From Stentor roeselii (Eukaryota; Ciliophora; Heterotrichea; Heterotrichida; Stentoridae), in contig RSEH01000047.1 of the NCBI GenBank assembly GCA_006503475.1, positions 62,001 through 126,000 of the forward strand: 64,000 nt of DNA, given 5' to 3'. Under the pieces are notes generated by a model, which searched no databases, had not been told where the DNA came from, and saw nothing but the letters and a program-made list of their open reading frames with translations. The translations under genes were made by a program, and so were the position numbers. This document shows positions 1 through 64,000 of the stretch, one piece after another; positions within the stretch are counted from its first letter, which is position 1, and the number at the start of each line of letters is the position of its first letter.

Positions 1-2
1 CA

Positions 3-1220
3 AATGAAAAGTATTTCAAAGGGATTGAAAAGTGGTGCAATGAAGTCAACTCACAATGCGAACATTATTTGAACCAGCAAAACAACCTGGCTGAAAAAAT
101 CAAGACGATGAATTCAGAATATCAAGAAAAATGCAATGATTATCAAGCCAAGGTTGAAAGTTTAATAAATGATAAAGCTTTGCTAATGAAAAATGTGGAA
201 AATCTGCAAAAGGAAAACTTTTCACTTAAAAAAGAAAATGATTCTTTGACTGCTGAACTTTTGAAACTTCGTGCAAGACTTTTAAGTATTGAAGGAGAAG
301 CTCTTCAGCATTTGTCACTCAAGTCTAAAGAAACTGAACTGAATGAAAAATTGAAATCGACTGAGTCTTTGTTAGCTGGACTGAAAGATGAACTCACTCG
401 AAGTGCCTCTAGTTTTAAGGAAAATTTAAATAAAGTCATCAGCAATAAAAACTTGTTAGCAACTGAAAATAAAGACTTGTCAACAAGGTTAAACTCTTTA
501 GAATCTCTCATCAAGTCGAAAGACTCAGAGATTGAAAGACTTTTACAGGAAAATAATAAAGTCGCTTCTGAAATGGCTTGCATTGAACAGCACTTATGTG
601 TTAAAGAAGACTCAAATCAGATTATTGATGATTTAATGAAAAGTAATCAGGAGTTAAGATCTGAAAACAGAGAAAGTAAGAAAAATTTCATTGAAAATAA
701 TGAAAGGGTTTTGGAATCTGCTAAAAAAGTAGAGGAACTTGAGGAAAAAATAAAAGAAATCACTGAAGAAAATGAAGTTCTTATGAGTGCTGTCGTTAAA
801 TTACAGAGAAATCGAGATATTTATGTCCCTGTCAATGGAGACCCGGTTGATAATGCTTTGGCTGACTTTATCAACACTCTTGATGAACCACTTCAAGTCC
901 CTTTTACTCGTGAAGAAGAAGGGATTTATTTATTTGGAACAAAAAGAATTTTTGTTAAATTGGAACAAGGGAAAATTATTATTAGAGTTGGAGGAGGATT
1001 TATGCAAGTTCATGAATTTATTGATGTTTATACTAATACTGAAGTTGAAAAGTTTGCACGTGAAAAAGCTGAACATGCTTCGAGGTTAAGGATGAGTATT
1101 TTAGGAAAACTTAATGAAGGATCGCCTGGAAAGTATTCTCAGTGCTTTGGTATACAGAGGAGGAACTCTTCAGTTACTAGAGCTTCTGTTAGTCCTAATC
1201 ATACAAGTTTTTATAATTGA
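3..1220 (+). CDS. Coiled-coil protein with C-terminal GAS2-related (GAR-like) domain, 5' end outside window
   Basis: The frame is open to the left edge, so the true start lies outside; 405 residues are visible and the gene ends with TGA. Most of the protein (to about visible residue 275) is heptad-rich coiled coil with long Glu/Lys/Leu stretches. Near visible residues 305-347 there is a compact domain with the pattern REEEGIYLFGTKRIF followed by IIIRVGGGFMQVHEFI. This resembles the GAS2-related domain, whose core is VRVGGGW..L.EFL and which binds microtubules. A cytoskeletal or microtubule-linked role is inferred. The GAR call rests on motif memory only. The downstream neighbour is convergent, 128 bp away. 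Confidence 0.75.
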   Translation, partial: NEKYFKGIEKWCNEVNSQCEHYLNQQNNLAEKIKTMNSEYQEKCNDYQAKVESLINDKALLMKNVENLQKENFSLKKENDSLTAELLKLRARLLSIEGEALQHLSLKSKETELNEKLKSTESLLAGLKDELTRSASSFKENLNKVISNKNLLATENKDLSTRLNSLESLIKSKDSEIERLLQENNKVASEMACIEQHLCVKEDSNQIIDDLMKSNQELRSENRESKKNFIENNERVLESAKKVEELEEKIKEITEENEVLMSAVVKLQRNRDIYVPVNGDPVDNALADFINTLDEPLQVPFTREEEGIYLFGTKRIFVKLEQGKIIIRVGGGFMQVHEFIDVYTNTEVEKFAREKAEHASRLRMSILGKLNEGSPGKYSQCFGIQRRNSSVTRASVSPNHTSFYN

Positions 1221-1348
1221 GTAGTTTGGTAAGGTTATCATTATTCATTTGTAGATGGATGATTAATTAGTGGATAACATGAAGGGTTGAGTAAATTTAG
1301 ATATTTTAATTGAATGCTTAGAGTGTGATACTTTCAGCTATTATATCA

Positions 1349-3388
1349 TTAGACATTAATTTTATCAACTAAAATTGCATGAGACCTTTTAAGACCACTT
1401 ACAGGTGAAAGAGTATCACAAGCTTCAAAAACCGAAGTTTGAATCTTTTGTGTTTTAGACATATGAAGTTCAACTAAATCATCCCAGCTTTCCAAACTAT
1501 CCTCTTCATTTTCTTCAGGAATATTTTCCATAGACTTCATAAGTCCAAGCAAGCTAGAAGTCTGTTTATCCGCACTTCCAACCCAAATCGAATACCCATC
1601 AGCAGCATCTTTTAAATAAACATTATCCTGAAATTGATGTCCAGGCAATTGACTCTTAGTATTCCTGACCCGATACCTTTTAAAGAACTCATCAGGTCTA
1701 ATAAAAAATTCACTACCTTTCTTCGGTTTCGGAATCAAGTTCTGTCTCTTAACAACTTTCATTTTTCCTCTGAAATAAACAAATTTTTCACAATAAAGTG
1801 CACAATGTCCAGGTTCTTCACAAAGATAACATCTCAAATTCATGATACTAAGTCCATAAATCGAGACATTCCTGACAAAAACATCGACAAATTCTTTATC
1901 TTTTGGATGAGATTTCAAGATTTTTTTAAAGTCAATATTGTGGAAAGAGAGAAGTTCGCAGTAGTCAGAACTTTTCACTGAAGCTGTTCGAGGCTTTTCA
2001 CAGAAAAATGAAATTTCTCCGAAATATGAATGAGAGCCGAGGATCTTGTACATTGTTTTCGTTTGACGATGAAAAACTTCAACGCTGCCACCGACGATGA
2101 AGTAAAGGTCGAAGGTTAGTTCGCCTTGAGTCAGGATCATATCGTTTGGGCCGAACATCTGTAATTTTAGCTTGTCGCTTATTGCTTTCAAACATGCGGA
2201 ACTAATTCTTCGGAATTCTCGTATTCGTAAAAGGTAGTGACCTTGGATTCGAGCGAAGACTTCTTCTTTCATTGGAACTGATAAAAGACTTAGAATGTCT
2301 TGTTCTCGAAGAAGATTTTCGGAATGAAGTTGTTTTAGGTTTCTGATATAATTGATTACTCGTGACCTAAGTGCCAGGGGGCACTTATTAACTCTCATAT
2401 AAATTTTAGTTTTTCTCATAACATCATTAAAATAAAGATCTACTTGATTTGATTTTTCAAGAAAACTTTGAATACCACCTACATAATACCCGAAAAGACC
2501 AGAAGTCAATGTCATTATAAATATCAAAAAAAGTCTTTCAAGGTTAGTTCGAGTTGGAAATTCCCCATACCCAACACTAGTGATAGTTTCCATTGTCCTA
2601 ATCACAAGTTTCAAATACCTTGTTTTTCTATCCATAAATACAAACTCATAGTTCAAGTGACTAGTAAATAAACTATTGGTATATAAAACATTCTGTAAAC
2701 AAGCCAACAAATGTAAAGTTAAAGATGCATAAAATAAATAACTCAAAATCGAAGTTAAAGTAAAAACTAAAGGATAAGGAAAAAGTTCTCGAATATTGAA
2801 AATTATATTTCGATACTTCCTTAATCTTATCAGTTTTAATAACATCAAGTATCTAAGAATGTTTCGGTTTTGAATATCAGTGAAAACTGGAAAGTCTTCA
2901 TTGTAGTCTAGCTCTGGAAATAGCAACTCAAATGGAAAGGAAGAAATAAGATCTAGAAAAAAAGAATTTTTAAAGTAATGTTTTGCTATTTTTAACCTGT
3001 TATCGACGGAAAATCCTTTTGAGTAGTAAGAAGTGTTGAATGTCAGAAGGATGTCAGAAAAATATAAACAACCCAGTAGTATGCTGAACTTTTTTCCGAA
3101 ATCAACGTAAAATGAAATAGAGAAGGGAATTGAATATGATATAAATATTGTGACTCCAAGTACAAGAATGTCCCAGATAATTTTGAATAAGCAGTCGCAT
3201 TCAAGGATTAATCTGCTCGTTATATTTAAGGTTGTATTGTATGGATCTGAGCCGGGGAAAAAAATCTGTTTGTTCTTTTGAAGAATAAAACTGTCATTAA
3301 CTTTCCGGAGTGATTCAAAAAATACCGAAGTACGTCTTTGTTCACTATTGATAATAGCGTCTTTAACCCATCTTCCACCCCTAACCAT
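1349..3388 (-). CDS. Cyclic-nucleotide-gated (EAG/HCN-type) potassium channel with C-terminal CCHC zinc knuckle
   Basis: 679 aa. Hydrophobic segments from about residue 70 to 305 fit S1-S6, with a basic S4-like stretch near 183-200 (LLKLIRLRKYR). The selectivity filter is SVGYGE at 271-276, the K+-selective type. A C-linker leads to a cyclic-nucleotide-binding domain at about 400-495 (LYFIVGGSVEVF, SYFGEISFF, RTASV). Right after it, residues 520-533 form C-x2-C-x4-H-x4-C, a zinc-knuckle pattern normally found in nucleic-acid-binding proteins. The family sits in plasma or ciliary membranes and couples cAMP/cGMP to K+ flux. The phosphodiesterase at 34.8 kb and the cyclase at 42 kb may act on the same messenger. 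ATG start; an upstream in-frame Met is not needed. Confidence 0.9.
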   Translation of the reverse strand: MVRGGRWVKDAIINSEQRRTSVFFESLRKVNDSFILQKNKQIFFPGSDPYNTTLNITSRLILECDCLFKIIWDILVLGVTIFISYSIPFSISFYVDFGKKFSILLGCLYFSDILLTFNTSYYSKGFSVDNRLKIAKHYFKNSFFLDLISSFPFELLFPELDYNEDFPVFTDIQNRNILRYLMLLKLIRLRKYRNIIFNIRELFPYPLVFTLTSILSYLFYASLTLHLLACLQNVLYTNSLFTSHLNYEFVFMDRKTRYLKLVIRTMETITSVGYGEFPTRTNLERLFLIFIMTLTSGLFGYYVGGIQSFLEKSNQVDLYFNDVMRKTKIYMRVNKCPLALRSRVINYIRNLKQLHSENLLREQDILSLLSVPMKEEVFARIQGHYLLRIREFRRISSACLKAISDKLKLQMFGPNDMILTQGELTFDLYFIVGGSVEVFHRQTKTMYKILGSHSYFGEISFFCEKPRTASVKSSDYCELLSFHNIDFKKILKSHPKDKEFVDVFVRNVSIYGLSIMNLRCYLCEEPGHCALYCEKFVYFRGKMKVVKRQNLIPKPKKGSEFFIRPDEFFKRYRVRNTKSQLPGHQFQDNVYLKDAADGYSIWVGSADKQTSSLLGLMKSMENIPEENEEDSLESWDDLVELHMSKTQKIQTSVFEACDTLSPVSGLKRSHAILVDKINV

Positions 3389-3577
3389 AAAACTTTATAA
3401 ACAAATAACTCTCTATTAAAGCAATTCTCCTCCAACCCCTTGCAACCTTTCAACCTTATTCACCTCAACTAAAAGAATCATGAATTTATACAACCCAACC
3501 AAATGATTTTCATTTATTTCCTACAGTCAAAGCATCAAAATTAATTAAAATGATTTCTTGAGTCATCAAATTAACCC

Positions 3578-4204
3578 TTAATCATTTCTTCTAATCCTTA
3601 TCAAGCAGTAAAAACTTTCATATAAGAGAAAGGCCAGACTCCCAACAGCTCCAGGCAAGATGATATAAGCGCAGTTGTCAATCATTGAAATCGCTGAAGA
3701 AAAGCAAACAATGCAAATAATTCCTAATCTCAGCAAATCAGCCCCTTGCATGCGAAACTTGTAGATCCAGGTAAAGCCGATGACGCTCATATTGATGAAA
3801 ATCCAAAGAGAACCGTATCGAAAAAGGACTTCGTTGTTGACTTGAGAGTAAATTCCGAAGAGGACTGAAGAACATGAATAGCCTAAGTAAACTGAGTACT
3901 TTCCGTAGACACTGAATATCATCGGGTCTTCTACTGCGAACTTGTTGATTGAACTGAAATAGATCCAAAAGATTACTGAGTAGATTGGACGCTTTAGGTA
4001 TACAAGGCAACTTAGGATACTTAGTAATAACTCGAAAAAAAGACCGATTATATATATTTCTCCTTGTGATGTTGATAGACGCAGCTGTGAGTTTATTACA
4101 AGCATCATGATTCCTTGGAAGATTGAAGAGTACACTACTGAAAAATCATAGAAAATTAATACAGAGCACAGTGCAGTGATAGCCCAAGTAAACAAATTCT
4201 GCAT
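3578..4204 (-). CDS. Multi-pass membrane protein, unknown family
   Basis: 208 aa, not recognised. Almost the whole length is hydrophobic, with about six or seven membrane segments separated by very short loops. It ends in a basic tail (LIRIRRND) that probably faces the cytosol. There is no signal peptide separate from the first membrane helix. It lies between the channel gene and the kinesin-RCC1 gene, all on the minus strand, with 57 bp to the kinesin stop. Function unknown. Confidence 0.75.
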   Translation of the reverse strand: MQNLFTWAITALCSVLIFYDFSVVYSSIFQGIMMLVINSQLRLSTSQGEIYIIGLFFELLLSILSCLVYLKRPIYSVIFWIYFSSINKFAVEDPMIFSVYGKYSVYLGYSCSSVLFGIYSQVNNEVLFRYGSLWIFINMSVIGFTWIYKFRMQGADLLRLGIICIVCFSSAISMIDNCAYIILPGAVGSLAFLLYESFYCLIRIRRND

Positions 4205-4262
4205 TAATTATTCAAATTTCTAATAATAATTCCTAACCCTCTATAGAATGACCTGCTTTAAG

Positions 4263-7200
4263 TTAATCTATTTTCCTTAAAGCCATAGTATGAAAGTACC
4301 CACAAGACACAGTCAAAACTTTGTCTACCGGGCACTTGACAGGAACATCAAAATCCTTATCATCATCTCCAAGTCCCAACTGATGATAATAATTAAACCC
4401 CCAAACAAAAAGAGTCCCATTGACAGTAACAGCAGCCGAGTGCCTACACCCAGCACTGATACTTTTAACAACCTCTCCAATCCCAACTTTCCCCGTTTCC
4501 TGCACATCCCCAGTATTTCCCTGGCCAGTCCTTCCATGAGCAGCTTTTCCAAAGCTAAAAACTTCTCCCTTCTCATTTAAAACAATTGTAAAAGCATCTC
4601 CACAAGCGACCATTTCCGCTTTATTCTTTTCCCCAAACAAAGGATGTTCAACACACTGCAAAAATCCAGAAGAAACAACACCCAATTGGCCTTCCTGAGC
4701 AAGTCCAGACAAAACAACTTTGCCGTCTTCAACAACTGCTGCGGAATGATTGACTCCAAGGTCGAGATAAGTGACTTTGGCCAGGTTGATTTTGACAGGA
4801 CTTGAGACAGGTTCAGCCGTTGTAAGAAAACAACGAGCGTCGGGGTTGCATCCCCACATGAAGAGTTTTTTATCAGAAATACAGCCGGAATGTGAATGTC
4901 CGCAGGAGATCATTGAAGCGCCTTGAGGAAGTGATGAGATTTCTTTTGGAATCAGGTAGTCTTTACAGTCACCGTGACCAAGTTGACCGTCTTCGCCGTA
5001 GCCCCAGGAAAATACCTGGCCGGAGGAGGAGAGGCATAAAGTGTGCTGCCAACCACAGGATACTGATACTATTTTTAATGAGGATAAAGATAGGATTTGT
5101 GTTGGATTTTTACAGATCTCGTTGTTTCCGTGACCTAGTTGACCGAATAAACCTCTGCCCCAGGTGAAGATTTTACCGTCTGTGGATACTGCTGAGGAAT
5201 GATGGTAACCGCATTTTAGACTTTGGATTTGAGTGGAATCTTGGAATATTGAAAAGGGGGTTACTACGTCTTCTTCTGATCCTGTACCGCAACGGCCATC
5301 TTTACCAGAGCCCCACGCAAGTGCCTGTCCAGCCGGGTGTGCAGATCCTGAAAAAGTAACAGTTAATTTCGGCATTTTCTCTCTATCCTTCAATTTAGGT
5401 GACAAAGTTTGATTGATCATTTTAAGTACATCCATATACTTAACTTCAACCTCCTCTACAATTTCCTGATTCTGAGCCTTAAGTTCCTGCAACATTTCAT
5501 TATGCTGAGAAGCAAGACTACTAATCGCATTTTTATCCACATTTGACTTAGTAATTTGATTCTGATAATAAGCCTCCAAACTACTCCGAGCTTCTTCATA
5601 CCTAGAATCAATTTTTTCCAAATAATTCTCATATTTAGCTTTAAGTTTCTTGACACAATTTTCCGGCATTTCTCCAATTTTCAAGTCATTCGTGACATCA
5701 GAAAAATCGGGTTGAATATCATAAAAAATGACTTCTTTTTCATTATTAACAGAGTCATTAGGTGATGAAAGTTGAATGCTTTCTTTAAGTAACTGACTGA
5801 GAGCTGTAGAGTACTGGTCCTGTATTTCAGTGATTTCCTGTCTATAGTTCATAGCAAGGTCCTTACTTTTTTCAGACCAGATGGTGCTGGCAGCGAGTTC
5901 CTGTGCAAGTTCATTTTCAATAGTCAAGACCATGTTTTCAATAAAATATATCTCAGAAGGTGCCTGGCCCGAAGCAGGGTCATCATATTTTTTCATAAGA
6001 CTCATCAACTGTGAACTTTGACTTTCGAATTCTTTTTCCAGCTGTTTTCTTTTCGCCTTTTCTTCTTCTAGAGCTTGAAGCAAGTTGCGACTTGTCTGGT
6101 CATTTGTGCTTGATTTAAAGAGTTTCAAGTGCTCGTTTGCTTGTTTTGCCTCTTCGATGTATTGCTGCAGTTGTTTCACAAGGTCTCGATTTTGTTGCTC
6201 GATTTTGTGGTAAGAGTTTTTTGATTGGTCGAGTTGTTCTTTTAACTTTAATACCTCGAACTTCAATTGACTTGATGTCGCTGAATCGTCCATGAACTCG
6301 TTCACGTGCACGTCATTTTGAACTATTTTTGCACGGGTTGCGAAGCGTAGAGTGGATATTGTTTGTGTTAGGTTCATTGCTGCAGGAGATATTGTGCAGA
6401 TTATTGCTGATAAAGAGTTACCGCCTAAGGCTTGGCTTAGGATTCTTGTTAGTTTGGAATCGCGGTAGGGAATGTGCTGTTGTCGCCCGTCGGCTAACTT
6501 GTTGATCACGTTTGATAAGATGAAGAGGGACTTGTTTATGTGGCCAGTCTCTCCAAGTTGTTCCTGTCCCTTAACCTCAAACTCATTCAACCTTTCACTC
6601 CCAGCCAAATCGACTAAATTCAAGCATCCATACTTACAAGTATTAGCATCTTTCCACTCCACATAAACCCTAAAAATCGTATGAGACCTGCTCGAGTGTT
6701 CATGAATGCTAGTTTCACGATACATGCGATGTTCCTCTCCATAATTCATAATCATAATAACCTGATCAAAGCTCTTAACTTCATACTTACTCAAGTCCTG
6801 AATATAAACATTCGAGTTATTTTCCTTAATCTTCAAGTTGGTGCTAGTAGGTACAAGCAAGTCATTTATTTGTTCATTGTAAATTTCCAGATATGACACA
6901 AATATTGTATAAGCTCCTGGAGACTTACTCGCGATACGAAAGATGTCCTTGATGCTCAGAGGAAGGACTCCTGGAAGTTCAGGTCTTCCCAGCATCGTGT
7001 AAGTCTTGCCTGAAGTTGTCTGTCCATACATGAACACTGCTCCGTTAAACCCTTGCATTATAAACTCGATGATTGGCCTGCAGATGTCCTTGTAAATCGT
7101 CTCAGATGTGTCGTTTATCGAGTAAATGTGGTCGAAGGTAAAGCTGGAAGGAGATAAAGAGTCCACATAACGACGGCGAATGTCTCTTTCTTTCAATGAG

Positions 7201-7355
7201 ACAAATGATGCTGAGGATAAGTCCATCGGAGTGTAGGTGATTTGACGAGAAAATATTGTGTTCTTGTCAATCGTCCAGATCTCCTCATCTTCATAAGGAC
7301 GTAGCAAAGGACGCATTCGAATGCAGACTTGTATATTCTCTTTACTTTTTTTCAT
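4263..7355 (-). CDS. Kinesin motor fused to a seven-repeat RCC1 propeller
   Basis: 1030 aa. The N-terminal motor domain spans about residues 5-345: P-loop GQTTSGKT at 111-118, SSRSH at 221-225 (switch I) and LVDLAGSE at 247-254 (switch II). The motor is at the N terminus, so plus-end-directed movement is likely by family precedent. Residues 360-660 are mainly coiled coil. From about 680 to the end there are seven RCC1-type repeats, each with a W/S-G-x(5-6)-Q/R-x-G core (for example TWGRGLFGQLGHG and SWGYGEDGQLGHG), enough to close a seven-bladed propeller. The P-loop has Thr where most kinesins have Gly (GQTGSGKT). RCC1 folds bind chromatin, small GTPases or other partners, so the propeller may be a cargo or regulatory module. 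The fusion is one uninterrupted frame. Confidence 0.95.
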   Translation of the reverse strand: MKKSKENIQVCIRMRPLLRPYEDEEIWTIDKNTIFSRQITYTPMDLSSASFVSLKERDIRRRYVDSLSPSSFTFDHIYSINDTSETIYKDICRPIIEFIMQGFNGAVFMYGQTTSGKTYTMLGRPELPGVLPLSIKDIFRIASKSPGAYTIFVSYLEIYNEQINDLLVPTSTNLKIKENNSNVYIQDLSKYEVKSFDQVIMIMNYGEEHRMYRETSIHEHSSRSHTIFRVYVEWKDANTCKYGCLNLVDLAGSERLNEFEVKGQEQLGETGHINKSLFILSNVINKLADGRQQHIPYRDSKLTRILSQALGGNSLSAIICTISPAAMNLTQTISTLRFATRAKIVQNDVHVNEFMDDSATSSQLKFEVLKLKEQLDQSKNSYHKIEQQNRDLVKQLQQYIEEAKQANEHLKLFKSSTNDQTSRNLLQALEEEKAKRKQLEKEFESQSSQLMSLMKKYDDPASGQAPSEIYFIENMVLTIENELAQELAASTIWSEKSKDLAMNYRQEITEIQDQYSTALSQLLKESIQLSSPNDSVNNEKEVIFYDIQPDFSDVTNDLKIGEMPENCVKKLKAKYENYLEKIDSRYEEARSSLEAYYQNQITKSNVDKNAISSLASQHNEMLQELKAQNQEIVEEVEVKYMDVLKMINQTLSPKLKDREKMPKLTVTFSGSAHPAGQALAWGSGKDGRCGTGSEEDVVTPFSIFQDSTQIQSLKCGYHHSSAVSTDGKIFTWGRGLFGQLGHGNNEICKNPTQILSLSSLKIVSVSCGWQHTLCLSSSGQVFSWGYGEDGQLGHGDCKDYLIPKEISSLPQGASMISCGHSHSGCISDKKLFMWGCNPDARCFLTTAEPVSSPVKINLAKVTYLDLGVNHSAAVVEDGKVVLSGLAQEGQLGVVSSGFLQCVEHPLFGEKNKAEMVACGDAFTIVLNEKGEVFSFGKAAHGRTGQGNTGDVQETGKVGIGEVVKSISAGCRHSAAVTVNGTLFVWGFNYYHQLGLGDDDKDFDVPVKCPVDKVLTVSCGYFHTMALRKID

Positions 7356-7472
7356 ATTATTTCTTAATTCCTGTTCTAATAACTTTAATCACAGTCAATT
7401 CTCATCTGAATTAAAATATTCATCAAAAAATACAATATTTTAAGTCTTCTAACAAAAAATCTCTTATAAATC

Positions 7473-7820
7473 ATGAGAATTTTCGTGCATATCAAAGATC
7501 AGATCTTCGGCATCGAATGCGGCTCAGGCCGTCAGCGTCTTCAATGGCTGGGTGACGTGGCAGTCTTCCGCTACGACCATTTCTACAACGTAAGTACTGG
7601 AGTCTGCAAGTCACTAGAGCTAGAAGACAGTTCTCCTCTCGACGTGAATGCAATCATCGCTGATACTCTTCCAGAAGACACTCACGTCTGGGTAGTGCTG
7701 CAAGAAGACGAAATCGCTAAGAAACGAGAAGAGTTGGACCAAGGCGATTCTTCCAGAGCCTCTGTTCAAGAAGCAAGTCTTTTACGTCCGCGGTTCCCTC
7801 CAAGTCCATTGCGTAAATAA
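7473..7820 (+). CDS. Small conserved-looking protein, unknown
   Basis: 115 aa. The first 80 residues look like a compact alpha/beta domain, perhaps ubiquitin-like in size (MRIFVHIKDQIFGIEC, then RLQWLGDVAVFRYD). The tail is charged and Pro/Ser-rich (RPRFPPSPLRK). Base composition is richer in G+C than the flanks and codon use looks strongly constrained, both typical of an expressed gene. It is divergent from the kinesin-RCC1 gene (117 bp between starts) and 47 bp upstream of the phosphatase gene. I do not recognise the family. Confidence 0.75.
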   Translation: MRIFVHIKDQIFGIECGSGRQRLQWLGDVAVFRYDHFYNVSTGVCKSLELEDSSPLDVNAIIADTLPEDTHVWVVLQEDEIAKKREELDQGDSSRASVQEASLLRPRFPPSPLRK

Positions 7821-7867
7821 ACCTTCCATATTAAATTTAGACCGGGTTCTTCTGTTAGAATTTGAAT

Positions 7868-8896
7868 ATGTCCAAAGAGATTTCCAGGAGACCTTCTTAC
7901 AAACTTCGTACTCCAGATCCTATTCATACCTCTTTGACGGCCAATTCAGCTGAAACTAGCGATAACAGAAAAGTTGAAATAAAAAATAAAGAAAATTTGA
8001 CTTATGAGTTCGCCAAGGCTAATTCTTTACAGCCGAATATGATAAACAAGCCTTTATATCAGAACTCTTGTCGATCACTTAAGACTACCAACCAACGCCC
8101 TGCAGATTCATTTAAAGTAAAGCCGAACTCAGCCAGAAACCGCGATGGTCAAGGTCTTGTGACGAAAGTTGAGTCATTATCCAAGAAATCTCCTGAGATT
8201 TTATATAAAGAGCATCTTTTTCAGACGTTTCAAGCAGTCAAGTTTATCAGAAGCCTTCCAGAACCGGATGTAGAAGAACTTAGACAAAAGGCGGTGATTC
8301 TGAATAAAAGACCTGGATTTGAATCAAAGAGGACAATTGTCTTTGACCTTGATGAGACTCTTGTGCATTGTGTGGAAAACCCGGATCTTGCTGATTTTGC
8401 TATTACGATCAATTTGGCCAATGGGAACTTTGTTAGAGCTGGGGTTAATATCAGACCTTTCGCCCGGGAAGTCCTGGCTTCGGCTAATAGGGACTTTGAA
8501 GTCATTGTTTTTACTGCTTCGCATAAGTGCTATGCTGATGAAGTCATGAATTATCTTGACCCCACTGGCGAATTGATTCATCATCGGCTTTATAGGGAAA
8601 ATTGCCTGGTCAAGTCTGGAGTTTATATCAAGGATTTGAGGATTTTTGTTAATAGGAGGGTTGAGGATATTGTCATTGTTGACAATTCTGCTTATTGCTT
8701 TGCTTATCAGCTGGAAAATGGAATTCCTATCATTTCTTGGTTTGATGATTATAATGATAGGGAATTGCAGAAATTGGTTGAGTACATAAAAATTCTTGCC
8801 CACGTCCCTGACATCTCTTTAGTAAATCAAAGAACCTTCAGACTGAACACATTTTACCACGACTACATCCGAGACTTCTTGAAGTCAAATGAGTAA
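7868..8896 (+). CDS. FCP1/SCP-like (NLI-interacting factor) HAD phosphatase
   Basis: 342 aa from the ATG at 7868 (a TTG two codons upstream is rejected as a start). The N-terminal 150 residues are low-complexity and basic. The catalytic domain begins with FDLDETLVH: D160 and D162 form the DxDxT phosphotransfer motif. It continues with VNIRPFAREVL, VIVFTASHKCYADEV, HHRLYRENC and VEDIVIVDNSAYCF, the ordered motifs of CTD small phosphatases, which remove phosphate from Ser/Thr (often in the RNA polymerase II tail, though other substrates are known). Ciliates have many paralogues, so the substrate cannot be assigned. Convergent with the next gene, 20 bp away. Confidence 0.95.
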   Translation: MSKEISRRPSYKLRTPDPIHTSLTANSAETSDNRKVEIKNKENLTYEFAKANSLQPNMINKPLYQNSCRSLKTTNQRPADSFKVKPNSARNRDGQGLVTKVESLSKKSPEILYKEHLFQTFQAVKFIRSLPEPDVEELRQKAVILNKRPGFESKRTIVFDLDETLVHCVENPDLADFAITINLANGNFVRAGVNIRPFAREVLASANRDFEVIVFTASHKCYADEVMNYLDPTGELIHHRLYRENCLVKSGVYIKDLRIFVNRRVEDIVIVDNSAYCFAYQLENGIPIISWFDDYNDRELQKLVEYIKILAHVPDISLVNQRTFRLNTFYHDYIRDFLKSNE

Positions 8897-8916
8897 TTTT
8901 GAATTAAATACTATCC

Positions 8917-9480
8917 TTACATAATAAAACATCTATTCGAGCACTCACAGCTTTTTTCCATTCTAAGTTCCGTGATTTTTTCATTTAACTCAACGACACT
9001 ATCCCTTAAATCTCTAGCAAAACTTTCACTTCTTTCATATTTCCTGTCGACAGATTCAAGCTGAATTTTTAAGTCTCTCATCGACTCGTGCATTGATTGA
9101 ATCAAGTGAGTCAACTGGTCGTTCACAATGACTGACCTGTTGATGCTGTCGGGCTGACTTAAAAGACTTTCTTTCGAACGCTTGTTGGCCGCTCGTTTTG
9201 AACTGTCTAAGTACATCTGAGCCTCACAACGCAAGTCAATTAAACTATTACGGGCATTTGTTAGAAGAACTTCAGATGCTTGACCTTCTGGGAAATCACT
9301 TGTGTAGCTTACTGATAGGTCACAGTATGGATCGGTTTCTTTTGTTAGAGCTTTTGATGAAGGGTTTCTTGGGGAGTATTTTGTGTTGTGTCCTTCTGAC
9401 TCTCCCAAACTCGGAGTTTTTGTATCATTAGTAAGTCGAGATTTTTTTAAAGACTTTGAAAATCGAGGTCTTTTATGCAT
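8917..9480 (-). CDS. Coiled-coil protein ending in a CaaX prenylation box
   Basis: 187 aa, not a recognised family. The N-terminal half is basic and disordered; about residues 130-180 form a short coiled coil. The last residues read CECSNRCFIM: the terminal CFIM fits a CaaX box with Met last, the preference of farnesyltransferase, and two more cysteines nearby could be palmitoylated. The protein is therefore likely held on a membrane by lipid. Its ATG is 33 bp downstream of the LRR-ankyrin gene stop on the same strand. Confidence 0.75.
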   Translation of the reverse strand: MHKRPRFSKSLKKSRLTNDTKTPSLGESEGHNTKYSPRNPSSKALTKETDPYCDLSVSYTSDFPEGQASEVLLTNARNSLIDLRCEAQMYLDSSKRAANKRSKESLLSQPDSINRSVIVNDQLTHLIQSMHESMRDLKIQLESVDRKYERSESFARDLRDSVVELNEKITELRMEKSCECSNRCFIM

Positions 9481-9513
9481 TTTCTAATTATTTCAAGATT
9501 CTCAAATGAAGTA

Positions 9514-11388
9514 TTAAGCAATAATTACAGATTCAGAATGTGTATCATCCTCTTTCAACAAATGACTAGGCAATGACTGTCTCGGAGGGTTAGACTTCGA
9601 AAGTCTCGGTCCAATGCGTCCATCCCTCAAGCTAAGTCTCGCTTCAGCCTTAGGAACAATCTGAAACGCGTTGATCATTTCTTTCCTCACAAGTAGTCCA
9701 TCCTTTTCCGATATTTTCATGAAAATTCTCAGATTATTTTTTTCTTTAACCTGATTCCAAAGGTAAAAAGCGTCAGCCTTGACAGAAGCAAACTGACTGT
9801 ACTTGACCGAGTTTTCAATTCCATGAAGGTTACCGTTAGTGAAGTGCGAGTAAAGCCTTTTGTATTCAAGTTCGATCCCAGTCGGCATTTTTTCCTCTCC
9901 ATTCAAAACATCTTCATTTTGAACGAGTAACTTGATATGTTCAAGTTCCATTCTTTTCAGGTATTTAAACATGACGATATCTCCTTTCGCGATGTTTTTA
10001 GGAGTCTTTCCATCAGAGTTCTTCACAAAAGCCAAGGCGCCGGCTTGAATAAGAGCGACAACAGTTTTAAAATTTCCACTTTGGGCTGCAAGGTGAAGAG
10101 GACTCCAGCTGTTTTTCCCTCCAAGACAGTTGAAGTCAAATAATTCTTTTCCACTTTGCTTGAGTTGATGATTTTTTCTGCCAGCCCATCGAATTGCTGA
10201 GGTCTGACCTTTTCTTGCAGCGATGTGAAGAGCAGTCCAGTTATCATTATTTACCTGATTAACAGGAAGTCCAGAGTTGACAAGCATGTCAGCGATAAGA
10301 GAGTTTTTATGTTTATGCTTCTTGAAAATACTCATCAAATGATGCAGACAAGAGTTGCCGTTGTTGTCAGATGAAAATGAAAATTGTTTAGACTTTAAGA
10401 TTTCTTTAACAATCCAAAGTTCTGACTTGACAACGGCCAGGTTTAAAGGACATCCAAAAAGACCTCCTCCTGAATTCGGATTTGCTCCAGCTTCGAGTAA
10501 TAATTTACTGCCCTGGATGTTGTTTTCTCTTAAAGCTGACACTAAAGGCGAGCACTCGTCGATATCCTGCAGGTTTAAATCGCACCCGGCCTTGATGAGG
10601 CCAGAAAGGACGCCCAAGTCACCGTTGATTGCCGCTAAATGAACCAAGTTACGATTACGAAGGTCAGTTTTGTTAAGATCAAAGTCGTTATCACTAAAAA
10701 CATACAAAAATTCATCAAGAGCTAAAAAATCAAAGCCTTTAGAGAACTTGTAAATAAGAAGTCCTTTCAACTCCCAAAGTTTCCCTTGTTTTTCAGTCCC
10801 TTTTAAAAACTTGGTGCAGACAGGTGAGATGTAATGCATCCATTCTAAAGTAATTTCTTGTAAAGTCTCAATTTGGCCTATTTTGCAAGGAATTCTCCAA
10901 AAATCGTTTTTGTGAAGATGTAAAGTTTTAAGACTCTTCAAATTTCCTAATTCAATCGGCAGGTCTTGAATGTGGTTTTCAGCGAATGATAAAAAAGTCA
11001 GGCCTTTCAAGTTTTGAATACTTTTCGGAACTGAAAACAAAGAATTGAAACCAAGAGTTAAAACGACTAAAGGCAAATCGAAGATTTCATTTGGAATACT
11101 CGAAATGTTGTTGTGGTCAAGTCTTAGCACTGACAAGTTTTTCAGAAGAGAAATTTGATCTGAAATGTAGTCAAGCTTGTTGTTTCGCAGGTCTAAACAT
11201 TGAAGGTTCGAAAGGGAAAAGATTCCTGTCTGCTCGATGCTTGTTAGTTCTTTTTCACGGATCTCAAGATTTTGAATCCTGCAAGAATTTTCTTGTAAAA
11301 GCTGAGCGTCGAGAGATGAAAACTGAGAATCTTTCAAGGTGAGTGAACCGTTCATTATTGATAGTTCACGACTTGCTGCCTGGGACAT
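9514..11388 (-). CDS. Leucine-rich-repeat plus ankyrin-repeat protein
   Basis: 624 aa. Residues about 30-190 hold leucine-rich repeats of the LxxLxLxxNxL type (LQCLDLRNNKL, LSVLRLDHNNI, LKTLHLHKNDF). Residues about 240-480 hold ankyrin repeats (NRNLVHLAAINGDLGVL, WTALHIAARKGQTSAI, WSPLHLAAQSGNFKTV). The C-terminal 140 residues are charged and unassigned. Both modules are protein-binding scaffolds and no catalytic domain is visible. The start codon lies one base after the stop of the small ORF upstream. Confidence 0.9.
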   Translation of the reverse strand: MSQAASRELSIMNGSLTLKDSQFSSLDAQLLQENSCRIQNLEIREKELTSIEQTGIFSLSNLQCLDLRNNKLDYISDQISLLKNLSVLRLDHNNISSIPNEIFDLPLVVLTLGFNSLFSVPKSIQNLKGLTFLSFAENHIQDLPIELGNLKSLKTLHLHKNDFWRIPCKIGQIETLQEITLEWMHYISPVCTKFLKGTEKQGKLWELKGLLIYKFSKGFDFLALDEFLYVFSDNDFDLNKTDLRNRNLVHLAAINGDLGVLSGLIKAGCDLNLQDIDECSPLVSALRENNIQGSKLLLEAGANPNSGGGLFGCPLNLAVVKSELWIVKEILKSKQFSFSSDNNGNSCLHHLMSIFKKHKHKNSLIADMLVNSGLPVNQVNNDNWTALHIAARKGQTSAIRWAGRKNHQLKQSGKELFDFNCLGGKNSWSPLHLAAQSGNFKTVVALIQAGALAFVKNSDGKTPKNIAKGDIVMFKYLKRMELEHIKLLVQNEDVLNGEEKMPTGIELEYKRLYSHFTNGNLHGIENSVKYSQFASVKADAFYLWNQVKEKNNLRIFMKISEKDGLLVRKEMINAFQIVPKAEARLSLRDGRIGPRLSKSNPPRQSLPSHLLKEDDTHSESVIIA

Positions 11389-11389
11389 A

Positions 11390-11611
11390 TTATTTAAGAG
11401 GTACTGGAAAATTGTTAGTGCAGGAATAGAGGAAATTTAGTTTTGGATGAATTGGTATTGATAAGATTTGTTTTTTTAGAAGATGAATGTGGTCTGATGG
11501 ATTAGGATGATACTGAATTGGTGAAGCATTTTTTTCTATTGGAGATTTGGCATCTATGTATTTAGCAGTCGCTTTCAACGACTTTTTGTATTTCAAGTAG
11601 TCAAATCGCAT
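11390..11611 (-). CDS. Possible small gene (73 aa), unknown
   Basis: ATG-started frame of 73 codons, basic and polar, no recognisable domain. Its TAA stop is followed by a single base and then the ATG of the LRR-ankyrin gene. I looked for a 15-nt GT..AG intron that would join the two and found none spanning the stop. It may be a real small gene, an upstream ORF in the leader of the LRR-ankyrin mRNA, or chance. Confidence 0.4.
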   Translation of the reverse strand: MRFDYLKYKKSLKATAKYIDAKSPIEKNASPIQYHPNPSDHIHLLKKQILSIPIHPKLNFLYSCTNNFPVPLK

Positions 11612-11686
11612 GACTTTATTGTCTCTTCAGAAATTTTCAAGTTAATCATCAATTTATTCAGTTTCAGTAGAATTTTCTGCTTTTTT

Positions 11687-12082
11687 TTAAGATTTTTGAA
11701 ATAGTTTTATGCAGGTTTTGCTTATGTTTTTAGTTTCCTTCCAGAACTCAGACTCAGGACTTTCCTTCAAGGCAGAAACAATCATTCCCTGTCGTAGGTC
11801 AAGAAGAAGGTCTTTAAACTCAAGTAAAAACCCGCAAAGCTCTGAAAAAATATTTGAAAGTCGCTCTGGGTCTTGTTTTCGATAGCAACGCGAATTTCAA
11901 CTTATTTTTAAAAGATCGGTTTTTCTATTAGAGAGGAAATTTTCAGCTGACTATTTCGGAATAACGATGGGTAATCTTTTCTTTTGTTGGTGAGTTTGGA
12001 AGGTAAGAGGTTGGTTTTGTTGTTTTTTTTGCACTTGGTTGAAAACTTGCTTTTTATTTGGCATGAGAAAAGATTTCGACAT
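11687..12082 (-). CDS. Candidate gene with one 15-nt intron and an in-frame TGA
   Basis: One frame runs from ATG (12080-12082) to TAA (11687-11689). Exon 1 is 39 codons, basic and Gln-rich. A TAG then falls inside an exact 15-nt GTTATTCCGAAATAG at 11951-11965, which fits the window's intron rule and keeps frame. After the intron, 17 codons follow to a TGA at 11897-11899. The same frame then continues with convincing coding character for about 70 codons (RLSNIFSELCGFLLEFKDLL). The TGA cannot be removed by a 15- or 16-nt GT..AG intron; a 30-nt GT..AG would remove it. Options: two small genes, a nonsense mutation, a base error or an unusual intron. No family recognised. Confidence 0.4.
11951..11965 (-). 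other. Candidate 15-nt intron
   Basis: Sense sequence GTTATTCCGAAATAG. Removal deletes an in-frame TAG and joins two stretches in the same frame. It matches the length and the GT..AG ends of the three well-supported introns in this window. Support is weaker because the host gene is unrecognised. Confidence 0.5.
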
Positions 12083-12354
12083 TATTCTTGTGTGAAATGA
12101 ATTTGGAGGTTGGAGTTTCTGTTAAGGTTAATCTGAATTTTTGCTTTTCCATTTATTTTGCAGGGGTTAAATAAATGCAAGGTTTTAGTTGGTGATAAGG
12201 GTTGGATTATTATATTTTTTATTAGGGTGTTTTTGGGTTTTTATGGAAAGGATTAGATTTCAGGATTGATTGGATTAAATATTTGGATTGAACTTTATTA
12301 ATATTCTAGTAAATTTGATAAATTATTAAAATGTGCAGCTGATGTTTATTTATA
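12083..12354. other. Intergenic spacer, G/T-rich on the + strand
   Basis: No gene seen on either strand. The + strand is rich in G and T and poor in C. It then changes abruptly to A/C-rich at the start of the gene at 12355. It probably holds the divergent 5' flanks of the minus-strand candidate and the plus-strand gene. No promoter motif could be named. Confidence 0.6.
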
Positions 12355-12783
12355 ATGACTACCTGGAGATACAGTGGAAATAACAAAGTATCACTAAAAC
12401 AAAAATTACTCACCCATGAAGAGTTCAACTTCACTAACAAATATTTGTGGAAACTTCCTGAAATTAGCTCTAAGTTTAAATCAATCAGTCCTGTTTTTTC
12501 ACCTTCTCGGATTAGGGATTATGAAAACTTGAGAACAAGAAAAAGTGTTTATTCTAATTTTTCAGGGGACCAGGAAAAAATGCCTCAACTGAAAATCATT
12601 GAATCCTGTCTTAATGAAAAACCTCCTCACTTTTTAATAGAAGGTACACAAAAAGTTTATACAAAGCAGTATTTTCGTAAAACCTTTCTAGAAAAAATCA
12701 GATTCCCAAAACAAACTCCTCAAAAAGTACGAAAAGTCAGCGCCTCCAACGACACAGAGTTGGATGCCTGGGAAAATGACTAA
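12355..12783 (+). CDS. Small basic protein, unknown
   Basis: 142 aa from ATG to TAA, basic with scattered aromatic residues. It contains SPVFSPSRIRDYENL and a Lys/Arg-rich C-terminal third, and ends acidic (DTELDAWEND). No membrane segment, signal peptide or recognised domain. The next gene starts 145 bp downstream on the same strand. Confidence 0.65.
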   Translation: MTTWRYSGNNKVSLKQKLLTHEEFNFTNKYLWKLPEISSKFKSISPVFSPSRIRDYENLRTRKSVYSNFSGDQEKMPQLKIIESCLNEKPPHFLIEGTQKVYTKQYFRKTFLEKIRFPKQTPQKVRKVSASNDTELDAWEND

Positions 12784-12928
12784 TTTATAAGACCCTATAA
12801 ATAAATATAGAAAAATTAAATAAATTCTTGAAACTATCTCAACTTCAAATCTTAAAATATCAAATAATTCACTATATCCAATTTCCTTTGAGTTATTAAA
12901 AACTTCAAACATTTTTCTTAATTTAAAT

Positions 12929-15022
12929 ATGACAAGTCCGATACGAGACTACACAATGATCCGAAGTCGACTCGAAACTGACGCTTATAACCCGGTACTA
13001 GTCGAAGACTTAATCAACGGGCTCAACGACTGGAGATCAGTGCAAGAAATAGTCCGTTTAACTTTTAAAGCTTTATCCGATGTGGTCAAGTCCCAAGGGG
13101 CAACGATTAAAGAACTTGAACTGCAACTTCCAACAAAGGCTTCAAAATGTGAGATTTCTTCATGTTTATCAATGAAAACTTCTTTCAATGAAGTTTCAAG
13201 ATCAATCTCAGAACTCAAATCTTCAGTTGAAAGCAAAATGAATATTGATGATGTTTACTCTATTGTTGAGGAAAAGGTATCTAGAGCTGACCTTCAGTTT
13301 TTACTTGGTAGTAAGGCTAGCTATGAAGAACTACGGTCTAGTCTTACTGAAAAGGCTGATCTGCGTGAAGTTCAGTCAGAAATAAGAGCTTTAAGAGCGG
13401 TTTTAGAGGAAATGAACGAAGAAAACTATCGCAAGTTCTCTCAATGTGCCAGCAAAAGAGACCTTCAACAACTCGAAGAACTAGTCGAGGCCAAAGTTTC
13501 AAAGGAAGAGATGAATGAGCTCCTAGAAGAAAAAGCAAACAAGCAAAGCGTTGCAAATGCTCTTCATAGAAAAGCAAACAAAGTCGATATCGAACCTATT
13601 CTCGCTAACAAGGCTGAAATATCCGAACTAAACAGTTTATCAGAAAGCATAAAAGAAATCTACTCACAACTTTCCTTGAAACCAGACAAAAGTGAAGTCA
13701 ACAAGTTTTTATCCTACGAGTCAGGAAAAAAAGTTGACAGAAACGACCTAGAAAGCAGTCTAATCACCATTCAAAACTCTCAAAGAGACTCAGAATCCCG
13801 AACCATGTCATTTATCTCAAAACTAGAAAGCTACTCAACCAACTTAAAAAACAAAATCGAAGAACTTCAAAACACTTTACTTTCAACTCTCTCAAAAAAA
13901 GCTGACCTACGAGACCTTGAAAAAATGTCTCTAATCTCAAGTAAAAAAGCAGAAATCGACCAAATAAACCTTCTTCAAAGTGACCTTAAAGAACAAGGCC
14001 AGTCTTTAAAATACGAATGTCTCAACATCCAAGAAGCCTTCAGCGAAAGACACTCAAAACTCGAGCAATCTCTTCGCATCATTCAAGGCGACCTTGCAAA
14101 AATGAATGAAAGTATCAGACTAGTCTCAGAAAACTCCCGCGCTCACATCGAAGAAGGTGTTAAATCAGTTCACTCTTACACAGGAAATAAACTAGAAGAA
14201 GTAAAAGTCCTTCGACAAGAACTTGACAGGGTGTATCGAGAACTGGCTGAAGTAAAACATTCAGCTCTCGACAGGTCAGACTTCAAAAAGTCAATCGAGT
14301 CTAAAGTCGACTCAAGAGACCTTCGAGAATTCATGGACAAGACTTTAAGAGACCTGACAAGGCAACTTCAAGGAACTTCAGAAGACTTAAAGGACCTTGT
14401 CCTTAGAAAAGAAAAAGAACTCATAATGTTAATTGATAAAAAGCCTAATGTCCATGAAATTAACAGCTTGTTTTTAGAAAGCAAACATAAAAGTTTCATG
14501 GAAGCTGAAAAAGAATCTTTTAGTAAGGGAAGTGAAATTGTTTCTAGGGAAATTTCTAGAGCCAAGTATGAAATTGATGATAGACTCTCGGTTTTCATGC
14601 GTGATCAGAACTTGCTCAATGAAATGATTTGTGCGGAAAATTGTGTTGCTAGGTGGCTTTGGAGGTCTGGAGATACTCGAGGTGTTGCTGTTCCTTGGGA
14701 ATTTGAAAGTGTTAATACTTGTCCTGAAAATTTCTTGTGGGAAAGTGGAAGTACTAGTGTTGTTGCTGTTGCCTCAGGACTTTATGAAGTGTTTTTTGCG
14801 GTTTTCACTTGGAAACAACCTAGGATTGAGTTGCTGGTTAATGGAGAACCTGTGTTTTTAGATTATCAGAGTACTGGGAAGGTTTGGGGAAGACACTCGG
14901 ATGGGTGTATTGTTCCAGCAAGTGTTCATGATTTTATTACTTTACCTGCTAAAGCCAGAATCTCTCTAACATACTCCGGAGAAGCAGGAGCAGAAGGAGT
15001 TCTAGGCCTAAAAAAGCTATAA
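12929..15022 (+). CDS. Long coiled-coil protein with C1q-like C-terminal domain
   Basis: 697 aa. Residues about 50-550 are coiled coil built on a degenerate repeat, K-A/P-x-x-x-E/D-L/V (LQLPTKASKCEI, LGSKASYEEL, LTEKADLREV, LEEKANKQSV, LHRKANKVDI, LSKKADLRDL). Residues about 570-697 form a separate beta-rich domain with many Gly, Trp and Val (CVARWLWRSGDTRGVAVPW, GLYEVFFAVFTWKQP, HDFITLPAKARISLTYSG). Its strand pattern recalls the C1q/TNF jelly roll that follows coiled coils in intracellular ciliate proteins. No signal peptide, so an internal, perhaps cortical or ciliary, filament role is inferred. The family name is unknown to me. Confidence 0.85.
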   Translation: MTSPIRDYTMIRSRLETDAYNPVLVEDLINGLNDWRSVQEIVRLTFKALSDVVKSQGATIKELELQLPTKASKCEISSCLSMKTSFNEVSRSISELKSSVESKMNIDDVYSIVEEKVSRADLQFLLGSKASYEELRSSLTEKADLREVQSEIRALRAVLEEMNEENYRKFSQCASKRDLQQLEELVEAKVSKEEMNELLEEKANKQSVANALHRKANKVDIEPILANKAEISELNSLSESIKEIYSQLSLKPDKSEVNKFLSYESGKKVDRNDLESSLITIQNSQRDSESRTMSFISKLESYSTNLKNKIEELQNTLLSTLSKKADLRDLEKMSLISSKKAEIDQINLLQSDLKEQGQSLKYECLNIQEAFSERHSKLEQSLRIIQGDLAKMNESIRLVSENSRAHIEEGVKSVHSYTGNKLEEVKVLRQELDRVYRELAEVKHSALDRSDFKKSIESKVDSRDLREFMDKTLRDLTRQLQGTSEDLKDLVLRKEKELIMLIDKKPNVHEINSLFLESKHKSFMEAEKESFSKGSEIVSREISRAKYEIDDRLSVFMRDQNLLNEMICAENCVARWLWRSGDTRGVAVPWEFESVNTCPENFLWESGSTSVVAVASGLYEVFFAVFTWKQPRIELLVNGEPVFLDYQSTGKVWGRHSDGCIVPASVHDFITLPAKARISLTYSGEAGAEGVLGLKKL

Positions 15023-15063
15023 ATATCTCTAACCCACTCAATAATAACTCCCACCATAAAAGA

Positions 15064-15915
15064 ATGGAAGAAAACCTGATCCACGGTCTATCAGGAGGAA
15101 TCTCCTCGATAGTCTCAACCGCAGTAGTTCATCCATTCGAGTCAATGCGAGTGAAGATGCAATCCGAGCAATCAAGTGTTTATTTCCTGAGTTACCTTTT
15201 AAAAATCTACAAAGAAGAAGGATTAAAAGGTATTTACGCTGGTTTCGGTGTAAACATCGCACAAGTGGCAACATCTTACGCGATATACTTTTTCAGTTAC
15301 CAGCACATAAAGCGAATTATATCAAAAGGAAAGATGAAGCTAACGATATCAGGCGACGCTTATGCGAGTTTCCTGGCAAGTGCAGTGGTTATCATAATCC
15401 TAAGTCCTCTTTGGACAATCAGCACAAGGCTCGTCAAGGACAAATCAAAGAGTTTCTGGGCAGTGACAAAACAAATATACAACAATGAAGGCCTTTCAGG
15501 TTTCTTCAAAGGTGCAACAATGAGCCTGGTGCTGACAATGAACCCAGTGATTCAGTACACTTGTTACGAGTATCTTAAGAAGAGGTACCAACAGTCAGCC
15601 TTTGTTGCTCATTTCTTGTTTGGAGCAGTTGCTAAGTTCGTGGCGACTCTTTTGACATACCCCATGCAGACCATCAGGACAAGGCTTCAGTTGAATGAAA
15701 AGGAAAATCGCTCTATTTGGGATGATTTCAGAGAAATTATGATGAAAGATAGGAAAACTTTGTTGAATGATTTTATTGCGAGTTATAATGGGTTCTTTTC
15801 AAAGTGTGTTCAGACTGTTCTTAACTCTGCTATTATTTTGTCTTTACATGAAAAAATCACTGGGTACTTGATGATGAGAATACTAAAGGTGCCTCAAGTT
15901 AAAATAATTAAGTAG
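15064..15915 (+). CDS. SLC25-family carrier, peroxisomal ATP-carrier-like
   Basis: 283 aa in three about 95-residue repeats, each with the carrier signature Px[DE]xx[KR] or a variant: HPFESMRVKM in repeat 1, SPLWTISTRL in repeat 2 and YPMQTIRTRL in repeat 3. Six membrane segments fit. The degenerate second and third signatures and the compact ends resemble SLC25A17/PMP34, which exchanges ATP, CoA and related nucleotides across the peroxisomal membrane. A mitochondrial nucleotide or folate carrier is the alternative. It starts 41 bp after the previous stop and is convergent with the radial spoke gene, 4 bp apart. Confidence 0.88.
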   Translation: MEENLIHGLSGGISSIVSTAVVHPFESMRVKMQSEQSSVYFLSYLLKIYKEEGLKGIYAGFGVNIAQVATSYAIYFFSYQHIKRIISKGKMKLTISGDAYASFLASAVVIIILSPLWTISTRLVKDKSKSFWAVTKQIYNNEGLSGFFKGATMSLVLTMNPVIQYTCYEYLKKRYQQSAFVAHFLFGAVAKFVATLLTYPMQTIRTRLQLNEKENRSIWDDFREIMMKDRKTLLNDFIASYNGFFSKCVQTVLNSAIILSLHEKITGYLMMRILKVPQVKIIK

Positions 15916-15919
15916 TTAT

Positions 15920-17290
15920 CTAGCTATCGTCTCCTGGATTCTCGTCTGACTCTTTTGGCTCTTCTGGCTTAGTCTCTGGGTATGGCTCTTGGAACTCATC
16001 TTTTTCGGAAGGCTCGTCGAGGATCACTGGAGGGCTTATTGGGTAGACTCTTTCGGTTTCTACTTTTAGACCGTAGCCTAGGTAGAAGTGCATCCAACGA
16101 TCGTTTTGTTGGACTATTGATACACCTGGCCACCAGAGACTTTTGAGAACGTTGACTGCGAAAGTGTATTTACCTTTTTTAGGTGGCTTTTCTGTGTATT
16201 CCTGAACATCTCCAACATATCTATAAACCCACGCCCTTCCGAGTCCAGGAACTTCCCTATCCTTACTAATAGCTTTAAGTCTTTCCTCAAAAGGATCCTG
16301 TTCAATCTGCCTAGCCTTAAGCACTTCAACATCAATATCAGCATCATCAGGTACTTCCGGTTCCATATGAACAATTCTGGCACATTTCAAGATACCCTGA
16401 TGCAGATGTACCCAGTTATTCAAATCCTTGAGTTGATGTGTCTGTAAATAATTCGGTTCTTCTTCATTTTCAATTTCCATCGGGTTATCCTCAACAGTTT
16501 TATGCAGTCCTCTCGGTTCCAAATAAGTAGAATGAGTGATTCTTGCAATCTGAGCACGAAGATACTCTTTTTCCTTTCCCGGGAAATGCGGGTTAGACAC
16601 AATAGTCGTATTAAGATTCCCGGTGAATAATTTCCTAATCTTCCTAGCGACTTTAATCTGCTCAGGAGTGACATCAGGGAGTTCGACCCATGCATTAAAA
16701 ACCGAGTCAGTCACCCAGTAAGTGAACTGATTAACCCCCTCGCCTCTTTTTTCAAAGTCAGAAGGTCTTTCTTCCTCTTCCGGTGCTTCTCCAACTCCTT
16801 CAACAACATAATAATCCTTCTGACTTCCGAGGATCTTTCCCCAGAAGCGAATGTCCTTCGCTGATTTTTCCTTTACAAGTCTTTTTAAAGCTTGTCGAAG
16901 TCTCCAACATTCTTCTTCGCCCAGGTCAATCCCAGCCCAGCGGAGAAGATGCCGGTCTTCCATGATGTCGAGAATTGCGGGGAGCGGGTCAGGGGCTACT
17001 TCAACCTGGACGCCTTCGTCGTTTTCTTCTTTCGGTCGGTCAATCAATTTCTGCTCTAGGACCGAATGAGTGATTAGACTGTCGAGGTCTGCCTTTGGAA
17101 TCGTTTTTGAATGCAAGTAACTGAAACCGTGTTTCTTGATGTCCAATGAAAGAAGTTCAAGCTTGTCTAGACCTTGGCTTGGGTTGTCGTATATTAACTG
17201 AGAAAAGACTTCTTGGAGCTGGTCCATTACTGATTTTCCTTTCTCGCCTCGGGAGGACTGCAGGAAGTTTTTTAGCTCTTGCACAGACAT
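15920..17290 (-). CDS. RSPH4A: Radial spoke head protein 4/6
   Basis: 456 aa. Family blocks are visible in order: an acidic middle region followed by FWGKILGSQKDYYVVEG, then VNQFTYWVTDSVFNAWVELPDVTP, LFTGNLNTTIVSNPHFPGKE, YLRAQIARITHSTYLEPRG, and late WVYRYVGDVQEY. These are the hallmarks of RSP4/RSP6 (RSPH4A/RSPH6A), which form the radial spoke head of motile 9+2 cilia and relay signals from the central pair to dynein. The tail is acidic and Pro-rich. It is divergent from the next gene with only 15 bp between start codons. Confidence 0.95.
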   Translation of the reverse strand: MSVQELKNFLQSSRGEKGKSVMDQLQEVFSQLIYDNPSQGLDKLELLSLDIKKHGFSYLHSKTIPKADLDSLITHSVLEQKLIDRPKEENDEGVQVEVAPDPLPAILDIMEDRHLLRWAGIDLGEEECWRLRQALKRLVKEKSAKDIRFWGKILGSQKDYYVVEGVGEAPEEEERPSDFEKRGEGVNQFTYWVTDSVFNAWVELPDVTPEQIKVARKIRKLFTGNLNTTIVSNPHFPGKEKEYLRAQIARITHSTYLEPRGLHKTVEDNPMEIENEEEPNYLQTHQLKDLNNWVHLHQGILKCARIVHMEPEVPDDADIDVEVLKARQIEQDPFEERLKAISKDREVPGLGRAWVYRYVGDVQEYTEKPPKKGKYTFAVNVLKSLWWPGVSIVQQNDRWMHFYLGYGLKVETERVYPISPPVILDEPSEKDEFQEPYPETKPEEPKESDENPGDDS

Positions 17291-17305
17291 TTATAGGGCG
17301 GATAA

Positions 17306-18403
17306 ATGAACACTTTTAGAATTGTCTTTGCCTTTGGATTCGCTGTGGCGACTTTGATTATGGATCAAGAGGTGCAGTTGGAACTTACTGTTGAACAGGT
17401 CTCAGGAACGGACTTTGAGAGCACTATGACTATCAATGGAGTTGAATATCTTTCTATATGTGACTGTTCGTCACCGAAGTACACAGAAGAAGTATCTGTT
17501 AAATGTGCACCTGATACCATCACACTCACTCAAGACAAGCAGGGCGAAGGAGCGACTCTTGAAGAAATGGAAGAAAAGTTAGCGAATTCTGATTTTCCAT
17601 TCGTTTCAGCTCTTAAGAGTTCGTTTAGATGTGTTGATGGAAGAATTACGGAACAGTCTCTGTTTGCTTTGGGAGGAGACTTTGGAGAATTCGCTCTTGC
17701 GTTGTTGGTTTATGAAGATATGAGTGGAAAACGACTAGATAAAAAACAAGTTAAGACATATTTAAACGAGTATGTCGAATGGATGGAACAGGATTATTTT
17801 TATTGGTGCATGGATGATGAAGCCACGAATTATGTGGAAAGTGAAATTGGATTAGAAGGAATTGATTTTACTGACCCCAGGGATGATATTGAAAGTGAGA
17901 TGTTGAAACTTTTGGTGAAACCTGAAGCGATTGGAGATCTTCATATTAAAAATCTGATACTTTATTATGAGAAGTACTCTGCAAGGATTGAAGCTGTTCA
18001 GATGCTGATTCAGGCTTACTATGAATTACTTTGGGATAAGGAAAACTCTGTCAATCAATACATAACTTTAGAAACTCTTCCTGGAAGTCATAATGAAACT
18101 GCCTGGCTGGAAGTCAGAAGCATTCAAGAATGCTTCACTTTAGAGGTTGCCCCTGTAGTCATTCCAAGAGATGGTGACAAGACCCAACTCAGTTGTTTTG
18201 TTTATCATTATGATGGAGTTCTAATCAAGAGAAACTCGATTTCCTTGTTTTTCGCTGAAGTAATCGCCAAAGAACAAGACGGAATCACCACAGAAAAGTT
18301 CTACAGCAGGATGAACCATCACGGGAACTTATTTTTAGACGAAACAGGAAGTATCATTGCAGGAAATCTGCCGTTTTACACAGCAAACTTTGAAAATAAG
18401 TGA
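17306..18403 (+). CDS. Secreted or lumenal protein, unknown
   Basis: 365 aa. The N terminus is a plausible signal peptide (MNTFRIVFAFGFAVATLIM). The mature part is acidic, with paired cysteines near the start (LSICDCSSPKY, SVKCAPDT) and two regions: a helical middle (about 130-245) and a beta-rich end with charged turns. No transmembrane helix after the signal and no ER-retention motif. Not recognised. The start codon lies 15 bp from that of the radial spoke gene, so the two probably share a promoter, part of which must lie inside a coding region. Confidence 0.75.
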   Translation: MNTFRIVFAFGFAVATLIMDQEVQLELTVEQVSGTDFESTMTINGVEYLSICDCSSPKYTEEVSVKCAPDTITLTQDKQGEGATLEEMEEKLANSDFPFVSALKSSFRCVDGRITEQSLFALGGDFGEFALALLVYEDMSGKRLDKKQVKTYLNEYVEWMEQDYFYWCMDDEATNYVESEIGLEGIDFTDPRDDIESEMLKLLVKPEAIGDLHIKNLILYYEKYSARIEAVQMLIQAYYELLWDKENSVNQYITLETLPGSHNETAWLEVRSIQECFTLEVAPVVIPRDGDKTQLSCFVYHYDGVLIKRNSISLFFAEVIAKEQDGITTEKFYSRMNHHGNLFLDETGSIIAGNLPFYTANFENK

Positions 18404-18497
18404 AAGATGTTGAATGGCATTTTATAAGATAAGTAGATTTACAAGAACTATTCTAAATCTTCAATTAATATTAATTCACAAATTTCTACTAAATAAT

Positions 18498-19457
18498 CTA
18501 ATTAATCGACCATCCAATCAAATACTTAAAGATCGTTCCAACTCCTTGTCCACAAGAATAAGTATTTGAACTGCATTCAGCAACAGCCAGATACGCCGAG
18601 TTGATATTTATAGCTCTTGCAAAATATCTCATGAAAAGTTGAGTAATTCCATCTTTCGTCTTTAAACTTTTCAACGCCACTTCAAGCATATCAAAGTTAC
18701 AAAAGTCATTCGTGTACTTACCTTGCCACCAAGTCAACAAATTCGCCAAGTCTCCAAACAAGGTGTTGATTCCACTTAAATCTCCATTATTCAGTTTATC
18801 GAAATCAGTCGCCACTTGAATTGTCTGGTTTCCAAGGTTCAAGAAAAACGCGGCACAAATTCCTTGTTTTTTCGGATTTAAAGATAAAGTACTGACAAGT
18901 CCTTTCCACCAGGCCTGATAAGCAGGAGTGTTCATGTCAAGTGCGTTAAGACTGATATTTTTCGTGTAGGGGACGAGAACTGCAGTGATTTGTCCTAAGC
19001 TACTTCCGGCGCCTGCCCAGTTCTTTGCTTTTAACTGAGTGAAAAAGGTTTCAAAGGATGATTCTATTTTTTTGCTGTTGTAAAGCAAGTTGATTTCGTA
19101 CCAAATTTTTCCTTTTTGGGAAATTCCTGCACGTAAAGAGGAACTTACGGAGGAGAGGCCACATTCGTTACAGGACTCGGAGAGAAGAGTTAGGAAGGAC
19201 TCGTAAGCTTGCATCATTTCGGACAGTTGTCCTGAGAGTAAATATAAGTATGTCGATGCCAACTCTCGGTCAAGAGAAGATTGAGATGATTCTGATAGAC
19301 ATCCTGACATGATGTATGAAGAACCTGCGTATGTCGACATAAATCCTTTTAAGAAGACTTGCAGGTCGTCGTAGTTACCTTCTGATGATGGATCAGCTAC
19401 TGAGGTGCTATGAACTGATAGTAAGACTAATCCGGCAAAAAGAATCGACTTGAACAT
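18498..19457 (-). CDS. Secreted helical protein, unknown
   Basis: 319 aa with a clear signal peptide (MFKSILFAGLVLLSVHSTSVA). The mature chain is Ser/Leu-rich and predicted helical. It has about ten cysteines, several in close pairs (CNECGL, CSSNTYSCGQG), and ends at LIGWSIN with no membrane anchor. Likely secreted or lumenal, for example in cortical granules or alveoli, but the family is not recognised. Confidence 0.75.
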   Translation of the reverse strand: MFKSILFAGLVLLSVHSTSVADPSSEGNYDDLQVFLKGFMSTYAGSSYIMSGCLSESSQSSLDRELASTYLYLLSGQLSEMMQAYESFLTLLSESCNECGLSSVSSSLRAGISQKGKIWYEINLLYNSKKIESSFETFFTQLKAKNWAGAGSSLGQITAVLVPYTKNISLNALDMNTPAYQAWWKGLVSTLSLNPKKQGICAAFFLNLGNQTIQVATDFDKLNNGDLSGINTLFGDLANLLTWWQGKYTNDFCNFDMLEVALKSLKTKDGITQLFMRYFARAININSAYLAVAECSSNTYSCGQGVGTIFKYLIGWSIN

Positions 19458-19789
19458 TTATATTCAACAAGAAAAATGGAAAAAATCAGATCAGAATAAA
19501 AGGATGTAATGAATAAAACCATAAATTACACAGAGATATAATAGAATAAATATAAATTTGATCCTTAACAAGAAAAAAACGAGTTTTATATAATTATCCT
19601 AAATCTGAATCTTTTCTATTTTTTTAACTCATGATGAATATATTATCTAAATATTTCGAATAACTCATAAATTCTCAAATATTTAACAATTTGATAAAAA
19701 TTCAATATTTCATAGCTTATTTGTTGAAAATCCTCCAATATCAATCTTCGAGTTTAAACAATTCAAGTTTTTCTTAAATAAACCTCGAA
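19458..19789. other. Divergent intergenic spacer, AT-rich
   Basis: The 332 bp between two divergent start codons is very AT-rich with short A and T runs. It must contain the 5' ends of both flanking genes. No ORF, RNA gene, inverted repeat or recognisable motif was seen. Confidence 0.6.
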
Positions 19790-21022
19790 ATGGCAGTTAT
19801 CATTTCCAAGCAGGACATCCTCGAGAGCTACCTGTCAAAATGCCAAGAGACTCCAAACCAGAAGAATTTATGCCTCGTGAAGTACCTAGAGCGGCAAGTG
19901 ATAATCCAAGAAGAAGAAGAAAAGAGAGTTCAAGAAAACGAAGGTGAGTATGAAGAGAGCAATCGTCTAGACATAATATTTAAAGGAAACGACCCTCAGC
20001 ATTTTTCAAGTCGTTTGTCAAATGAGCACCTGATCCCATTAGTCTCAGTGATCGAAGACCACTCAATGCTAATCGAGTACATCGACCTAAGCTACAACCA
20101 CATCTCGGACGCAGGAGCGATAACCCTAAGTCGTATCTTAAAGCCTGCAATAAACCTGAAAACCTTAAACCTTCAAAGCAACAGCATAAACCCAGACGGT
20201 TGCAAAGCGATATGTGAGTCTTTATCAGACCATCAAAGTTTACAATACATCAACTTCAACGGTAACTGCATAAAAACAGAAGGAGTGATCAGCCTAGTGA
20301 GTCTCTTACTAAACTGTTTAGGAATCCTGGAGCTAGACCTAGGTAACAACTCAATCGACCACGACGGTATCATCGCAATAACAACAGCTCTAAACAAGGC
20401 TCATTTTTCATTAGAAGTTTTAAACCTAGAGAACCCTTCTCTGAACTCGATAATGCAAGAGACCGCAGTTCACTTCGGCAAGATGTTAAGCATCAACACG
20501 AATTTAAAGAAACTTTCTCTGAGGAAAATGAAGTTAAGGTGCGATGGAATCTTTACTCTTACCAATCACTTAGTTGAAAATTCACGACTTAGAGTCCTTG
20601 ACTTGTCTTGCAATGAAATCTCTGCTGACGGGGCGAATTATCTTTCGAAGTATTTGAAACTTGATACTTGTCGACTTGAAAGTTTAATTTTAGGAGTCAA
20701 TAAAATTGTGAACTTGGGGGGAAAGTACATTGCTCAGGCACTTGCGGTTAATAAGAGCTTGATTCATGTTGATTTGACTAATAATCGCATTGGGGATGAA
20801 GGACTTACTAGACTTGCAGAAGCACTTTTTTATAATCGTGTTTTGATGAGTTTTAAACTGTTTGGGAATCATTTTGATCAGCAGAGTTTGCATTTGTTTC
20901 ACAGGTTGTTTAATACTGAAAGAGATTTCAGGTATTATGCTGATTTTGAAACTTATATGGTTGATGACTTGGTCCTTATGGCTTATGTTGAACAGACTAT
21001 TCCTAATGATGTGACTGTCTAG
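19790..21022 (+). CDS. RNI-type leucine-rich-repeat protein
   Basis: 410 aa. After an acidic N-terminal 80 residues the rest is about ten 28-residue repeats of the ribonuclease-inhibitor type (IEYIDLSYNHISDAGAITL, LKTLNLQSNSINPDGCKAI, LRVLDLSCNEISADGANYL, LIHVDLTNNRIGDEGLTRL). Such horseshoes bind proteins; RanGAP and several ciliary proteins share the fold, but no RanGAP catalytic Arg motif or acidic tail is evident. The first half has A/C-rich codons and the second half G/T-rich codons, with the switch near 20500. Confidence 0.9.
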   Translation: MAVIISKQDILESYLSKCQETPNQKNLCLVKYLERQVIIQEEEEKRVQENEGEYEESNRLDIIFKGNDPQHFSSRLSNEHLIPLVSVIEDHSMLIEYIDLSYNHISDAGAITLSRILKPAINLKTLNLQSNSINPDGCKAICESLSDHQSLQYINFNGNCIKTEGVISLVSLLLNCLGILELDLGNNSIDHDGIIAITTALNKAHFSLEVLNLENPSLNSIMQETAVHFGKMLSINTNLKKLSLRKMKLRCDGIFTLTNHLVENSRLRVLDLSCNEISADGANYLSKYLKLDTCRLESLILGVNKIVNLGGKYIAQALAVNKSLIHVDLTNNRIGDEGLTRLAEALFYNRVLMSFKLFGNHFDQQSLHLFHRLFNTERDFRYYADFETYMVDDLVLMAYVEQTIPNDVTV

Positions 21023-21085
21023 ATTAGTAAAGATAATGAGAGTTTTAGATTTGAGGAAGAAATCTTAGGTTGGTTTTAATTTGAG

Positions 21086-22669
21086 ATGATTGTTAAGATA
21101 ATGGACGACAAAACAGAAATTGACTTTTTTAAAATTCTTATCAAACAAAACGTTCAGCTTCCTGTACTTGAAACTGCGCTGATCAACGGTTCATTAATCG
21201 ATTCAGTAGTTTACACAGACGATTCAGGTTTCATCAAATACAAGACCCAAAAATCCCTAGGAATTCCAGCATTCCTACAAAAAACATTAGAAGAAAACGA
21301 AGTAAAAACCAGAGTCTTACGACTATCAAACCCAAAACTGGTGTACTTCTCAAGGCACGGGAAAAGAAAAGTATACACCGAATCAGAAATAAAAGAAATA
21401 ATCGGGAAAAAACGTGTTCCAATCGCTTCAAACCTGATCCAAAAAATCAACATTTCTTTATTCAGCAAAGAATCTTTTATAGTAGCGAAGGTAGTTTATT
21501 TAAACAAGCAATTCAAAGTTTCATTTAACTACGACAACCACCCAATAAACGACCCAATCTTAACTTCTCAAATCATCGACATTCTTTCAATTTTAGTCTC
21601 AGCTTTAGAGTCCTCAGAGCTGAAGCGAGTTATTCATCTTGAAGTTGAGTTCTTGAAAGACAATCTTCATTCTTTGTGGATTAGTAACTGCTTAAAATGC
21701 TATCTTATTGAAGCAAGACATGTGTTGAAGCCTAAGCAAAATGAAGAAGAACTTTATCATCACTGCAAGTCGATTCCTAAGTATTCCAGTCAAAAGGTGA
21801 TAAAAACAAAACCTGCTTCAAGAAGGACCTCGGTTTATTCTGCTGATTATTCAGAATTCTCAGAATTTTACACTTTTCAGCGAGGACAACTGAGAAATCT
21901 AGGAAGTAACTTGAACTCTCCTATTAGATACATCGCTCCAGATGCTGATAGCGAGGAAGGAAACCTGGAAGAAGCTCCTTACCTGAACATTTTCACTGAT
22001 TCTAGCAAAAAAGATTCAGATTCTCGATACTTTCAACCCTCTGAAAGCGAAATCATGAAAATTCCTTCATCTTCTCATAAAAATTTCAATGATTTCTTCC
22101 CAATTGATCCACTTGAACTTTCTCGATCTTTTTCAAAGGAAGATCTCGTAAAAAGTAAAAAAAAAATGACAGATATTCCAAAAAGAAGCAGTCTTTTAGA
22201 ACCTTTAAGAAAAAGTACCTTTGCCAAAACGCCGACTAACATGAAACCTTCGCCGAAAGCGAGAAAAAACCAGAATTATGGAAATGATTTCATGGAACTC
22301 GTTTTGAATACTTGCTGTAAAAAAGATCTTTTGAATCAGAATAAAATGGGGGAGTTCGGACTTGGCACTCTTGTCACTTGTGAAGAATTTTCTAATTTTA
22401 TTAACAAGGCTGATGAATTCAATGGAAGGCAAAATATCAGAGCTGCTGCAAGGTCTATGATTGATGATTACTTCTCGAGAAATCCTTCACCTTATCCTGA
22501 GTTGAAGAAAAAGGAGTCTGTGTTGAAAAGCAAGGGGGTTGTTAAAAATACTAAAAAATATGTGAAAAAAGCAGCGAAAAATGTGATTAAAAAGAGAAAA
22601 TTAACACCTCTTTTGAGTCCTAAGAATAATAGTAATGCTCCCTTGATTAATATAATTAAATCTGGATAA
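21086..22669 (+). CDS. Basic protein with folded N-terminal domain, unknown
   Basis: 527 aa (or 521 from the second Met at 21104). Residues about 5-220 look folded, with alternating hydrophobic strands and helices (LVYFSRHGKRKVYTESEIK, FIVAKVVYLNKQFKVSFNY, IIDILSILVSALES). Residues 220-430 are Ser-rich and disordered; a short acidic-hydrophobic block (NDFMELVLNTCCKKDLL) precedes a Lys-rich tail. No enzyme motif found. A scaffold or nucleic-acid-binding role is possible but not shown. Confidence 0.8.
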   Translation: MIVKIMDDKTEIDFFKILIKQNVQLPVLETALINGSLIDSVVYTDDSGFIKYKTQKSLGIPAFLQKTLEENEVKTRVLRLSNPKLVYFSRHGKRKVYTESEIKEIIGKKRVPIASNLIQKINISLFSKESFIVAKVVYLNKQFKVSFNYDNHPINDPILTSQIIDILSILVSALESSELKRVIHLEVEFLKDNLHSLWISNCLKCYLIEARHVLKPKQNEEELYHHCKSIPKYSSQKVIKTKPASRRTSVYSADYSEFSEFYTFQRGQLRNLGSNLNSPIRYIAPDADSEEGNLEEAPYLNIFTDSSKKDSDSRYFQPSESEIMKIPSSSHKNFNDFFPIDPLELSRSFSKEDLVKSKKKMTDIPKRSSLLEPLRKSTFAKTPTNMKPSPKARKNQNYGNDFMELVLNTCCKKDLLNQNKMGEFGLGTLVTCEEFSNFINKADEFNGRQNIRAAARSMIDDYFSRNPSPYPELKKKESVLKSKGVVKNTKKYVKKAAKNVIKKRKLTPLLSPKNNSNAPLINIIKSG

Positions 22670-22822
22670 TTTATTTAAGTGAGAATTGTGAAAGATGGTT
22701 AGAGATGATTTTGAAGTATACTTGATGGTTGAGTTTTTAGATTTGAAAGAATTTTAGAATATACTAGTTTAACGATATAAACCAAATCCAATTCAGTTAA
22801 ATCTCTATCCACCCAGGTAATA

Positions 22823-23854
22823 ATGGAAAAAGTTCACAAAAAGTCTAAATCCAAGACCCCGATACGACCTTACCTAAACCTAGCACCAGAAGAAATAAAA
22901 GACCTTCGAGAAAACTTATCAAAACTTGGAAACAGTTCAGAAGGTCTAACAGAAAGAACACAACTAACCGAGTCACCAGAAAAAGGAATAATTTTAGACG
23001 AATCAGTATCTCTCGACGAAAATTCTCTAACAATTCTAAGATACGAGTTAGAAGCCAAAACCAACATCATAACATCTTTGGCCTCAAACCAAAAAGACCT
23101 AAGACAAACAATAACTACATTAAAAGCTCAAAATTCTTCCTTGCATAAAGAACTCAACAGCTGCAGGGCTAAAAATTACGACCTTGACGTCGAACTTTAC
23201 CTTGCAAAAGAAGAACTCTGCGCGAAAGACAAAGAATTAGAAAAAATCAGAGACGACCTCGACAGTCTTCAAGCTTTAGTAAAAAACGCGAAAAGTCTGA
23301 AAGAAGAAAATTTGACTCTTAGAGAAGACATTCAAAGTATGAAGGTTAAATTTGAGAGAAAACTTTCAAAAGAAAAGGAAAAGTTTCAGGAACTTTTTAA
23401 ACTTGTTAAAGATAAACAATTCAACTTGCTTGAAGACTTTAAGAAAAGACCTGAATCTGAAGATTTTACGAAAAAAAACTCGCAGTCGGTTGAAAGAGGG
23501 TTCAAAGTGGATCCGATTAGGATTTCGAGGAATTATCAACCTTCTTTGTCGCCTGAAAAACCTTTGAATCAGACTGATCGGCCTGGAAAGGTCTCGGGAA
23601 GTCTTTTAAATGACTTGATGATGATTTTGTCGGTTGACCAGCCCCATAAGGTTCTAAGCAGTGTCGTGCATTTGACGGAATACACTAAGTCACTTAAGAA
23701 GTATAAAAGGTTTTGTAAACAACTGTCTGATCTGGTAATTGAATGCTCACCTGCTTGTGCTTTTTATAGTAAACCTAATCTTAAGCAAGTTTGGGTTTGG
23801 ATTACGAGATTGCTGGAGGAGTATATGAAGATTAAAAAAAATAATGATTTGTAG
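22823..23854 (+). CDS. Coiled-coil protein with conserved-looking C-terminal domain
   Basis: 343 aa. The N-terminal 60 residues are basic and disordered, about 65-215 are coiled coil, then comes a short linker, and about 255-335 is a folded helical block (LNDLMMILSVDQPHKVL, FCKQLSDLVIECSP, VWVWITRLLEEYMKI). The layout recalls centrosomal or basal-body coiled-coil proteins, but I cannot assign a family. Confidence 0.8.
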   Translation: MEKVHKKSKSKTPIRPYLNLAPEEIKDLRENLSKLGNSSEGLTERTQLTESPEKGIILDESVSLDENSLTILRYELEAKTNIITSLASNQKDLRQTITTLKAQNSSLHKELNSCRAKNYDLDVELYLAKEELCAKDKELEKIRDDLDSLQALVKNAKSLKEENLTLREDIQSMKVKFERKLSKEKEKFQELFKLVKDKQFNLLEDFKKRPESEDFTKKNSQSVERGFKVDPIRISRNYQPSLSPEKPLNQTDRPGKVSGSLLNDLMMILSVDQPHKVLSSVVHLTEYTKSLKKYKRFCKQLSDLVIECSPACAFYSKPNLKQVWVWITRLLEEYMKIKKNNDL

Positions 23855-24070
23855 TTTAATTATTGGTGGAATTATTAGGTGTTTTTGAAATTTGGGATTT
23901 TGGAGGGTTAGTTTCTAATGAAATGAGAAATGAAAAGAATGAATTTTTGGACTAATGATTTTTTTAATCATTTCGAGGTTGATTTTATTATGAATCATTT
24001 TTATTAGTTGTGAGATTTCAACTCATGTGACCTTCTCTATAAAGTTAATCTATTAATGATTCTAAAAGTA

Positions 24071-24403
24071 TTATTGGCGATGCTGTATTTTGTACTGAAC
24101 CTGAGGGATACTCAAAATTCTTTGAATGTATTCATCTGGGGACTCATGATCTGAAAACTGGTTAGATTTCAAAATCGCATTTGTATCGAACTTACTCAAA
24201 CCCTTTTCAATAAGTTTATTTCTTACATATTCCTGAATCCTTTCCAATTTTTCTTCTTTTGACTCTTGGATGTAATTAACAGTGACATTGCATCTCTCCA
24301 ATATTTGCAGATAGGCTATACTCTTTTCTTTATTCCCTTGGTCAAGTTCACGTTGGAGTGCTTCCCTTAGGTCCTTTAGGGTCATCGGTAAATTTGAAGA
24401 CAT
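24071..24403 (-). CDS. Small helical protein, unknown
   Basis: 110 aa, all-helical appearance. The block LREALQRELDQGNKEKSIAY followed by LQILERCNVTVNYI vaguely recalls the helical bundle of the TFIIS N-terminal/LW domain, where short helices precede L..L....VT...L. That similarity is weak and I would not name the gene from it. No signal peptide or membrane segment. Confidence 0.65.
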   Translation of the reverse strand: MSSNLPMTLKDLREALQRELDQGNKEKSIAYLQILERCNVTVNYIQESKEEKLERIQEYVRNKLIEKGLSKFDTNAILKSNQFSDHESPDEYIQRILSIPQVQYKIQHRQ

Positions 24404-24735
24404 TTTTATATAGAAACTTTATAAAATGAATCAAACTACTTTGGAAAAAGTTTCATAATTTTACCTAACCAGAAATATTAATATCAGTAAATTGTTCTCT
24501 ATAAAAAAATCTTACTTAATAATCTGAAAATTTTTATTTAATCTAAAATTCTCAATTTTCAAAATCGAAAAAGTAGTGAATCGAAGAAATTTACCAAATT
24601 TCTACTTTCATAACTTTCCCGTTTCAATAAAACTCTAAATTTTTTCAAATAATGGGGTAATAAAAAATGTTTACACTAAATAAATAAACCCTTCAACTGT
24701 ATACAATATCGATTCATCCACAAATAAATAATTAA
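24404..24735. other. Intergenic spacer, AT-rich
   Basis: The 332 bp between two minus-strand genes is AT-rich throughout, with A and T runs. No ORF of note, RNA gene or repeat was seen. It should hold the 3' end of the coiled-coil gene at 24736 and the 5' flank of the gene ending at 24071. Confidence 0.6.
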
Positions 24736-25113
24736 TTAAAGTGAATCATATTTGCTAATAAATCCAACTTTTTCATTTAAAATCGAGACTTTGGTATTAC
24801 TCGCAACAACATGTTGAGCGATAACAGACCTTTCTTTTTTCAAATCCGTGATTTGCTTTTGCAAGTTTTCATTATGAATTTTTTGACTTACCATCTCATT
24901 TTTGAGGTCTCTAAAAATCTCTTCAATCTGAGGAAAAAATGATTTAGGTGTGTCGTTAATCAGTAATTCGATTTTCGCTTCCATTCCAGCAACTTCAGCA
25001 GCAGTGGCAGTGACAGTTTTTTTGAAGTCTCTGAGTGAAGACTGAATTAGAAAGATCTCGTTTTGGACATGTTCAATGTTTTCTTTGACATTGAGTTCTT
25101 TCTTTTCTTCCAT
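24736..25113 (-). CDS. Small coiled-coil protein
   Basis: 125 aa, two coiled-coil segments broken near residue 55 (LINDTPKSFFPQIEEIF). No recognised family. Its ATG follows the stop of the upstream coiled-coil gene by 15 nt. I tested whether a 15-nt intron could fuse the two and none fits. Size and composition match the upstream neighbour, so the pair might be partners. Confidence 0.7.
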   Translation of the reverse strand: MEEKKELNVKENIEHVQNEIFLIQSSLRDFKKTVTATAAEVAGMEAKIELLINDTPKSFFPQIEEIFRDLKNEMVSQKIHNENLQKQITDLKKERSVIAQHVVASNTKVSILNEKVGFISKYDSL

Positions 25114-25128
25114 TTATATCTATTCAGC

Positions 25129-25536
25129 CTATAAATTTAACAAGAGACTCGCGTCTTGTTTTGCTGAGTTTTTCTTGATTTCGCTTAATTCACGAGTTTT
25201 TTTCCTTTCTAGTCCTTCTAACTGCATTTCGATTTGTGCTTTTTTGTATTTGGCTGTGTTTAGTCGCTCTTCCAGGTTATCTAAATTTTGGATCTTTTGT
25301 AGTGACTGGATGATACTTTCCTCTTCTATAAGGCAGTTTTTCCTATTTTCTACATATTCAAGCTCTTTTTTTAAGAAACTCAATCGTTCTCTTTGTATTT
25401 CTGATATGCTTAGAGCTGCCATCAAATCATCAAATTCCACAAACTTCGCCTTCTCTAAATTTTTCACCAAGTTCTTCCTAAGTGCCTGATTCTCATTCAA
25501 AAGATGAAAATTTTCAGCAGTCGTGAGTTTTTCCAT
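25129..25536 (-). CDS. Small coiled-coil protein
   Basis: 135 aa, coiled coil over nearly its whole length (LSFLKKELEYVENRKNCLI, LEERLNTAKYKKAQIEMQL). No recognised family. Its ATG lies only 3 nt after the TAA stop of the CDPK gene on the same strand, far too close for an ordinary promoter and 3' end in most eukaryotes. Confidence 0.7.
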   Translation of the reverse strand: MEKLTTAENFHLLNENQALRKNLVKNLEKAKFVEFDDLMAALSISEIQRERLSFLKKELEYVENRKNCLIEEESIIQSLQKIQNLDNLEERLNTAKYKKAQIEMQLEGLERKKTRELSEIKKNSAKQDASLLLNL

Positions 25537-25539
25537 AAT

Positions 25540-27069
25540 TTAATCCTTTACTATAAGTTTCCCAAAGTCTAAAGCTCCACGAATATCTCTAGACATTCTT
25601 CTCATAAGACTAACTCTTCTATTCTGGTTGATATTTTCTTCCTCTTCCTCAAAGCAGTTCATAATGACTTTGAAGTTTGAATAGTCAATATCCGAATTAT
25701 TATCCAATTTCGCTTCAGCAATAAGTTCTTGAAACTCTTCACCAGTGAACTCGCATCCAGCCTGTTTAAGAGCCGCGTCCAGGTCTTGAACATTGATTTT
25801 TCCTTGTTTTTTCTTATCAAAAAGTTTAAAAGCTTCCCACATGATTTCTTCATTCATCAAGGCCTTTTTGTTGAGAGTCGCGACGAGAAATTCTGAGTAG
25901 TTTATTTTTCCTGATTGAATGTAAGAACAGTTCTGGATAATTCCTTCTGTTTCTTCTAAGGCTAAGTTGAAACCATGAGTTTTCATTGATTCTTGAAGGT
26001 CCTGAGCAGTGATGAAGCCTGAATTACTGCTGTCTAATGTGATGAATGCTTGTCTTAAAGAGTTGATCTGATTGTTTGAAAGGTTTTTTACAACGATTTT
26101 CACTGCTTCTTGCCATAACTTGTTTTTTGCCTTGTATTTCAGAAGGGATTTGAAAACTGACTCTGGAATTGAATTTGATACTTCTGTTGATTGGAACCAT
26201 TGATGCTCTAAGGATTGTTTGCAGGTTAGTCTTTTATTTGGCTTGATTTCGAGTAATTTTTTTAAGAAGTCTTGGCCTTCGAGAGAAATTGAAGAAAGCT
26301 GGGAAAAGTCGAGATTTATTATTCCTTTTGATGATTTTTCGTAGATTGACTCGAGGTTTGAACCTTTAAATGGATGCTTTCCGGTAATTATGAAGTACAT
26401 GAATACTCCGAGCGACCAGACGTCACATGCTTTTGTGTAGGGACCTTTGAATACTTCTGGAGCTAAGTAATACGGAGTTCCTGCAATGCTTTTCATTTTG
26501 TTTCTGTAGTTTCGAATTGACATGCCGAAGTCACAGATTTTTACATCATTTGAATCTTTATCTACGTATAAAAAGTTCTCAGCCTTGAGGTCTCGATGAG
26601 TAATATTATTCAAATGCATATAATTCACTGCACTCAGTAGTTGTTTCATGATAATCTTAGCCTGTGCCTCATTAAAACTTCCTCTTTCAATAATCCTCTC
26701 ACAAATATCTCCTCCATTACACAATTCAATGACAAGATGCAGATACAATTCATCTTCATAAGTTTCATAAAGTCTAATCAAATTTGGATGGTCAACAGAG
26801 GCCATAATTTCTAGTTCTCGCTTTAATATTTGTTTGTGTTTATTAAGGTCTCTTTTGACGATGCTTTTGATGGCATATTTCATTCCCTGCACTCCTTTTC
26901 TAACCGCTTCTCTAACAGTACCGTATTGACCATGTCCAAGAACTCTGATAAAAGTATAAGAGTCATGAATAACTATCTAGAAAATACTTGCAAGATTGAC
27001 CGAGTTCGAAATAGAAGATGATTGAATCGCACGACATTTGACCGGTTTTGAAGTTGCAGTACAACCCAT
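25540..27069 (-). CDS. Calcium-dependent protein kinase (CDPK), N-myristoylated type, one 15-nt intron
   Basis: 504 aa after removal of the intron at 26973-26987. The N terminus MGCTATSK fits N-myristoylation at G2 and palmitoylation at C3. The kinase domain follows (RVLGHGQYGTVREAV, HRDLKAENFLYVD, CDFGMS, GTPYYLAPEVF, DVWSLGVFMYFI), then a junction helix and EF-hands (LDSSNSGFITAQDL, FDKKKQGKINVQDLDAAL, and the more degenerate AEAKLDNNSDIDYSNF). CDPKs turn Ca2+ rises into Ser/Thr phosphorylation. The unspliced frame lacks the glycine loop; splicing restores it. The catalytic Asp sits in HRDLKAEN, with Ala where many kinases have Pro, common in CDPKs. Confidence 0.95.
26973..26987 (-). other. 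15-nt intron in the CDPK gene
   Basis: Sense sequence GTATTTTCTAGATAG. Removing it eliminates an in-frame TAG and joins the myristoylated N terminus to the kinase glycine loop in frame (phase 1, after GCA-A). Confidence 0.9.
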
Positions 27070-27093
27070 TGATTTATTATCATAGGAAAATTA

Positions 27094-28662
27094 CTAATTT
27101 ATAATTGAATAGTTTACATTTGACTTTGGCCTGTGACTTGAATTCGATTTGACTTTTTTACTTCTTCGAAAACTTTCACTTCTCTCTAAAGTTTTATAGT
27201 GATCTGAAGCAACTAATAAAATCGTGCGTTTAGACTTGAATCTCCAAAGTTTCTGTGGTTTTTCTTTTAGTTCAACAGTCTTCGGTCTTCGACTTTTAAA
27301 TAAGTTCAAGGCTTTCAAGTCGTCGTTTTCTTGCTTTAAAATTTCATTTTCTCTAGCAAATTCATTGCATTCAACTTGAAGAGCGATTTTTTGGTTATTA
27401 ATTATTTCAAGTTTTTTTTTCAATTCTTTGTTTTCGATTTCTAGGATTTCAATTTTTTTCAAGGCTTTTTCGTGTTTTGTTGAGATGGCTTCTGGAAGAG
27501 TATCTTGGACTTCATCGAAGACATTGATGATTTTCTGGCAGTCATTTAGTTTTTGTCTTAAAATTAATACTTCTGTTTGAAGGTTATGCATTAGTTGAGA
27601 CTTTGGATCAAGGTTTTTTACTGGAGTGTTGTTTATCGTGTGGGTTTTAGACGCATAGCTTAGGGTGCTTAAAGACTCTTCGAAGTGGTTTAGACTAGTA
27701 GAAATGCAGGCTATCATCACACAGAGAGAGTTGCCTCCAATACTTTGTTTTAATATAGAAGTCAGTTTTGAGTCACGGTATGGGACATGTTTTTCATTAG
27801 CTGATATCGCGACGATGACTTGTCTTAGAGTAAAAAGTGACTTGTTAATTTCGATGCTTTCTTTCAAAGCTTTTCCTTCATTTCCAGTAGTTGATTGTTT
27901 TTCACTCCCAGCCAAGTCAACTAAAGAAAATTTGCTATGATAAACTTTTCCATGTACCTTGTTAACTTTTTCCAGAGTAATAGTAAAAACACAATGAGAC
28001 CTCGAAGAAACCTTATTCAAATTATGTGAAGCAATAGTTTTATGTTTCAATGCATCTTGAAACAAACAGAGTACTTCTTGATGTGTTTGACAAGGTTTCA
28101 AAGACAAGTTCTCAACAAAAAATCCTTCAAAAGTATTCCACTTGAGTTTTAAATGATTTTTACTCGGTTCAAGTAGGTCAAAAACCCTTTCTTTATATAT
28201 CTGAAAGTAAGACACGAAGACAAGATAAGAAGATTTACTATTCTTGCAAAGTGAATCGAAAACACAAGAAATCGACCTGGGAACAATGCCTATTTCTGAG
28301 TAGTCCTTCGGAATCAAAGGACGAAGCTTCGAGTCGTATTGATAACCTTCCATTGTGTAGGTCTTGCCTGAGCCGGTCTGTCCATAGGCCAGAATAGTCA
28401 GGTTGTAACCTTTGGTAAACTTTAAGACTTTACTCGATACCTCGCATCTTGAAAAAACTTCGCATTGAGAAGAGTCTTCAGAAATTATTGAATCGAATTC
28501 AAAAGTTTTTATTGTTTTCTGAGATGGGTGAGTTATACTGAGTAGGGTTTACCTTATCGATGTTTCAGTTGAGGAAAACCATTTTTCTCGGTTTTGGATG
28601 AGGCTTTCTGATGGATCTGGCTTTATTCGCACGAAAACGTTGATTTTGCATTTTTGATCCAT
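27094..28662 (-). CDS. Kinesin motor protein with one 15-nt intron
   Basis: 517 aa after removal of the intron at 28538-28552. The motor starts at residue 6 (KINVFVRIKP). P-loop GQTGSGKT lies at about 90-97, SSRSHC follows, then LVDLAGSE and NKSLFTLRQVI with SYASKTHTI at the motor end near residue 345. A coiled coil of about 100 residues and a basic Ser-rich tail follow. The subfamily cannot be fixed by eye. Without splicing the frame lacks its first 99 residues including the P-loop. It starts 28 bp from the divergent gene at 28691. Confidence 0.95.
28538..28552 (-). other. 15-nt intron in the kinesin gene
   Basis: Sense sequence GTAAACCCTACTCAG, splitting a Ser codon (AG|T). Removal joins the first motor strand to the P-loop exon in frame; the intron itself carries the stop that ends the unspliced frame. 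Confidence 0.95.
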
Positions 28663-28690
28663 TTAACTTTTTACTAAACCGGTTTCAAAA

Positions 28691-29155
28691 ATGATTATTT
28701 CAGATAAACATAAAAATATGGACAAAAATATCAGGCTTTTAAAAAAGAATATACAGCAAGCAGTTAAAAAACATCAAAAAGATCTTTTAGAAAGATCTAG
28801 GGATAGAAAAACATCAAATTCTCGTAGCTTATTTGAATCAGATAAGCAGGATATTCCGAAACTTGACTTAATTTATAAAAAAATTGAGAATATCAAATCG
28901 TTTCATTCCAAATCTCCTAAACTTTCCAGAGACCAGACCTCACCAATGACAAGAACTCCATTAAAAAACAATTCTCGATCACCTAACCCAATCCCATTAA
29001 AAGTCTACTCAGAGTGGGAGCTCTCTCTAGCCCTAAAGCTTCCAAAATCAAGAGACCTTCGGATTAAAAGAAGATCCCTTCTAAACTCCTTAAGAAGTTA
29101 CGAGCCAATCCACTACAAGATTCTCAATGAGTTCTCCTCTTTACACTTAAACTAA
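28691..29155 (+). CDS. Small basic protein, unknown
   Basis: 154 aa, strongly basic (many Lys/Arg/Ser). A disordered first two thirds contains TPLKNNSRSPNPIPL, followed by a helical end (YSEWELSLALKLPKSRDL). The ATG at 28691 could be replaced by the in-frame Met at 28718. No recognised family. Its 5' flank is only 28 bp before it meets the start of the kinesin gene on the other strand. Confidence 0.65.
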   Translation: MIISDKHKNMDKNIRLLKKNIQQAVKKHQKDLLERSRDRKTSNSRSLFESDKQDIPKLDLIYKKIENIKSFHSKSPKLSRDQTSPMTRTPLKNNSRSPNPIPLKVYSEWELSLALKLPKSRDLRIKRRSLLNSLRSYEPIHYKILNEFSSLHLN

Positions 29156-29173
29156 AATCTTCCAAAATAAAAA

Positions 29174-30067
29174 ATGTTGAGTCTTCTCTTTCGTCACTTC
29201 GCCTCAAACAGGTCTCAACAAGGTTTATACCACGGGAAAGACATCCACACAGGTTACTCCTACACATTTTCCCACAAAGCGTATTAAATAAAAAGGACCA
29301 AGCGTGAATTTCGTCCAAATGTCCACCGAAAAGAATTCTGGAGTGACACCTTAAAGCGACCTCTTACAATTGAAGTCTCAATGAAAGCCTTGAAGTGCAT
29401 TCGAAAGGCAGGAGGTCTGGACAACTACTTACTCAAGACTTCAAACGAAAACATGAGGTCAAAGTTCGGTGAACTACTGCGATCTTTCATTGTAAACAAG
29501 CAGCAACACCCTGACTGGAAGGTTCCTTACATCCCGAGGTCCTGGAAAAAGCCGAAACGTTGGAATGATAACAAAGAACATCGAAATGCAGTCCTTTGGA
29601 AGCCTATCGAACTTCGAAATGAAGACCAGACCCGGTACATGTTCGATGTTTATGACCCAAACGCACCTCCTGAAGTCGATCCAGTCGAATCCACTGATGA
29701 AGAAAAGAAAGAAGAAGTCGAAAAAGAAGATGATGTCGGACCTGAAATCAGAAAAATTCGAAGACAATTGGATGAAGACACTCAAAAAAATTTAGGAAAT
29801 TTAATTGAAACTGCTAAAAATCTTGGCATTGATCATGAAGCAGAAGAAGAAGTGAAACAGAAATCACAAAAAGACTCTGGTAAAATTACGAAAAAGTCTA
29901 GAAGTCGTCAAGCTTATGAGAAAAAAATGAAAAAAATCGAGGATCGTATTGCTGGAGTTGGAAAAGTTGATACGAAAATCATGAAAGAGCTGAAAGAAAG
30001 CATTTTTGCATTGAAAGGAGGGGTGAAAGAAGAGAATAAGAAAGATAAGAAAGGGAATAAGAAGTGA
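29174..30067 (+). CDS. MRPL28: Mitochondrial large-subunit ribosomal protein bL28m, one 15-nt intron
   Basis: 292 aa after removal of the intron at 29281-29295. The spliced N-terminal half carries the L28 core: GLYHGKDIHTGYSYTFSHK, TKREFRPNVHRKEFWSDTL and the KALKCIRKAGGLDNYLLKT block. The first residues (MLSLLFRHFASNRSQ) are basic and hydrophobic, as in a mitochondrial targeting peptide. After residue 150 comes a long acidic then Lys-rich extension absent from bacterial L28 (about 60-80 aa). This fits the extended proteins of ciliate mitoribosomes. Unspliced, the conserved first 64 residues would be lost. Confidence 0.93.
29281..29295 (+). other. 15-nt intron in the bL28m gene
   Basis: Sequence GTATTAAATAAAAAG. 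It contains an in-frame TAA; removal joins SFSHKA-type and TKREFRPNV-type L28 blocks without gap, as in bacterial L28. Confidence 0.95.
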
Positions 30068-30087
30068 GATAAGAAGTTAGATTAGTC

Positions 30088-32022
30088 TTAGTAAGTCGTC
30101 CTACTCATGATATCGTAAAACTCTTGAAAACTCACTTTTCCATCGCCATCCGCATCACTTTTTGTAATAAGTTCTATAATATCCTCTTCTTTCAAGTTCT
30201 CTCCTAGTTCTCTCGCGATTTGTCTCAAATTTTTCAGTTCAATGTACCCAGTTTGATCAACATCGAACAAATTAAAAACTTTCCTGACTTCTTCTTTCGA
30301 GCTCTCATCAACGACATTTTCAGTCATCATGTCTAAAAACTCATCAAAATCAACACGATTTCTCCCTTCGACATCAAGTTCGCAGACCATCTTGAAAATT
30401 GTTGGACTTTTATACTGAAAGCCTTGATTTTCCATTGCTTGTCTCAAGTCCTTTGTTTCGATTTTTCCAGTTTTTTCGACGTCAAACAAGTCGAAAGCAT
30501 CTTTAATTTCAATGATTTCTTCTTCAGTAAGACCAGCGCGGGCGTAGTCTTCAGGGTCGAAGTCTCCTCTAGCTGGAAGATTAGTGACTGTTTTTTTAGT
30601 GGTTTTCGTGTAGGTCTGTCCTTTGTAGGTGTAAGTCGTGGTTTTTACTTCTGACTTCTGATAAGTTGTCACTGTTTTTTTTTGAGGTTGAGTTGGACTT
30701 GACTTCTTTTCAGGTTTCGGGTTTTTTATCTCTTCTTTTCTGGCATCAAGTAAAGCCAGAAGCTTGTCGAAAGTCACTCTTCGCTTTCCTTTTGTGTCGA
30801 TTGTTATCATTATGTCGACTATTTCAAGAACACCTGGCTCGTACTCGTTTTCAGTGATTTGGCTTACAAGGTCTTCGAGGTTTATCCAACCTAGTTGCTC
30901 GCTGTCGTAAGCGTCGAAGATTTCTTTTATTTGGTTCACGTCGTTCACTCCGAGATTCGGGTGGGAAAGTTTTTTCTCTTCTGGTGGATTTGGACGAGGC
31001 GCTGCTGATGATTTTGATGGCTTTGAATTGTCTGGCTTTGAGGATGAAGGAGATGACTTTTGGTTCTTGTTTGATGAAATTATTTCTAGGAGTTCATCGA
31101 AGTCGATTCTTGAACCTTCTACTTTGAAATCTGTTAACATTTGTAATACGGAGGAGGCTGTTGCGTCGATGTCTTCGCTATCGAGAGCTGCCATTATTTC
31201 TGATGCCTCGATTGCTCCTGACTGGTTGTAATCCAGCTGATCAAAGAATTGTTTAATATCTTTAATCTCCTCATGTGATATCCCTTCAATATCATACTCA
31301 CTAACATCAAAAGTTTCATAAGCCGATTTCTGTGCACTTTTACTCGAGCTTTTATCACTTCTATTACTTTTCTCATTTTTCGTCACTTTAACCTCTGGTT
31401 TTCCTTTACCTCCATAAGCCTTAGGTTTTTCCTCAACAGGTTGACTTTGAGTAAGACTTTCAGGAAGACTTTCACTAAAAACTTCAGCAAAAATGATGAC
31501 ACACATATATTCAAATTCTGAGTGGTATCCAAATCCGATGCCAACATAAACATGTTCTCTTTTCATTATATTCAGCCTCTGCCCTCTAGCCAAGACGCCG
31601 TCATCAATGAGAAGACTGACGACGATATCTTCTCCCTCACAGTTGCCGTAGTCGATATTTTCTCCGAGCTGACCCGACCACTGCCCGAACCTTTCAACTC
31701 TGACAGCGGCGTCGGAACCGTCTGAGCTGTCATGTCCTGATAAACCTTTCGGGCCAAGGTCGTCGACGTGGGCTTGCGCTGCCTTTGCGAGGCCTTCACT
31801 CCACTCAAGGGGCGCTGCTGGTCGAACACTTTTTAAGTATTTGATGCACGCCTGCACGTTTTCTGGACCTTCTTCTGTCTCAAAGGCTGGGTAACCAGGC
31901 TTTTCAAAGATTTTTCCTTTGTAGTATTTTAAAGTGTTTGATAACTTTGAGGAGTACTTGCTTGGATTACTCCTGCATGAGTTCAACTCGAATAATACTG
32001 ACTCGTAGATCCCTCCGGCCAT
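30088..32022 (-). CDS. CAP (SCP/PR-1) domain fused to centrin-like EF-hand modules
   Basis: 644 aa. Residues about 5-185 form a CAP domain: SVLFELNSCRSNPSKYSSKL, PLEWSEGLAKAAQAHVDDL, SGQLGENIDYG and VYVGIGFGYHSEFEYMCVI. There is no signal peptide, so it is cytosolic like GAPR-1. After a basic linker come three EF-hand pairs: about 240-325 (FFDQLDYNQSGAIEASEI), about 365-440 (degenerate) and about 500-644. The last is the most centrin-like (EEIIEIKDAFDLFDVEKTG, VRKVFNLFDVDQTGYIELK, SDADGDGKVSFQEFYDIM); its final loop DADGDGKVSFQE is a canonical Ca2+ site, while several others look degenerate. Centrins build contractile fibres in Stentor, so a membrane-to-myoneme link is inferred. Confidence 0.92.
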   Translation of the reverse strand: MAGGIYESVLFELNSCRSNPSKYSSKLSNTLKYYKGKIFEKPGYPAFETEEGPENVQACIKYLKSVRPAAPLEWSEGLAKAAQAHVDDLGPKGLSGHDSSDGSDAAVRVERFGQWSGQLGENIDYGNCEGEDIVVSLLIDDGVLARGQRLNIMKREHVYVGIGFGYHSEFEYMCVIIFAEVFSESLPESLTQSQPVEEKPKAYGGKGKPEVKVTKNEKSNRSDKSSSKSAQKSAYETFDVSEYDIEGISHEEIKDIKQFFDQLDYNQSGAIEASEIMAALDSEDIDATASSVLQMLTDFKVEGSRIDFDELLEIISSNKNQKSSPSSSKPDNSKPSKSSAAPRPNPPEEKKLSHPNLGVNDVNQIKEIFDAYDSEQLGWINLEDLVSQITENEYEPGVLEIVDIMITIDTKGKRRVTFDKLLALLDARKEEIKNPKPEKKSSPTQPQKKTVTTYQKSEVKTTTYTYKGQTYTKTTKKTVTNLPARGDFDPEDYARAGLTEEEIIEIKDAFDLFDVEKTGKIETKDLRQAMENQGFQYKSPTIFKMVCELDVEGRNRVDFDEFLDMMTENVVDESSKEEVRKVFNLFDVDQTGYIELKNLRQIARELGENLKEEDIIELITKSDADGDGKVSFQEFYDIMSRTTY

Positions 32023-32410
32023 TTATTAGAAATTGATTCAGATTTTGACTGGCTCTGGAAAAAATGGGAATTTAAAAATTCGAGAAATTTTGTGGTGATG
32101 AAAAATGATTTAGTTTGAGAAGGGTGAAATTTGAGGAAGTTTTTTGAAGGAGTTTTGAGAATGATGAATTTTTTTTTAGAGAATTGGAGGATTTTAGTGA
32201 ACTGATAAAGAATTTTCATGATTTTAATATTTTATTTTTCATATTAACTCTTTAATATCAAAACTTTATCATTAATCTCAACTCAACTTTCAATTGCTGA
32301 ACAAAAAAAAAACTAAAACATTATCAAATGATATAAATTTGAAAGAATTTCATTAAATTTATTTCTCTTTTTCAATTTAATATGAAATCCATGTGAATAA
32401 ACAATTCAAA
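32023..32410. other. Divergent intergenic spacer with composition switch
   Basis: 388 bp between two divergent genes. The + strand is G-rich and C-poor up to about 32210 and then C/A-rich and G-poor into the next gene. No ORF with coding character, RNA gene or repeat seen. Both 5' flanks are thus G-poor on their own sense strands. Confidence 0.6.
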
Positions 32411-34801
32411 ATGCTTGAAAATAGTTCAAGAAAAGACTCAACCGAAGAAATCTGGTCAAGAGGTTCCAGGTCAGGGTCTCCAGACAGTTCAACCCCAGTG
32501 AGTCAATTTTTATTCGACTTCGACAAACTGCAGGCAAAGCCGAACCTTTTAAGATACGAAAAAGGAGGAACATTGGTTTATCTCTCAAACGGAAGAATCT
32601 CAGGTGACAAGTCAAGTACAAAGTCAGAAAGTCGTCAATTCCAAGACTCATTCTCCAAAAAGCCAAGTCCCAAAGACATCGAAACCATCCCAAATCCAGG
32701 TAAAAAAAACTTAGACAAAAAGACCTTCATGGAAATAAAAAAACTTCCTGCAAAGCCTGAATATTTAGAAGAAGTCACAATAGAAGTTCCTAAAAATGCT
32801 TTAAGGTTTAACAGTAAATTTGAAGGAGGAAATCTTCAGAAAGCTTTGATGATCAGTGAGTCGCTATACACGCTTTATTTGGAAAAAGAACCTGGAAATG
32901 TGTGTCTTCAATGGTATTTTTTTGAGGTTAGGAATCAGAAGACTCAACTTGTTACTTTTAAAATAATGAATCTGGGAAAATTTGAAAGTCTTTATAATGA
33001 AGGCATGAAACCTTTGGTCAGGTCGAAGAAAGATGGAGATGTTTGGAAAAGAGATGGAATGGGAATTAGTTATTTGCAAAATACTGATGATTTAAGTTAT
33101 ACTTTGACTTTTTCTTATCATTTTAAGAATGCTGATGACTTGGTTGCATTCGCTTATTCTTATCCTTATGGATATAATGACTTGATGAAAGATATGGCTG
33201 TTGTTATTGATAATTTTTCGGATATTGCAAGAGTTGATAAGATTTGTGATAGTGTTTGTGGAAACCCGGTGTTTATGGTAACTATTACTGATGATGTGCA
33301 GAAATATTTCACTTTTAGTGAAGAAAAGTATTACTCTTCTATTAGTGCTGCTCAGAGAAGTATTCTTAGAAAGAGGAAAATTAGGTCAGGGTGTAAAAAT
33401 GAGTATGGACATAAAAAGGGAGTTTTTTTGACTAGTCGGGTCCATCCTGGAGAATCAGTCAGTTCTTTCATGATGCAAGGATCCTTAGAGTTTTTACTAA
33501 GCTCCTCCAGATCGGCCCAACTTCTGCGAAAACATTTCGTGTTTAAATTAATTCCAATGTTAAACCCAGATGGAGTAAGATACGGTCGGACTCGAGTATC
33601 ATTAATCGGTGCAGATTTAAACAGAAGATGGGCCGATCCACATCCTCTTCTCCACCCTTGCATATACACAGTAAAAAAGTACTTAAAGGTCTTTACCGAG
33701 ATGCACGAATGTCTTTTATTCTGCGATTTGCACGGCCACAGCATAAAAAAAAACGTTTTTTTTTACGGATGCAACGAAAAACCCTTAGACTTAGACCAAA
33801 GCAAAAAAAACCTGATGGCCCGGGTGCTTCCTTTTTTACTCTCGAAAAAAAACAAGCTGGTTTCTTACAAAGACTCTCGTTTTCGGATGGAAAAGAATAA
33901 AGAATCAACTGCAAGGATATCAATTTACAGACAGTTCGGCATCGTTAATAGTCTCACCTTAGAAGCTTCTTTTTACGGCCCGAGCTCTTCAGAGGCTTTT
34001 TCTAAACCACGAGAAGACCTGCACATGTTGCCTGAAGACTTAAAAAGTATCGGCCGTGACTTGTGTCTTACTTTATTTGTTTATCTTTCCTCTTCTCATT
34101 ACATTAAAACTATTCAAAGTGTTTCGAAAAGTCTTCGAGAACAGTTTTCTCCTGTCAAGCCTTTGGTTATTCCTTCAGAACATCTTGAAGAAGATGTGAA
34201 TATTTGTAACAATTTTCATAAAGATATCATTAATTGTGAAGAAGCTTGGAAAGAAGTTAATTTTGAGTATCTTAGTGAAGACTCTTCTAGTTCTTCTGCT
34301 AGTGACGTTGAAGAAGAAATTCAAGAAGAAGGAAAAAGAACAGAAAAATTAGAAATTATTAGAAAACCTTACAAAACTGTTACTCCACAAAGACTTAATC
34401 GAAGACCTGCCAAAATCGTTAAAAGTGAAAAAAGTGAAATTGGCTTAAGTCCTGAAGCTTACTTCAAAATGCCTGGAATTTCTGTTTTTTCTTTCAATTT
34501 AAGAGCGAAGTCTTCAGAAGTTCTTTCAAAGGAACCTAGTTCAAGACATAAGGAAAAACAAAGATATGTTGATACTGATGCTAAAACTTCTAAACTTTTT
34601 ATTTTTAGCAGTGAACATAAAAATCAGGAAAAGGGAGAAAAAGGAGATAGTACTAAACTTCGACTTAAAAATTTTGAAAGTGTTGGAAAATTTGGAAATA
34701 ACTGGAAAGTTGGAGATATCAATAAAGCGCCCAAGTTTAAGAGAGATTTGAAACAATTCAACTCTGGATTAATGCCAAAGCCTCACACACAGAAGTCTTA
34801 A
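32411..34801 (+). CDS. Cytosolic metallocarboxypeptidase (CCP/Nna1-type, M14)
   Basis: 796 aa from the ATG at 32411 (a GTG six codons upstream is rejected). Residues about 130-290 form the CCP N-terminal beta domain (NVCLQWYFFEVRNQK, TYTLTF-like strands). The M14 catalytic domain has the zinc ligands H345 and E348 in RVHPGES and H441 in CDLHGHS, substrate-binding NPDGVRYGRTR and DLNRRW, and the late catalytic Glu in SLTLEASFYGP. CCPs trim glutamates from tubulin tails and adjust ciliary microtubules. The C-terminal 200 residues are charged and unassigned. The subfamily (AGBL2/3 or AGBL5) is not resolved. Confidence 0.93.
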   Translation: MLENSSRKDSTEEIWSRGSRSGSPDSSTPVSQFLFDFDKLQAKPNLLRYEKGGTLVYLSNGRISGDKSSTKSESRQFQDSFSKKPSPKDIETIPNPGKKNLDKKTFMEIKKLPAKPEYLEEVTIEVPKNALRFNSKFEGGNLQKALMISESLYTLYLEKEPGNVCLQWYFFEVRNQKTQLVTFKIMNLGKFESLYNEGMKPLVRSKKDGDVWKRDGMGISYLQNTDDLSYTLTFSYHFKNADDLVAFAYSYPYGYNDLMKDMAVVIDNFSDIARVDKICDSVCGNPVFMVTITDDVQKYFTFSEEKYYSSISAAQRSILRKRKIRSGCKNEYGHKKGVFLTSRVHPGESVSSFMMQGSLEFLLSSSRSAQLLRKHFVFKLIPMLNPDGVRYGRTRVSLIGADLNRRWADPHPLLHPCIYTVKKYLKVFTEMHECLLFCDLHGHSIKKNVFFYGCNEKPLDLDQSKKNLMARVLPFLLSKKNKLVSYKDSRFRMEKNKESTARISIYRQFGIVNSLTLEASFYGPSSSEAFSKPREDLHMLPEDLKSIGRDLCLTLFVYLSSSHYIKTIQSVSKSLREQFSPVKPLVIPSEHLEEDVNICNNFHKDIINCEEAWKEVNFEYLSEDSSSSSASDVEEEIQEEGKRTEKLEIIRKPYKTVTPQRLNRRPAKIVKSEKSEIGLSPEAYFKMPGISVFSFNLRAKSSEVLSKEPSSRHKEKQRYVDTDAKTSKLFIFSSEHKNQEKGEKGDSTKLRLKNFESVGKFGNNWKVGDINKAPKFKRDLKQFNSGLMPKPHTQKS

Positions 34802-34818
34802 ATGTAACTTAATTTATT

Positions 34819-37017
34819 CTAGGTAGCTGGCAGCTCTTGAACTGATATACTTAACTTTAATGGCTGCGCTTCTACAACTGTTTCAACTTGTGCACTACAT
34901 TTCCTTTGTTTGAACTTATCATCCCAATGTTTATAATTTTTTTCCAGTTGTTTCAAGCAATTATTAAAGATGATCTCAGAGTCAAGATAATTACACCAAA
35001 CCTCATAAAGCGGTATGCAAATATTTTTGATGAACCCAGCTTGACTCTTAGCAACATCTGTATTTTCCCTATCACAATACATAGAAACATTTTGCTTCCT
35101 TTCCTTTTCCACATCTCCCTGCAAGAAAAACTCTTCACAAACAAGTTGAGTCCACCTTTCATGCAATTCAGTACTTTTAGCACTATGTCCAATATCAGCA
35201 CACTTGAGTCCCATTCCAAGAATCATAAGTTTTTCTTCCAAATTCTCCAAATTCAAATTATTTGTCTTCGCCTTGAATTTCCCTAAAATCTCAAAATGTC
35301 TAGACATGTCAGTTTCAAGTATCATGAAAATCAGAAGTTTCCTCATAAAAAACCAGTCATCATTTTGAAGACTTTTAAAAATATTATGTCCAGGTAGTTC
35401 AAGTAACTTGAAGATAGAACTGCAGTGCATGTTTTCTAAGACGCTTAAGTCGTTGTACTGCACTGCAAGGGACTCCTTGTTGTTTACTATGAAACGGTTG
35501 GTGAGCCCTGGGTGGCCAATGTCGTGTCCCAGGGCTGCAACGATGCACGTCGCTGATTCGAGAGTTGTGAGGGACTTGCATAGGTCTGACTGGAAAATGA
35601 AGTACATCAATGATTGGCATACGTCTGCTGCGTGGCATGCGTTGTGATAAGGGTTGCTTTTGTAACCTGATTCTAATGAACGGAAGAAAGTGTCTTGAAT
35701 TTCTTCGGAGATTTTTAGGAAGTCTTTTAAGCTGTACTTCTGGAATAGGTATTTTCCTAGGATAAATACGGAGTGACCTGTGATGTTGAAAATAAACCAG
35801 ATGTCGAATGACCAGTTCTTGCCTAGGGTGTTAAAAGTGCTTTCAAGTTCAGAGACTCCGTATAACCCGAAGGTAAAATCGACATGTTTCACAGCTACTT
35901 CCATAATTGTCATACTTTTCGCTTCTCTTCTTTTCATTTTGACTTCATCTCTTTTTATGTAGTTCTGGAAAATAAACTGCTTGTCTTCTTCATCCATCTC
36001 ACTTTCTTTTTCTATTTCAAACACGTTTTCATCGGATATAAAGAGATTCCGCTGGATGAAGTCAAGATTTGCCAAAGCTTTTTTTATCATGCTTTTCAGG
36101 TCTTTGTACATGATGACTGAAGCCACATATTTCAGCTCTGATTTAACGATTTTACATCTTTCAAGCAAGGAAATAAAAGAGTTTTTCCTTATTAAATCAT
36201 GAGACTTTGTCAGTTGTTTTGTAAGTATCTCTTCTTGGTAGATCCTCCAAAATAATTGTCTTGTTCGCATGTCAACCAGTTGGCTGTCTACTGTATTTAA
36301 AGCGAAAAAAAGCACTAATATTGAGAATTCTGATAATGTCGAGTAAATTGATAGTGTTGAAAAAGCCAGATTTGCACTGAGATGAAGAATGCTGGTATAA
36401 ACTGAAAGCATCAGGAAGGAAAAAAAGTTATCGAAAAGGATCATTCGAATGAAAGTTGTGAAGCATGCAAGGGTGAGGATGTTTGGAAGTCTTGATTTGG
36501 AGAAGGACTCATTTGTGTAACCTTCTAGAATATTTTGTGGAGTTAATACCAAGTATGTATAAATAACTGCTATAAAGAAAACAAAAAATAAACGACTTTT
36601 GACTACGAAATTCTTATTCTTGATTAGAAGTAACAGTGCCAAGTTACCCACAAAGAAGAGAATCGTGAGTGGAATTAAAATGATCCTCAAAACCTTTGTT
36701 GATAAATCATTGGAGTAGTACATCAGTACCACAAATAAGGCGAAAATAGCAATAAAAAGGTTAAAAAACAAATAGAAAACAATCAAATTATGCTTGAACT
36801 CTCCAGAAAGTTTCTTCTTTGAAAATTTATCAACTTTCAAAGTTTTTTCTAGCTTTCTATCAATTTTGCTATTTTTAAAAAATAAAGTATTCGGGTTGCA
36901 TGGAAGATCGCTTTGTTCATAATTCTCATGATCGAGGATGCTGTAGTGACTGGAATGTTTGCAGTCTTTATAAAGGTTGATGCCAACTTCACCGATTTTA
37001 GTGTAGGACCTGTTCAT
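34819..37017 (-). CDS. Class I cyclic-nucleotide phosphodiesterase with N-terminal membrane domain
   Basis: 732 aa. Residues about 75-260 contain about six hydrophobic segments, followed by a helical linker. The catalytic HD domain starts with YHNACHAADV (general acid H458, metal ligand H462), then GHDIGHPG (H498, D499), and CADIGHSA with D608 as the last metal ligand. EEFFLQGD and SQAGFIKN follow; the latter holds the invariant Gln that binds the purine. All metal ligands are present, so it should hydrolyse cAMP and/or cGMP at a membrane. Its ATG lies 23 bp from that of the divergent BMS1 gene. Confidence 0.95.
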   Translation of the reverse strand: MNRSYTKIGEVGINLYKDCKHSSHYSILDHENYEQSDLPCNPNTLFFKNSKIDRKLEKTLKVDKFSKKKLSGEFKHNLIVFYLFFNLFIAIFALFVVLMYYSNDLSTKVLRIILIPLTILFFVGNLALLLLIKNKNFVVKSRLFFVFFIAVIYTYLVLTPQNILEGYTNESFSKSRLPNILTLACFTTFIRMILFDNFFSFLMLSVYTSILHLSANLAFSTLSIYSTLSEFSILVLFFALNTVDSQLVDMRTRQLFWRIYQEEILTKQLTKSHDLIRKNSFISLLERCKIVKSELKYVASVIMYKDLKSMIKKALANLDFIQRNLFISDENVFEIEKESEMDEEDKQFIFQNYIKRDEVKMKRREAKSMTIMEVAVKHVDFTFGLYGVSELESTFNTLGKNWSFDIWFIFNITGHSVFILGKYLFQKYSLKDFLKISEEIQDTFFRSLESGYKSNPYHNACHAADVCQSLMYFIFQSDLCKSLTTLESATCIVAALGHDIGHPGLTNRFIVNNKESLAVQYNDLSVLENMHCSSIFKLLELPGHNIFKSLQNDDWFFMRKLLIFMILETDMSRHFEILGKFKAKTNNLNLENLEEKLMILGMGLKCADIGHSAKSTELHERWTQLVCEEFFLQGDVEKERKQNVSMYCDRENTDVAKSQAGFIKNICIPLYEVWCNYLDSEIIFNNCLKQLEKNYKHWDDKFKQRKCSAQVETVVEAQPLKLSISVQELPAT

Positions 37018-37040
37018 TTATATGATGAATTTTGTTGTAA

Positions 37041-39518
37041 ATGGATCCTCCGTATATGGTAGTAGTGCAGGGACCGAAGAACTCTGGAAAAACTACTCTG
37101 ATCAAGTCTTTGGTTAGACACTACACTAGACAGAGGCTTACTGATGTCCACGGGCCAGTAACAGTAAGAGCAAACCGTAACCTGCGTTTATGTTTCTACG
37201 AGTGTTCAAATGACATAAACTCGATGCTTGACCTAGCTAAAGTAGCAGACTTGGCATTGCTCCTAATAGACGCGAGTATCGGGTTCGAGTTAGAAACATT
37301 TGAGTTTTTAACAATAATGCAAAACCACGGTTTGCCCTGCGTGATGGGAGTTCTGACCCATCTCGACCAATTCAAAGAAAACAAAGCTCTCCGAAAGATA
37401 AAAAAACAAATGAAAAAGCGTTTTTGGGACGAGGCCTACAATGGAGCAAAGCTTTTCCACATAAGCGGAGTGAAAAACGACCTCTACACCGACAACGAAG
37501 TCCATAACCTAGCAAGGTTCATATCAGTGTTAAAGTGGAAGGAAATCACTTGGCGCTCAAATCATTCTTACATCCTCGCAGATCGTTTTGAATATAAATC
37601 TGAAATTTCTCGAAGTGTTTTTTACGGATACATTCGAGGCTCGCCCTGCAATGAAAAGACTTTTTTTGTTCCGGGCTATGGAGAGTTCCAGATGTCAGAA
37701 TGCATTCAAACTGAAGACCCCATCCCTGCCATTCAAGAAGCGCAGAAAAAAAAGACCCATAGGACTTTAAAGATGAAGGAAAAAGCTTTATATGCTCCTT
37801 CTTCTAATGTTGGAGTATTGAAATATGATGACACGACTGGATATCTTAATTTACCTGATAGGTATGTCATGTTTTCCAAACATGACGGGGAAAATACTGA
37901 AGAGTTCACCGAAGGGCAGAAGATGGTCAGGCAGTTGCAGGAAAGAGAAGTTGAACTTCAAGGTTTAGATGATGAGCTTAACTTAATCTCAGAGGCTTAC
38001 GTCAAAGTACCTGCAGTTCTCGTTAATCATGTCAAAAAAGAAGACCTTGGAGAAGTAGCGAATCAACTCAAGGAAAAACTAAAAAATCATAATGAACAAG
38101 AGTACCTCATTAACAATGGGGTTATCATGGCTGCACTTGAAACTGTTGTTTATGGAAAATTAACTCAACCTGGACGAAAAGTCATGCCGAAGAATCAGGA
38201 AGACTCGTCGAAATCGAGGATTCCTACGAAGTATGCTGATGTTGAAGAATATGTCAAAAGTGTCAAGTCGAGATTCATGGCTGGAACTACTATTAAAGAA
38301 GATGAACCTGCTGAGCAAGAAAATTTAGAAAATTCAGAAAGGGTTATTAAGGCAGGAATACAAAAAGGAACTTATGTCAAAATTGAACTGGAAGGGCTGA
38401 ATGAAGAGATTTTTTCTACTATCAATGCGGATAAGCCGCTGATACTTTGTGGAGTTAAAGCTTTGGAAAATGTGTTGGGGTTGTTGAGAGGTCGAGTAAA
38501 GAACCACAAGTGGAACAAAAAGATCTTAAAAAATGAAAATCCAGTCATCATGTCAGTCGGCTGGCAGCGATTCCAAACCCTTCCAATGTTCTGCACCGAA
38601 GACCTAAACACGGAGCGTATCCGTATGTTGAAATACACTCCAAAATACAGCTTCTGCGGGCTGATCTTCTTCGGCCCATTCGTGCCTGTGAACACTCCAT
38701 TTCTTGCCATGTCAGACATAAACTCTGCCGAATTCCGGATCTCAGCAATAGGAACAATTTTAGAACTAAGCCATTCTTACTCAATCTACAAGAAACTAAA
38801 ACTAATCGGCGAGCCTTACCAGATCTTTAAAAACACGGCTTACATCAAAGGAATGTTCAACTCACAACTGGAAGTGTCAAAGTTCCTCGGGGCTAAATTG
38901 AAAACAGTCTCTGGGATCAGGGGAATGATAAAAAAGGCTGCAAGACAGGGACTCGGCCCTGACGGAACCTTTCGAGCGACTTTTGAAGACAAGATCCTGA
39001 TGAGCGACATCGTTTTTTTAAGGACTTATTATCACGTCAAACCTAAAAAGTTCTATAATCCTTTAGTCAACTTTTCACAACAAAGACTGCTGAAGTCAGT
39101 ATCGGATTTGAGGAAAGAAAAAGGAATTTTTACTGAAGATAGGAAAGACTCGCATTATATTCCTATTGTTAGGAAAGAAAGAAACTTTGCACCTTTGAAG
39201 ATTCCGGCGAAAATTGAGAAAAATTTACCTTTTAAGAATAAAAATAAGGAGGAGGAGAGAAAGGAAGATGTTGACCCAAATCTTGAAGTTTTAATGAATG
39301 AAAGAGAAATTAAAATAGCTTCGTTTTTGAAGAGACTTGAAAATGTGAAGGATATTCGGATGAAAAAAGAAAAGGAAAAACAAGAAAAAAGACAGGAAAT
39401 TATTGTCAAGAAACAAAAAATTGAAGAGGAAAAAATCAAGGAAAGTCTTCAGAGAAGAATCAAAAATCGCATGAAAAAGTCAAAAAATAGGAAAAAGGCT
39501 TTTGATGATCATGCTTAG
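37041..39518 (+). CDS. BMS1: Ribosome biogenesis GTPase BMS1
   Basis: 825 aa. The GTPase starts at once: P-loop GPKNSGKTT at residues 11-19, then DVHGPVTVRANRNLRLCFYE, ADLALLLIDASIGFELETFE and GVLTHLDQF. The middle is charged. The C-terminal half has the BMS1/TSR1 blocks (VGWQRFQTLPMF, YTPKYSFCGLIFFGPF, KNTAYIKGMFNSQLEVSKF, ISGIRGMIKKA-like, FEDKILMSDIVFLRTY) and a Lys-rich coiled tail. BMS1 acts in the nucleolar small-subunit processome with Rcl1. It is shorter than yeast or human BMS1 (about 1180-1280 aa) and lacks the usual basic segment of about 65-70 residues before the P-loop: an in-frame TAA directly precedes the ATG. Confidence 0.94.
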   Translation: MDPPYMVVVQGPKNSGKTTLIKSLVRHYTRQRLTDVHGPVTVRANRNLRLCFYECSNDINSMLDLAKVADLALLLIDASIGFELETFEFLTIMQNHGLPCVMGVLTHLDQFKENKALRKIKKQMKKRFWDEAYNGAKLFHISGVKNDLYTDNEVHNLARFISVLKWKEITWRSNHSYILADRFEYKSEISRSVFYGYIRGSPCNEKTFFVPGYGEFQMSECIQTEDPIPAIQEAQKKKTHRTLKMKEKALYAPSSNVGVLKYDDTTGYLNLPDRYVMFSKHDGENTEEFTEGQKMVRQLQEREVELQGLDDELNLISEAYVKVPAVLVNHVKKEDLGEVANQLKEKLKNHNEQEYLINNGVIMAALETVVYGKLTQPGRKVMPKNQEDSSKSRIPTKYADVEEYVKSVKSRFMAGTTIKEDEPAEQENLENSERVIKAGIQKGTYVKIELEGLNEEIFSTINADKPLILCGVKALENVLGLLRGRVKNHKWNKKILKNENPVIMSVGWQRFQTLPMFCTEDLNTERIRMLKYTPKYSFCGLIFFGPFVPVNTPFLAMSDINSAEFRISAIGTILELSHSYSIYKKLKLIGEPYQIFKNTAYIKGMFNSQLEVSKFLGAKLKTVSGIRGMIKKAARQGLGPDGTFRATFEDKILMSDIVFLRTYYHVKPKKFYNPLVNFSQQRLLKSVSDLRKEKGIFTEDRKDSHYIPIVRKERNFAPLKIPAKIEKNLPFKNKNKEEERKEDVDPNLEVLMNEREIKIASFLKRLENVKDIRMKKEKEKQEKRQEIIVKKQKIEEEKIKESLQRRIKNRMKKSKNRKKAFDDHA

Positions 39519-39535
39519 GTAGACATTAATAAATA

Positions 39536-40969
39536 ATGTTACTGAAGATTTCACTGTTGGGATCTGCGGTAACTTATGGAGGACTTTATTGGTTTTTTCC
39601 ATTGCTTCGAGAAGATACACAACAGTTATTTTTAGCTGGGAAGAGACTTTTTCATATTTCTTCTGCAGCTTGTCGCATCGGATACAATTACTTAGATGGA
39701 ATATCTAAAGAAAAACATGAAAAAGGAGCTGAAATTTTATATCAAGCCTTGAAACTAAACGGAGGGATCTACGTAAAACTGGGACAAGTCTTAGCAATGA
39801 TGGACTTAGTAATCCCTGAAGAATACTCTGAAAGAATGAAGCCAATGCTAAACGAAGCAACAGTAAGTGATTTCGATTCAGTGAAATCAGTAATCGAATC
39901 AGACCTAAACTCAAAAATCGAAGAAATTTTTTCCTCATTCGACCCAGTCCCATTAGCGAGTGCCTCAATAGCCCAAGTACACAAAGCAGTTTTAAAAACA
40001 GGCGAAACAACAGCAGTCAAAGTGCAGCACAAATGGGTGAACAAGCAATTTAAGGGCGATATTAAAATTCTTGAAATTCTTGCTCGATTTGGAAGAGCTT
40101 GCTTTAATGACTTTGACTATATGTGGATTATTGATGACCTTAAAAAAAGCATCACTCAAGAAACGAATTTTTTGATTGAAGCTCAAAATGCTATCAGGTG
40201 CTTTGAAATGTTTAAAAATGACTCTGATGTATTGGTTCCTAAGGTTTATAATGATTTTTCTAGTGAAAGGGTACTTACTATGGATTATATGAAAGGGGTT
40301 AGGATTTGTGATATTCAGGCTATTAAGAGTATGGGTGTGGATCTTGCAGAAGTCGCTTATAAATTATCAAAAGTTTTTAATGAAATGATTTTTGTTCATG
40401 GGTTTGTACATTGTGACCCTCATCCTGGGAATATTTTTGTGGATTATCGAATTGATGGGTCGGTTAATAGACCCGTAATAGTCCTTCTTGACCATGGCCT
40501 ATACAGAGAACTTGCACCAGAAAAGCTGAAAAGTTACTCAAGTCTATGGAGGGCAATCCTAAACCGTGATGAAGAAAACATTAAATTACATGCCGCAGAG
40601 CTCGGAGTTTTTTCCCTTTACCCGCTTCTTGCAGGCATGATGGTAGGCAGAACCTGGGATGAAATCATGGACGACGATGCAGGTTTAGAACGTCTAAAAA
40701 ACCCTCGAGCAAGCCAAACCGACAAAGCCGCAATTCGACTACACGCCCAGCAATGGAGAAGTGAAATAAACCAAGTCCTTTCAAGAATGGACAACGAAAT
40801 AATTCTTCTTTTTAAAACATTCGAATGGCTTCGGGCAAATGACGCCGCATTAGGAGCTCCAATAAACACAATCGAGATAATCTCCGAATACGTCAATAAA
40901 AAAGAAAGCAATTGGAAAAAAACCCTGATAAAGCTAAAGCTCTGGCTATACAAAAAGTTGACTAAATAA
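39536..40969 (+). CDS. ABC1/ADCK (UbiB-family) atypical kinase, ADCK1-like
   Basis: 477 aa. The N-terminal hydrophobic stretch (MLLKISLLGSAVTYGGLYWF) may be a mitochondrial signal or membrane anchor. UbiB-family motifs follow: the KxGQ-like YVKLGQVLAMMD, ASIAQVHKAVL (Ala/Ser-rich loop replacing the glycine loop), TAVKVQH, ETNFLIEAQNA, FVHCDPHPGNIF (catalytic loop) and LLDHGLYREL (metal-binding Asp). Family members act on lipid metabolism in mitochondria, including coenzyme Q. Length and loop spacing fit ADCK1/5 better than ADCK3. It starts 17 bp after the BMS1 stop. Confidence 0.93.
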   Translation: MLLKISLLGSAVTYGGLYWFFPLLREDTQQLFLAGKRLFHISSAACRIGYNYLDGISKEKHEKGAEILYQALKLNGGIYVKLGQVLAMMDLVIPEEYSERMKPMLNEATVSDFDSVKSVIESDLNSKIEEIFSSFDPVPLASASIAQVHKAVLKTGETTAVKVQHKWVNKQFKGDIKILEILARFGRACFNDFDYMWIIDDLKKSITQETNFLIEAQNAIRCFEMFKNDSDVLVPKVYNDFSSERVLTMDYMKGVRICDIQAIKSMGVDLAEVAYKLSKVFNEMIFVHGFVHCDPHPGNIFVDYRIDGSVNRPVIVLLDHGLYRELAPEKLKSYSSLWRAILNRDEENIKLHAAELGVFSLYPLLAGMMVGRTWDEIMDDDAGLERLKNPRASQTDKAAIRLHAQQWRSEINQVLSRMDNEIILLFKTFEWLRANDAALGAPINTIEIISEYVNKKESNWKKTLIKLKLWLYKKLTK

Positions 40970-41028
40970 TGAAAATTTTCAACCCTTTAAACCCCTTAAC
41001 TAGCGAAGATAACCTAAAATATAAGAGT

Positions 41029-41370
41029 TTAATAGTCATCGCCACCGAACATGTCAAGGGCTCCATCAAAGTCAGCGTCTTCGTCTTTCTTTTCATCCTT
41101 TTTGTCGTCTTTCTTTGTATCCTGAGTCTCGGCTGAGGTTGTCGCTGGTCCGGCTGAAACAACTGCAGCTCCTCCGGTTGACTGAAGTTTAGAAAGTCCA
41201 TTTCTAATGGCTTGGGCTACGTCTCTTTCAGCTACTGATTCAAGCACTATCTCCGCCTGTTCCTTGTCGAAATGACCACCAACTGAAGTGATGATGGCTT
41301 CCAAGTCCTTCACTGACGGGTTGCTTTTGCCGCTGAGCCAAGCCAAGGCGTATGCACTTAAGTACTTCAT
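41029..41370 (-). CDS. RPLP2: 60S acidic ribosomal protein P2
   Basis: 113 aa. The N-terminal helix MKYLSAYALAWLSGKSNPSV and the DLEAIITSVGGHFD / GLSKLQS blocks match P2. An Ala/Gly hinge and an acidic Lys/Asp-rich linker follow. P2 pairs with P1 on the P0 stalk that recruits elongation factors. The usual C-terminal end EESDDDMGFGLFD is replaced by ALDMFGGDDY, which keeps the acidic-aromatic character but shifts the final motif. ATG start with no room for an upstream exon. Confidence 0.93.
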   Translation of the reverse strand: MKYLSAYALAWLSGKSNPSVKDLEAIITSVGGHFDKEQAEIVLESVAERDVAQAIRNGLSKLQSTGGAAVVSAGPATTSAETQDTKKDDKKDEKKDEDADFDGALDMFGGDDY

Positions 41371-42019
41371 TACTATTTATCACCATTGATAATTTGGAGG
41401 TTTTCGCAAGCTTCTGGCTCAGGGGATGGAAGAATTTTCAAGGTTTTCAAGATTTTAGAGATTTTTAGAGTGGGAAAATTAACTTGTTGAACTTTTTTGA
41501 TGTAAGATTTGAGGGAAAGTTTAGAGGTTTGGATGAAGGCAGGTGAGATTTATGAAGGAATTGAATGGTTTTGGAATTGAAGATAAGAGTGAGTGTTAGG
41601 TTAGAGGAATGGTGATATGAGGTAACTGGAGATGTTTAGATGATATTAGAGGATCTATTGGTTTGTTAAGATAATTCAAATGTTTTTTGGGTATTTTCTG
41701 TTGTTTAAAAGAACAGCACAGATAATAGAACAAAAAATTTAACTATTAAATTTACTTCATGATAAACAACTTCTTATAATTCTCAGATACTTCAAAACAA
41801 TTCTCACAATTTCATGGAAATCTCTAGATAAACTTAAAACATTCCTTAATTAATTCCTTATCTTCAACTTCCAGCATTCAACATTTTTCAAACCTAAACC
41901 CATTAAAATTTCATTAGCATCTGATATCCAGTCAATTCCACAATTTTCCTCAATAAACTCATCAAACCCTCCTTCTCAAATCCAAGTCTTCAATACCAAC
42001 AATCAGTTAATAATAATAT
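41371..42019. other. Divergent intergenic spacer, 649 bp, with sharp G-to-C switch
   Basis: No gene, tRNA or repeat seen. By hand count the + strand has 43 G and 2 C at 41521-41640 but 6 G and 51 C at 41821-42000; the switch is near 41690. It lies between divergent genes (P2 and the cyclase), so each gene's 5' flank is G-poor on its own sense strand. No TATA-like motif is convincing against the AT-rich background. Confidence 0.7.
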
Positions 42020-44443
42020 ATGAGCAAAAGCTTTGACCGAACCCGACTTCAAGTATCTCCCGAAAAAATAACTCTAGACGACGGAAATTCAATATCCAAG
42101 TCATTTAACCAAATAACCCTGATCCAAACCGAAAAAGAAAATGAAGGAGTCCTGGAAGACTGTAGAAAAATTTCAAGTGTGAAACATTCTCAGATGATGG
42201 AAGATTTTTTAGAGTCTAAAAAGGTGACAATCACAATGTCCATCGTCACGATCTACGCCCTCTTCGCTGATGACGTTAAAACTTTAGGATTTCCCAAATC
42301 TTCTGACGACGCTTTTTCTTCCCTGGTAGTTATTTGTTTGCTTTTATTTGCATTGGAACTCGTTCTTTCTTTTTCATATAAAACCAACTACAAGTGGTCG
42401 TTTTACTTTTGGCTTGACCTGGTCGCTACCTTGTCTCTAATAACGGACATCGGATGGATCTGGGATAGTTTAATCGGAGTCTCGAATAGCTCCTCAAATA
42501 GCAAACAACTGCAAAATGCTGGAAAAGCTTCAAGGGCTGGCACAAGGACTTCGAGGATTCTTAGAATTATTCGACTTATTCGACTCATTCGACTTGTGAA
42601 ACTTTATAAAAATGCTCAGATTGCCATGAAAAGTGAAGAAGATGAAGAAGAACTTGTTGTGGCTGAAATTAATATTGAGAACATTGGACAAGAGTCGAAA
42701 GTTGGAAAAAAGTTATCGGAAGTGACGATGAAAAGAGTTATTTTAATTGTTTTGGCTATGCTTTTTTTGTTACCGTTGTTTGAGACTGACTTTTATTTAA
42801 GTGAACAGACTAGCTGGACATTTGGTGTGGAGAATATGAAAAGTTTTTTGAATCTTGAAGGGTTTGAGGAGGTGAAAAATAAGTATGTCAAATATCATAA
42901 GAAAGATATCAGGCCTTTGGTTTTTCTTTCTTGGAAAAATGAAACTGATAGTTATGAATGGCAAGCAGATACCGACTACAATGACTTAAGGTACAATGAA
43001 ATTTATTATTACTCTAAAGACAACTTCGTATCTATTTTCGACATAAGATATGATACAAAACTCACATCTCTTCTAAACATCTTTAAAACAATTTTCATTT
43101 GCATGATTTTAACCTTCGGCGCTCTTTATTTCACAAAAGATTCAGAAGAGCTCGTAATAAAGCCGATCGAAAAAATGATAGAAAAAGTGAAAAAAATCGC
43201 CAAAAACCCATTATCAGCAAGTCAAGTAAAAACCATTCAAGACGAGCTCGACCAAGTCGACGAAAAGACCTGTTTCTGCTGCAAATCCAAAAAAACAGTA
43301 AAAGCCGAATACGAGACAAAAATCATCGAAGACACAATAATTAAAATCGGAGTCCTTCTGGCTCTCGGCTTCGGAGAAGCCGGTTCCGCAATAATCGGTT
43401 CAAATGTCGAAACAAACGGAGAACTAGACCAAATGATGACAGGTTCTAAAGTCGTCGCAATCTTCGGCTTTTGCGACATCCGAAACTTCACGGACACAAC
43501 AGAAGAGCTACAAGAAGGAGTCATGATGTTTGTAAATGAAATCGCTCAGATAATTCACGGAGTTGTCGGGAAGTACTTCGGAGCGGCCAACAAAAACATC
43601 GGCGACGCTTTTTTAATGGTCTGGAAATTTAACACTGACGAGTTTTTCCTAGACCAAGACGAGTTGATTGTAAGAAACCCGAGTTCAAAGAAAGCAAGTT
43701 ACATCCCCGACCTGGCCCTTCTCAGTTTCTTGAAGATTCTGGCAAAGGTCAACAAGGACCCCGTGATTTTGAAGTACCGCGGGTACCAGAAGCTTTTACA
43801 GCGAATGCCGAATTACGAGGTCAAGATGGGCTTCGGCATGCACCTCGGGTGGGCAATTGAAGGACCCATTGGAAGCCAGTTTAAAATTGACGCGTCTTAC
43901 TTGTCACCACATGTTAACCTCGCCTCTGCCTTGGAAGCCTCGACGAAGGTTTATGGAGTTCCTCTACTTATCTCGGGAAGTTTGTATGACATGTTCAGTT
44001 CGAAGGTCCAAGGGTACTGTCGAAAAATCGATGTGATTAAAATCAAAGGAATGTCTCTTCCTATCTCTATTTATACAAGTGACTGCGAGTTCAGTCATTT
44101 TCAACAGGGAAGGTTCGTCAGTCGCAAAAAGGACGGGTTTGTGAAAAAAAGAAACCTTTTAAGAAAAAAACTTACTTCTGGAGAGGTTAAAACTGATACT
44201 TTGTTTGATAAGTCTAGAGAAGTTGCACTTATGAGGAAAGGGTTTAATGATGAGTTTTTTAAGGTTTTTGAACTTGGCATCTTGGCTTATGTCTTGGGAG
44301 ATTGGCATGATGCTAAAGTGAAATTAGAAAAAGCTCTTGCTTTAAGGGCCAAGGATGGACCTTCTTTAGCCATTTTGAATTATATCAGCGAGTTTGAATT
44401 TTCAGCGCCTGCTACTTGGGACAAAAGTCGATATTTATCTTAG
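42020..44443 (+). CDS. Voltage-sensor-type membrane protein fused to class III nucleotide cyclase
   Basis: 807 aa. Residues about 65-200 resemble S1-S4 of a voltage-gated channel: S4 reads RTSRILRIIRLIRLIRLVKLYK in pieces, with Arg every third residue (about 176-197). A further membrane helix (238-254), a roughly 95-residue outer loop and a last helix (350-371) follow, with no K+ filter motif visible. A HAMP-like linker leads to the cyclase domain: metal Asp in FGFCDIRNFTD (D486) and GDAFLMVW (D529), then GFGMHLGWAIEGPIGSQFK and SPHVNLASALE. In the last motif, NLASA replaces the usual NLASR, so the transition-state Arg is missing. Ciliate adenylyl cyclases with channel-like halves are known. 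Activity needs testing. Confidence 0.9.
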   Translation: MSKSFDRTRLQVSPEKITLDDGNSISKSFNQITLIQTEKENEGVLEDCRKISSVKHSQMMEDFLESKKVTITMSIVTIYALFADDVKTLGFPKSSDDAFSSLVVICLLLFALELVLSFSYKTNYKWSFYFWLDLVATLSLITDIGWIWDSLIGVSNSSSNSKQLQNAGKASRAGTRTSRILRIIRLIRLIRLVKLYKNAQIAMKSEEDEEELVVAEINIENIGQESKVGKKLSEVTMKRVILIVLAMLFLLPLFETDFYLSEQTSWTFGVENMKSFLNLEGFEEVKNKYVKYHKKDIRPLVFLSWKNETDSYEWQADTDYNDLRYNEIYYYSKDNFVSIFDIRYDTKLTSLLNIFKTIFICMILTFGALYFTKDSEELVIKPIEKMIEKVKKIAKNPLSASQVKTIQDELDQVDEKTCFCCKSKKTVKAEYETKIIEDTIIKIGVLLALGFGEAGSAIIGSNVETNGELDQMMTGSKVVAIFGFCDIRNFTDTTEELQEGVMMFVNEIAQIIHGVVGKYFGAANKNIGDAFLMVWKFNTDEFFLDQDELIVRNPSSKKASYIPDLALLSFLKILAKVNKDPVILKYRGYQKLLQRMPNYEVKMGFGMHLGWAIEGPIGSQFKIDASYLSPHVNLASALEASTKVYGVPLLISGSLYDMFSSKVQGYCRKIDVIKIKGMSLPISIYTSDCEFSHFQQGRFVSRKKDGFVKKRNLLRKKLTSGEVKTDTLFDKSREVALMRKGFNDEFFKVFELGILAYVLGDWHDAKVKLEKALALRAKDGPSLAILNYISEFEFSAPATWDKSRYLS

Positions 44444-44598
44444 ATGTGTTAGACTTATTCAATAACCACTTAACTAAACTCACTCTTCTAACAAAACTTT
44501 AAAACCTCCAAAAGTCAACCCTTAAAACTCCTCATTTCTTTTTTCTCTAATTCCCTTCACTCTAAAATAACTCGAAAACTTATGAAGAAAAGTTTAAA

Positions 44599-47500
44599 AT
44601 GGATTTTAATTTTTCTATTCAAGAAAAAGTCCACGAAGATCGGAAATCTTTAAACCACTTTCCTGACATGCAACCCAGAGGTCTTTCCCAAAACAAGAAA
44701 AAAAACAGTATCTCGAAATTGCTGAACCCGGACCCTTCATCGAACCTAAAAAAAGTCCCAAAGTCGAACTTGAACGACATTTCGAACCGTCTTCTAAGAC
44801 AAAACAGCAAAAAAAGCATGGGAAACAAAACCCCAGAGCCAAAAAAACCTCAAGTCCAGCGAGTTCGAAGCGAGATGAAGACCAACAAAACCACGAAAAA
44901 AAAGCCATCAAATGAAATCTCTCCAAAAAAGCGGTCACTGAAAAAGTCCAAAAACATGAACGAAAGCGTTTTAAACATCAAAGAAAACTCTTTTCTGAAA
45001 AAAGACTTCTCAACAGTTTCGAAAGACTTAAAAATCAAGAAAGGGAAAAAAAGCCAGGAAAACTTGAAGTATGATGAAAAAATTAGAAAAATTGATATCA
45101 AACAGTATCTGGCTGATTTGAATAAAGTCACAAGAGTTGATAACCTCAAGAAGTTCAAACATGAAAAATTCAAACCTAAGTGTGTCTGGGGACTTGATGA
45201 AAGAAGACTCGCAGCTGGAAGCTGCTCGAAAAACTTCAGAGATTTTGATATTGCCAGGAAAAAGTTCAGAAATGAAAAAGATAGGTCGAAAAGTGCTGAA
45301 AAGTCGAGAATTGAACTGCCAAAAGTCAGTGATGAAGAGAAAAAATGTTTAAAGAAGAAGAAAATTGAAGCGAAAAAAGGAAAAATTATTGTCAATAGAA
45401 GTAAAGACTTACATCGAGATGAGGCGTTTAAAAGGGGAAAAGAACAGAATTTTAAGAAGTCACCGAAAAGGGTGAAAAGTGCGAAGGTCTCGAAAAAGAA
45501 GATTGTTAAGAAAGTGGATACAAGCTATGAGGAAGTCCAGAGGAATGCTTGGAATGATGAGGACCCTTTTGATAGCTTGAAAGTTGTTAGGTCGAAAACT
45601 CCTGATAGGATTGAATCTTCTGGATTTGTTTATAACAATCATGGAAGGGAAAATTTTTTCTTTGGAAAAGAGGAGAGTGAGGAAAAGGGAGTCATGCATA
45701 CTGATTGCAATTATAAGTCGGAGGAAACAGTACAGCCTACGAGTGCTACTCTCAAACTTACTGAAGGCAAAGACTCATATTCCATAATCCAACCAGACGA
45801 CGATTTCAAAGAACTTCCAAGTCTCGACATCTCAAAACGAAAAGAAGAAATCAAGAAAAAGCTAAACGATTTACGTGTAAAAGTCGAGAAAAACGTAGAA
45901 AGCCACTCAATCGACGAAGAACACCAACACAAATCCGCAACAAAAATCCAAGCCCACATTCGTGGATGGTTAACAAGACAAGCACTATCCCGTTACATCC
46001 AAAGTCTTTACAAATCCGAGTCCTGGGTATCCTTCCACGAAGAAGACTCTCTTCAAAGTTCATCAAAATCAATAGAAACTCAAAAATCCCTTCAAATTCT
46101 CTCAAAAGTTTCAAGTAACTTCGACTCCTCAGAAGTTTCCTCAATAGTCCAGCTTCAAAGAGACCCAGTCCAAATCGATGCAAGTCTTGTGTTAAAAACT
46201 GAGTCACATTGGAGAGAACTTCAAAAGGAAAAACTTGTTCATCTGAAAAATAAAGATTTTGAAGATATTCAAAAAATCGCCAAACATTTCGGATCAGAAG
46301 ACTTTCTTCTTCCTTTTTTCGAGAAGTTGATCGAAAGGCGCTATGCGAACATTGACCAGATCTTCGACGAGCATCTAGAAGCAGTGAAAGGAATTGTTCA
46401 GTTCGCTTCTGAAGATAAGCCAAAATCGATTTTAAACTCCGTAGACGACGTAAGAGGAAGTAGGGAAAGTATTCAAGAGCCCCCAGCAGAAGTTGACTTT
46501 GAACAACTTAAGTTTTACTCAGAAAATGAAGAAGCTAGTCTTAGAATTAGTGAAATTGACCTGGCTTCTGATAAGCCAGGAGTTTCCAGTCGTACAGTTG
46601 AAGAGATTCGGGCTTCTGTTGAACTGGACTTGAAAAAAGTCATTTTTTTTAAAGCTGAAAATAAGAACCTTCCGCCGAGGACCTGCTCAGAGCCTGGGTT
46701 TCCGTTGTTTGACTCTGAAGCTCTAGAAATATGTGAAGTCATTGTTGTTCATGAAGTCTTTCTTGAGTCACTTGAATTCGCTAGAAGAGACTTGGAAGTC
46801 GAAGAAGCGATTAACGCTGCGAACATCATTTTAAACGAGATGATTGAAGAAGAGGTAAAAAATTACCAGAAAGAAATCAAAGAAAATCATAAGTTAAACA
46901 CTTGTCAAAGCACTCTTCATTTAACACCCTTGCCTCTTGTGGAGTACTTGCCACTTGATGATCGGTTTATTGAGAACTTCATTAAAAGCTTGCTGGAGTT
47001 TTTTTATCTTCAGGAGTTCGACCTTGACCGGGTGTTAAACGTGCCGAACTGCTACTCTTGTCTTGAACTTCTCACGAAAATGCAGGAGTCTGACATCGGG
47101 GTGCTGATTGACAAGAAACCTAACAAATTTCCACTGATTCAAAATCTTTACAACGACTTCTGCACTTGGCAAAACCTTACCGGGTTGAAACTGGTTCATT
47201 CTCGCCTCCTCTTCGATTGCACCAACGAGTTCCTCATGAAAAAATCAGTAAAACCTCAGCCTTTTCCCTGGTCAGACAGAAAAAAAACCCGTTTATCACA
47301 AGAGATTCTTTCTCATATAGGAGTTCTTCCAGCTTTAATCTTCGAGTTAAAACACTTGAATAAGTTAAGAGCAGGAAAAGTTCCAATAATCGAGATGATC
47401 AATTCAAGAGATTCTGAAGGAGAAATTATTTCTCAAATGCGAGAAGATCATCTTTCTTGCATCTTGGCAGTCGAGGTGATTTCTCAAGAGCCGGAGTGGA

Positions 47501-47601
47501 TTGACTACGAATTCGAAGAAACTCAAGTAAAACTCGACTTGTCCGACATGGTCCTGGAAGAACTAGTTGAAGAGACAATTGAAATATTGAATGCTATTTA
47601 A
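44599..47601 (+). CDS. Large IQ-motif protein with DUF4378/CAP350-like C-terminal region
   Basis: 1000 aa. Residues 1-290 are Lys/Ser-rich and disordered. An IQ motif for calmodulin or centrin lies near 450-475 (SATKIQAHIRGWLTRQALS). From about 825 to the end a helical region ends with a typical signature: SCILAVEVISQEPEWIDY, then VKLDLSDMVLEELVEETIEI. This resembles DUF4378 (plant TRM proteins) and the end of CAP350, which recruit TON1/FOP-type proteins to microtubule arrays and basal bodies. The cytoskeletal role is an inference from those families. The EF-hand gene begins 14 bp after its stop. Confidence 0.85.
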   Translation: MDFNFSIQEKVHEDRKSLNHFPDMQPRGLSQNKKKNSISKLLNPDPSSNLKKVPKSNLNDISNRLLRQNSKKSMGNKTPEPKKPQVQRVRSEMKTNKTTKKKPSNEISPKKRSLKKSKNMNESVLNIKENSFLKKDFSTVSKDLKIKKGKKSQENLKYDEKIRKIDIKQYLADLNKVTRVDNLKKFKHEKFKPKCVWGLDERRLAAGSCSKNFRDFDIARKKFRNEKDRSKSAEKSRIELPKVSDEEKKCLKKKKIEAKKGKIIVNRSKDLHRDEAFKRGKEQNFKKSPKRVKSAKVSKKKIVKKVDTSYEEVQRNAWNDEDPFDSLKVVRSKTPDRIESSGFVYNNHGRENFFFGKEESEEKGVMHTDCNYKSEETVQPTSATLKLTEGKDSYSIIQPDDDFKELPSLDISKRKEEIKKKLNDLRVKVEKNVESHSIDEEHQHKSATKIQAHIRGWLTRQALSRYIQSLYKSESWVSFHEEDSLQSSSKSIETQKSLQILSKVSSNFDSSEVSSIVQLQRDPVQIDASLVLKTESHWRELQKEKLVHLKNKDFEDIQKIAKHFGSEDFLLPFFEKLIERRYANIDQIFDEHLEAVKGIVQFASEDKPKSILNSVDDVRGSRESIQEPPAEVDFEQLKFYSENEEASLRISEIDLASDKPGVSSRTVEEIRASVELDLKKVIFFKAENKNLPPRTCSEPGFPLFDSEALEICEVIVVHEVFLESLEFARRDLEVEEAINAANIILNEMIEEEVKNYQKEIKENHKLNTCQSTLHLTPLPLVEYLPLDDRFIENFIKSLLEFFYLQEFDLDRVLNVPNCYSCLELLTKMQESDIGVLIDKKPNKFPLIQNLYNDFCTWQNLTGLKLVHSRLLFDCTNEFLMKKSVKPQPFPWSDRKKTRLSQEILSHIGVLPALIFELKHLNKLRAGKVPIIEMINSRDSEGEIISQMREDHLSCILAVEVISQEPEWIDYEFEETQVKLDLSDMVLEELVEETIEILNAI

Positions 47602-47615
47602 ATAATTTACAATTA

Positions 47616-48116
47616 ATGGACGATGAACCTATTTTGGACTTCACTCATTTGCATATCCACCCGAATGATGTTCAAGAAGCTATGAAAGCTTTTAAGTGGT
47701 TTCATAGTAAAAGAACTGGACTGCTTAAAAGAGAAGACTTGCCAAAAGCCTTTGAAAGTTTAGGACTGAAACTAGGGGCACAGGATATCAATAAAATGTT
47801 GGAAGGGGTTGATAAGACTCATGAACAGGGAGAGGACAAGCAGCAGATTAGTCTTCCTAACTTCTTGCATATGACGCTTAAGAAAATTCATCAGATTAAT
47901 ATGCAGGATGACCTCATGGCTCTTTTTCATTTGTATGACTTGGACCGAAAAGGAAGGCTCACTATGGAAGAAATTCAGTTCTTGGCACTTAATTTGTTGG
48001 CAGATTTGCAACTTAGAAGGAGTCTTGTGGAAAATTTAATTTCAAGGGCTAATAAAGATGCTAATGGGTTGATTGATTATAAACATTTTGTCAGACTTTT
48101 GGCTCAAGAACTGTAG
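47616..48116 (+). CDS. EF-hand protein, calmodulin-like
   Basis: 166 aa in four EF-hand-sized units. The third loop DLDRKGRLTMEE and the fourth NKDANGLIDYKH are near canonical but lack some acidic ligands. The first (FHSKRTGLLKRED) and second (DKTHEQGEDKQQISL, with insertion) are degenerate. It may bind Ca2+ weakly or act as a centrin/calmodulin-like subunit. It starts 14 bp after the stop of a gene that encodes an IQ motif, the usual target of such proteins; the partnership is an inference. Confidence 0.85.
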   Translation: MDDEPILDFTHLHIHPNDVQEAMKAFKWFHSKRTGLLKREDLPKAFESLGLKLGAQDINKMLEGVDKTHEQGEDKQQISLPNFLHMTLKKIHQINMQDDLMALFHLYDLDRKGRLTMEEIQFLALNLLADLQLRRSLVENLISRANKDANGLIDYKHFVRLLAQEL

Positions 48117-48171
48117 ATTTAATTTGAGAGATTATTTAGATTAGGGAGAATATCTGAAATACCATTGATTG

Positions 48172-50559
48172 TTAATAATTACTCCTATCGTTGTTAGGGC
48201 ACCCTTCTGTCAGGATATGTTTCAGCCAACCGGCTTGTCCAGGGTCCACATCATCATGACAAAGAGCACAGCGATTAGCTTTCGAAGGTGCTTTAGCAGC
48301 CAAACAAGCCTGTTCTTCATTATGCTGTTCATACTCATCAATATGAATGGCTTCCTTGCACCTCGGGCACTGTTTAAACAACTCATGAAATTCACATTCT
48401 TTCAAGAAATGATTATTAAGTTGAATGATCTCAACAATCTGATTGCACTGAGAGCATCCAACAAGCATAGGACAATCTTTCCAATAATGAATATCAAGAT
48501 TATCCTGATTTCCAAAAAGTGCATCATTTTTTCCACAAAATCCGCACATGGGTGCCGAATTTACAACTTTAGACTCACCAGCCCTTGGTTCATTGATTCT
48601 GGGTTCATTGATTCTGGGTTCACTCATTCTAGGTTCATTTATTCTACTTTCCGAGCCTTTCGCTTTAGGATCAACATATGATCCTGACTCGACTTCAGAA
48701 AATCCTTTTTGCAGTAATTCGATTTGTGCAGGTCTGAGTCCTTTATTATCATTGACCAGATTTCCTAGTTTTGGCCCGACGCATTCATAAATCTTCATCA
48801 AAAGGTTGTAAGCTGAGTTCCTGATGTCAGGGTTCGAGTTACTGTAAGAGGTGATTGCGTAGTCAACTACTGGATTAAAGGGAACATGTGAATTGTCAAT
48901 TCGGAACTCACTGACCACCACAGTTAAAAGACTTAAACGACCCAAGTTATGTTTTTGTGAAGAGGCTTTTTCCTTATTCGGCTTTAAAAGTACCTGAACA
49001 GCAGGACCGACTCCTACGATTTCACTTCTAGCAAGAGTCATATAAGTCTTTTCAGCGATTTCTCTGACTTTAGCTGTGTTATCTCCAACTTTATCAAGAA
49101 GTAATGCGAGTATAGACTGAAGGTACTCAGCTGAGTCGCCTCTGATAAATGCCTTATTCGGAGGTAGTGACTTGATCAAAAATGCAAGAAGTCCCATTGA
49201 CTTCATACTGACTTGCGAGATATTATCTCCAATAGTATACCTCACAGCTCCCAACACTCCAGTATAAACTTCCCACGGTTCCAATTCCTGAAAAATCTCA
49301 GAACTCTGTCTAGATCCCAACTCGTTCTGCACCCGGCTGAGACCTTCTTCCCTATTCTGCCTGTTCTTCGAGAAGATCCTTTTCACTATCGGCTCCGTTA
49401 AAATATGTGCAAAAGGCTCAGCTTGTTTCAGTTGTTGCCCTGAAAGAGGTTCAGGACTTGAAGCATTTCCGCGGTTTGGGTTGTCGTCTTCGACCTCTTC
49501 ATAAATATTTGCCCCTCCTTTTCCATTTGCCACTGCTGGCAAGACTTGCTCGTCATGAGACATTCCCTTGTTGGAAAAGCCTTTATTGTTAAAAGGGTCT
49601 GGCTTCAGGTCCTGCTTCTGGTAAGGGTCCTGCTTTGAAAAAGGGTCTTTTCCTTCGTTTTTCGAAAAAAGGTCAGGCCGTTGGTTTTTTGTTGGAGGCA
49701 GGTCGAAGTCAGGAGAGCCGAACTGCTGAAGAGGCCGGGAATTCGGCCTGTTGCCTGAGAAAGGGCGGAAGTTGGCTTCGCCTGGCGGCATGATTGAACT
49801 TCTAAGTCGGTCGATTTCCATTTTAATCACTTTCGCTGCGTCGTAGTCTTCATTGGAAATCGCGTTTCTTTTGCGTTCTTCGAGGTAGTACAACTGTTGT
49901 CCCATCATTTTCAGTCGCTCGATGGCTTCTCTTAATTTCTTCGCCTCGTCGAAGTCTTCGTTTTCAACGGCTCGGTCTTTAGAGGCTTGTAACTGCCTGA
50001 GTCGCTCTGAGGTCTGAGGGTCGAATTCGAGCTCGTTTTCTAGTCTTGGAGGAAGACCCTTCCGGCTTGGGACTGAAACTTCGCCTAGCTCTTCTCCCAT
50101 CGCGTTTATTGCGATTAGACCTACCTGGTTGAACATGTTGTACTTGTTGATGTGGCACTTGTTTAGAGCGATTTTTAGGTATGATGCTTTTGTGTCGATG
50201 AAGACTGATTTTAACTCTCGGGCCTGGAAATTTGATTTTTCGTTGTTGTCCAAGGAAAGGTAACCCAAACGCTTCCACTTTATTTGGTCCATTGGGGGAA
50301 GGGAGGACATGGCTTCTGCGAAGTAGGTGTATATCTCGATTTTTGATGAGATTTTTGAATGGTGTGAAAGGAACTGAAGCTGCTGGATGTGCACAGGACA
50401 GATGAACTGGAAGATTATAACTTGAGGAAAGTCTTGAAAACGAGCACTTTGCCAACCCTTGCACTGAGGTCCATGCTTCATAAGTTCCACTGCAGGATAA
50501 TCATTATCTTCACTGGTGCAGGAGACAATCCGGAATTTGAGTTTTGAGAGGTTTGACAT
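48172..50559 (-). CDS. CEP104: CEP104 (FAP256) ciliary tip protein
   Basis: 795 aa. The N-terminal domain (about 1-165) is the CEP104 jelly roll (VIIFQFICPVHIQQLQFLSH, SVFIDTKASYLKIALNKCH, NKYNMFNQVGLIAINAMG). A coiled coil follows at about 185-270 (EDFDEAKKLREAIERL, NEDYDAAKVIKMEI), then a disordered linker. A TOG domain of HEAT-like helices lies at about 375-610, and C-terminal zinc fingers (MCGFCGKNDALF, CPMLVGCSQC, FKQCPRCKEAI, CALCHDD). This order is that of CEP104, which binds microtubule plus ends and tubulin at ciliary tips. A short INEPR-type repeat sits between TOG and zinc fingers. Confidence 0.95.
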   Translation of the reverse strand: MSNLSKLKFRIVSCTSEDNDYPAVELMKHGPQCKGWQSARFQDFPQVIIFQFICPVHIQQLQFLSHHSKISSKIEIYTYFAEAMSSLPPMDQIKWKRLGYLSLDNNEKSNFQARELKSVFIDTKASYLKIALNKCHINKYNMFNQVGLIAINAMGEELGEVSVPSRKGLPPRLENELEFDPQTSERLRQLQASKDRAVENEDFDEAKKLREAIERLKMMGQQLYYLEERKRNAISNEDYDAAKVIKMEIDRLRSSIMPPGEANFRPFSGNRPNSRPLQQFGSPDFDLPPTKNQRPDLFSKNEGKDPFSKQDPYQKQDLKPDPFNNKGFSNKGMSHDEQVLPAVANGKGGANIYEEVEDDNPNRGNASSPEPLSGQQLKQAEPFAHILTEPIVKRIFSKNRQNREEGLSRVQNELGSRQSSEIFQELEPWEVYTGVLGAVRYTIGDNISQVSMKSMGLLAFLIKSLPPNKAFIRGDSAEYLQSILALLLDKVGDNTAKVREIAEKTYMTLARSEIVGVGPAVQVLLKPNKEKASSQKHNLGRLSLLTVVVSEFRIDNSHVPFNPVVDYAITSYSNSNPDIRNSAYNLLMKIYECVGPKLGNLVNDNKGLRPAQIELLQKGFSEVESGSYVDPKAKGSESRINEPRMSEPRINEPRINEPRAGESKVVNSAPMCGFCGKNDALFGNQDNLDIHYWKDCPMLVGCSQCNQIVEIIQLNNHFLKECEFHELFKQCPRCKEAIHIDEYEQHNEEQACLAAKAPSKANRCALCHDDVDPGQAGWLKHILTEGCPNNDRSNY
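48586..48645 (-). repeat. 15-bp tandem repeat inside CEP104, four units
   Basis: Four units close to GGGTTCATTGATTCT (+ strand), each coding for five residues like INEPR on the minus strand. Units differ by one to four bases. A Pro-rich flexible linker between TOG and zinc-finger domains is the likely product; the copy number may vary between alleles. Confidence 0.85.
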
Positions 50560-50628
50560 ATTTTTAAACCAGCCTTTGGCTGAGTAATTTTTAAGGGATT
50601 TCAGTGAGTTTTAATGAATGTTATTGAA

Positions 50629-53600
50629 TTATGGGGTTATTAATTCTGAGAGTTTTTGTTGAGCACATCGCGATTTCCGGCAATTCGAAAAGTAACTTGG
50701 GTATTTTCTTTGACATATTTTGCATTGTTTTTTTACTCGAATAAGTGGTTTTGCAATATTTTTCATTTTATAGAATATCTGAATAACGGGTGTGCTTTTC
50801 GATTTGAAGTCTTCATCAAATTTAAGATTTTTGTGAAATTTGATGGATTTTTTTACGGTTTTAATGATGAAATATTTAGAGTTTTCATATAAAGCAACCA
50901 TAATTTCGCAAGAGTACATTGAATAAAACTGCTTGCCATGGGGATTAAGCTGGTCATTATTACTTATCCACAGCAAATTTTCTGTATTTTGCCAAGTTTC
51001 ATGTGAATTGAAGTAGACGAGAATATCTGGAAATATTTTGGGCTCATTGATTTCAGATAAAAAATACAGTTTTTTATTTGATAAATTACTCAAATAGATC
51101 CTGAATCTGAAGATATTAAAGATAAAATTATAATCCTCATTGACTTTTACTTGATGAACTCTTTTAATAAAGTTATTTCGTTTTTCTTTAAAAAGTATGT
51201 AATCATTATCAAGAATCGCTATCAGGGAAGAAATAACTGATTCATAATTAAAATTTTTTATTTTTTTAAAGAAATTTGTCTCAATTTTTTCAAAAATCCT
51301 TTCAACACTTCCAGAACTGGCAAAAATTTGAACATTTTTATAATTTTCTTCAATCTGTTCTAAAATATCCTTAAATATTTGAAAATAATCCAAAATCTTT
51401 AGGAAAATTAACTTGCTGTTATTTTTTCTTGATAAGCGGGTGTACTTTAAAATTAAAGATTTTTCATTGAGATTATTTGTGTTGAATGATTTGAATTTTC
51501 TGTAAATTAATTCTACTTTTATATGATCTATTTCTTTTGAGAAGCTCGTTGTAGTTTTTTCAAGGTCAGTTGATGTAAAGCTTTGAGAATTATTTAGATT
51601 ATTCAAGAGTGTGTTGAATGATTTATCAAGATCCATGTATTCTTCTATATTTTCAACGAAGAATTGAATATTTAAATTATTTTTCACGCAAAAATCTTGT
51701 ATTAAATTACTTTTAAAGCAGGGATCATGCATTAAATGTTTATTTTTAATTTCAAAGATCATTTCCAGATTAAAATCATCGAAGAGAAGATAAAGATTAT
51801 GTAAATATTCTTGAATTTTCACATCATGTGTATCTAGTTTAACCCAAAGCAAGATATGATTAACCAAATCGTTTATATTATTAAGCTCTTCCTTCTTTTC
51901 AAGTAATTCATTCAATTGGCTGGGTATTCTATAGTCAAGCTGTTTTTGTAAATAGTATTTTTTTTTATTTGAGATTTTTTTAAATATTTCTTTACTAGAA
52001 TTAATTTGATTGAAACAGGTATCAATAAAGCTTTCAAAATATAAACAATCTGGCACCTTATTTGGAATTTGCTTTATTCGTTTGAATTCAGCATCATTTG
52101 GATAGTTAAAAATACTGTAAATTTGCAGTAAATACAAATTAACTATAAAAGGACAGAGAATCTCTGAATGCTTCGAATAAAAAACAGAATGTGTCAAACA
52201 TTTTTCATCATAAAAACTGAAATCTTCAATATTATTGATTTTCTTTTCCAGTAAATCATCATTTATAAGCAGCCATCGATTTCTACTCTTTTTATAAATC
52301 AAGGCTTTGTAATGAGTGCCTCTATGAAAAAGATTAATTCCAGTTAAGAGATACTCAACATGAATGCCATTCCGAAGTAATGAGATTTTCGAGTTTTTAT
52401 CAATGAACTCTTGAGAAGCCTGGTATTTATTCTTCGTCGTTGCTTCAATTGGAGGGTAATTCAAATTTAAGTAAATAACATTGGGTTGGTTTTTAAGATA
52501 AAAAATTTGATTGAAAACATCTCCAGTTGTTAAAGAAATGTTTCGAAGATAAAAAGCCTCAATTAAATAAACATCATCAGTTGTTAAGCAAAAATAAGGC
52601 CTGTAAATATTCATTTCAATGAAAAACTCCTTTACCCAGTCCTTTTTATATTCTTTTACTTCAGAAAAAAAGTTCAAACAAAGAGGACAAATTTTATCAT
52701 GGTCCTTTCCGCTTGAAATCTTATGAACTTCACGCAAAAACTCATTGATAAACTTTTCATTATTCTGCAAAGAGTTTATATCAGATTTCATGAAAAAATT
52801 ACTACTTTTATCGAATTCCAGTCTAAATTTTTCTAAATTATGCAATTTTGTCTTCATTTTATTGTTTTTATATTCAAATGGAACTAGTTGAAGCCAGGGT
52901 TCAAGCTTTTTATTAATGTTTAAATATTCGATCAGAAATTCCGTCGAGGCTCGAAAACTTTGAAGGTTTCCGAGAGTGATAAAAGCCGAGTTCATGTAAC
53001 ATAGATTAGTATGATCTAGATTTGAATATAACATTAATGTGCTTTTTTTAACTTTCATGAAAACCAGGAGAAAAGAGTTTTTATTTCCTGAAATTGATTC
53101 ATTTTTCAATGATTCTCTAAAGATTTTATTGTTTAATACTTTTATTAATTTGGCTTCGGACCCTGAGAGGAAAAAAAACATTAATAGAGAAAAATCTATT
53201 GTTTTAGAATTTGATTTAATTTTTAGTTTTTCTGATTCGAATTTCTGGAGATTTTTAAAGTTTTTGATTAATTCAAAGAAGAGCAGAGCGTATTTTGATA
53301 GAATTTTAGCTTCTAGAGGCTTATTGGTATTCAAATGCTCATAAGACTTGAAAGTTTTCAGATAATTAAAATTACCATCGAAAGTACTTATTAAATTTTT
53401 TTTTTTTTTTGAATTAAACTTTTCATCTATTTTCTGTGAGATATTGCTAATACTGAAACTATAATCATTAGTTTTATAAAGAGATAAATTTTTTGAACTT
53501 TTGAGTAAGCTTGAGTGAATAGAAGAATCTTCTGAAATATGAAAAATGCTTGAATCAGAATTTTCGATTCGTGATTTTTCTTCGAGTAGAGATTTATTCA

Positions 53601-56600
53601 GATATTCTTCAGTTGTATGATAAAAATAATTAGTTTCATATGCTTGAGTTATTTTTTCAATGACTCTGTCTAAAATTTCTGGAGTCTTGAGTTTGAAGCT
53701 TGTATTAAAATTAGAAGTTTCTAAAGTTTCAAAGTTATTTTTTAGGTAAGGGTCAATCATTTGGTTTATATTCTTTTTTTCAACCCTTTTTAATATTTCG
53801 TCAAAAGGATCTCGTAATATTTTTTCAATTAAAATTACGCTTTTTTGATCAAGTTTTCCAAAAACTAAACAAATTTCATTTAGATCCTGATGATCCTTAA
53901 TATAATTCAAGTCTTCATCGACTTTTAATTTTGATGAGCACATTTGAAAGTCATTTGAACTACCTTCAGTGGTGTAAAAACTGATGCTGTAGAAAGTTTT
54001 ATTTAGCTTTATGTATAAGGAAATAAGATCATTTTTATCTTTTTCATTAATTTTTGTATCGTTTTCCTTATTAATTTGAAAAAATACGACGATTCCCATA
54101 ATATTTGGGCTAATTTCTATAATAGTATCAAATTTAATTTTATTATTTATCCATAATTGAACAATATCTTGATTGAAACAAGAGTCTTTGATTTCCTTAA
54201 AAACATTTAAAACCTTTTCGAATACATCTATCACTGTTATTTTTTCATTATCAGTAGAAATTCTAAAACTCTTAAGCATTTCATTAGTTTTTAAGTAAAC
54301 AAGATCAGTGCTAAACAAATGATTGTTATAATAAAATTTAGTTGAAAATTCACAGAGATTTTTAAAATTTTCATTTATTTTTACCTCATGTTCAATCATT
54401 TCAGTTGTAAGAATTCCTTTAATGCTGTTTCCGATGAAGCTAAAGATTACTTTGAATCTTTCTAGGTAATTAACTTTTACATAAATTAAAACTTTTAGAT
54501 TAGGACTTTCACTGTATTTTTTATTATGATGCATTTTAATAGTTTCAATAATTTCGTTTGTTTTCAAAGGGAATGAGGAGAAATTATGATGTGCAGGTTT
54601 TACTTGATTTGTATAAATAATGAAGTTTGCTTTAAACTTTAGCTTAATTTCAGATTTAGGCTCATAATAATAAGGATCATCAGGAAAATGTTTTATTATT
54701 CTAAAAAGAATGCATTCAGCTAGTTTTTTTCTTTTGAAGTTTCTATCAAAAAAATGTTCAGCTCTACAAAAATCCATTTTTTTTTTACAATTCAATATTT
54801 TAAAATTATCAAAACGAATCAGTTGACCACAATTCATGCAATTTTTACTCTTAAAAGGAAAACAGTTATATTTCAATAGCCAAGCACTGAATTCAATACC
54901 CTGACTAAAAAGATAAATAGATTTAAAGAACACCCTAAGTGATAAAAATTCAATAATTTGACGGTTGTTCAAGTCAAACTTTAAAACAATTGTAATATTT
55001 TTATCATTAAAATCTTTTGAATTAATAATCTTGTTTCCTTGGAAGAGAGTCAAAGTTTCTGAAAGATTTTTAAGCATGTATGTTGTATGTTCAAGATCAT
55101 TTTCAAGTTCATATAAAAAATACAGAGGATCTACTCTAAAATTATGATTCAAAGTTTCAAATAATTCTGCTATTTCCAAGAAAATTGAATTAGGTGAAAA
55201 AAAATGCCAGTTTTTATTTAAACAGTCCTGTTTGATGCATAATATTTCAGAATTGTATTTTACTAAAATTGTTTTTAGTTTATAAGATTTTTCAAGATGA
55301 ATCTTCAGGAACTTTTCATCAAATCGCTTTTTACTGTCAAAGGCAAAATTTAAAACAATGATTTTACTAGAAAGCATCATTTTTCTGAGTTTTTTTAATA
55401 ATCCTTCATAGTCAACATTATATGAGTTTTCTATTCCTATAACATTGAAATTAGATGAAAATTCAGGTCGTAAAATATCATGGTCATCATTTTGGACAAT
55501 AAAAAAATCAATAATTTTTTTACTTTGATTGAAATCTTTTATCAAAATTTTCATGTATTTTTCAATGTTACAGTCAATTTTTTCAGTTTTGATATATGAG
55601 TTAATTATGTTTAATATTTTTGAATCTTTTTTTATTAATATCTGCTTTTGAACTAAGTTAGTTACTTTTCTAAGAGAATTTTCATAATTTAGGGCCGTAA
55701 ATAATTGAATAGAGTTGCTAAAAAACTGATGTGCAGCAAATGCTATTCTTTCATTCTGAGTCAGTTCTGATTCAACAAGAAGAGGCACATTTAGCCTTAT
55801 TTTTCTTAAAGAATCTTCATAAAAAACGCAAATAACATCAAAATCATCAAATTGTTCTTTTGTAATAATTCTCTCTTTTTTATTTTTTAAAGATAAATAT
55901 TCACTTTTCTTGGATGTTTCAAGTTTCACAATAAACAGCTCACTAAATTCCTTTCCGACCACATCATCAAAAAGATGTCCTTTAAGCTTAACTGCAAAAA
56001 CATTCAAATCTTTTTTATTTCTCAGTAAAAGTAAACTAATATCAAGATTTTTTTCAAGTTCATCAAATTTTATCTTAAAAACAGGATAATTTAAAAAATT
56101 TTCTAGATTTAAATCTTGACAGGAAAACTCAACTGAAGGAACAACGCAAATAGACCTTATCTTATCCAACCTTTTCTTATTTTTTTTAATAAAAAGTGAT
56201 TCGCCTAAAACACCTTTTTTGTATTCTTCGAAATTATCCACAAGCCAAATGAAATTTTTTGTAGTTGTTGATTGAACTCTTGGAAAATTCAAGATAAAAT
56301 CTAATAATTTTACGTCACTTTGTTGAAAACTTTTCAAGATATAGATGATTTTAGAGATGTAATGAAAAGAATTAGTTGAATCTTTGTATTTTTCATAAAA
56401 AAAATCAGATTTACTGAAACCCAGTGTATGAAAAATGAAACTTTCAAAATTTTTTATATTTTTAAGATTTTCTTTGAATTCTTGATAGAAAAATTGACTT
56501 TGTCTTAAACACGAAATGAAATTAGTGCAGATTTTCTGGTAGAAATTCAAAGAAGGTTCAATTAAGCTCTTTTTATATAAAACAATCACAGGTTTTTTCT

Positions 56601-57336
56601 TTATAAGTTCAGAAAACTCTAAAATTATTCCTGATACTTGGACAACCCATTTATTTTCTATTGTTTTTCGAGCGTAAGTCGCTGATCCCAGTTCAAAAAC
56701 AATCATCCAAACAGCTGAATATTTGAAAACTCGACAATTTGTATCAGTGATCCGAAACTCTTGAGGTATACACAAACTTGGTTCAGTCATTTTATTTTTT
56801 TCTGCTTTTAAGTTTTCCTGTGACTTTACCTCACTTACATTATATTTTTTATTACTTCGGTTTATCCTTATTTTGAAAATCGGGTTAAAATTGTCTGTGC
56901 AAAGAATGAAAAATTCCTGAGGACAAGGGTGAAAAATTGTTTTCTTTGAAAATAACTCTTTTACTAGTCCTTGACCCATGCAGAAGGTTTTTGGCTTTAA
57001 TCTTCTGACCTTCAGGTCAATAATGAAATATTTTTGAAATTTGAATAAGATGCAAACATCACATTTGCAGGACTTTCGACATTCGTAGAAGAGTTTGATG
57101 AAGAGGTTCACTGAAGCCTTGTAAGGATCTTTGGTGTTAAAACTTTTTTTCTCTTTGAATTGAGGAAATTTGATACTATTGGCGACATCATAGAATTCAC
57201 TTGCTGATAACTTCTCAAAGTAATCCTTCTTAAATTCTTTTTCATCAAGATTGAAGTTAAAATTTGATTTGATATTTCCTTCAATCATCTGAATGTAAAG
57301 TCTAGCCAATACTTCCGAGTTGTTTCCAATCTCCAT
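50629..57336 (-). CDS. Giant USP-like ubiquitin hydrolase, AT-rich
   Basis: 2235 aa in one uninterrupted frame. The USP-type core has its Cys box in NLDHTNLCYMNSAF (C1446), a Cys pair in KICPLCLNF about 140 residues later, and its His box in GTHYKALIY (H1675) followed by RWLLINDD (D1693/D1694). The three catalytic positions of a cysteine deubiquitinase are therefore filled. Other Cys clusters that may bind zinc are near residues 35-95 (CRKSCKCDVC), in the middle (CMNCGQLI, ILNCKKKMDFC) and at the end (CKICQRKYPSYFSNC). The rest has no recognised domain. The DNA is near 20-25% G+C in lines I counted, well below the neighbours. Large plant USP-like proteins with extra domains are the closest layout I know. 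Confidence 0.8.
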   Translation of the reverse strand: MEIGNNSEVLARLYIQMIEGNIKSNFNFNLDEKEFKKDYFEKLSASEFYDVANSIKFPQFKEKKSFNTKDPYKASVNLFIKLFYECRKSCKCDVCILFKFQKYFIIDLKVRRLKPKTFCMGQGLVKELFSKKTIFHPCPQEFFILCTDNFNPIFKIRINRSNKKYNVSEVKSQENLKAEKNKMTEPSLCIPQEFRITDTNCRVFKYSAVWMIVFELGSATYARKTIENKWVVQVSGIILEFSELIKKKPVIVLYKKSLIEPSLNFYQKICTNFISCLRQSQFFYQEFKENLKNIKNFESFIFHTLGFSKSDFFYEKYKDSTNSFHYISKIIYILKSFQQSDVKLLDFILNFPRVQSTTTKNFIWLVDNFEEYKKGVLGESLFIKKNKKRLDKIRSICVVPSVEFSCQDLNLENFLNYPVFKIKFDELEKNLDISLLLLRNKKDLNVFAVKLKGHLFDDVVGKEFSELFIVKLETSKKSEYLSLKNKKERIITKEQFDDFDVICVFYEDSLRKIRLNVPLLVESELTQNERIAFAAHQFFSNSIQLFTALNYENSLRKVTNLVQKQILIKKDSKILNIINSYIKTEKIDCNIEKYMKILIKDFNQSKKIIDFFIVQNDDHDILRPEFSSNFNVIGIENSYNVDYEGLLKKLRKMMLSSKIIVLNFAFDSKKRFDEKFLKIHLEKSYKLKTILVKYNSEILCIKQDCLNKNWHFFSPNSIFLEIAELFETLNHNFRVDPLYFLYELENDLEHTTYMLKNLSETLTLFQGNKIINSKDFNDKNITIVLKFDLNNRQIIEFLSLRVFFKSIYLFSQGIEFSAWLLKYNCFPFKSKNCMNCGQLIRFDNFKILNCKKKMDFCRAEHFFDRNFKRKKLAECILFRIIKHFPDDPYYYEPKSEIKLKFKANFIIYTNQVKPAHHNFSSFPLKTNEIIETIKMHHNKKYSESPNLKVLIYVKVNYLERFKVIFSFIGNSIKGILTTEMIEHEVKINENFKNLCEFSTKFYYNNHLFSTDLVYLKTNEMLKSFRISTDNEKITVIDVFEKVLNVFKEIKDSCFNQDIVQLWINNKIKFDTIIEISPNIMGIVVFFQINKENDTKINEKDKNDLISLYIKLNKTFYSISFYTTEGSSNDFQMCSSKLKVDEDLNYIKDHQDLNEICLVFGKLDQKSVILIEKILRDPFDEILKRVEKKNINQMIDPYLKNNFETLETSNFNTSFKLKTPEILDRVIEKITQAYETNYFYHTTEEYLNKSLLEEKSRIENSDSSIFHISEDSSIHSSLLKSSKNLSLYKTNDYSFSISNISQKIDEKFNSKKKKNLISTFDGNFNYLKTFKSYEHLNTNKPLEAKILSKYALLFFELIKNFKNLQKFESEKLKIKSNSKTIDFSLLMFFFLSGSEAKLIKVLNNKIFRESLKNESISGNKNSFLLVFMKVKKSTLMLYSNLDHTNLCYMNSAFITLGNLQSFRASTEFLIEYLNINKKLEPWLQLVPFEYKNNKMKTKLHNLEKFRLEFDKSSNFFMKSDINSLQNNEKFINEFLREVHKISSGKDHDKICPLCLNFFSEVKEYKKDWVKEFFIEMNIYRPYFCLTTDDVYLIEAFYLRNISLTTGDVFNQIFYLKNQPNVIYLNLNYPPIEATTKNKYQASQEFIDKNSKISLLRNGIHVEYLLTGINLFHRGTHYKALIYKKSRNRWLLINDDLLEKKINNIEDFSFYDEKCLTHSVFYSKHSEILCPFIVNLYLLQIYSIFNYPNDAEFKRIKQIPNKVPDCLYFESFIDTCFNQINSSKEIFKKISNKKKYYLQKQLDYRIPSQLNELLEKKEELNNINDLVNHILLWVKLDTHDVKIQEYLHNLYLLFDDFNLEMIFEIKNKHLMHDPCFKSNLIQDFCVKNNLNIQFFVENIEEYMDLDKSFNTLLNNLNNSQSFTSTDLEKTTTSFSKEIDHIKVELIYRKFKSFNTNNLNEKSLILKYTRLSRKNNSKLIFLKILDYFQIFKDILEQIEENYKNVQIFASSGSVERIFEKIETNFFKKIKNFNYESVISSLIAILDNDYILFKEKRNNFIKRVHQVKVNEDYNFIFNIFRFRIYLSNLSNKKLYFLSEINEPKIFPDILVYFNSHETWQNTENLLWISNNDQLNPHGKQFYSMYSCEIMVALYENSKYFIIKTVKKSIKFHKNLKFDEDFKSKSTPVIQIFYKMKNIAKPLIRVKKQCKICQRKYPSYFSNCRKSRCAQQKLSELITP

Positions 57337-57509
57337 TAAGCTACTTTATAAATCATATAAACATCAAACCCTCAAAAGTTAAACCAAATAAAAAAAACTC
57401 AAAAATCTTCAACCTCCATAAAAAAATTCAAAAAACAATAAAAAAATAAAACCTTCATAATAATATGCTAATCTTCAAAGACCTTCTAACTTTCATGGTG
57501 AAAATATAA

Positions 57510-58706
57510 ATGATTTGGGTATTCCTTACTTTACCATCCGCAAATGCACTAGAGATTCTTTACCCTTTATCCCCAATGGAATACGTGATCTATTCGATTG
57601 CCTCATTCGGTCTTGTCTGCTTCGGAGGTTTGATGTCAGGTCTGACAGTTGGTTTACTATCCATAGATGAGCTTGACATGGAGATCAAATTAACAAACGG
57701 TACGGAAATCGAGAAGAAACAAGCACGTCGAGTATTAAACACGACGGACAATCACCATCTGCTCTTAGTCACTCTGCTTCTCGCCAACGCGGCATGCATG
57801 GAGACGCTTCCAATTCTCTTGAACAAAATGGTGAGTGAAATCCTTGCAGTTGCCATAAGTGTGACGTTTGTTCTAGTCTTCGGCGAGGTACTTCCACAAG
57901 CCTGGTGCACAGGGCCGAACCAAATAAAAATCGCTTCAAATCTCTGTCCTCTTGTGCGAGTGATCATGTTTCTTCTCTTTCCCCTCAGCTACCCAATCGC
58001 GAAGCTGCTTGACTATTGTTTCGGTTCACATCAAAAAGCGAAAAAACTGAGAAATGAAGATCTTAAGACCTTGATCACGCTTCATCATTCCTTCGCCAAA
58101 AAAAAAGAAGAAAGAAGCTTTTCTGGACTGGTCACTGGACAGATCAACATCATTCATGGAGCGATTGACCTTCGACAGAAGGTGGTCAGGGACTGCATGA
58201 TACCCATTGAAAGGGTTTACACTATCAGCAATCTTATCATTTTAGATAAAAGGACTTTGAAGGCCGCTGTTAAGCAAGGGTATAGTCGTGTGCCTGTCTT
58301 TGATGGAAACGATAGAGATAAAATCGCTGGGATTCTACTTATGAAAAGACTTGTCTTGGTTGAAGATGGAGTCACTCTTAAAGAGTCTGGAATTCGACTT
58401 AGAGAACCGATTTATGTCGCTCCTAATCTTCCTATGATTGAACTTTTAGCCAAGTTTCAAGGAGGCAAGTCTCATATGGCTGTTGTTAAGGAAGGGGTTA
58501 AAATGATTGGGATCATCACTCTTGAAGACTTGTTTGAACAAATCATTAAAAGTGAAATTCTTGATGAGGATGATTATGATAGGAATAAAGAAAAAAGTGT
58601 ACTTTTGCAAAAGGAAAAGGATAAGATGAGGGTTAGACGGCCTGGAGGGTTTAAAAAGAAATTTTCTGCTCTTCACCCGCTACTGGAATTGGATGAAACT
58701 CATTAG
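57510..58706 (+). CDS. CNNM/CorC-type transporter (DUF21 plus CBS pair)
   Basis: 398 aa. A short hydrophobic start is followed by the DUF21 membrane domain at about 25-190 (FGGLMSGLTVGLLSIDELD, HHLLLVTLLLANAACMETLP, VFGEVLPQAWC). A cytosolic CBS-pair domain lies at about 205-350 (VRDCMIPIERVYTI, GYSRVPVFDGNDRDKIAGIL, GGKSHMAVVKEGVKMIGIIT, LEDLFEQIIKSEILDEDDY). Family members move or regulate Mg2+ and bind ATP-Mg through the CBS pair. The extracellular domain of animal CNNM and the cyclic-nucleotide-like domain are missing, as in many protists and plants. Confidence 0.93.
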   Translation: MIWVFLTLPSANALEILYPLSPMEYVIYSIASFGLVCFGGLMSGLTVGLLSIDELDMEIKLTNGTEIEKKQARRVLNTTDNHHLLLVTLLLANAACMETLPILLNKMVSEILAVAISVTFVLVFGEVLPQAWCTGPNQIKIASNLCPLVRVIMFLLFPLSYPIAKLLDYCFGSHQKAKKLRNEDLKTLITLHHSFAKKKEERSFSGLVTGQINIIHGAIDLRQKVVRDCMIPIERVYTISNLIILDKRTLKAAVKQGYSRVPVFDGNDRDKIAGILLMKRLVLVEDGVTLKESGIRLREPIYVAPNLPMIELLAKFQGGKSHMAVVKEGVKMIGIITLEDLFEQIIKSEILDEDDYDRNKEKSVLLQKEKDKMRVRRPGGFKKKFSALHPLLELDETH

Positions 58707-59288
58707 ATTAATTAATGGAATCAGTAGATTATTTTGGGTTAGCTTGTAGAGGGGTATTGGAGATGGGTTGGTTTATGGAGAATTAGGTAGAGATGTAGTC
58801 AAGGAATAGGGGCAAGGATTTAGCTGATATTTGGTTTTGAGACTTGAATAATGAATTGGAGATATCTCAAATTTTATAAATTCTATTTTATCAAAAATTT
58901 CCTTAAAGAAGATTCTAATCCCATTCCATAAAAGACCCAAATTCATTATAAGATTGAATGAGAAATATTCAAAGACTATACAAAATTCCTATCCATATCT
59001 TCCATTTTCTTTAAACATTCCCACCCCAATACAGAAATAATTTCCATATACTGACCCTCTAGACCCTCAAACGATTAAAGCCAACTAAAAGCCTCTCTTA
59101 TTTTCAAAGCCCTATCCTCCCTCAACGAACCCCACTTCTGATATATTTCCTATTCCAAATCATAAAACTTCTACCTCGTCCGACGAATCAAAAAACCATC
59201 AAAAAATTCTCTCTCACTTGATAAATCTCCAGAATATTCCAGTAAAAATCGCTGATTTTTCTAGAACGTTTATATCATTTCATATTTA
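58707..59288. other. Tandem intergenic spacer, 582 bp, with sharp G-to-C switch
   Basis: No gene, tRNA or repeat found. The + strand has 42 G and 5 C at 58741-58860 but 9 G and 58 C at 58981-59160 by hand count, with the switch close to 58880. Both flanking genes are on the + strand, so here the G-rich part is a 3' flank and the C-rich part a 5' flank. Confidence 0.7.
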
Positions 59289-60005
59289 ATGGAACAAAAT
59301 CACGAAACAAGTGAACTTCTTCAAGTCATGCTAAACAAATCTCGCCGGCAAAACCAAAAAATATCCTTTGACTACCTATCAACAACCCAAGAGTCAAAGA
59401 TTTCACAGAACGATCGACAATCATTGATTTCAAAAATATATCAAATGACTCATTCAAAGTCCGCCTCGAAAAAAGTTGAAAATCTTGCAGTTTACTTTTC
59501 AGATCTTTTTCTATCCTGCAGAAAACTACCAAGTCCTTGTTGTTTAGACCTTTTGGCTTACGTCTCTGTGAACCTCGGGTTAAAATATGAAGAATCGCGG
59601 GAAATGTCACTTCAGGAATTCGAGACTTTCTCGACTTCCAAGTTCCCTGAGAAGATTATTAATATGACTGAAAGGTTTATGATAAGTATTTCGAATTGGA
59701 ACTTAAATTTAGCCACTCCAGTTGACTTTATCGACTTTTTTTTAATTGAATATTTTGAAACTTTTGAAGTAAGATGCTTGCTTAAAAAAACACAAAGAGC
59801 TCTGGAAGTTGCATTGGAAAACTACCAGATTTCAAGACAACCTGCTGAAATTATCGCACTTGCCTGCATTGTTTGTGCGAGATGTGCAAATGATGAGGCT
59901 GGACTTGAACCATGGGCTAAAGCAGCTTGTTTAAGAGTAGAAGCATGTGAGGAAAATTTGAAAGGTTTGAGCAAAGATTTAAGTGATTTATTTAATTCAT
60001 TTTAG
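59289..60005 (+). CDS. Cyclin-like protein
   Basis: 238 aa. Residues about 40-160 fit the cyclin N-terminal fold: DRQSLISKIYQMTHSKSASK for the first helices, VENLAVYFSDLFLSCRKLP, YVSVNLGLKYEESREMSLQE, then MTERFMISISNWNLNLATP and VDFIDFF, the end of the cyclin box in A/B/D types. The second fold is shorter and less clear (about 160-225). It probably binds a CDK; the class is not resolved and no destruction box is evident. Confidence 0.82.
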   Translation: MEQNHETSELLQVMLNKSRRQNQKISFDYLSTTQESKISQNDRQSLISKIYQMTHSKSASKKVENLAVYFSDLFLSCRKLPSPCCLDLLAYVSVNLGLKYEESREMSLQEFETFSTSKFPEKIINMTERFMISISNWNLNLATPVDFIDFFLIEYFETFEVRCLLKKTQRALEVALENYQISRQPAEIIALACIVCARCANDEAGLEPWAKAACLRVEACEENLKGLSKDLSDLFNSF

Positions 60006-60163
60006 AATTAATAAAGAAATCATAATTCTTTAAACTAAAATTTTCATGTTACTGAAAAAAAGCACTATTAAAAATATTCTAAAAAATCAAAAAATTTTCT
60101 ATTATTCTCCTTTTCTCTATTAAAAATCGTGCCTTGTGTAAATACTTTATCTCCATTATTAAA

Positions 60164-61462
60164 ATGATAAGATTGATCCACGTGTTTTTCATGGTCTTGG
60201 CAACCACCTCAGCTCTTTACTCTTCCAACTCGCCCGTTGTCCAGCTGACCAAAGAAAATTTCAACGAGTTAGTCTTGAAGTCTAATGAATACTGGCTAAT
60301 TGAATTCTACGCTCCTTGGTGCGGACATTGCAAAAATCTTGCTCCGGAATACGAAAAAGCTGCGAAAGCCTTGAAAGGAATCGTGAATATCGGCGCAGTC
60401 GATATGACTGAGCATAGCTCAGTCGGTGAACCTTATCGAATCAGCGGCTTTCCTACCTTGAAGTTTTTCGGTGATAACAAAAAGTCACCTGTTGATTATG
60501 ACGCTGGTAGAACTGCTAAGGATATTGTTTCGTTTGTTGTCAAACAAGCGGACTCTATTGCTCAGAAAAGACTTTCGGGTAAGGCTGAAACGAAAAAAGA
60601 AGAACCCAAGAAAAAACAGGAACCGAAGGAAGAAAAACCAGTTGAAACGGTCGAACCTGAACCGGAAGTCGTTGTTGATGAAGCTGACGTCATAATTTTA
60701 ACTGACAAGAACTTCGACGCAACAGTCTTAGCAAGTGACGAGTTATTTTACGTTGAGTTCTACGCACCCTGGTGCACTCACTGCACAACCTTAAGACCAA
60801 TCTGGGCAGAAGCCGCAAGTACCTTAAAAGGAAAAGTAAAATTCGGCAAAGTAGACTCAACAGTCGAAAAGCTAATAACAGCTCGATACCTAATAAACAG
60901 TTTCCCATCAATCAAGATCTTCGAGCCAGGCAACGTGACTCCGATCGACTACAACGGTGACCGAGAACTATCATCCTTCATCGAAAGCGGCACAAAAAGA
61001 CTCGAAGGACTAGAACCACTTCCAGGTCTTCAACAATTACTTAAAAACGACGACCTTTCCTTATGCGAGACCAACGTTTGTCTCATATCATTTTTACCTC
61101 ATATTTACGATAGTTCATCAGAAGAAAGAAACAAGTACATCTCAATCTTTTACTCAGTCTCTAAACTTTTCAGATCTCGTCCTCTCAAGTTTTTCTGGGC
61201 ACAAGCTGGAGATTTCTACAAGTTTGAACAATTTCTAGGAATCGGAGCCGGGTACCCTGCCGTGGGTGTCTTGAGTATCTCCAAGAATCGTTTTGGAACA
61301 ATGAGAAGTTCTTTTAAATCTGAAGAAATTGAAGGATTTGTTCAAAGATTACTTTCAGGCTCAGCTGCTTTAAGTGAATACAAAGATTTGCCGAAATTAA
61401 GCCAGGCAGCGGCTTGGGACGGAAAAGACCATTCTCCTGAAGTGGAAGCTGAAGAGATTTAA
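60164..61462 (+). CDS. Protein disulfide isomerase with two thioredoxin domains
   Basis: 432 aa from the ATG at 60164 (an in-frame TTG ten codons upstream is rejected). Signal peptide MIRLIHVFFMVLATTSALY. The first thioredoxin domain has CGHC at 53-56 (FYAPWCGHCKNLAPEYEKA); a Lys/Glu/Pro-rich linker runs about 140-172. The second has CTHC at 204-207 with FYAPWCTHCTTL. A third, inactive b-like domain runs about 290-410. The order a-a'-b is that of PDIA6/P5, which forms and shuffles disulfides in the ER. The C terminus is acidic (EVEAEEI) and no KDEL-type signal is present. Confidence 0.94.
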   Translation: MIRLIHVFFMVLATTSALYSSNSPVVQLTKENFNELVLKSNEYWLIEFYAPWCGHCKNLAPEYEKAAKALKGIVNIGAVDMTEHSSVGEPYRISGFPTLKFFGDNKKSPVDYDAGRTAKDIVSFVVKQADSIAQKRLSGKAETKKEEPKKKQEPKEEKPVETVEPEPEVVVDEADVIILTDKNFDATVLASDELFYVEFYAPWCTHCTTLRPIWAEAASTLKGKVKFGKVDSTVEKLITARYLINSFPSIKIFEPGNVTPIDYNGDRELSSFIESGTKRLEGLEPLPGLQQLLKNDDLSLCETNVCLISFLPHIYDSSSEERNKYISIFYSVSKLFRSRPLKFFWAQAGDFYKFEQFLGIGAGYPAVGVLSISKNRFGTMRSSFKSEEIEGFVQRLLSGSAALSEYKDLPKLSQAAAWDGKDHSPEVEAEEI

Positions 61463-61500
61463 ATAGTTTAGAAGGGATTTTGAGTGGTGGTGCTTTATAA

Positions 61501-61794
61501 ATGGTCAAGGTTCCCAAAACCATCAGGACTTATTCACCTAAACTCAAAGCTCACACCGTGCACAAAGTCACTCAGTATAAGAAGGGAAAGGAATCGAAGC
61601 ATGGACTGGGAAGGAGAAGGTATGATATGAAACAGAAAGGCTATGGAGGACAGACCAAACCTATCTTTAGGAAAAAGGCGAAGACTACAAAGAAGGTTGT
61701 ACTTAGACTTGAATGTATCAAGAGTAAAGTTAGGAGGTTGAGAGTTATTAAGAGATGCAAGACTTTTATTATTGAAGATAAGAAAAAGAAGTAA
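61501..61794 (+). CDS. RPL36A: 60S ribosomal protein eL42 (L36a/L44), zinc ligands mostly lost
   Basis: 97 aa. The body is nearly invariant for the family: [18 protein letters not shown] and [25 protein letters not shown]. The usual first pair of zinc cysteines (TFCKKCGKH) reads TYSPKLKAH here, and of the second pair only LEC remains (CVEPNC becomes CIKSKV), so three of four ligands are gone. Such zinc-less versions of ribosomal proteins are known in bacteria; in eL42 it is unusual. It could be the working gene or a paralogue. The frame has no stop or gap and selection on the rest is evident from its conservation. Confidence 0.9.
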
Positions 61795-61837
61795 TTTAGG
61801 GTAGTTAGGATTATTTTTTTTTTTGGAGTTGGTGAAT

Positions 61838-61881
61838 GGGATTTGATGGGTTTGGATTGGGATTGGGGGGGTTGGATGGGG
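61838..61881 (+). other. G-tract cluster (possible G-quadruplex) after eL42
   Basis: Five runs of three to seven G (61838-61840, 61848-61850, 61859-61861, 61865-61871, 61878-61881) with short loops. Enough for a four-tract quadruplex on the + strand, in the 3' flank of the ribosomal gene. It lies in one of the G-rich domains of the window. Confidence 0.6.
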
Positions 61882-61993
61882 AGTTTATGAAGTGTTTTTG
61901 GTGAAGAATGGTGAGAGTTGGGGATTTATTAGTGTGATTTTGATTTAGAAACTTAATCATTATTAAAACTATTGATTTAGCAGTAGCTTAAAC

Positions 61994-62317
61994 TTAATAC
62001 TCTCCAATTTTGATAAAGGTAATCCCTTCACCATATTGTGTATAAGCATCAATTTTTTCAGACTTAATCTCAACCTTGGGACTTTTGGCGAAGTATTCTT
62101 GTGCCTGTTGTCTGATGACTTGTTTAGTAGTTTCTCTTAAAAAGTACTTCTGTGCGTGACTTCTGACTTGGGTAGAATTCCTAGTTCCTATATAATTAGC
62201 AACAAGTTTCCAGTTTTTTCCATAAATTTTAATAGCTTCTATAAATGACTGATGTTCAATTCTATTCCACCTTCCAGTTTGAGCCTCGCTTTCTTCTTCA
62301 ATCTTGATATTTTTCAT
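61994..62317 (-). CDS. Short SHAQKYF-class Myb protein
   Basis: 107 aa. A single Myb/SANT repeat occupies about residues 15-60: GRWNRIEHQSFIEAIKIYG, then NWKLVANYIGTRNSTQVRSH with AQKYF. The SHAQKYF end marks the family of single-repeat Mybs that in plants are transcription factors such as CCA1-like proteins. After residue 65 only a short Lys/Glu tail follows, so no activation domain is visible. DNA binding is likely; targets unknown. Confidence 0.92.
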   Translation of the reverse strand: MKNIKIEEESEAQTGRWNRIEHQSFIEAIKIYGKNWKLVANYIGTRNSTQVRSHAQKYFLRETTKQVIRQQAQEYFAKSPKVEIKSEKIDAYTQYGEGITFIKIGEY

Positions 62318-62616
62318 TATAAAGGATTCACTTGAGCGTATCTTGATTTTTCAAAGGGGGGTATTAATCTCATTAAAACGGATACTTTGAATCCAACTAA
62401 CAAAAATTTTAATAAAAGAAAATCAAAAAATCCTTTAAAAATTGCTTTTTTTTAATTATTTAAATAGCAAAACTAAATTTTCACTTTTTGAAGAAAAAAT
62501 TCGTTAATTTTTTTCAAACTTCTGTAAAAGACTTAAAATTACTCTAGAACTTGAATTCTTTTCCCAAAACCTTTCAAAGGATTTTGCTAAACTTTTTCAT
62601 CATACAAATTTCAAAT

Positions 62617-63681
62617 ATGAGAAACTCTTTCATGAAATCCTCGAGTCCGAATCCTAACTCTCCGAAGTTACAATCGAACTGTAAACCCAGAGGACATAAG
62701 CCGCACATGAGCTCGAAAGTGATTTCTCCAAATCAACAAAGAGCCAGATCTCCAAGAGGCAGAAGTCCTTTGAGAGGAGGTTCCCCGAATGGAGGTCCAC
62801 GAATGTCAGCTTTTAATCGCATCAATTCGAAAACATTGCTCAGTCAGTTAGTGCTACCTGGATTCTTAAGGGTCAATCAAGATGAAATAAAAAAATTCAC
62901 CAGTTTGGATAACTTCTGTAGACTTGGAACTTCTGACTCGACTTTCAATGAAAGTAGAATGTATTCTAGAGTTAAGCTTAGTGTTCTTGAATCGAGTAAA
63001 TTAAGTGGAGGCTATAATGACATCTCTCAACTAATATTTGATCGAAACATGCCAAGCGAAGAAATTTTGATCAACGTTGGAAAACTTTCACTCAAACGTG
63101 AAGACCTTCATTGCATGCAAAAAGGACTTGACCTTAACGAGCAAGTCGTCGACGTAATATTAAAACTGATCAAAAGAAAAAACAAGAAACTAATCAAAAA
63201 AGGAAAAGTAAAAAAATCGATTTTTTGTCTTTCCAGCGATTTTTCAGCCCAACTGTTCAAAGAAGGCGCAGTAGTTCCTCAGAAATACCAAAAAAACCTC
63301 CTCGAATACGATTTCCTGATATTCCCTGCAAAGTTCAATTCCTGGACATTAGCAGTTTTAGAAACCCGAGCAAAAATGATAAAATTTTACGACCCTGTAG
63401 GAATAAATGATGAAAAATCCCTGGTTTTAACTCAAATCTCGAAATTTGTTAGTTCTCAGCTTAAAACTTTTGCAAAGGTGGAAATTTCAAAGACAAGATG
63501 GGCGAATCTGCAAATCGAAAAAATTGATGAAAGCGAGGTCTTTCCCGATCATGATTGCGGGATTTACTTGTTTAGAAGGGTGCACAAATATGCGGCGCAG
63601 CATAATAAGCCGATTCACCCAGAAGCTCTTCCTGTTTATAGAAAAAGACTTATGGAGTACATGTTTAAACACAGTAATTAG
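62617..63681 (+). CDS. Ulp1/SENP-like (C48) protein, catalytic His replaced
   Basis: 354 aa from the ATG at 62617 (upstream TTG rejected). Residues 1-80 are basic and Ser/Pro/Gly-rich. From about 145 the Ulp1 fold appears: LSLKREDLHCMQKGLDLNE, VVDVILKLIKRK, FDFLIFPAKF-like, SWTLAVLE, KFYDPVG (D259) and DHDCGIYLFRRV (C314). The His that normally precedes Trp in H-W-x-L is Ser here (S242), so the triad is incomplete. Ulp1 enzymes process SUMO or NEDD8; this one may be inactive and serve as a binding protein. An alternative His elsewhere cannot be ruled out by eye. Confidence 0.85.
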   Translation: MRNSFMKSSSPNPNSPKLQSNCKPRGHKPHMSSKVISPNQQRARSPRGRSPLRGGSPNGGPRMSAFNRINSKTLLSQLVLPGFLRVNQDEIKKFTSLDNFCRLGTSDSTFNESRMYSRVKLSVLESSKLSGGYNDISQLIFDRNMPSEEILINVGKLSLKREDLHCMQKGLDLNEQVVDVILKLIKRKNKKLIKKGKVKKSIFCLSSDFSAQLFKEGAVVPQKYQKNLLEYDFLIFPAKFNSWTLAVLETRAKMIKFYDPVGINDEKSLVLTQISKFVSSQLKTFAKVEISKTRWANLQIEKIDESEVFPDHDCGIYLFRRVHKYAAQHNKPIHPEALPVYRKRLMEYMFKHSN

Positions 63682-63743
63682 AGATTAATTAAGTAAGTGC
63701 TAGTTCATTATTAAAATTTTGATAATCTTCAATATCGATAGTT

Positions 63744-64000
63744 TTAATCGTTCAAAAAAGCATGCAAAAGCAACTCTTTCGCAGAAGGTCGAAAAGAATA
63801 AGGCCTTCTCCAGCATTTCATTAAAAAGTCTTCGAGAACAGGAGTGTCTAGCTGTTTATCTTGTAGAGGTGATTCACAATCGACCATCAAATGCATGGCT
63901 TTGGCGATATTTGCCGTTTTAAACGGTTTGCATCCAGTATAAAGTTCATAAACCAAGCATCCAAGACTCCAAATATCAGCAGCAAATGAATAAGGTTCCT
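63744..64000 (-). CDS. Protein kinase, N-terminal part outside window
   Basis: The open frame reaches the right edge; the last 85 residues are visible. EPYSFAADIWSLGCLVYELY is subdomain IX (with the conserved Asp and Gly), and the end SFRPSAKELLLHAFLND is subdomain XI with its Arg, followed at once by a stop. It is a Ser/Thr kinase whose catalytic domain is C-terminal; the group cannot be fixed from the fragment. Confidence 0.88.
   Translation of the reverse strand, partial: EPYSFAADIWSLGCLVYELYTGCKPFKTANIAKAMHLMVDCESPLQDKQLDTPVLEDFLMKCWRRPYSFRPSAKELLLHAFLND

Follow-up and report, generated by a model that had tools for sequence, protein, structure and literature searches.

Strand composition is usually taken to reflect replication or transcription, at scales from the gene to the megabase. 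In replication skew domains, such as the N-shaped domains of human chromosomes and the GC skew of bacteria, the bias has one sharp and one gradual edge, is symmetrical under reverse complementation and is present in coding and noncoding DNA alike. The alternation described here, in the DNA of a heterotrich ciliate, shares these features, and its sign changes, sharp on one side and gradual on the other, are independent of gene strand. However, replication skew domains have wavelengths of hundreds of kilobases to megabases, far longer than the ~1.3 kb found here, and at human origins G and T excess jumps upward at the sharp edge, whereas here the sharp edge falls from keto to amino. The two would be equivalent only if the leading strand were A/C-rich.

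In ciliates with gene-sized chromosomes (Halteria, Oxytricha, Nyctotherus), strand bias appears towards chromosome ends, with G over C at Halteria 3' ends. Such subtelomeric skew adjoins the telomeres (~50 bp in Oxytricha, ~130 nt in Nyctotherus), whereas the present pattern recurs every ~1.3 kb through coding sequence, on contigs of up to hundreds of kilobases; it is internal on contig C344 (187,575 bases) rather than confined to telomere-adjacent DNA. Stentor itself is known for giant polyploid nuclei.

Two further systems are similar in other respects. In Blepharisma, the density of internal eliminated sequences (IESs) resembles that of the sharp switches described below, and many IESs are intragenic and locus-specific; however, they are observed inserts, whereas the switches are known from somatic composition and appear to be spaced more regularly than random insertion would give. 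In yeast, single-switch APOBEC clusters at resected breaks have the same polarity as these switches, with mutated C's to the left and mutated G's to the right of the break (PMC6786661). Those clusters are induced, carry an enzyme motif and form tracts of up to dozens of kilobases, whereas here an evolutionary composition lacks TC context and extends a few hundred base pairs per side.

Among the matches listed in the literature on strand skew in ciliates and on codon positions, where subscription papers mostly fell outside coverage, there was no report of internal kilobase alternation. A quasi-periodic kilobase sawtooth, laid down without regard to frame or gene orientation, would point to an undescribed kilobase-scale DNA transaction at fixed positions, and it predicts discrete genomic coordinates.

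Data and Definitions

The analysis covered 324 kb of one heterotrich (Stentor-like) genome; the regions used include the window (the whole stretch of 64,000 nucleotides, positions 1..64000), contig C344 and 17 other loci. K denotes the keto (G/T-rich) and A the amino (A/C-rich) state of the plus strand, and K>A and A>K the switches between them, which were called by a fitted two-state HMM. Gene calls are crude, being codon-model-scored open frames with introns ignored and a coverage of 61%. Both the codon axis and the HMM emissions were trained on the 324 kb to which they are applied; untrained measures and out-of-sample paralogs agree with them. A one-protein scan of viral contigs and genome contigs returned no relative.

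Alternating Strand Composition

The alternation of strand composition is real and stronger than the first-pass annotation had claimed. The extreme spacer counts reported there are exact (G43 and C2 at 41521-41640, G6 and C51 at 41821-42000; G42 and C5 at 58741-58860, G9 and C58 at 58981-59160), and for the 13 switch points that it lists the mean distance to a separately fitted HMM transition is 28 bp (maximum 119), vs 195 bp for random points. A G/T block that it placed across a convergent gene pair at 15590-16190 (G136, C106, T211, A148) is recovered as a K block spanning the junction. The HMM places 54 transitions of each kind, K>A and A>K, in the window, both in spacers and inside genes (Table 1).

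Table 1. Switch points, blocks and genes in the window
Feature	Position	Strand	Remark
K>A points, part 1	1336, 2388, 3305, 4128, 5323, 6553, 7339, 8067, 8784, 9490, 10229, 10676, 11737, 12374		
K>A points, part 2	13407, 14955, 16200, 18225, 19438, 21105, 22766, 24170, 25345, 26597, 27851, 28661, 30095		
K>A points, part 3	31232, 32240, 33462, 34877, 36556, 37147, 38491, 39747, 40473, 41710, 43008, 44454, 45761, 47015		
K>A points, part 4	48176, 48971, 50873, 51626, 53318, 54023, 54470, 57173, 58870, 60010, 60690, 61510, 62365		50873-57173 doubtful, inside the AT-rich ORF
Keto block	15527..16199	+	Spans convergent junction 15915/15920
Keto block	37588..38490	+	Inside gene 37041-39518 (RIBIOP_C/AARP2CN protein, Tsr1/BMS1-like)
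Amino block	38491..39009	+	Begins at sharp intragenic K>A switch
Small gene	41029..41370	-	With gene 42020 (+) makes spacer 41371-42019 divergent; presumably a P1/P2-type acidic ribosomal protein, judged by eye from the MFGGDD end of its translation
Extreme keto spacer half	41401..41709	+	Part of K block 41033-41709
Sharp K>A	~41710	+	CTGTTGTTT before and AAAAGAACAG after the switch
Extreme amino half, same spacer	41710..42019	+	Upstream of gene 42020
Keto block	42288..43007	+	Inside gene 42020-44443 (Ion_trans + Guanylate_cyc)
Amino block	43008..43868	+	Inside gene 42020-44443; phase of cycle differs between paralogs
Keto block	45044..45760	+	Inside gene 44599-47601; sharp drop ends block at 45761
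Amino block	45761..46195	+	Inside gene 44599-47601
CEP104-domain gene	48172..50559	-	Ramp-and-drop also seen along its own sense strand
AT-rich 2235-codon ORF	50629..57336	-	Exception, almost no sawtooth
Keto spacer block	58707..58869	+	Downstream of gene 57510-58706
Amino spacer block	58870..59288	+	Upstream of gene 59289

Skew autocorrelation greatly exceeds the controls at third positions, in genes against synonymous shuffles and in spacers up to ~150 bp, and the excess is also present in the window alone and in the 17 loci elsewhere. At synonymous third positions (324 kb), variance over codon shuffles rises from 3.5-fold at 50 codons to ~6-fold at 150 codons, and within-gene codon usage follows one dominant axis (eigenvalue 0.079 vs 0.0021 shuffled). 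The autocorrelation of the plus-strand score reaches zero near 330 bp and falls to about -0.15 (-0.142 ± 0.015) at 600 bp, with a modest second, positive lobe of about +0.05 (0.044 ± 0.018) at 1.3 kb. Once strand x codon-position means have been removed, raw G-C skew, in which nothing is trained, likewise falls and passes through a negative lobe; its positive return at 1-1.3 kb is modest, reaching z of 3.2-3.5 in the window and staying below 2 on C344 and the 17 other loci. In a 50-kb E. coli control the curve is absent, and its one notable value, at 500 bp, is positive (z 3.3).

The cycle of 0.7-1.5 kb proposed at first pass is right, with a median K>A spacing of 1137 bp and a spectral peak of the plus-strand score at 1.33 kb. 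There is one K>A point per 1.19 kb, and the spacing has a coefficient of variation (CV) of 0.43 overall and ~0.25 in the nine intervals of a HECT gene (our arithmetic). A random telegraph signal with a detection dead time could give a CV near 0.43, again by our arithmetic, but not the observed negative lobe. G-C skew drives the cycle; T-A over all bases is never negative, and it follows at third positions. The pattern extends over most of the window, as claimed, with the exception of the AT-rich ORF, which hardly takes part (variance ratio 1.56 vs a median of 5.5 in 89 genes).

Shape of the Sawtooth

The strand bias takes the form of a sawtooth, in which K>A switches are sharp and A>K returns are gradual. 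At each point the top strand passes sharply from C-poor and G-rich to G-poor and C-rich and then drifts back over several hundred bases. Increment skewness is about -0.5, a value as low being reached by 0 of 1000 sign-flipped block surrogates, and held-out token halves confirmed the asymmetry for the stronger points, which comprise 153 of the 267 K>A and 141 of the 269 A>K switches. It has the same sign in plus-strand and minus-strand genes. The sawtooth is identical on both strands and present in genes and spacers, with a locus-specific phase. This shape, the strongest constraint on mechanism, was missed by the first-pass annotation, which also overstated independence from gene boundaries and whose interpretation, taken whole, is partly supported.

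Relation to Genes and Paralogs

The pattern had been said to ignore both gene boundaries and orientation. As to orientation, this holds: the sign is not fixed by gene orientation along a gene, although the mean drifts more weakly between start and stop. As to boundaries, it does not, since about 100 first codons are on average amino-rich and about 120 last codons keto-rich in the sense direction, and a damped oscillation runs from the gene ends. Of the K>A points on C344, 38% are at most 200 bp from a called gene boundary, vs 28±3% expected, and the mean distance to a boundary gives only p=0.077.

Two genes of the window and six paralogs were read, and each is strongly patterned, with phases that differ. 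Paralogs with scrambled synonymous sites have their own phases, sometimes opposite and in some pairs shared, and therefore the protein does not set the phase. In the PDE family, homologous genes can be in antiphase (r = -0.59), and fourfold identity follows phase, being 0.23-0.24 in two oppositely phased pairs and 0.46 in an in-phase pair, against a chance level of ~0.32 that was computed for the cyclase family and is used here as a yardstick. In the cyclase family itself, fourfold identity is tied to phase only loosely. Nonsynonymous positions shift too, serine making up 7.5% in K vs 10.2% in A, which argues for pressure on DNA rather than on codons. Against a pure transition model, within coding frames GAA/GAG is flat, AAA/AAG nearly flat, and GGT and CGT are favoured in A; thus translational or context effects are mixed in. 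Analyses of codon usage and protein composition in such a genome call for caution, as they may reflect position in the 1.3-kb cycle; the synonymous identity of the PDE paralogs is phase-dependent.

Possible Mechanisms

Among the readings offered at first pass, local strand-specific mutation is the best supported, as spacers, synonymous positions and amino-acid-changing positions all shift and phase is locus-specific. We tentatively favour, at somewhat below an even chance, a DNA-level strand-asymmetric substitution process with position-bound focal points every ~1.2-1.3 kb, which leaves its footprint across the genome. The asymmetry would be mutational and reflect unequal single-strand exposure, with C>T (perhaps A>G too) on the exposed strand. 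At the sharp points, single strands with 3' ends may meet again and again, so that the left flank would expose the top strand and the right flank the bottom strand. This polarity would fit recurrent resected DNA ends, or fixed fork meeting points with initiation spread between them. Gene boundaries would attract focal points, and long genes would carry extra ones. To our knowledge, neither replicons nor breaks at 1.3-kb intervals have a precedent. It is doubtful, though worth considering, that the genome consists of inherited ~1.3-kb sub-gene units with sharp borders where 3' ends meet, and that the resulting mutations rewrote codon choice and protein composition genome-wide.

Dense replication or chromatin phasing, also suggested at first pass, may be at work. 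In a combined form, which we consider rather unlikely, the sharp K>A points of dense replication units would mark either origins, given an A/C-rich leading strand, or termination at fixed points, with the units phased by chromatin from gene boundaries in the manner of an array. The fairly regular spacing and the damped oscillation that sets out from gene ends are consistent with such units, and human origins are reported to show an N-shaped skew with one sharp and one decaying edge (PMC3269016). On the other hand, replicons of ~1.3 kb would be needed, and the sharp edge falls where that of human origins rises. The termination version overlaps with the favoured substitution process, and the probabilities given to the readings do not sum to one.

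A specific form of the favoured process would place the K>A points at junctions of germline-eliminated sequences, acting as programmed cutting sites or as micronuclear fork barriers. The density is similar: Blepharisma has ~39,800 IESs (10,778 + 29,021) per 41-Mb somatic genome, or ~1 per kb (PMC9942856, PMC9942806), and ~70% of them are intragenic, a slight depletion. The K>A points are, moreover, discrete, locus-specific and common to some paralog pairs, and 12 Piwi matches were found. Regular spacing is not predicted by this reading, which we regard as unlikely, and somatic cutting would not be inherited unless lineages were largely asexual. A PiggyBac-domain search gave no match, either here or in any of its 14 control genomes. 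A search for germline copies of 36-46 kb listed only matches of 67-85% identity yet missed the window's own place, and therefore leaves room for a germline copy of this segment. If the borders were germline-insert junctions, somatic sequence alone would show the germline cut sites.

Mutation might also organise itself, if the G/T-richer strand stays single-stranded longer and gains more G/T, which would produce a preferred domain length with no pre-existing sites. No convincing localised motif was found at K>A points, the spacing is quasi-regular and the AT-rich orphan ORF is nearly unpatterned, all of which would fit. Yet the sharp/gradual asymmetry and the anchoring at gene boundaries are not explained by it alone, and we regard it as quite unlikely.

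Two explanations centred on genes are very improbable. Selection for translation speed or RNA folding, acting on mRNA or codons, could account for the frame-specific effects in GGT, CGT and GAA, but spacers are patterned too, homologues can be in antiphase, amino-acid composition shifts, and blocks can span opposite-sense junctions: among 17 opposite-strand neighbour pairs with gaps below 150 bp, the sign is the same in 7, different in 6 and weak in 4. Transcription-coupled asymmetry or R-loops along genes, to which we give a similarly small chance, would suit the mean profile, in which genes begin in A and finish in K. The 3' GC skew of Halteria nanochromosomes has been tentatively ascribed to coding-strand exposure, although the same paper also finds the two strands alike in composition, which would agree with an origin other than transcription (PMC7858049). 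Neither R-loops along genes nor gene strand accounts for ten K>A switches within one ORF, the HECT gene of 4,319 codons (C344:139924-152883). Both states are present in 83 of 89 genes of 300+ codons, a raw count made without a shuffle control, and the G-C signal is nearly unchanged once gene-strand means are removed, as expected from the earlier claim that blocks are not tied to the sense strand. Small inversions are disfavoured together with gene strand and codon selection, and many small inversions, as proposed at first pass, are excluded, since switches occur within ORFs that are intact and carry conserved domains.

Sequence Marks at Switch Points

Within 100 bp of K>A points, TA is weakly and broadly enriched (0.063-0.082 per 10-bp bin vs 0.062 background), with no localised peak. 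At genic K>A points neither a higher AT content nor an AT-rich dip is seen. The C loss does not show the TC context of APOBEC/AID-like deaminases (TC/GA 0.56 vs 0.61 expected); in other contexts, AC stands at 0.47 vs 0.42 and CC at 0.24 vs 0.25 expected. Palindromes are in small excess over controls 150 bp away (7.95 vs 7.77 at K>A, 8.01 vs 7.80 at A>K). Telomere-like words are frequent in keto-oriented spacers, where AGGGTT occurs 48 times (17 expected) and TTAGGG 36 times (18.6 expected), with 2 on the other strand.

Composition Domains and Their Extent

About 324 kb of DNA was analysed, including the window, which belongs to an assembly of 44.4 Mb in 522 contigs (G000:C344:62001-126000). 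Eight further 10-kb pieces of the same contig, C344, were read, and its positions 22001-186000 were handled as a single stretch; of 20 more pieces, two came from C344 and 18 from elsewhere, 17 of the latter being used after a 43-base stub was dropped. The first-pass annotation had described alternation of the plus strand between G/T-rich (keto) and A/C-rich (amino) blocks, and its five composition counts were all correct on rechecking.

Within genes, third-base G-C and T-A residuals, from which amino-acid and gene means were subtracted (89 genes, 58,398 codons), were positively autocorrelated to about 80 codons and negatively at 140-250 codons, the negative values being made somewhat deeper by gene-mean removal. 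In windows of 50 codons the G-C variance at third bases was 3.5 times that of synonymous shuffles, and in windows of 150 codons about 6 times; the excess for T-A was slightly smaller. Synonymous usage within genes followed one main axis (eigenvalue 0.079; second 0.0086; shuffled maximum 0.0021), which at fourfold xCN codons is very nearly G/T versus A/C, with little weight on G versus T or A versus C. Among genes of at least 300 codons, 81 of 89 exceeded all of their own 100 codon shuffles, and 83 of 89 contained both states, the latter count being made without a shuffle control.

Coordinates of the features discussed (window positions unless a contig or locus is named; L011 is a locus elsewhere in the assembly)
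Feature	Position	Strand	Remarks
Kinesin-RCC1 ORF	4263-7355	-	single ORF, kinesin motor and C-terminal RCC1 repeats
Radial-spoke protein	15920-17290		
PDE gene	34819-37017		
Cyclase gene	42020-44443		
AT-rich ORF	50629-57336	-	2235 codons, ~25% GC
Second AT-rich ORF, resembling the first	L011:5631-9725		1364 codons
HECT ORF	C344:139924-152883		4,319 codons, HECT domain near C-terminus
Telomere-like words, example	near C344:55516		immediately to the right of a keto-to-amino point
Telomere-like words, example	near C344:127251		immediately to the right of a keto-to-amino point

A Sawtooth of About 1.2-1.3 kb

A plus-strand score spanning coding and noncoding DNA, with weights trained on the same DNA it describes, had over all loci an autocorrelation of 0.47 at a lag of 20 bp, which reached zero near 330 bp, sank to -0.153 by 600 bp and was +0.054 at 1300 bp. 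Bootstrapped lobes were -0.142 +- 0.015 (450-750 bp) and +0.044 +- 0.018 (1000-1400 bp), those beyond being not significant, and the spectral peak lay at 1333 bp with 3.6 times the power at 8 kb. Raw G-C skew, which involves no training, fell in the same way to a negative lobe on C344, in the 17 other loci and in the window by itself, and subtracting strand-by-codon-position means left this nearly unaffected; the positive return of the skew at 1-1.3 kb reached z 3.2 in the window and stayed below 2 on C344 and the other loci. With the same means removed, T-A skew showed no oscillation and stayed positive, and an E. coli control gave no comparable skew autocorrelation curve. Keto-to-amino (K>A) points, called by a two-state HMM, were spaced 1185 bp apart on average (median 1137, 10-90% 639-1862, CV 0.43, n=249).

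The cycle is a sawtooth, in which an amino-to-keto ramp is followed by a drop, read along either strand. Increments of the score had a skewness between -0.46 and -0.52 for steps of 100-200 bp and of -0.29 for 300 bp, and 0 of 1000 sign-flipped block surrogates gave a value as low; within genes the skewness lay between -0.36 and -0.47 (p 0.000-0.014, depending on window size), with the same sign in plus- and minus-strand genes. When one half of the tokens served to place the switches and the remaining half to measure them, the stronger points (153 of the 267 K>A and 141 of the 269 amino-to-keto, A>K, points) had flips about 100 bp wide for K>A and about 240 bp for A>K. The level flanking K>A points was almost independent of interval length, and in intervals of at least 1.5 kb (n=53) it persisted for ~400 bp and had faded by about 1 kb. 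Because ramp and drop together are their own reverse complement, the two strands of each unit are both C/A-rich at the 5' side and G/T-rich at the 3' side.

Relation to Genes and Proteins

The cycle is anchored by gene ends, yet created otherwise. Genes start amino, with a mean of -0.2 to -0.3 across their initial ~100 codons, and reach a keto level of about +0.2 at their ends, and long genes carry a further damped oscillation, clearest when counted from the stop codon. Coding flanks of gene junctions (15 divergent, 34 tandem, 18 convergent) are on average keto to the left and amino to the right, the final 100 bp before convergent junctions being near zero; no G excess was found in the left halves of divergent spacers. 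K>A points numbered 135 in spacers, called spacer being 39% of the DNA, and 132 in genes. When points closer than 200 bp to a gene end were left out, the 12 genes below 700 bp had none and the 12 genes of 2-2.5 kb had 1-3. The HECT ORF, two earlier pieces of which had no Pfam match at 1e-5, contains ten K>A points spaced 801-1644 bp; at lags of 480-560 codons its autocorrelation is positive again, at +0.043 (z 21). The window's AT-rich ORF has almost no sawtooth; no Pfam match was found for it, nor any homolog of residues 1-700 among 7383 candidates. The DNA there is possibly recent or maintained differently.

The pattern is dictated by something other than protein. Four paralogs sharing 47-65% identity with the cyclase gene and two PDE paralogs (42-43%) were read, and every copy was strongly patterned in its own way (variance ratio 3.3-8.6). 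Among the cyclases, fourfold identity was 0.31-0.45 against a chance expectation of 0.32, which puts synonymous sites at saturation or close to it. Phases were in step between loci L030 and L032 (r 0.69-0.70) and between the window PDE and L036 (r 0.76), opposed between the window PDE and L035 (r -0.59), and unrelated in some other pairs. In the PDE family fourfold identity tracked phase, at 0.46 for the pair in phase and 0.23-0.24 for the two opposed pairs; it did so more loosely in the cyclase family (ten pairs, r -0.33 to 0.69). Descent may account for some switch positions common to paralogs; alternatively, shared phase could reflect phase-locking to the gene start.

Candidate Mechanisms

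At K>A points the top strand is C-poor to the left and G-poor to the right. This is the polarity that a break gives when 3'-ended single strands lie exposed to either side of it: yeast single-switch clusters are described with mutated C's on the left and mutated G's on the right (PMC6786661). By reasoning, forks meeting at a fixed point would give the same polarity if the lagging template were exposed. Human origins are reported to carry an N-shaped skew decaying away from the origin (PMC3269016), whereas here the sharp edge is the falling one. The sawtooth is tentatively ascribed to position-bound, strand-asymmetric mutation around meeting points of 3'-ended single strands, which might be breaks, forks or germline-insert junctions.

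That the meeting points are specifically germline-insert (IES) junctions seems unlikely: the ~39,800 IESs reported for the 41-Mb Blepharisma somatic genome, about 70% of them intragenic (PMC9942856, PMC9942806), match the K>A density here, but randomly placed inserts would be expected to show less regular spacing than the K>A points seem to have. In the assembly 12 Piwi-domain matches were found, whereas a search for DDE_Tnp_1_7 (PiggyBac) gave no match, with its control genomes equally silent; eight somatic PiggyBac homologs are reported for Blepharisma (PMC9942856, PMC9942806).

Mutation alone may not describe the pressure. The keto strand of strongly skewed spacers (A.333, C.089, G.177, T.401) has a higher T/C ratio and, by a similar factor, a lower A/G ratio, the change to be expected if C>T is heavier on one strand and lighter on the other, and no dinucleotide context stands out. 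Keto and amino blocks differ also in amino acids (Ser 7.5% versus 10.2%; Val 6.8 versus 5.2) and at codon positions one and two. Against pure mutation, GAA/GAG is flat, AAA/AAG nearly flat, GGT and CGT run in the opposite direction, and the third-base effect varies with the following base. NNR and Gly codons thus appear to be under translational selection that overlies the DNA-level pressure.

Known Ciliate Skews and Further Observations

Among the papers listed by literature searches aimed at strand skew, none was on internal kilobase alternation. The ciliate reports that did turn up are on subtelomeric skew: Halteria has GC skew at its 3' ends, the purine skew of Nyctotherus lies within ~130 nt, and in Oxytricha ~50 bp are biased in composition (jointly PMC7858049, PMC2633312, PMC3558436).

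Telomere- or telo-box-like words (TTAGGG, AGGGTT and TTTAGGGT, with AAACCCTAA on the opposite strand) are overrepresented in keto-oriented spacers, at ~2 to 5 times dinucleotide expectation. They may be promoter elements, a role in which telo-box-like words are known from plants.

Many window ORFs have normal domains (kinesin+RCC1, radial spoke, Tsr1/BMS1-like, CEP104, PDE). The window PDE has 52 matches in the assembly, 11 of which have one TAG as sole internal stop, as read-through of a 15-nt intron ending in TAG would give. Stop codons of 33 ORFs examined were TAA (17), TAG (13) and TGA (3). The radial-spoke protein marks the organism as a heterotrich near Stentor: it shares 77% identity with a Stentor coeruleus protein and 59% with one of Blepharisma stoltei, two other public proteins being nearer still (88 and 80%).
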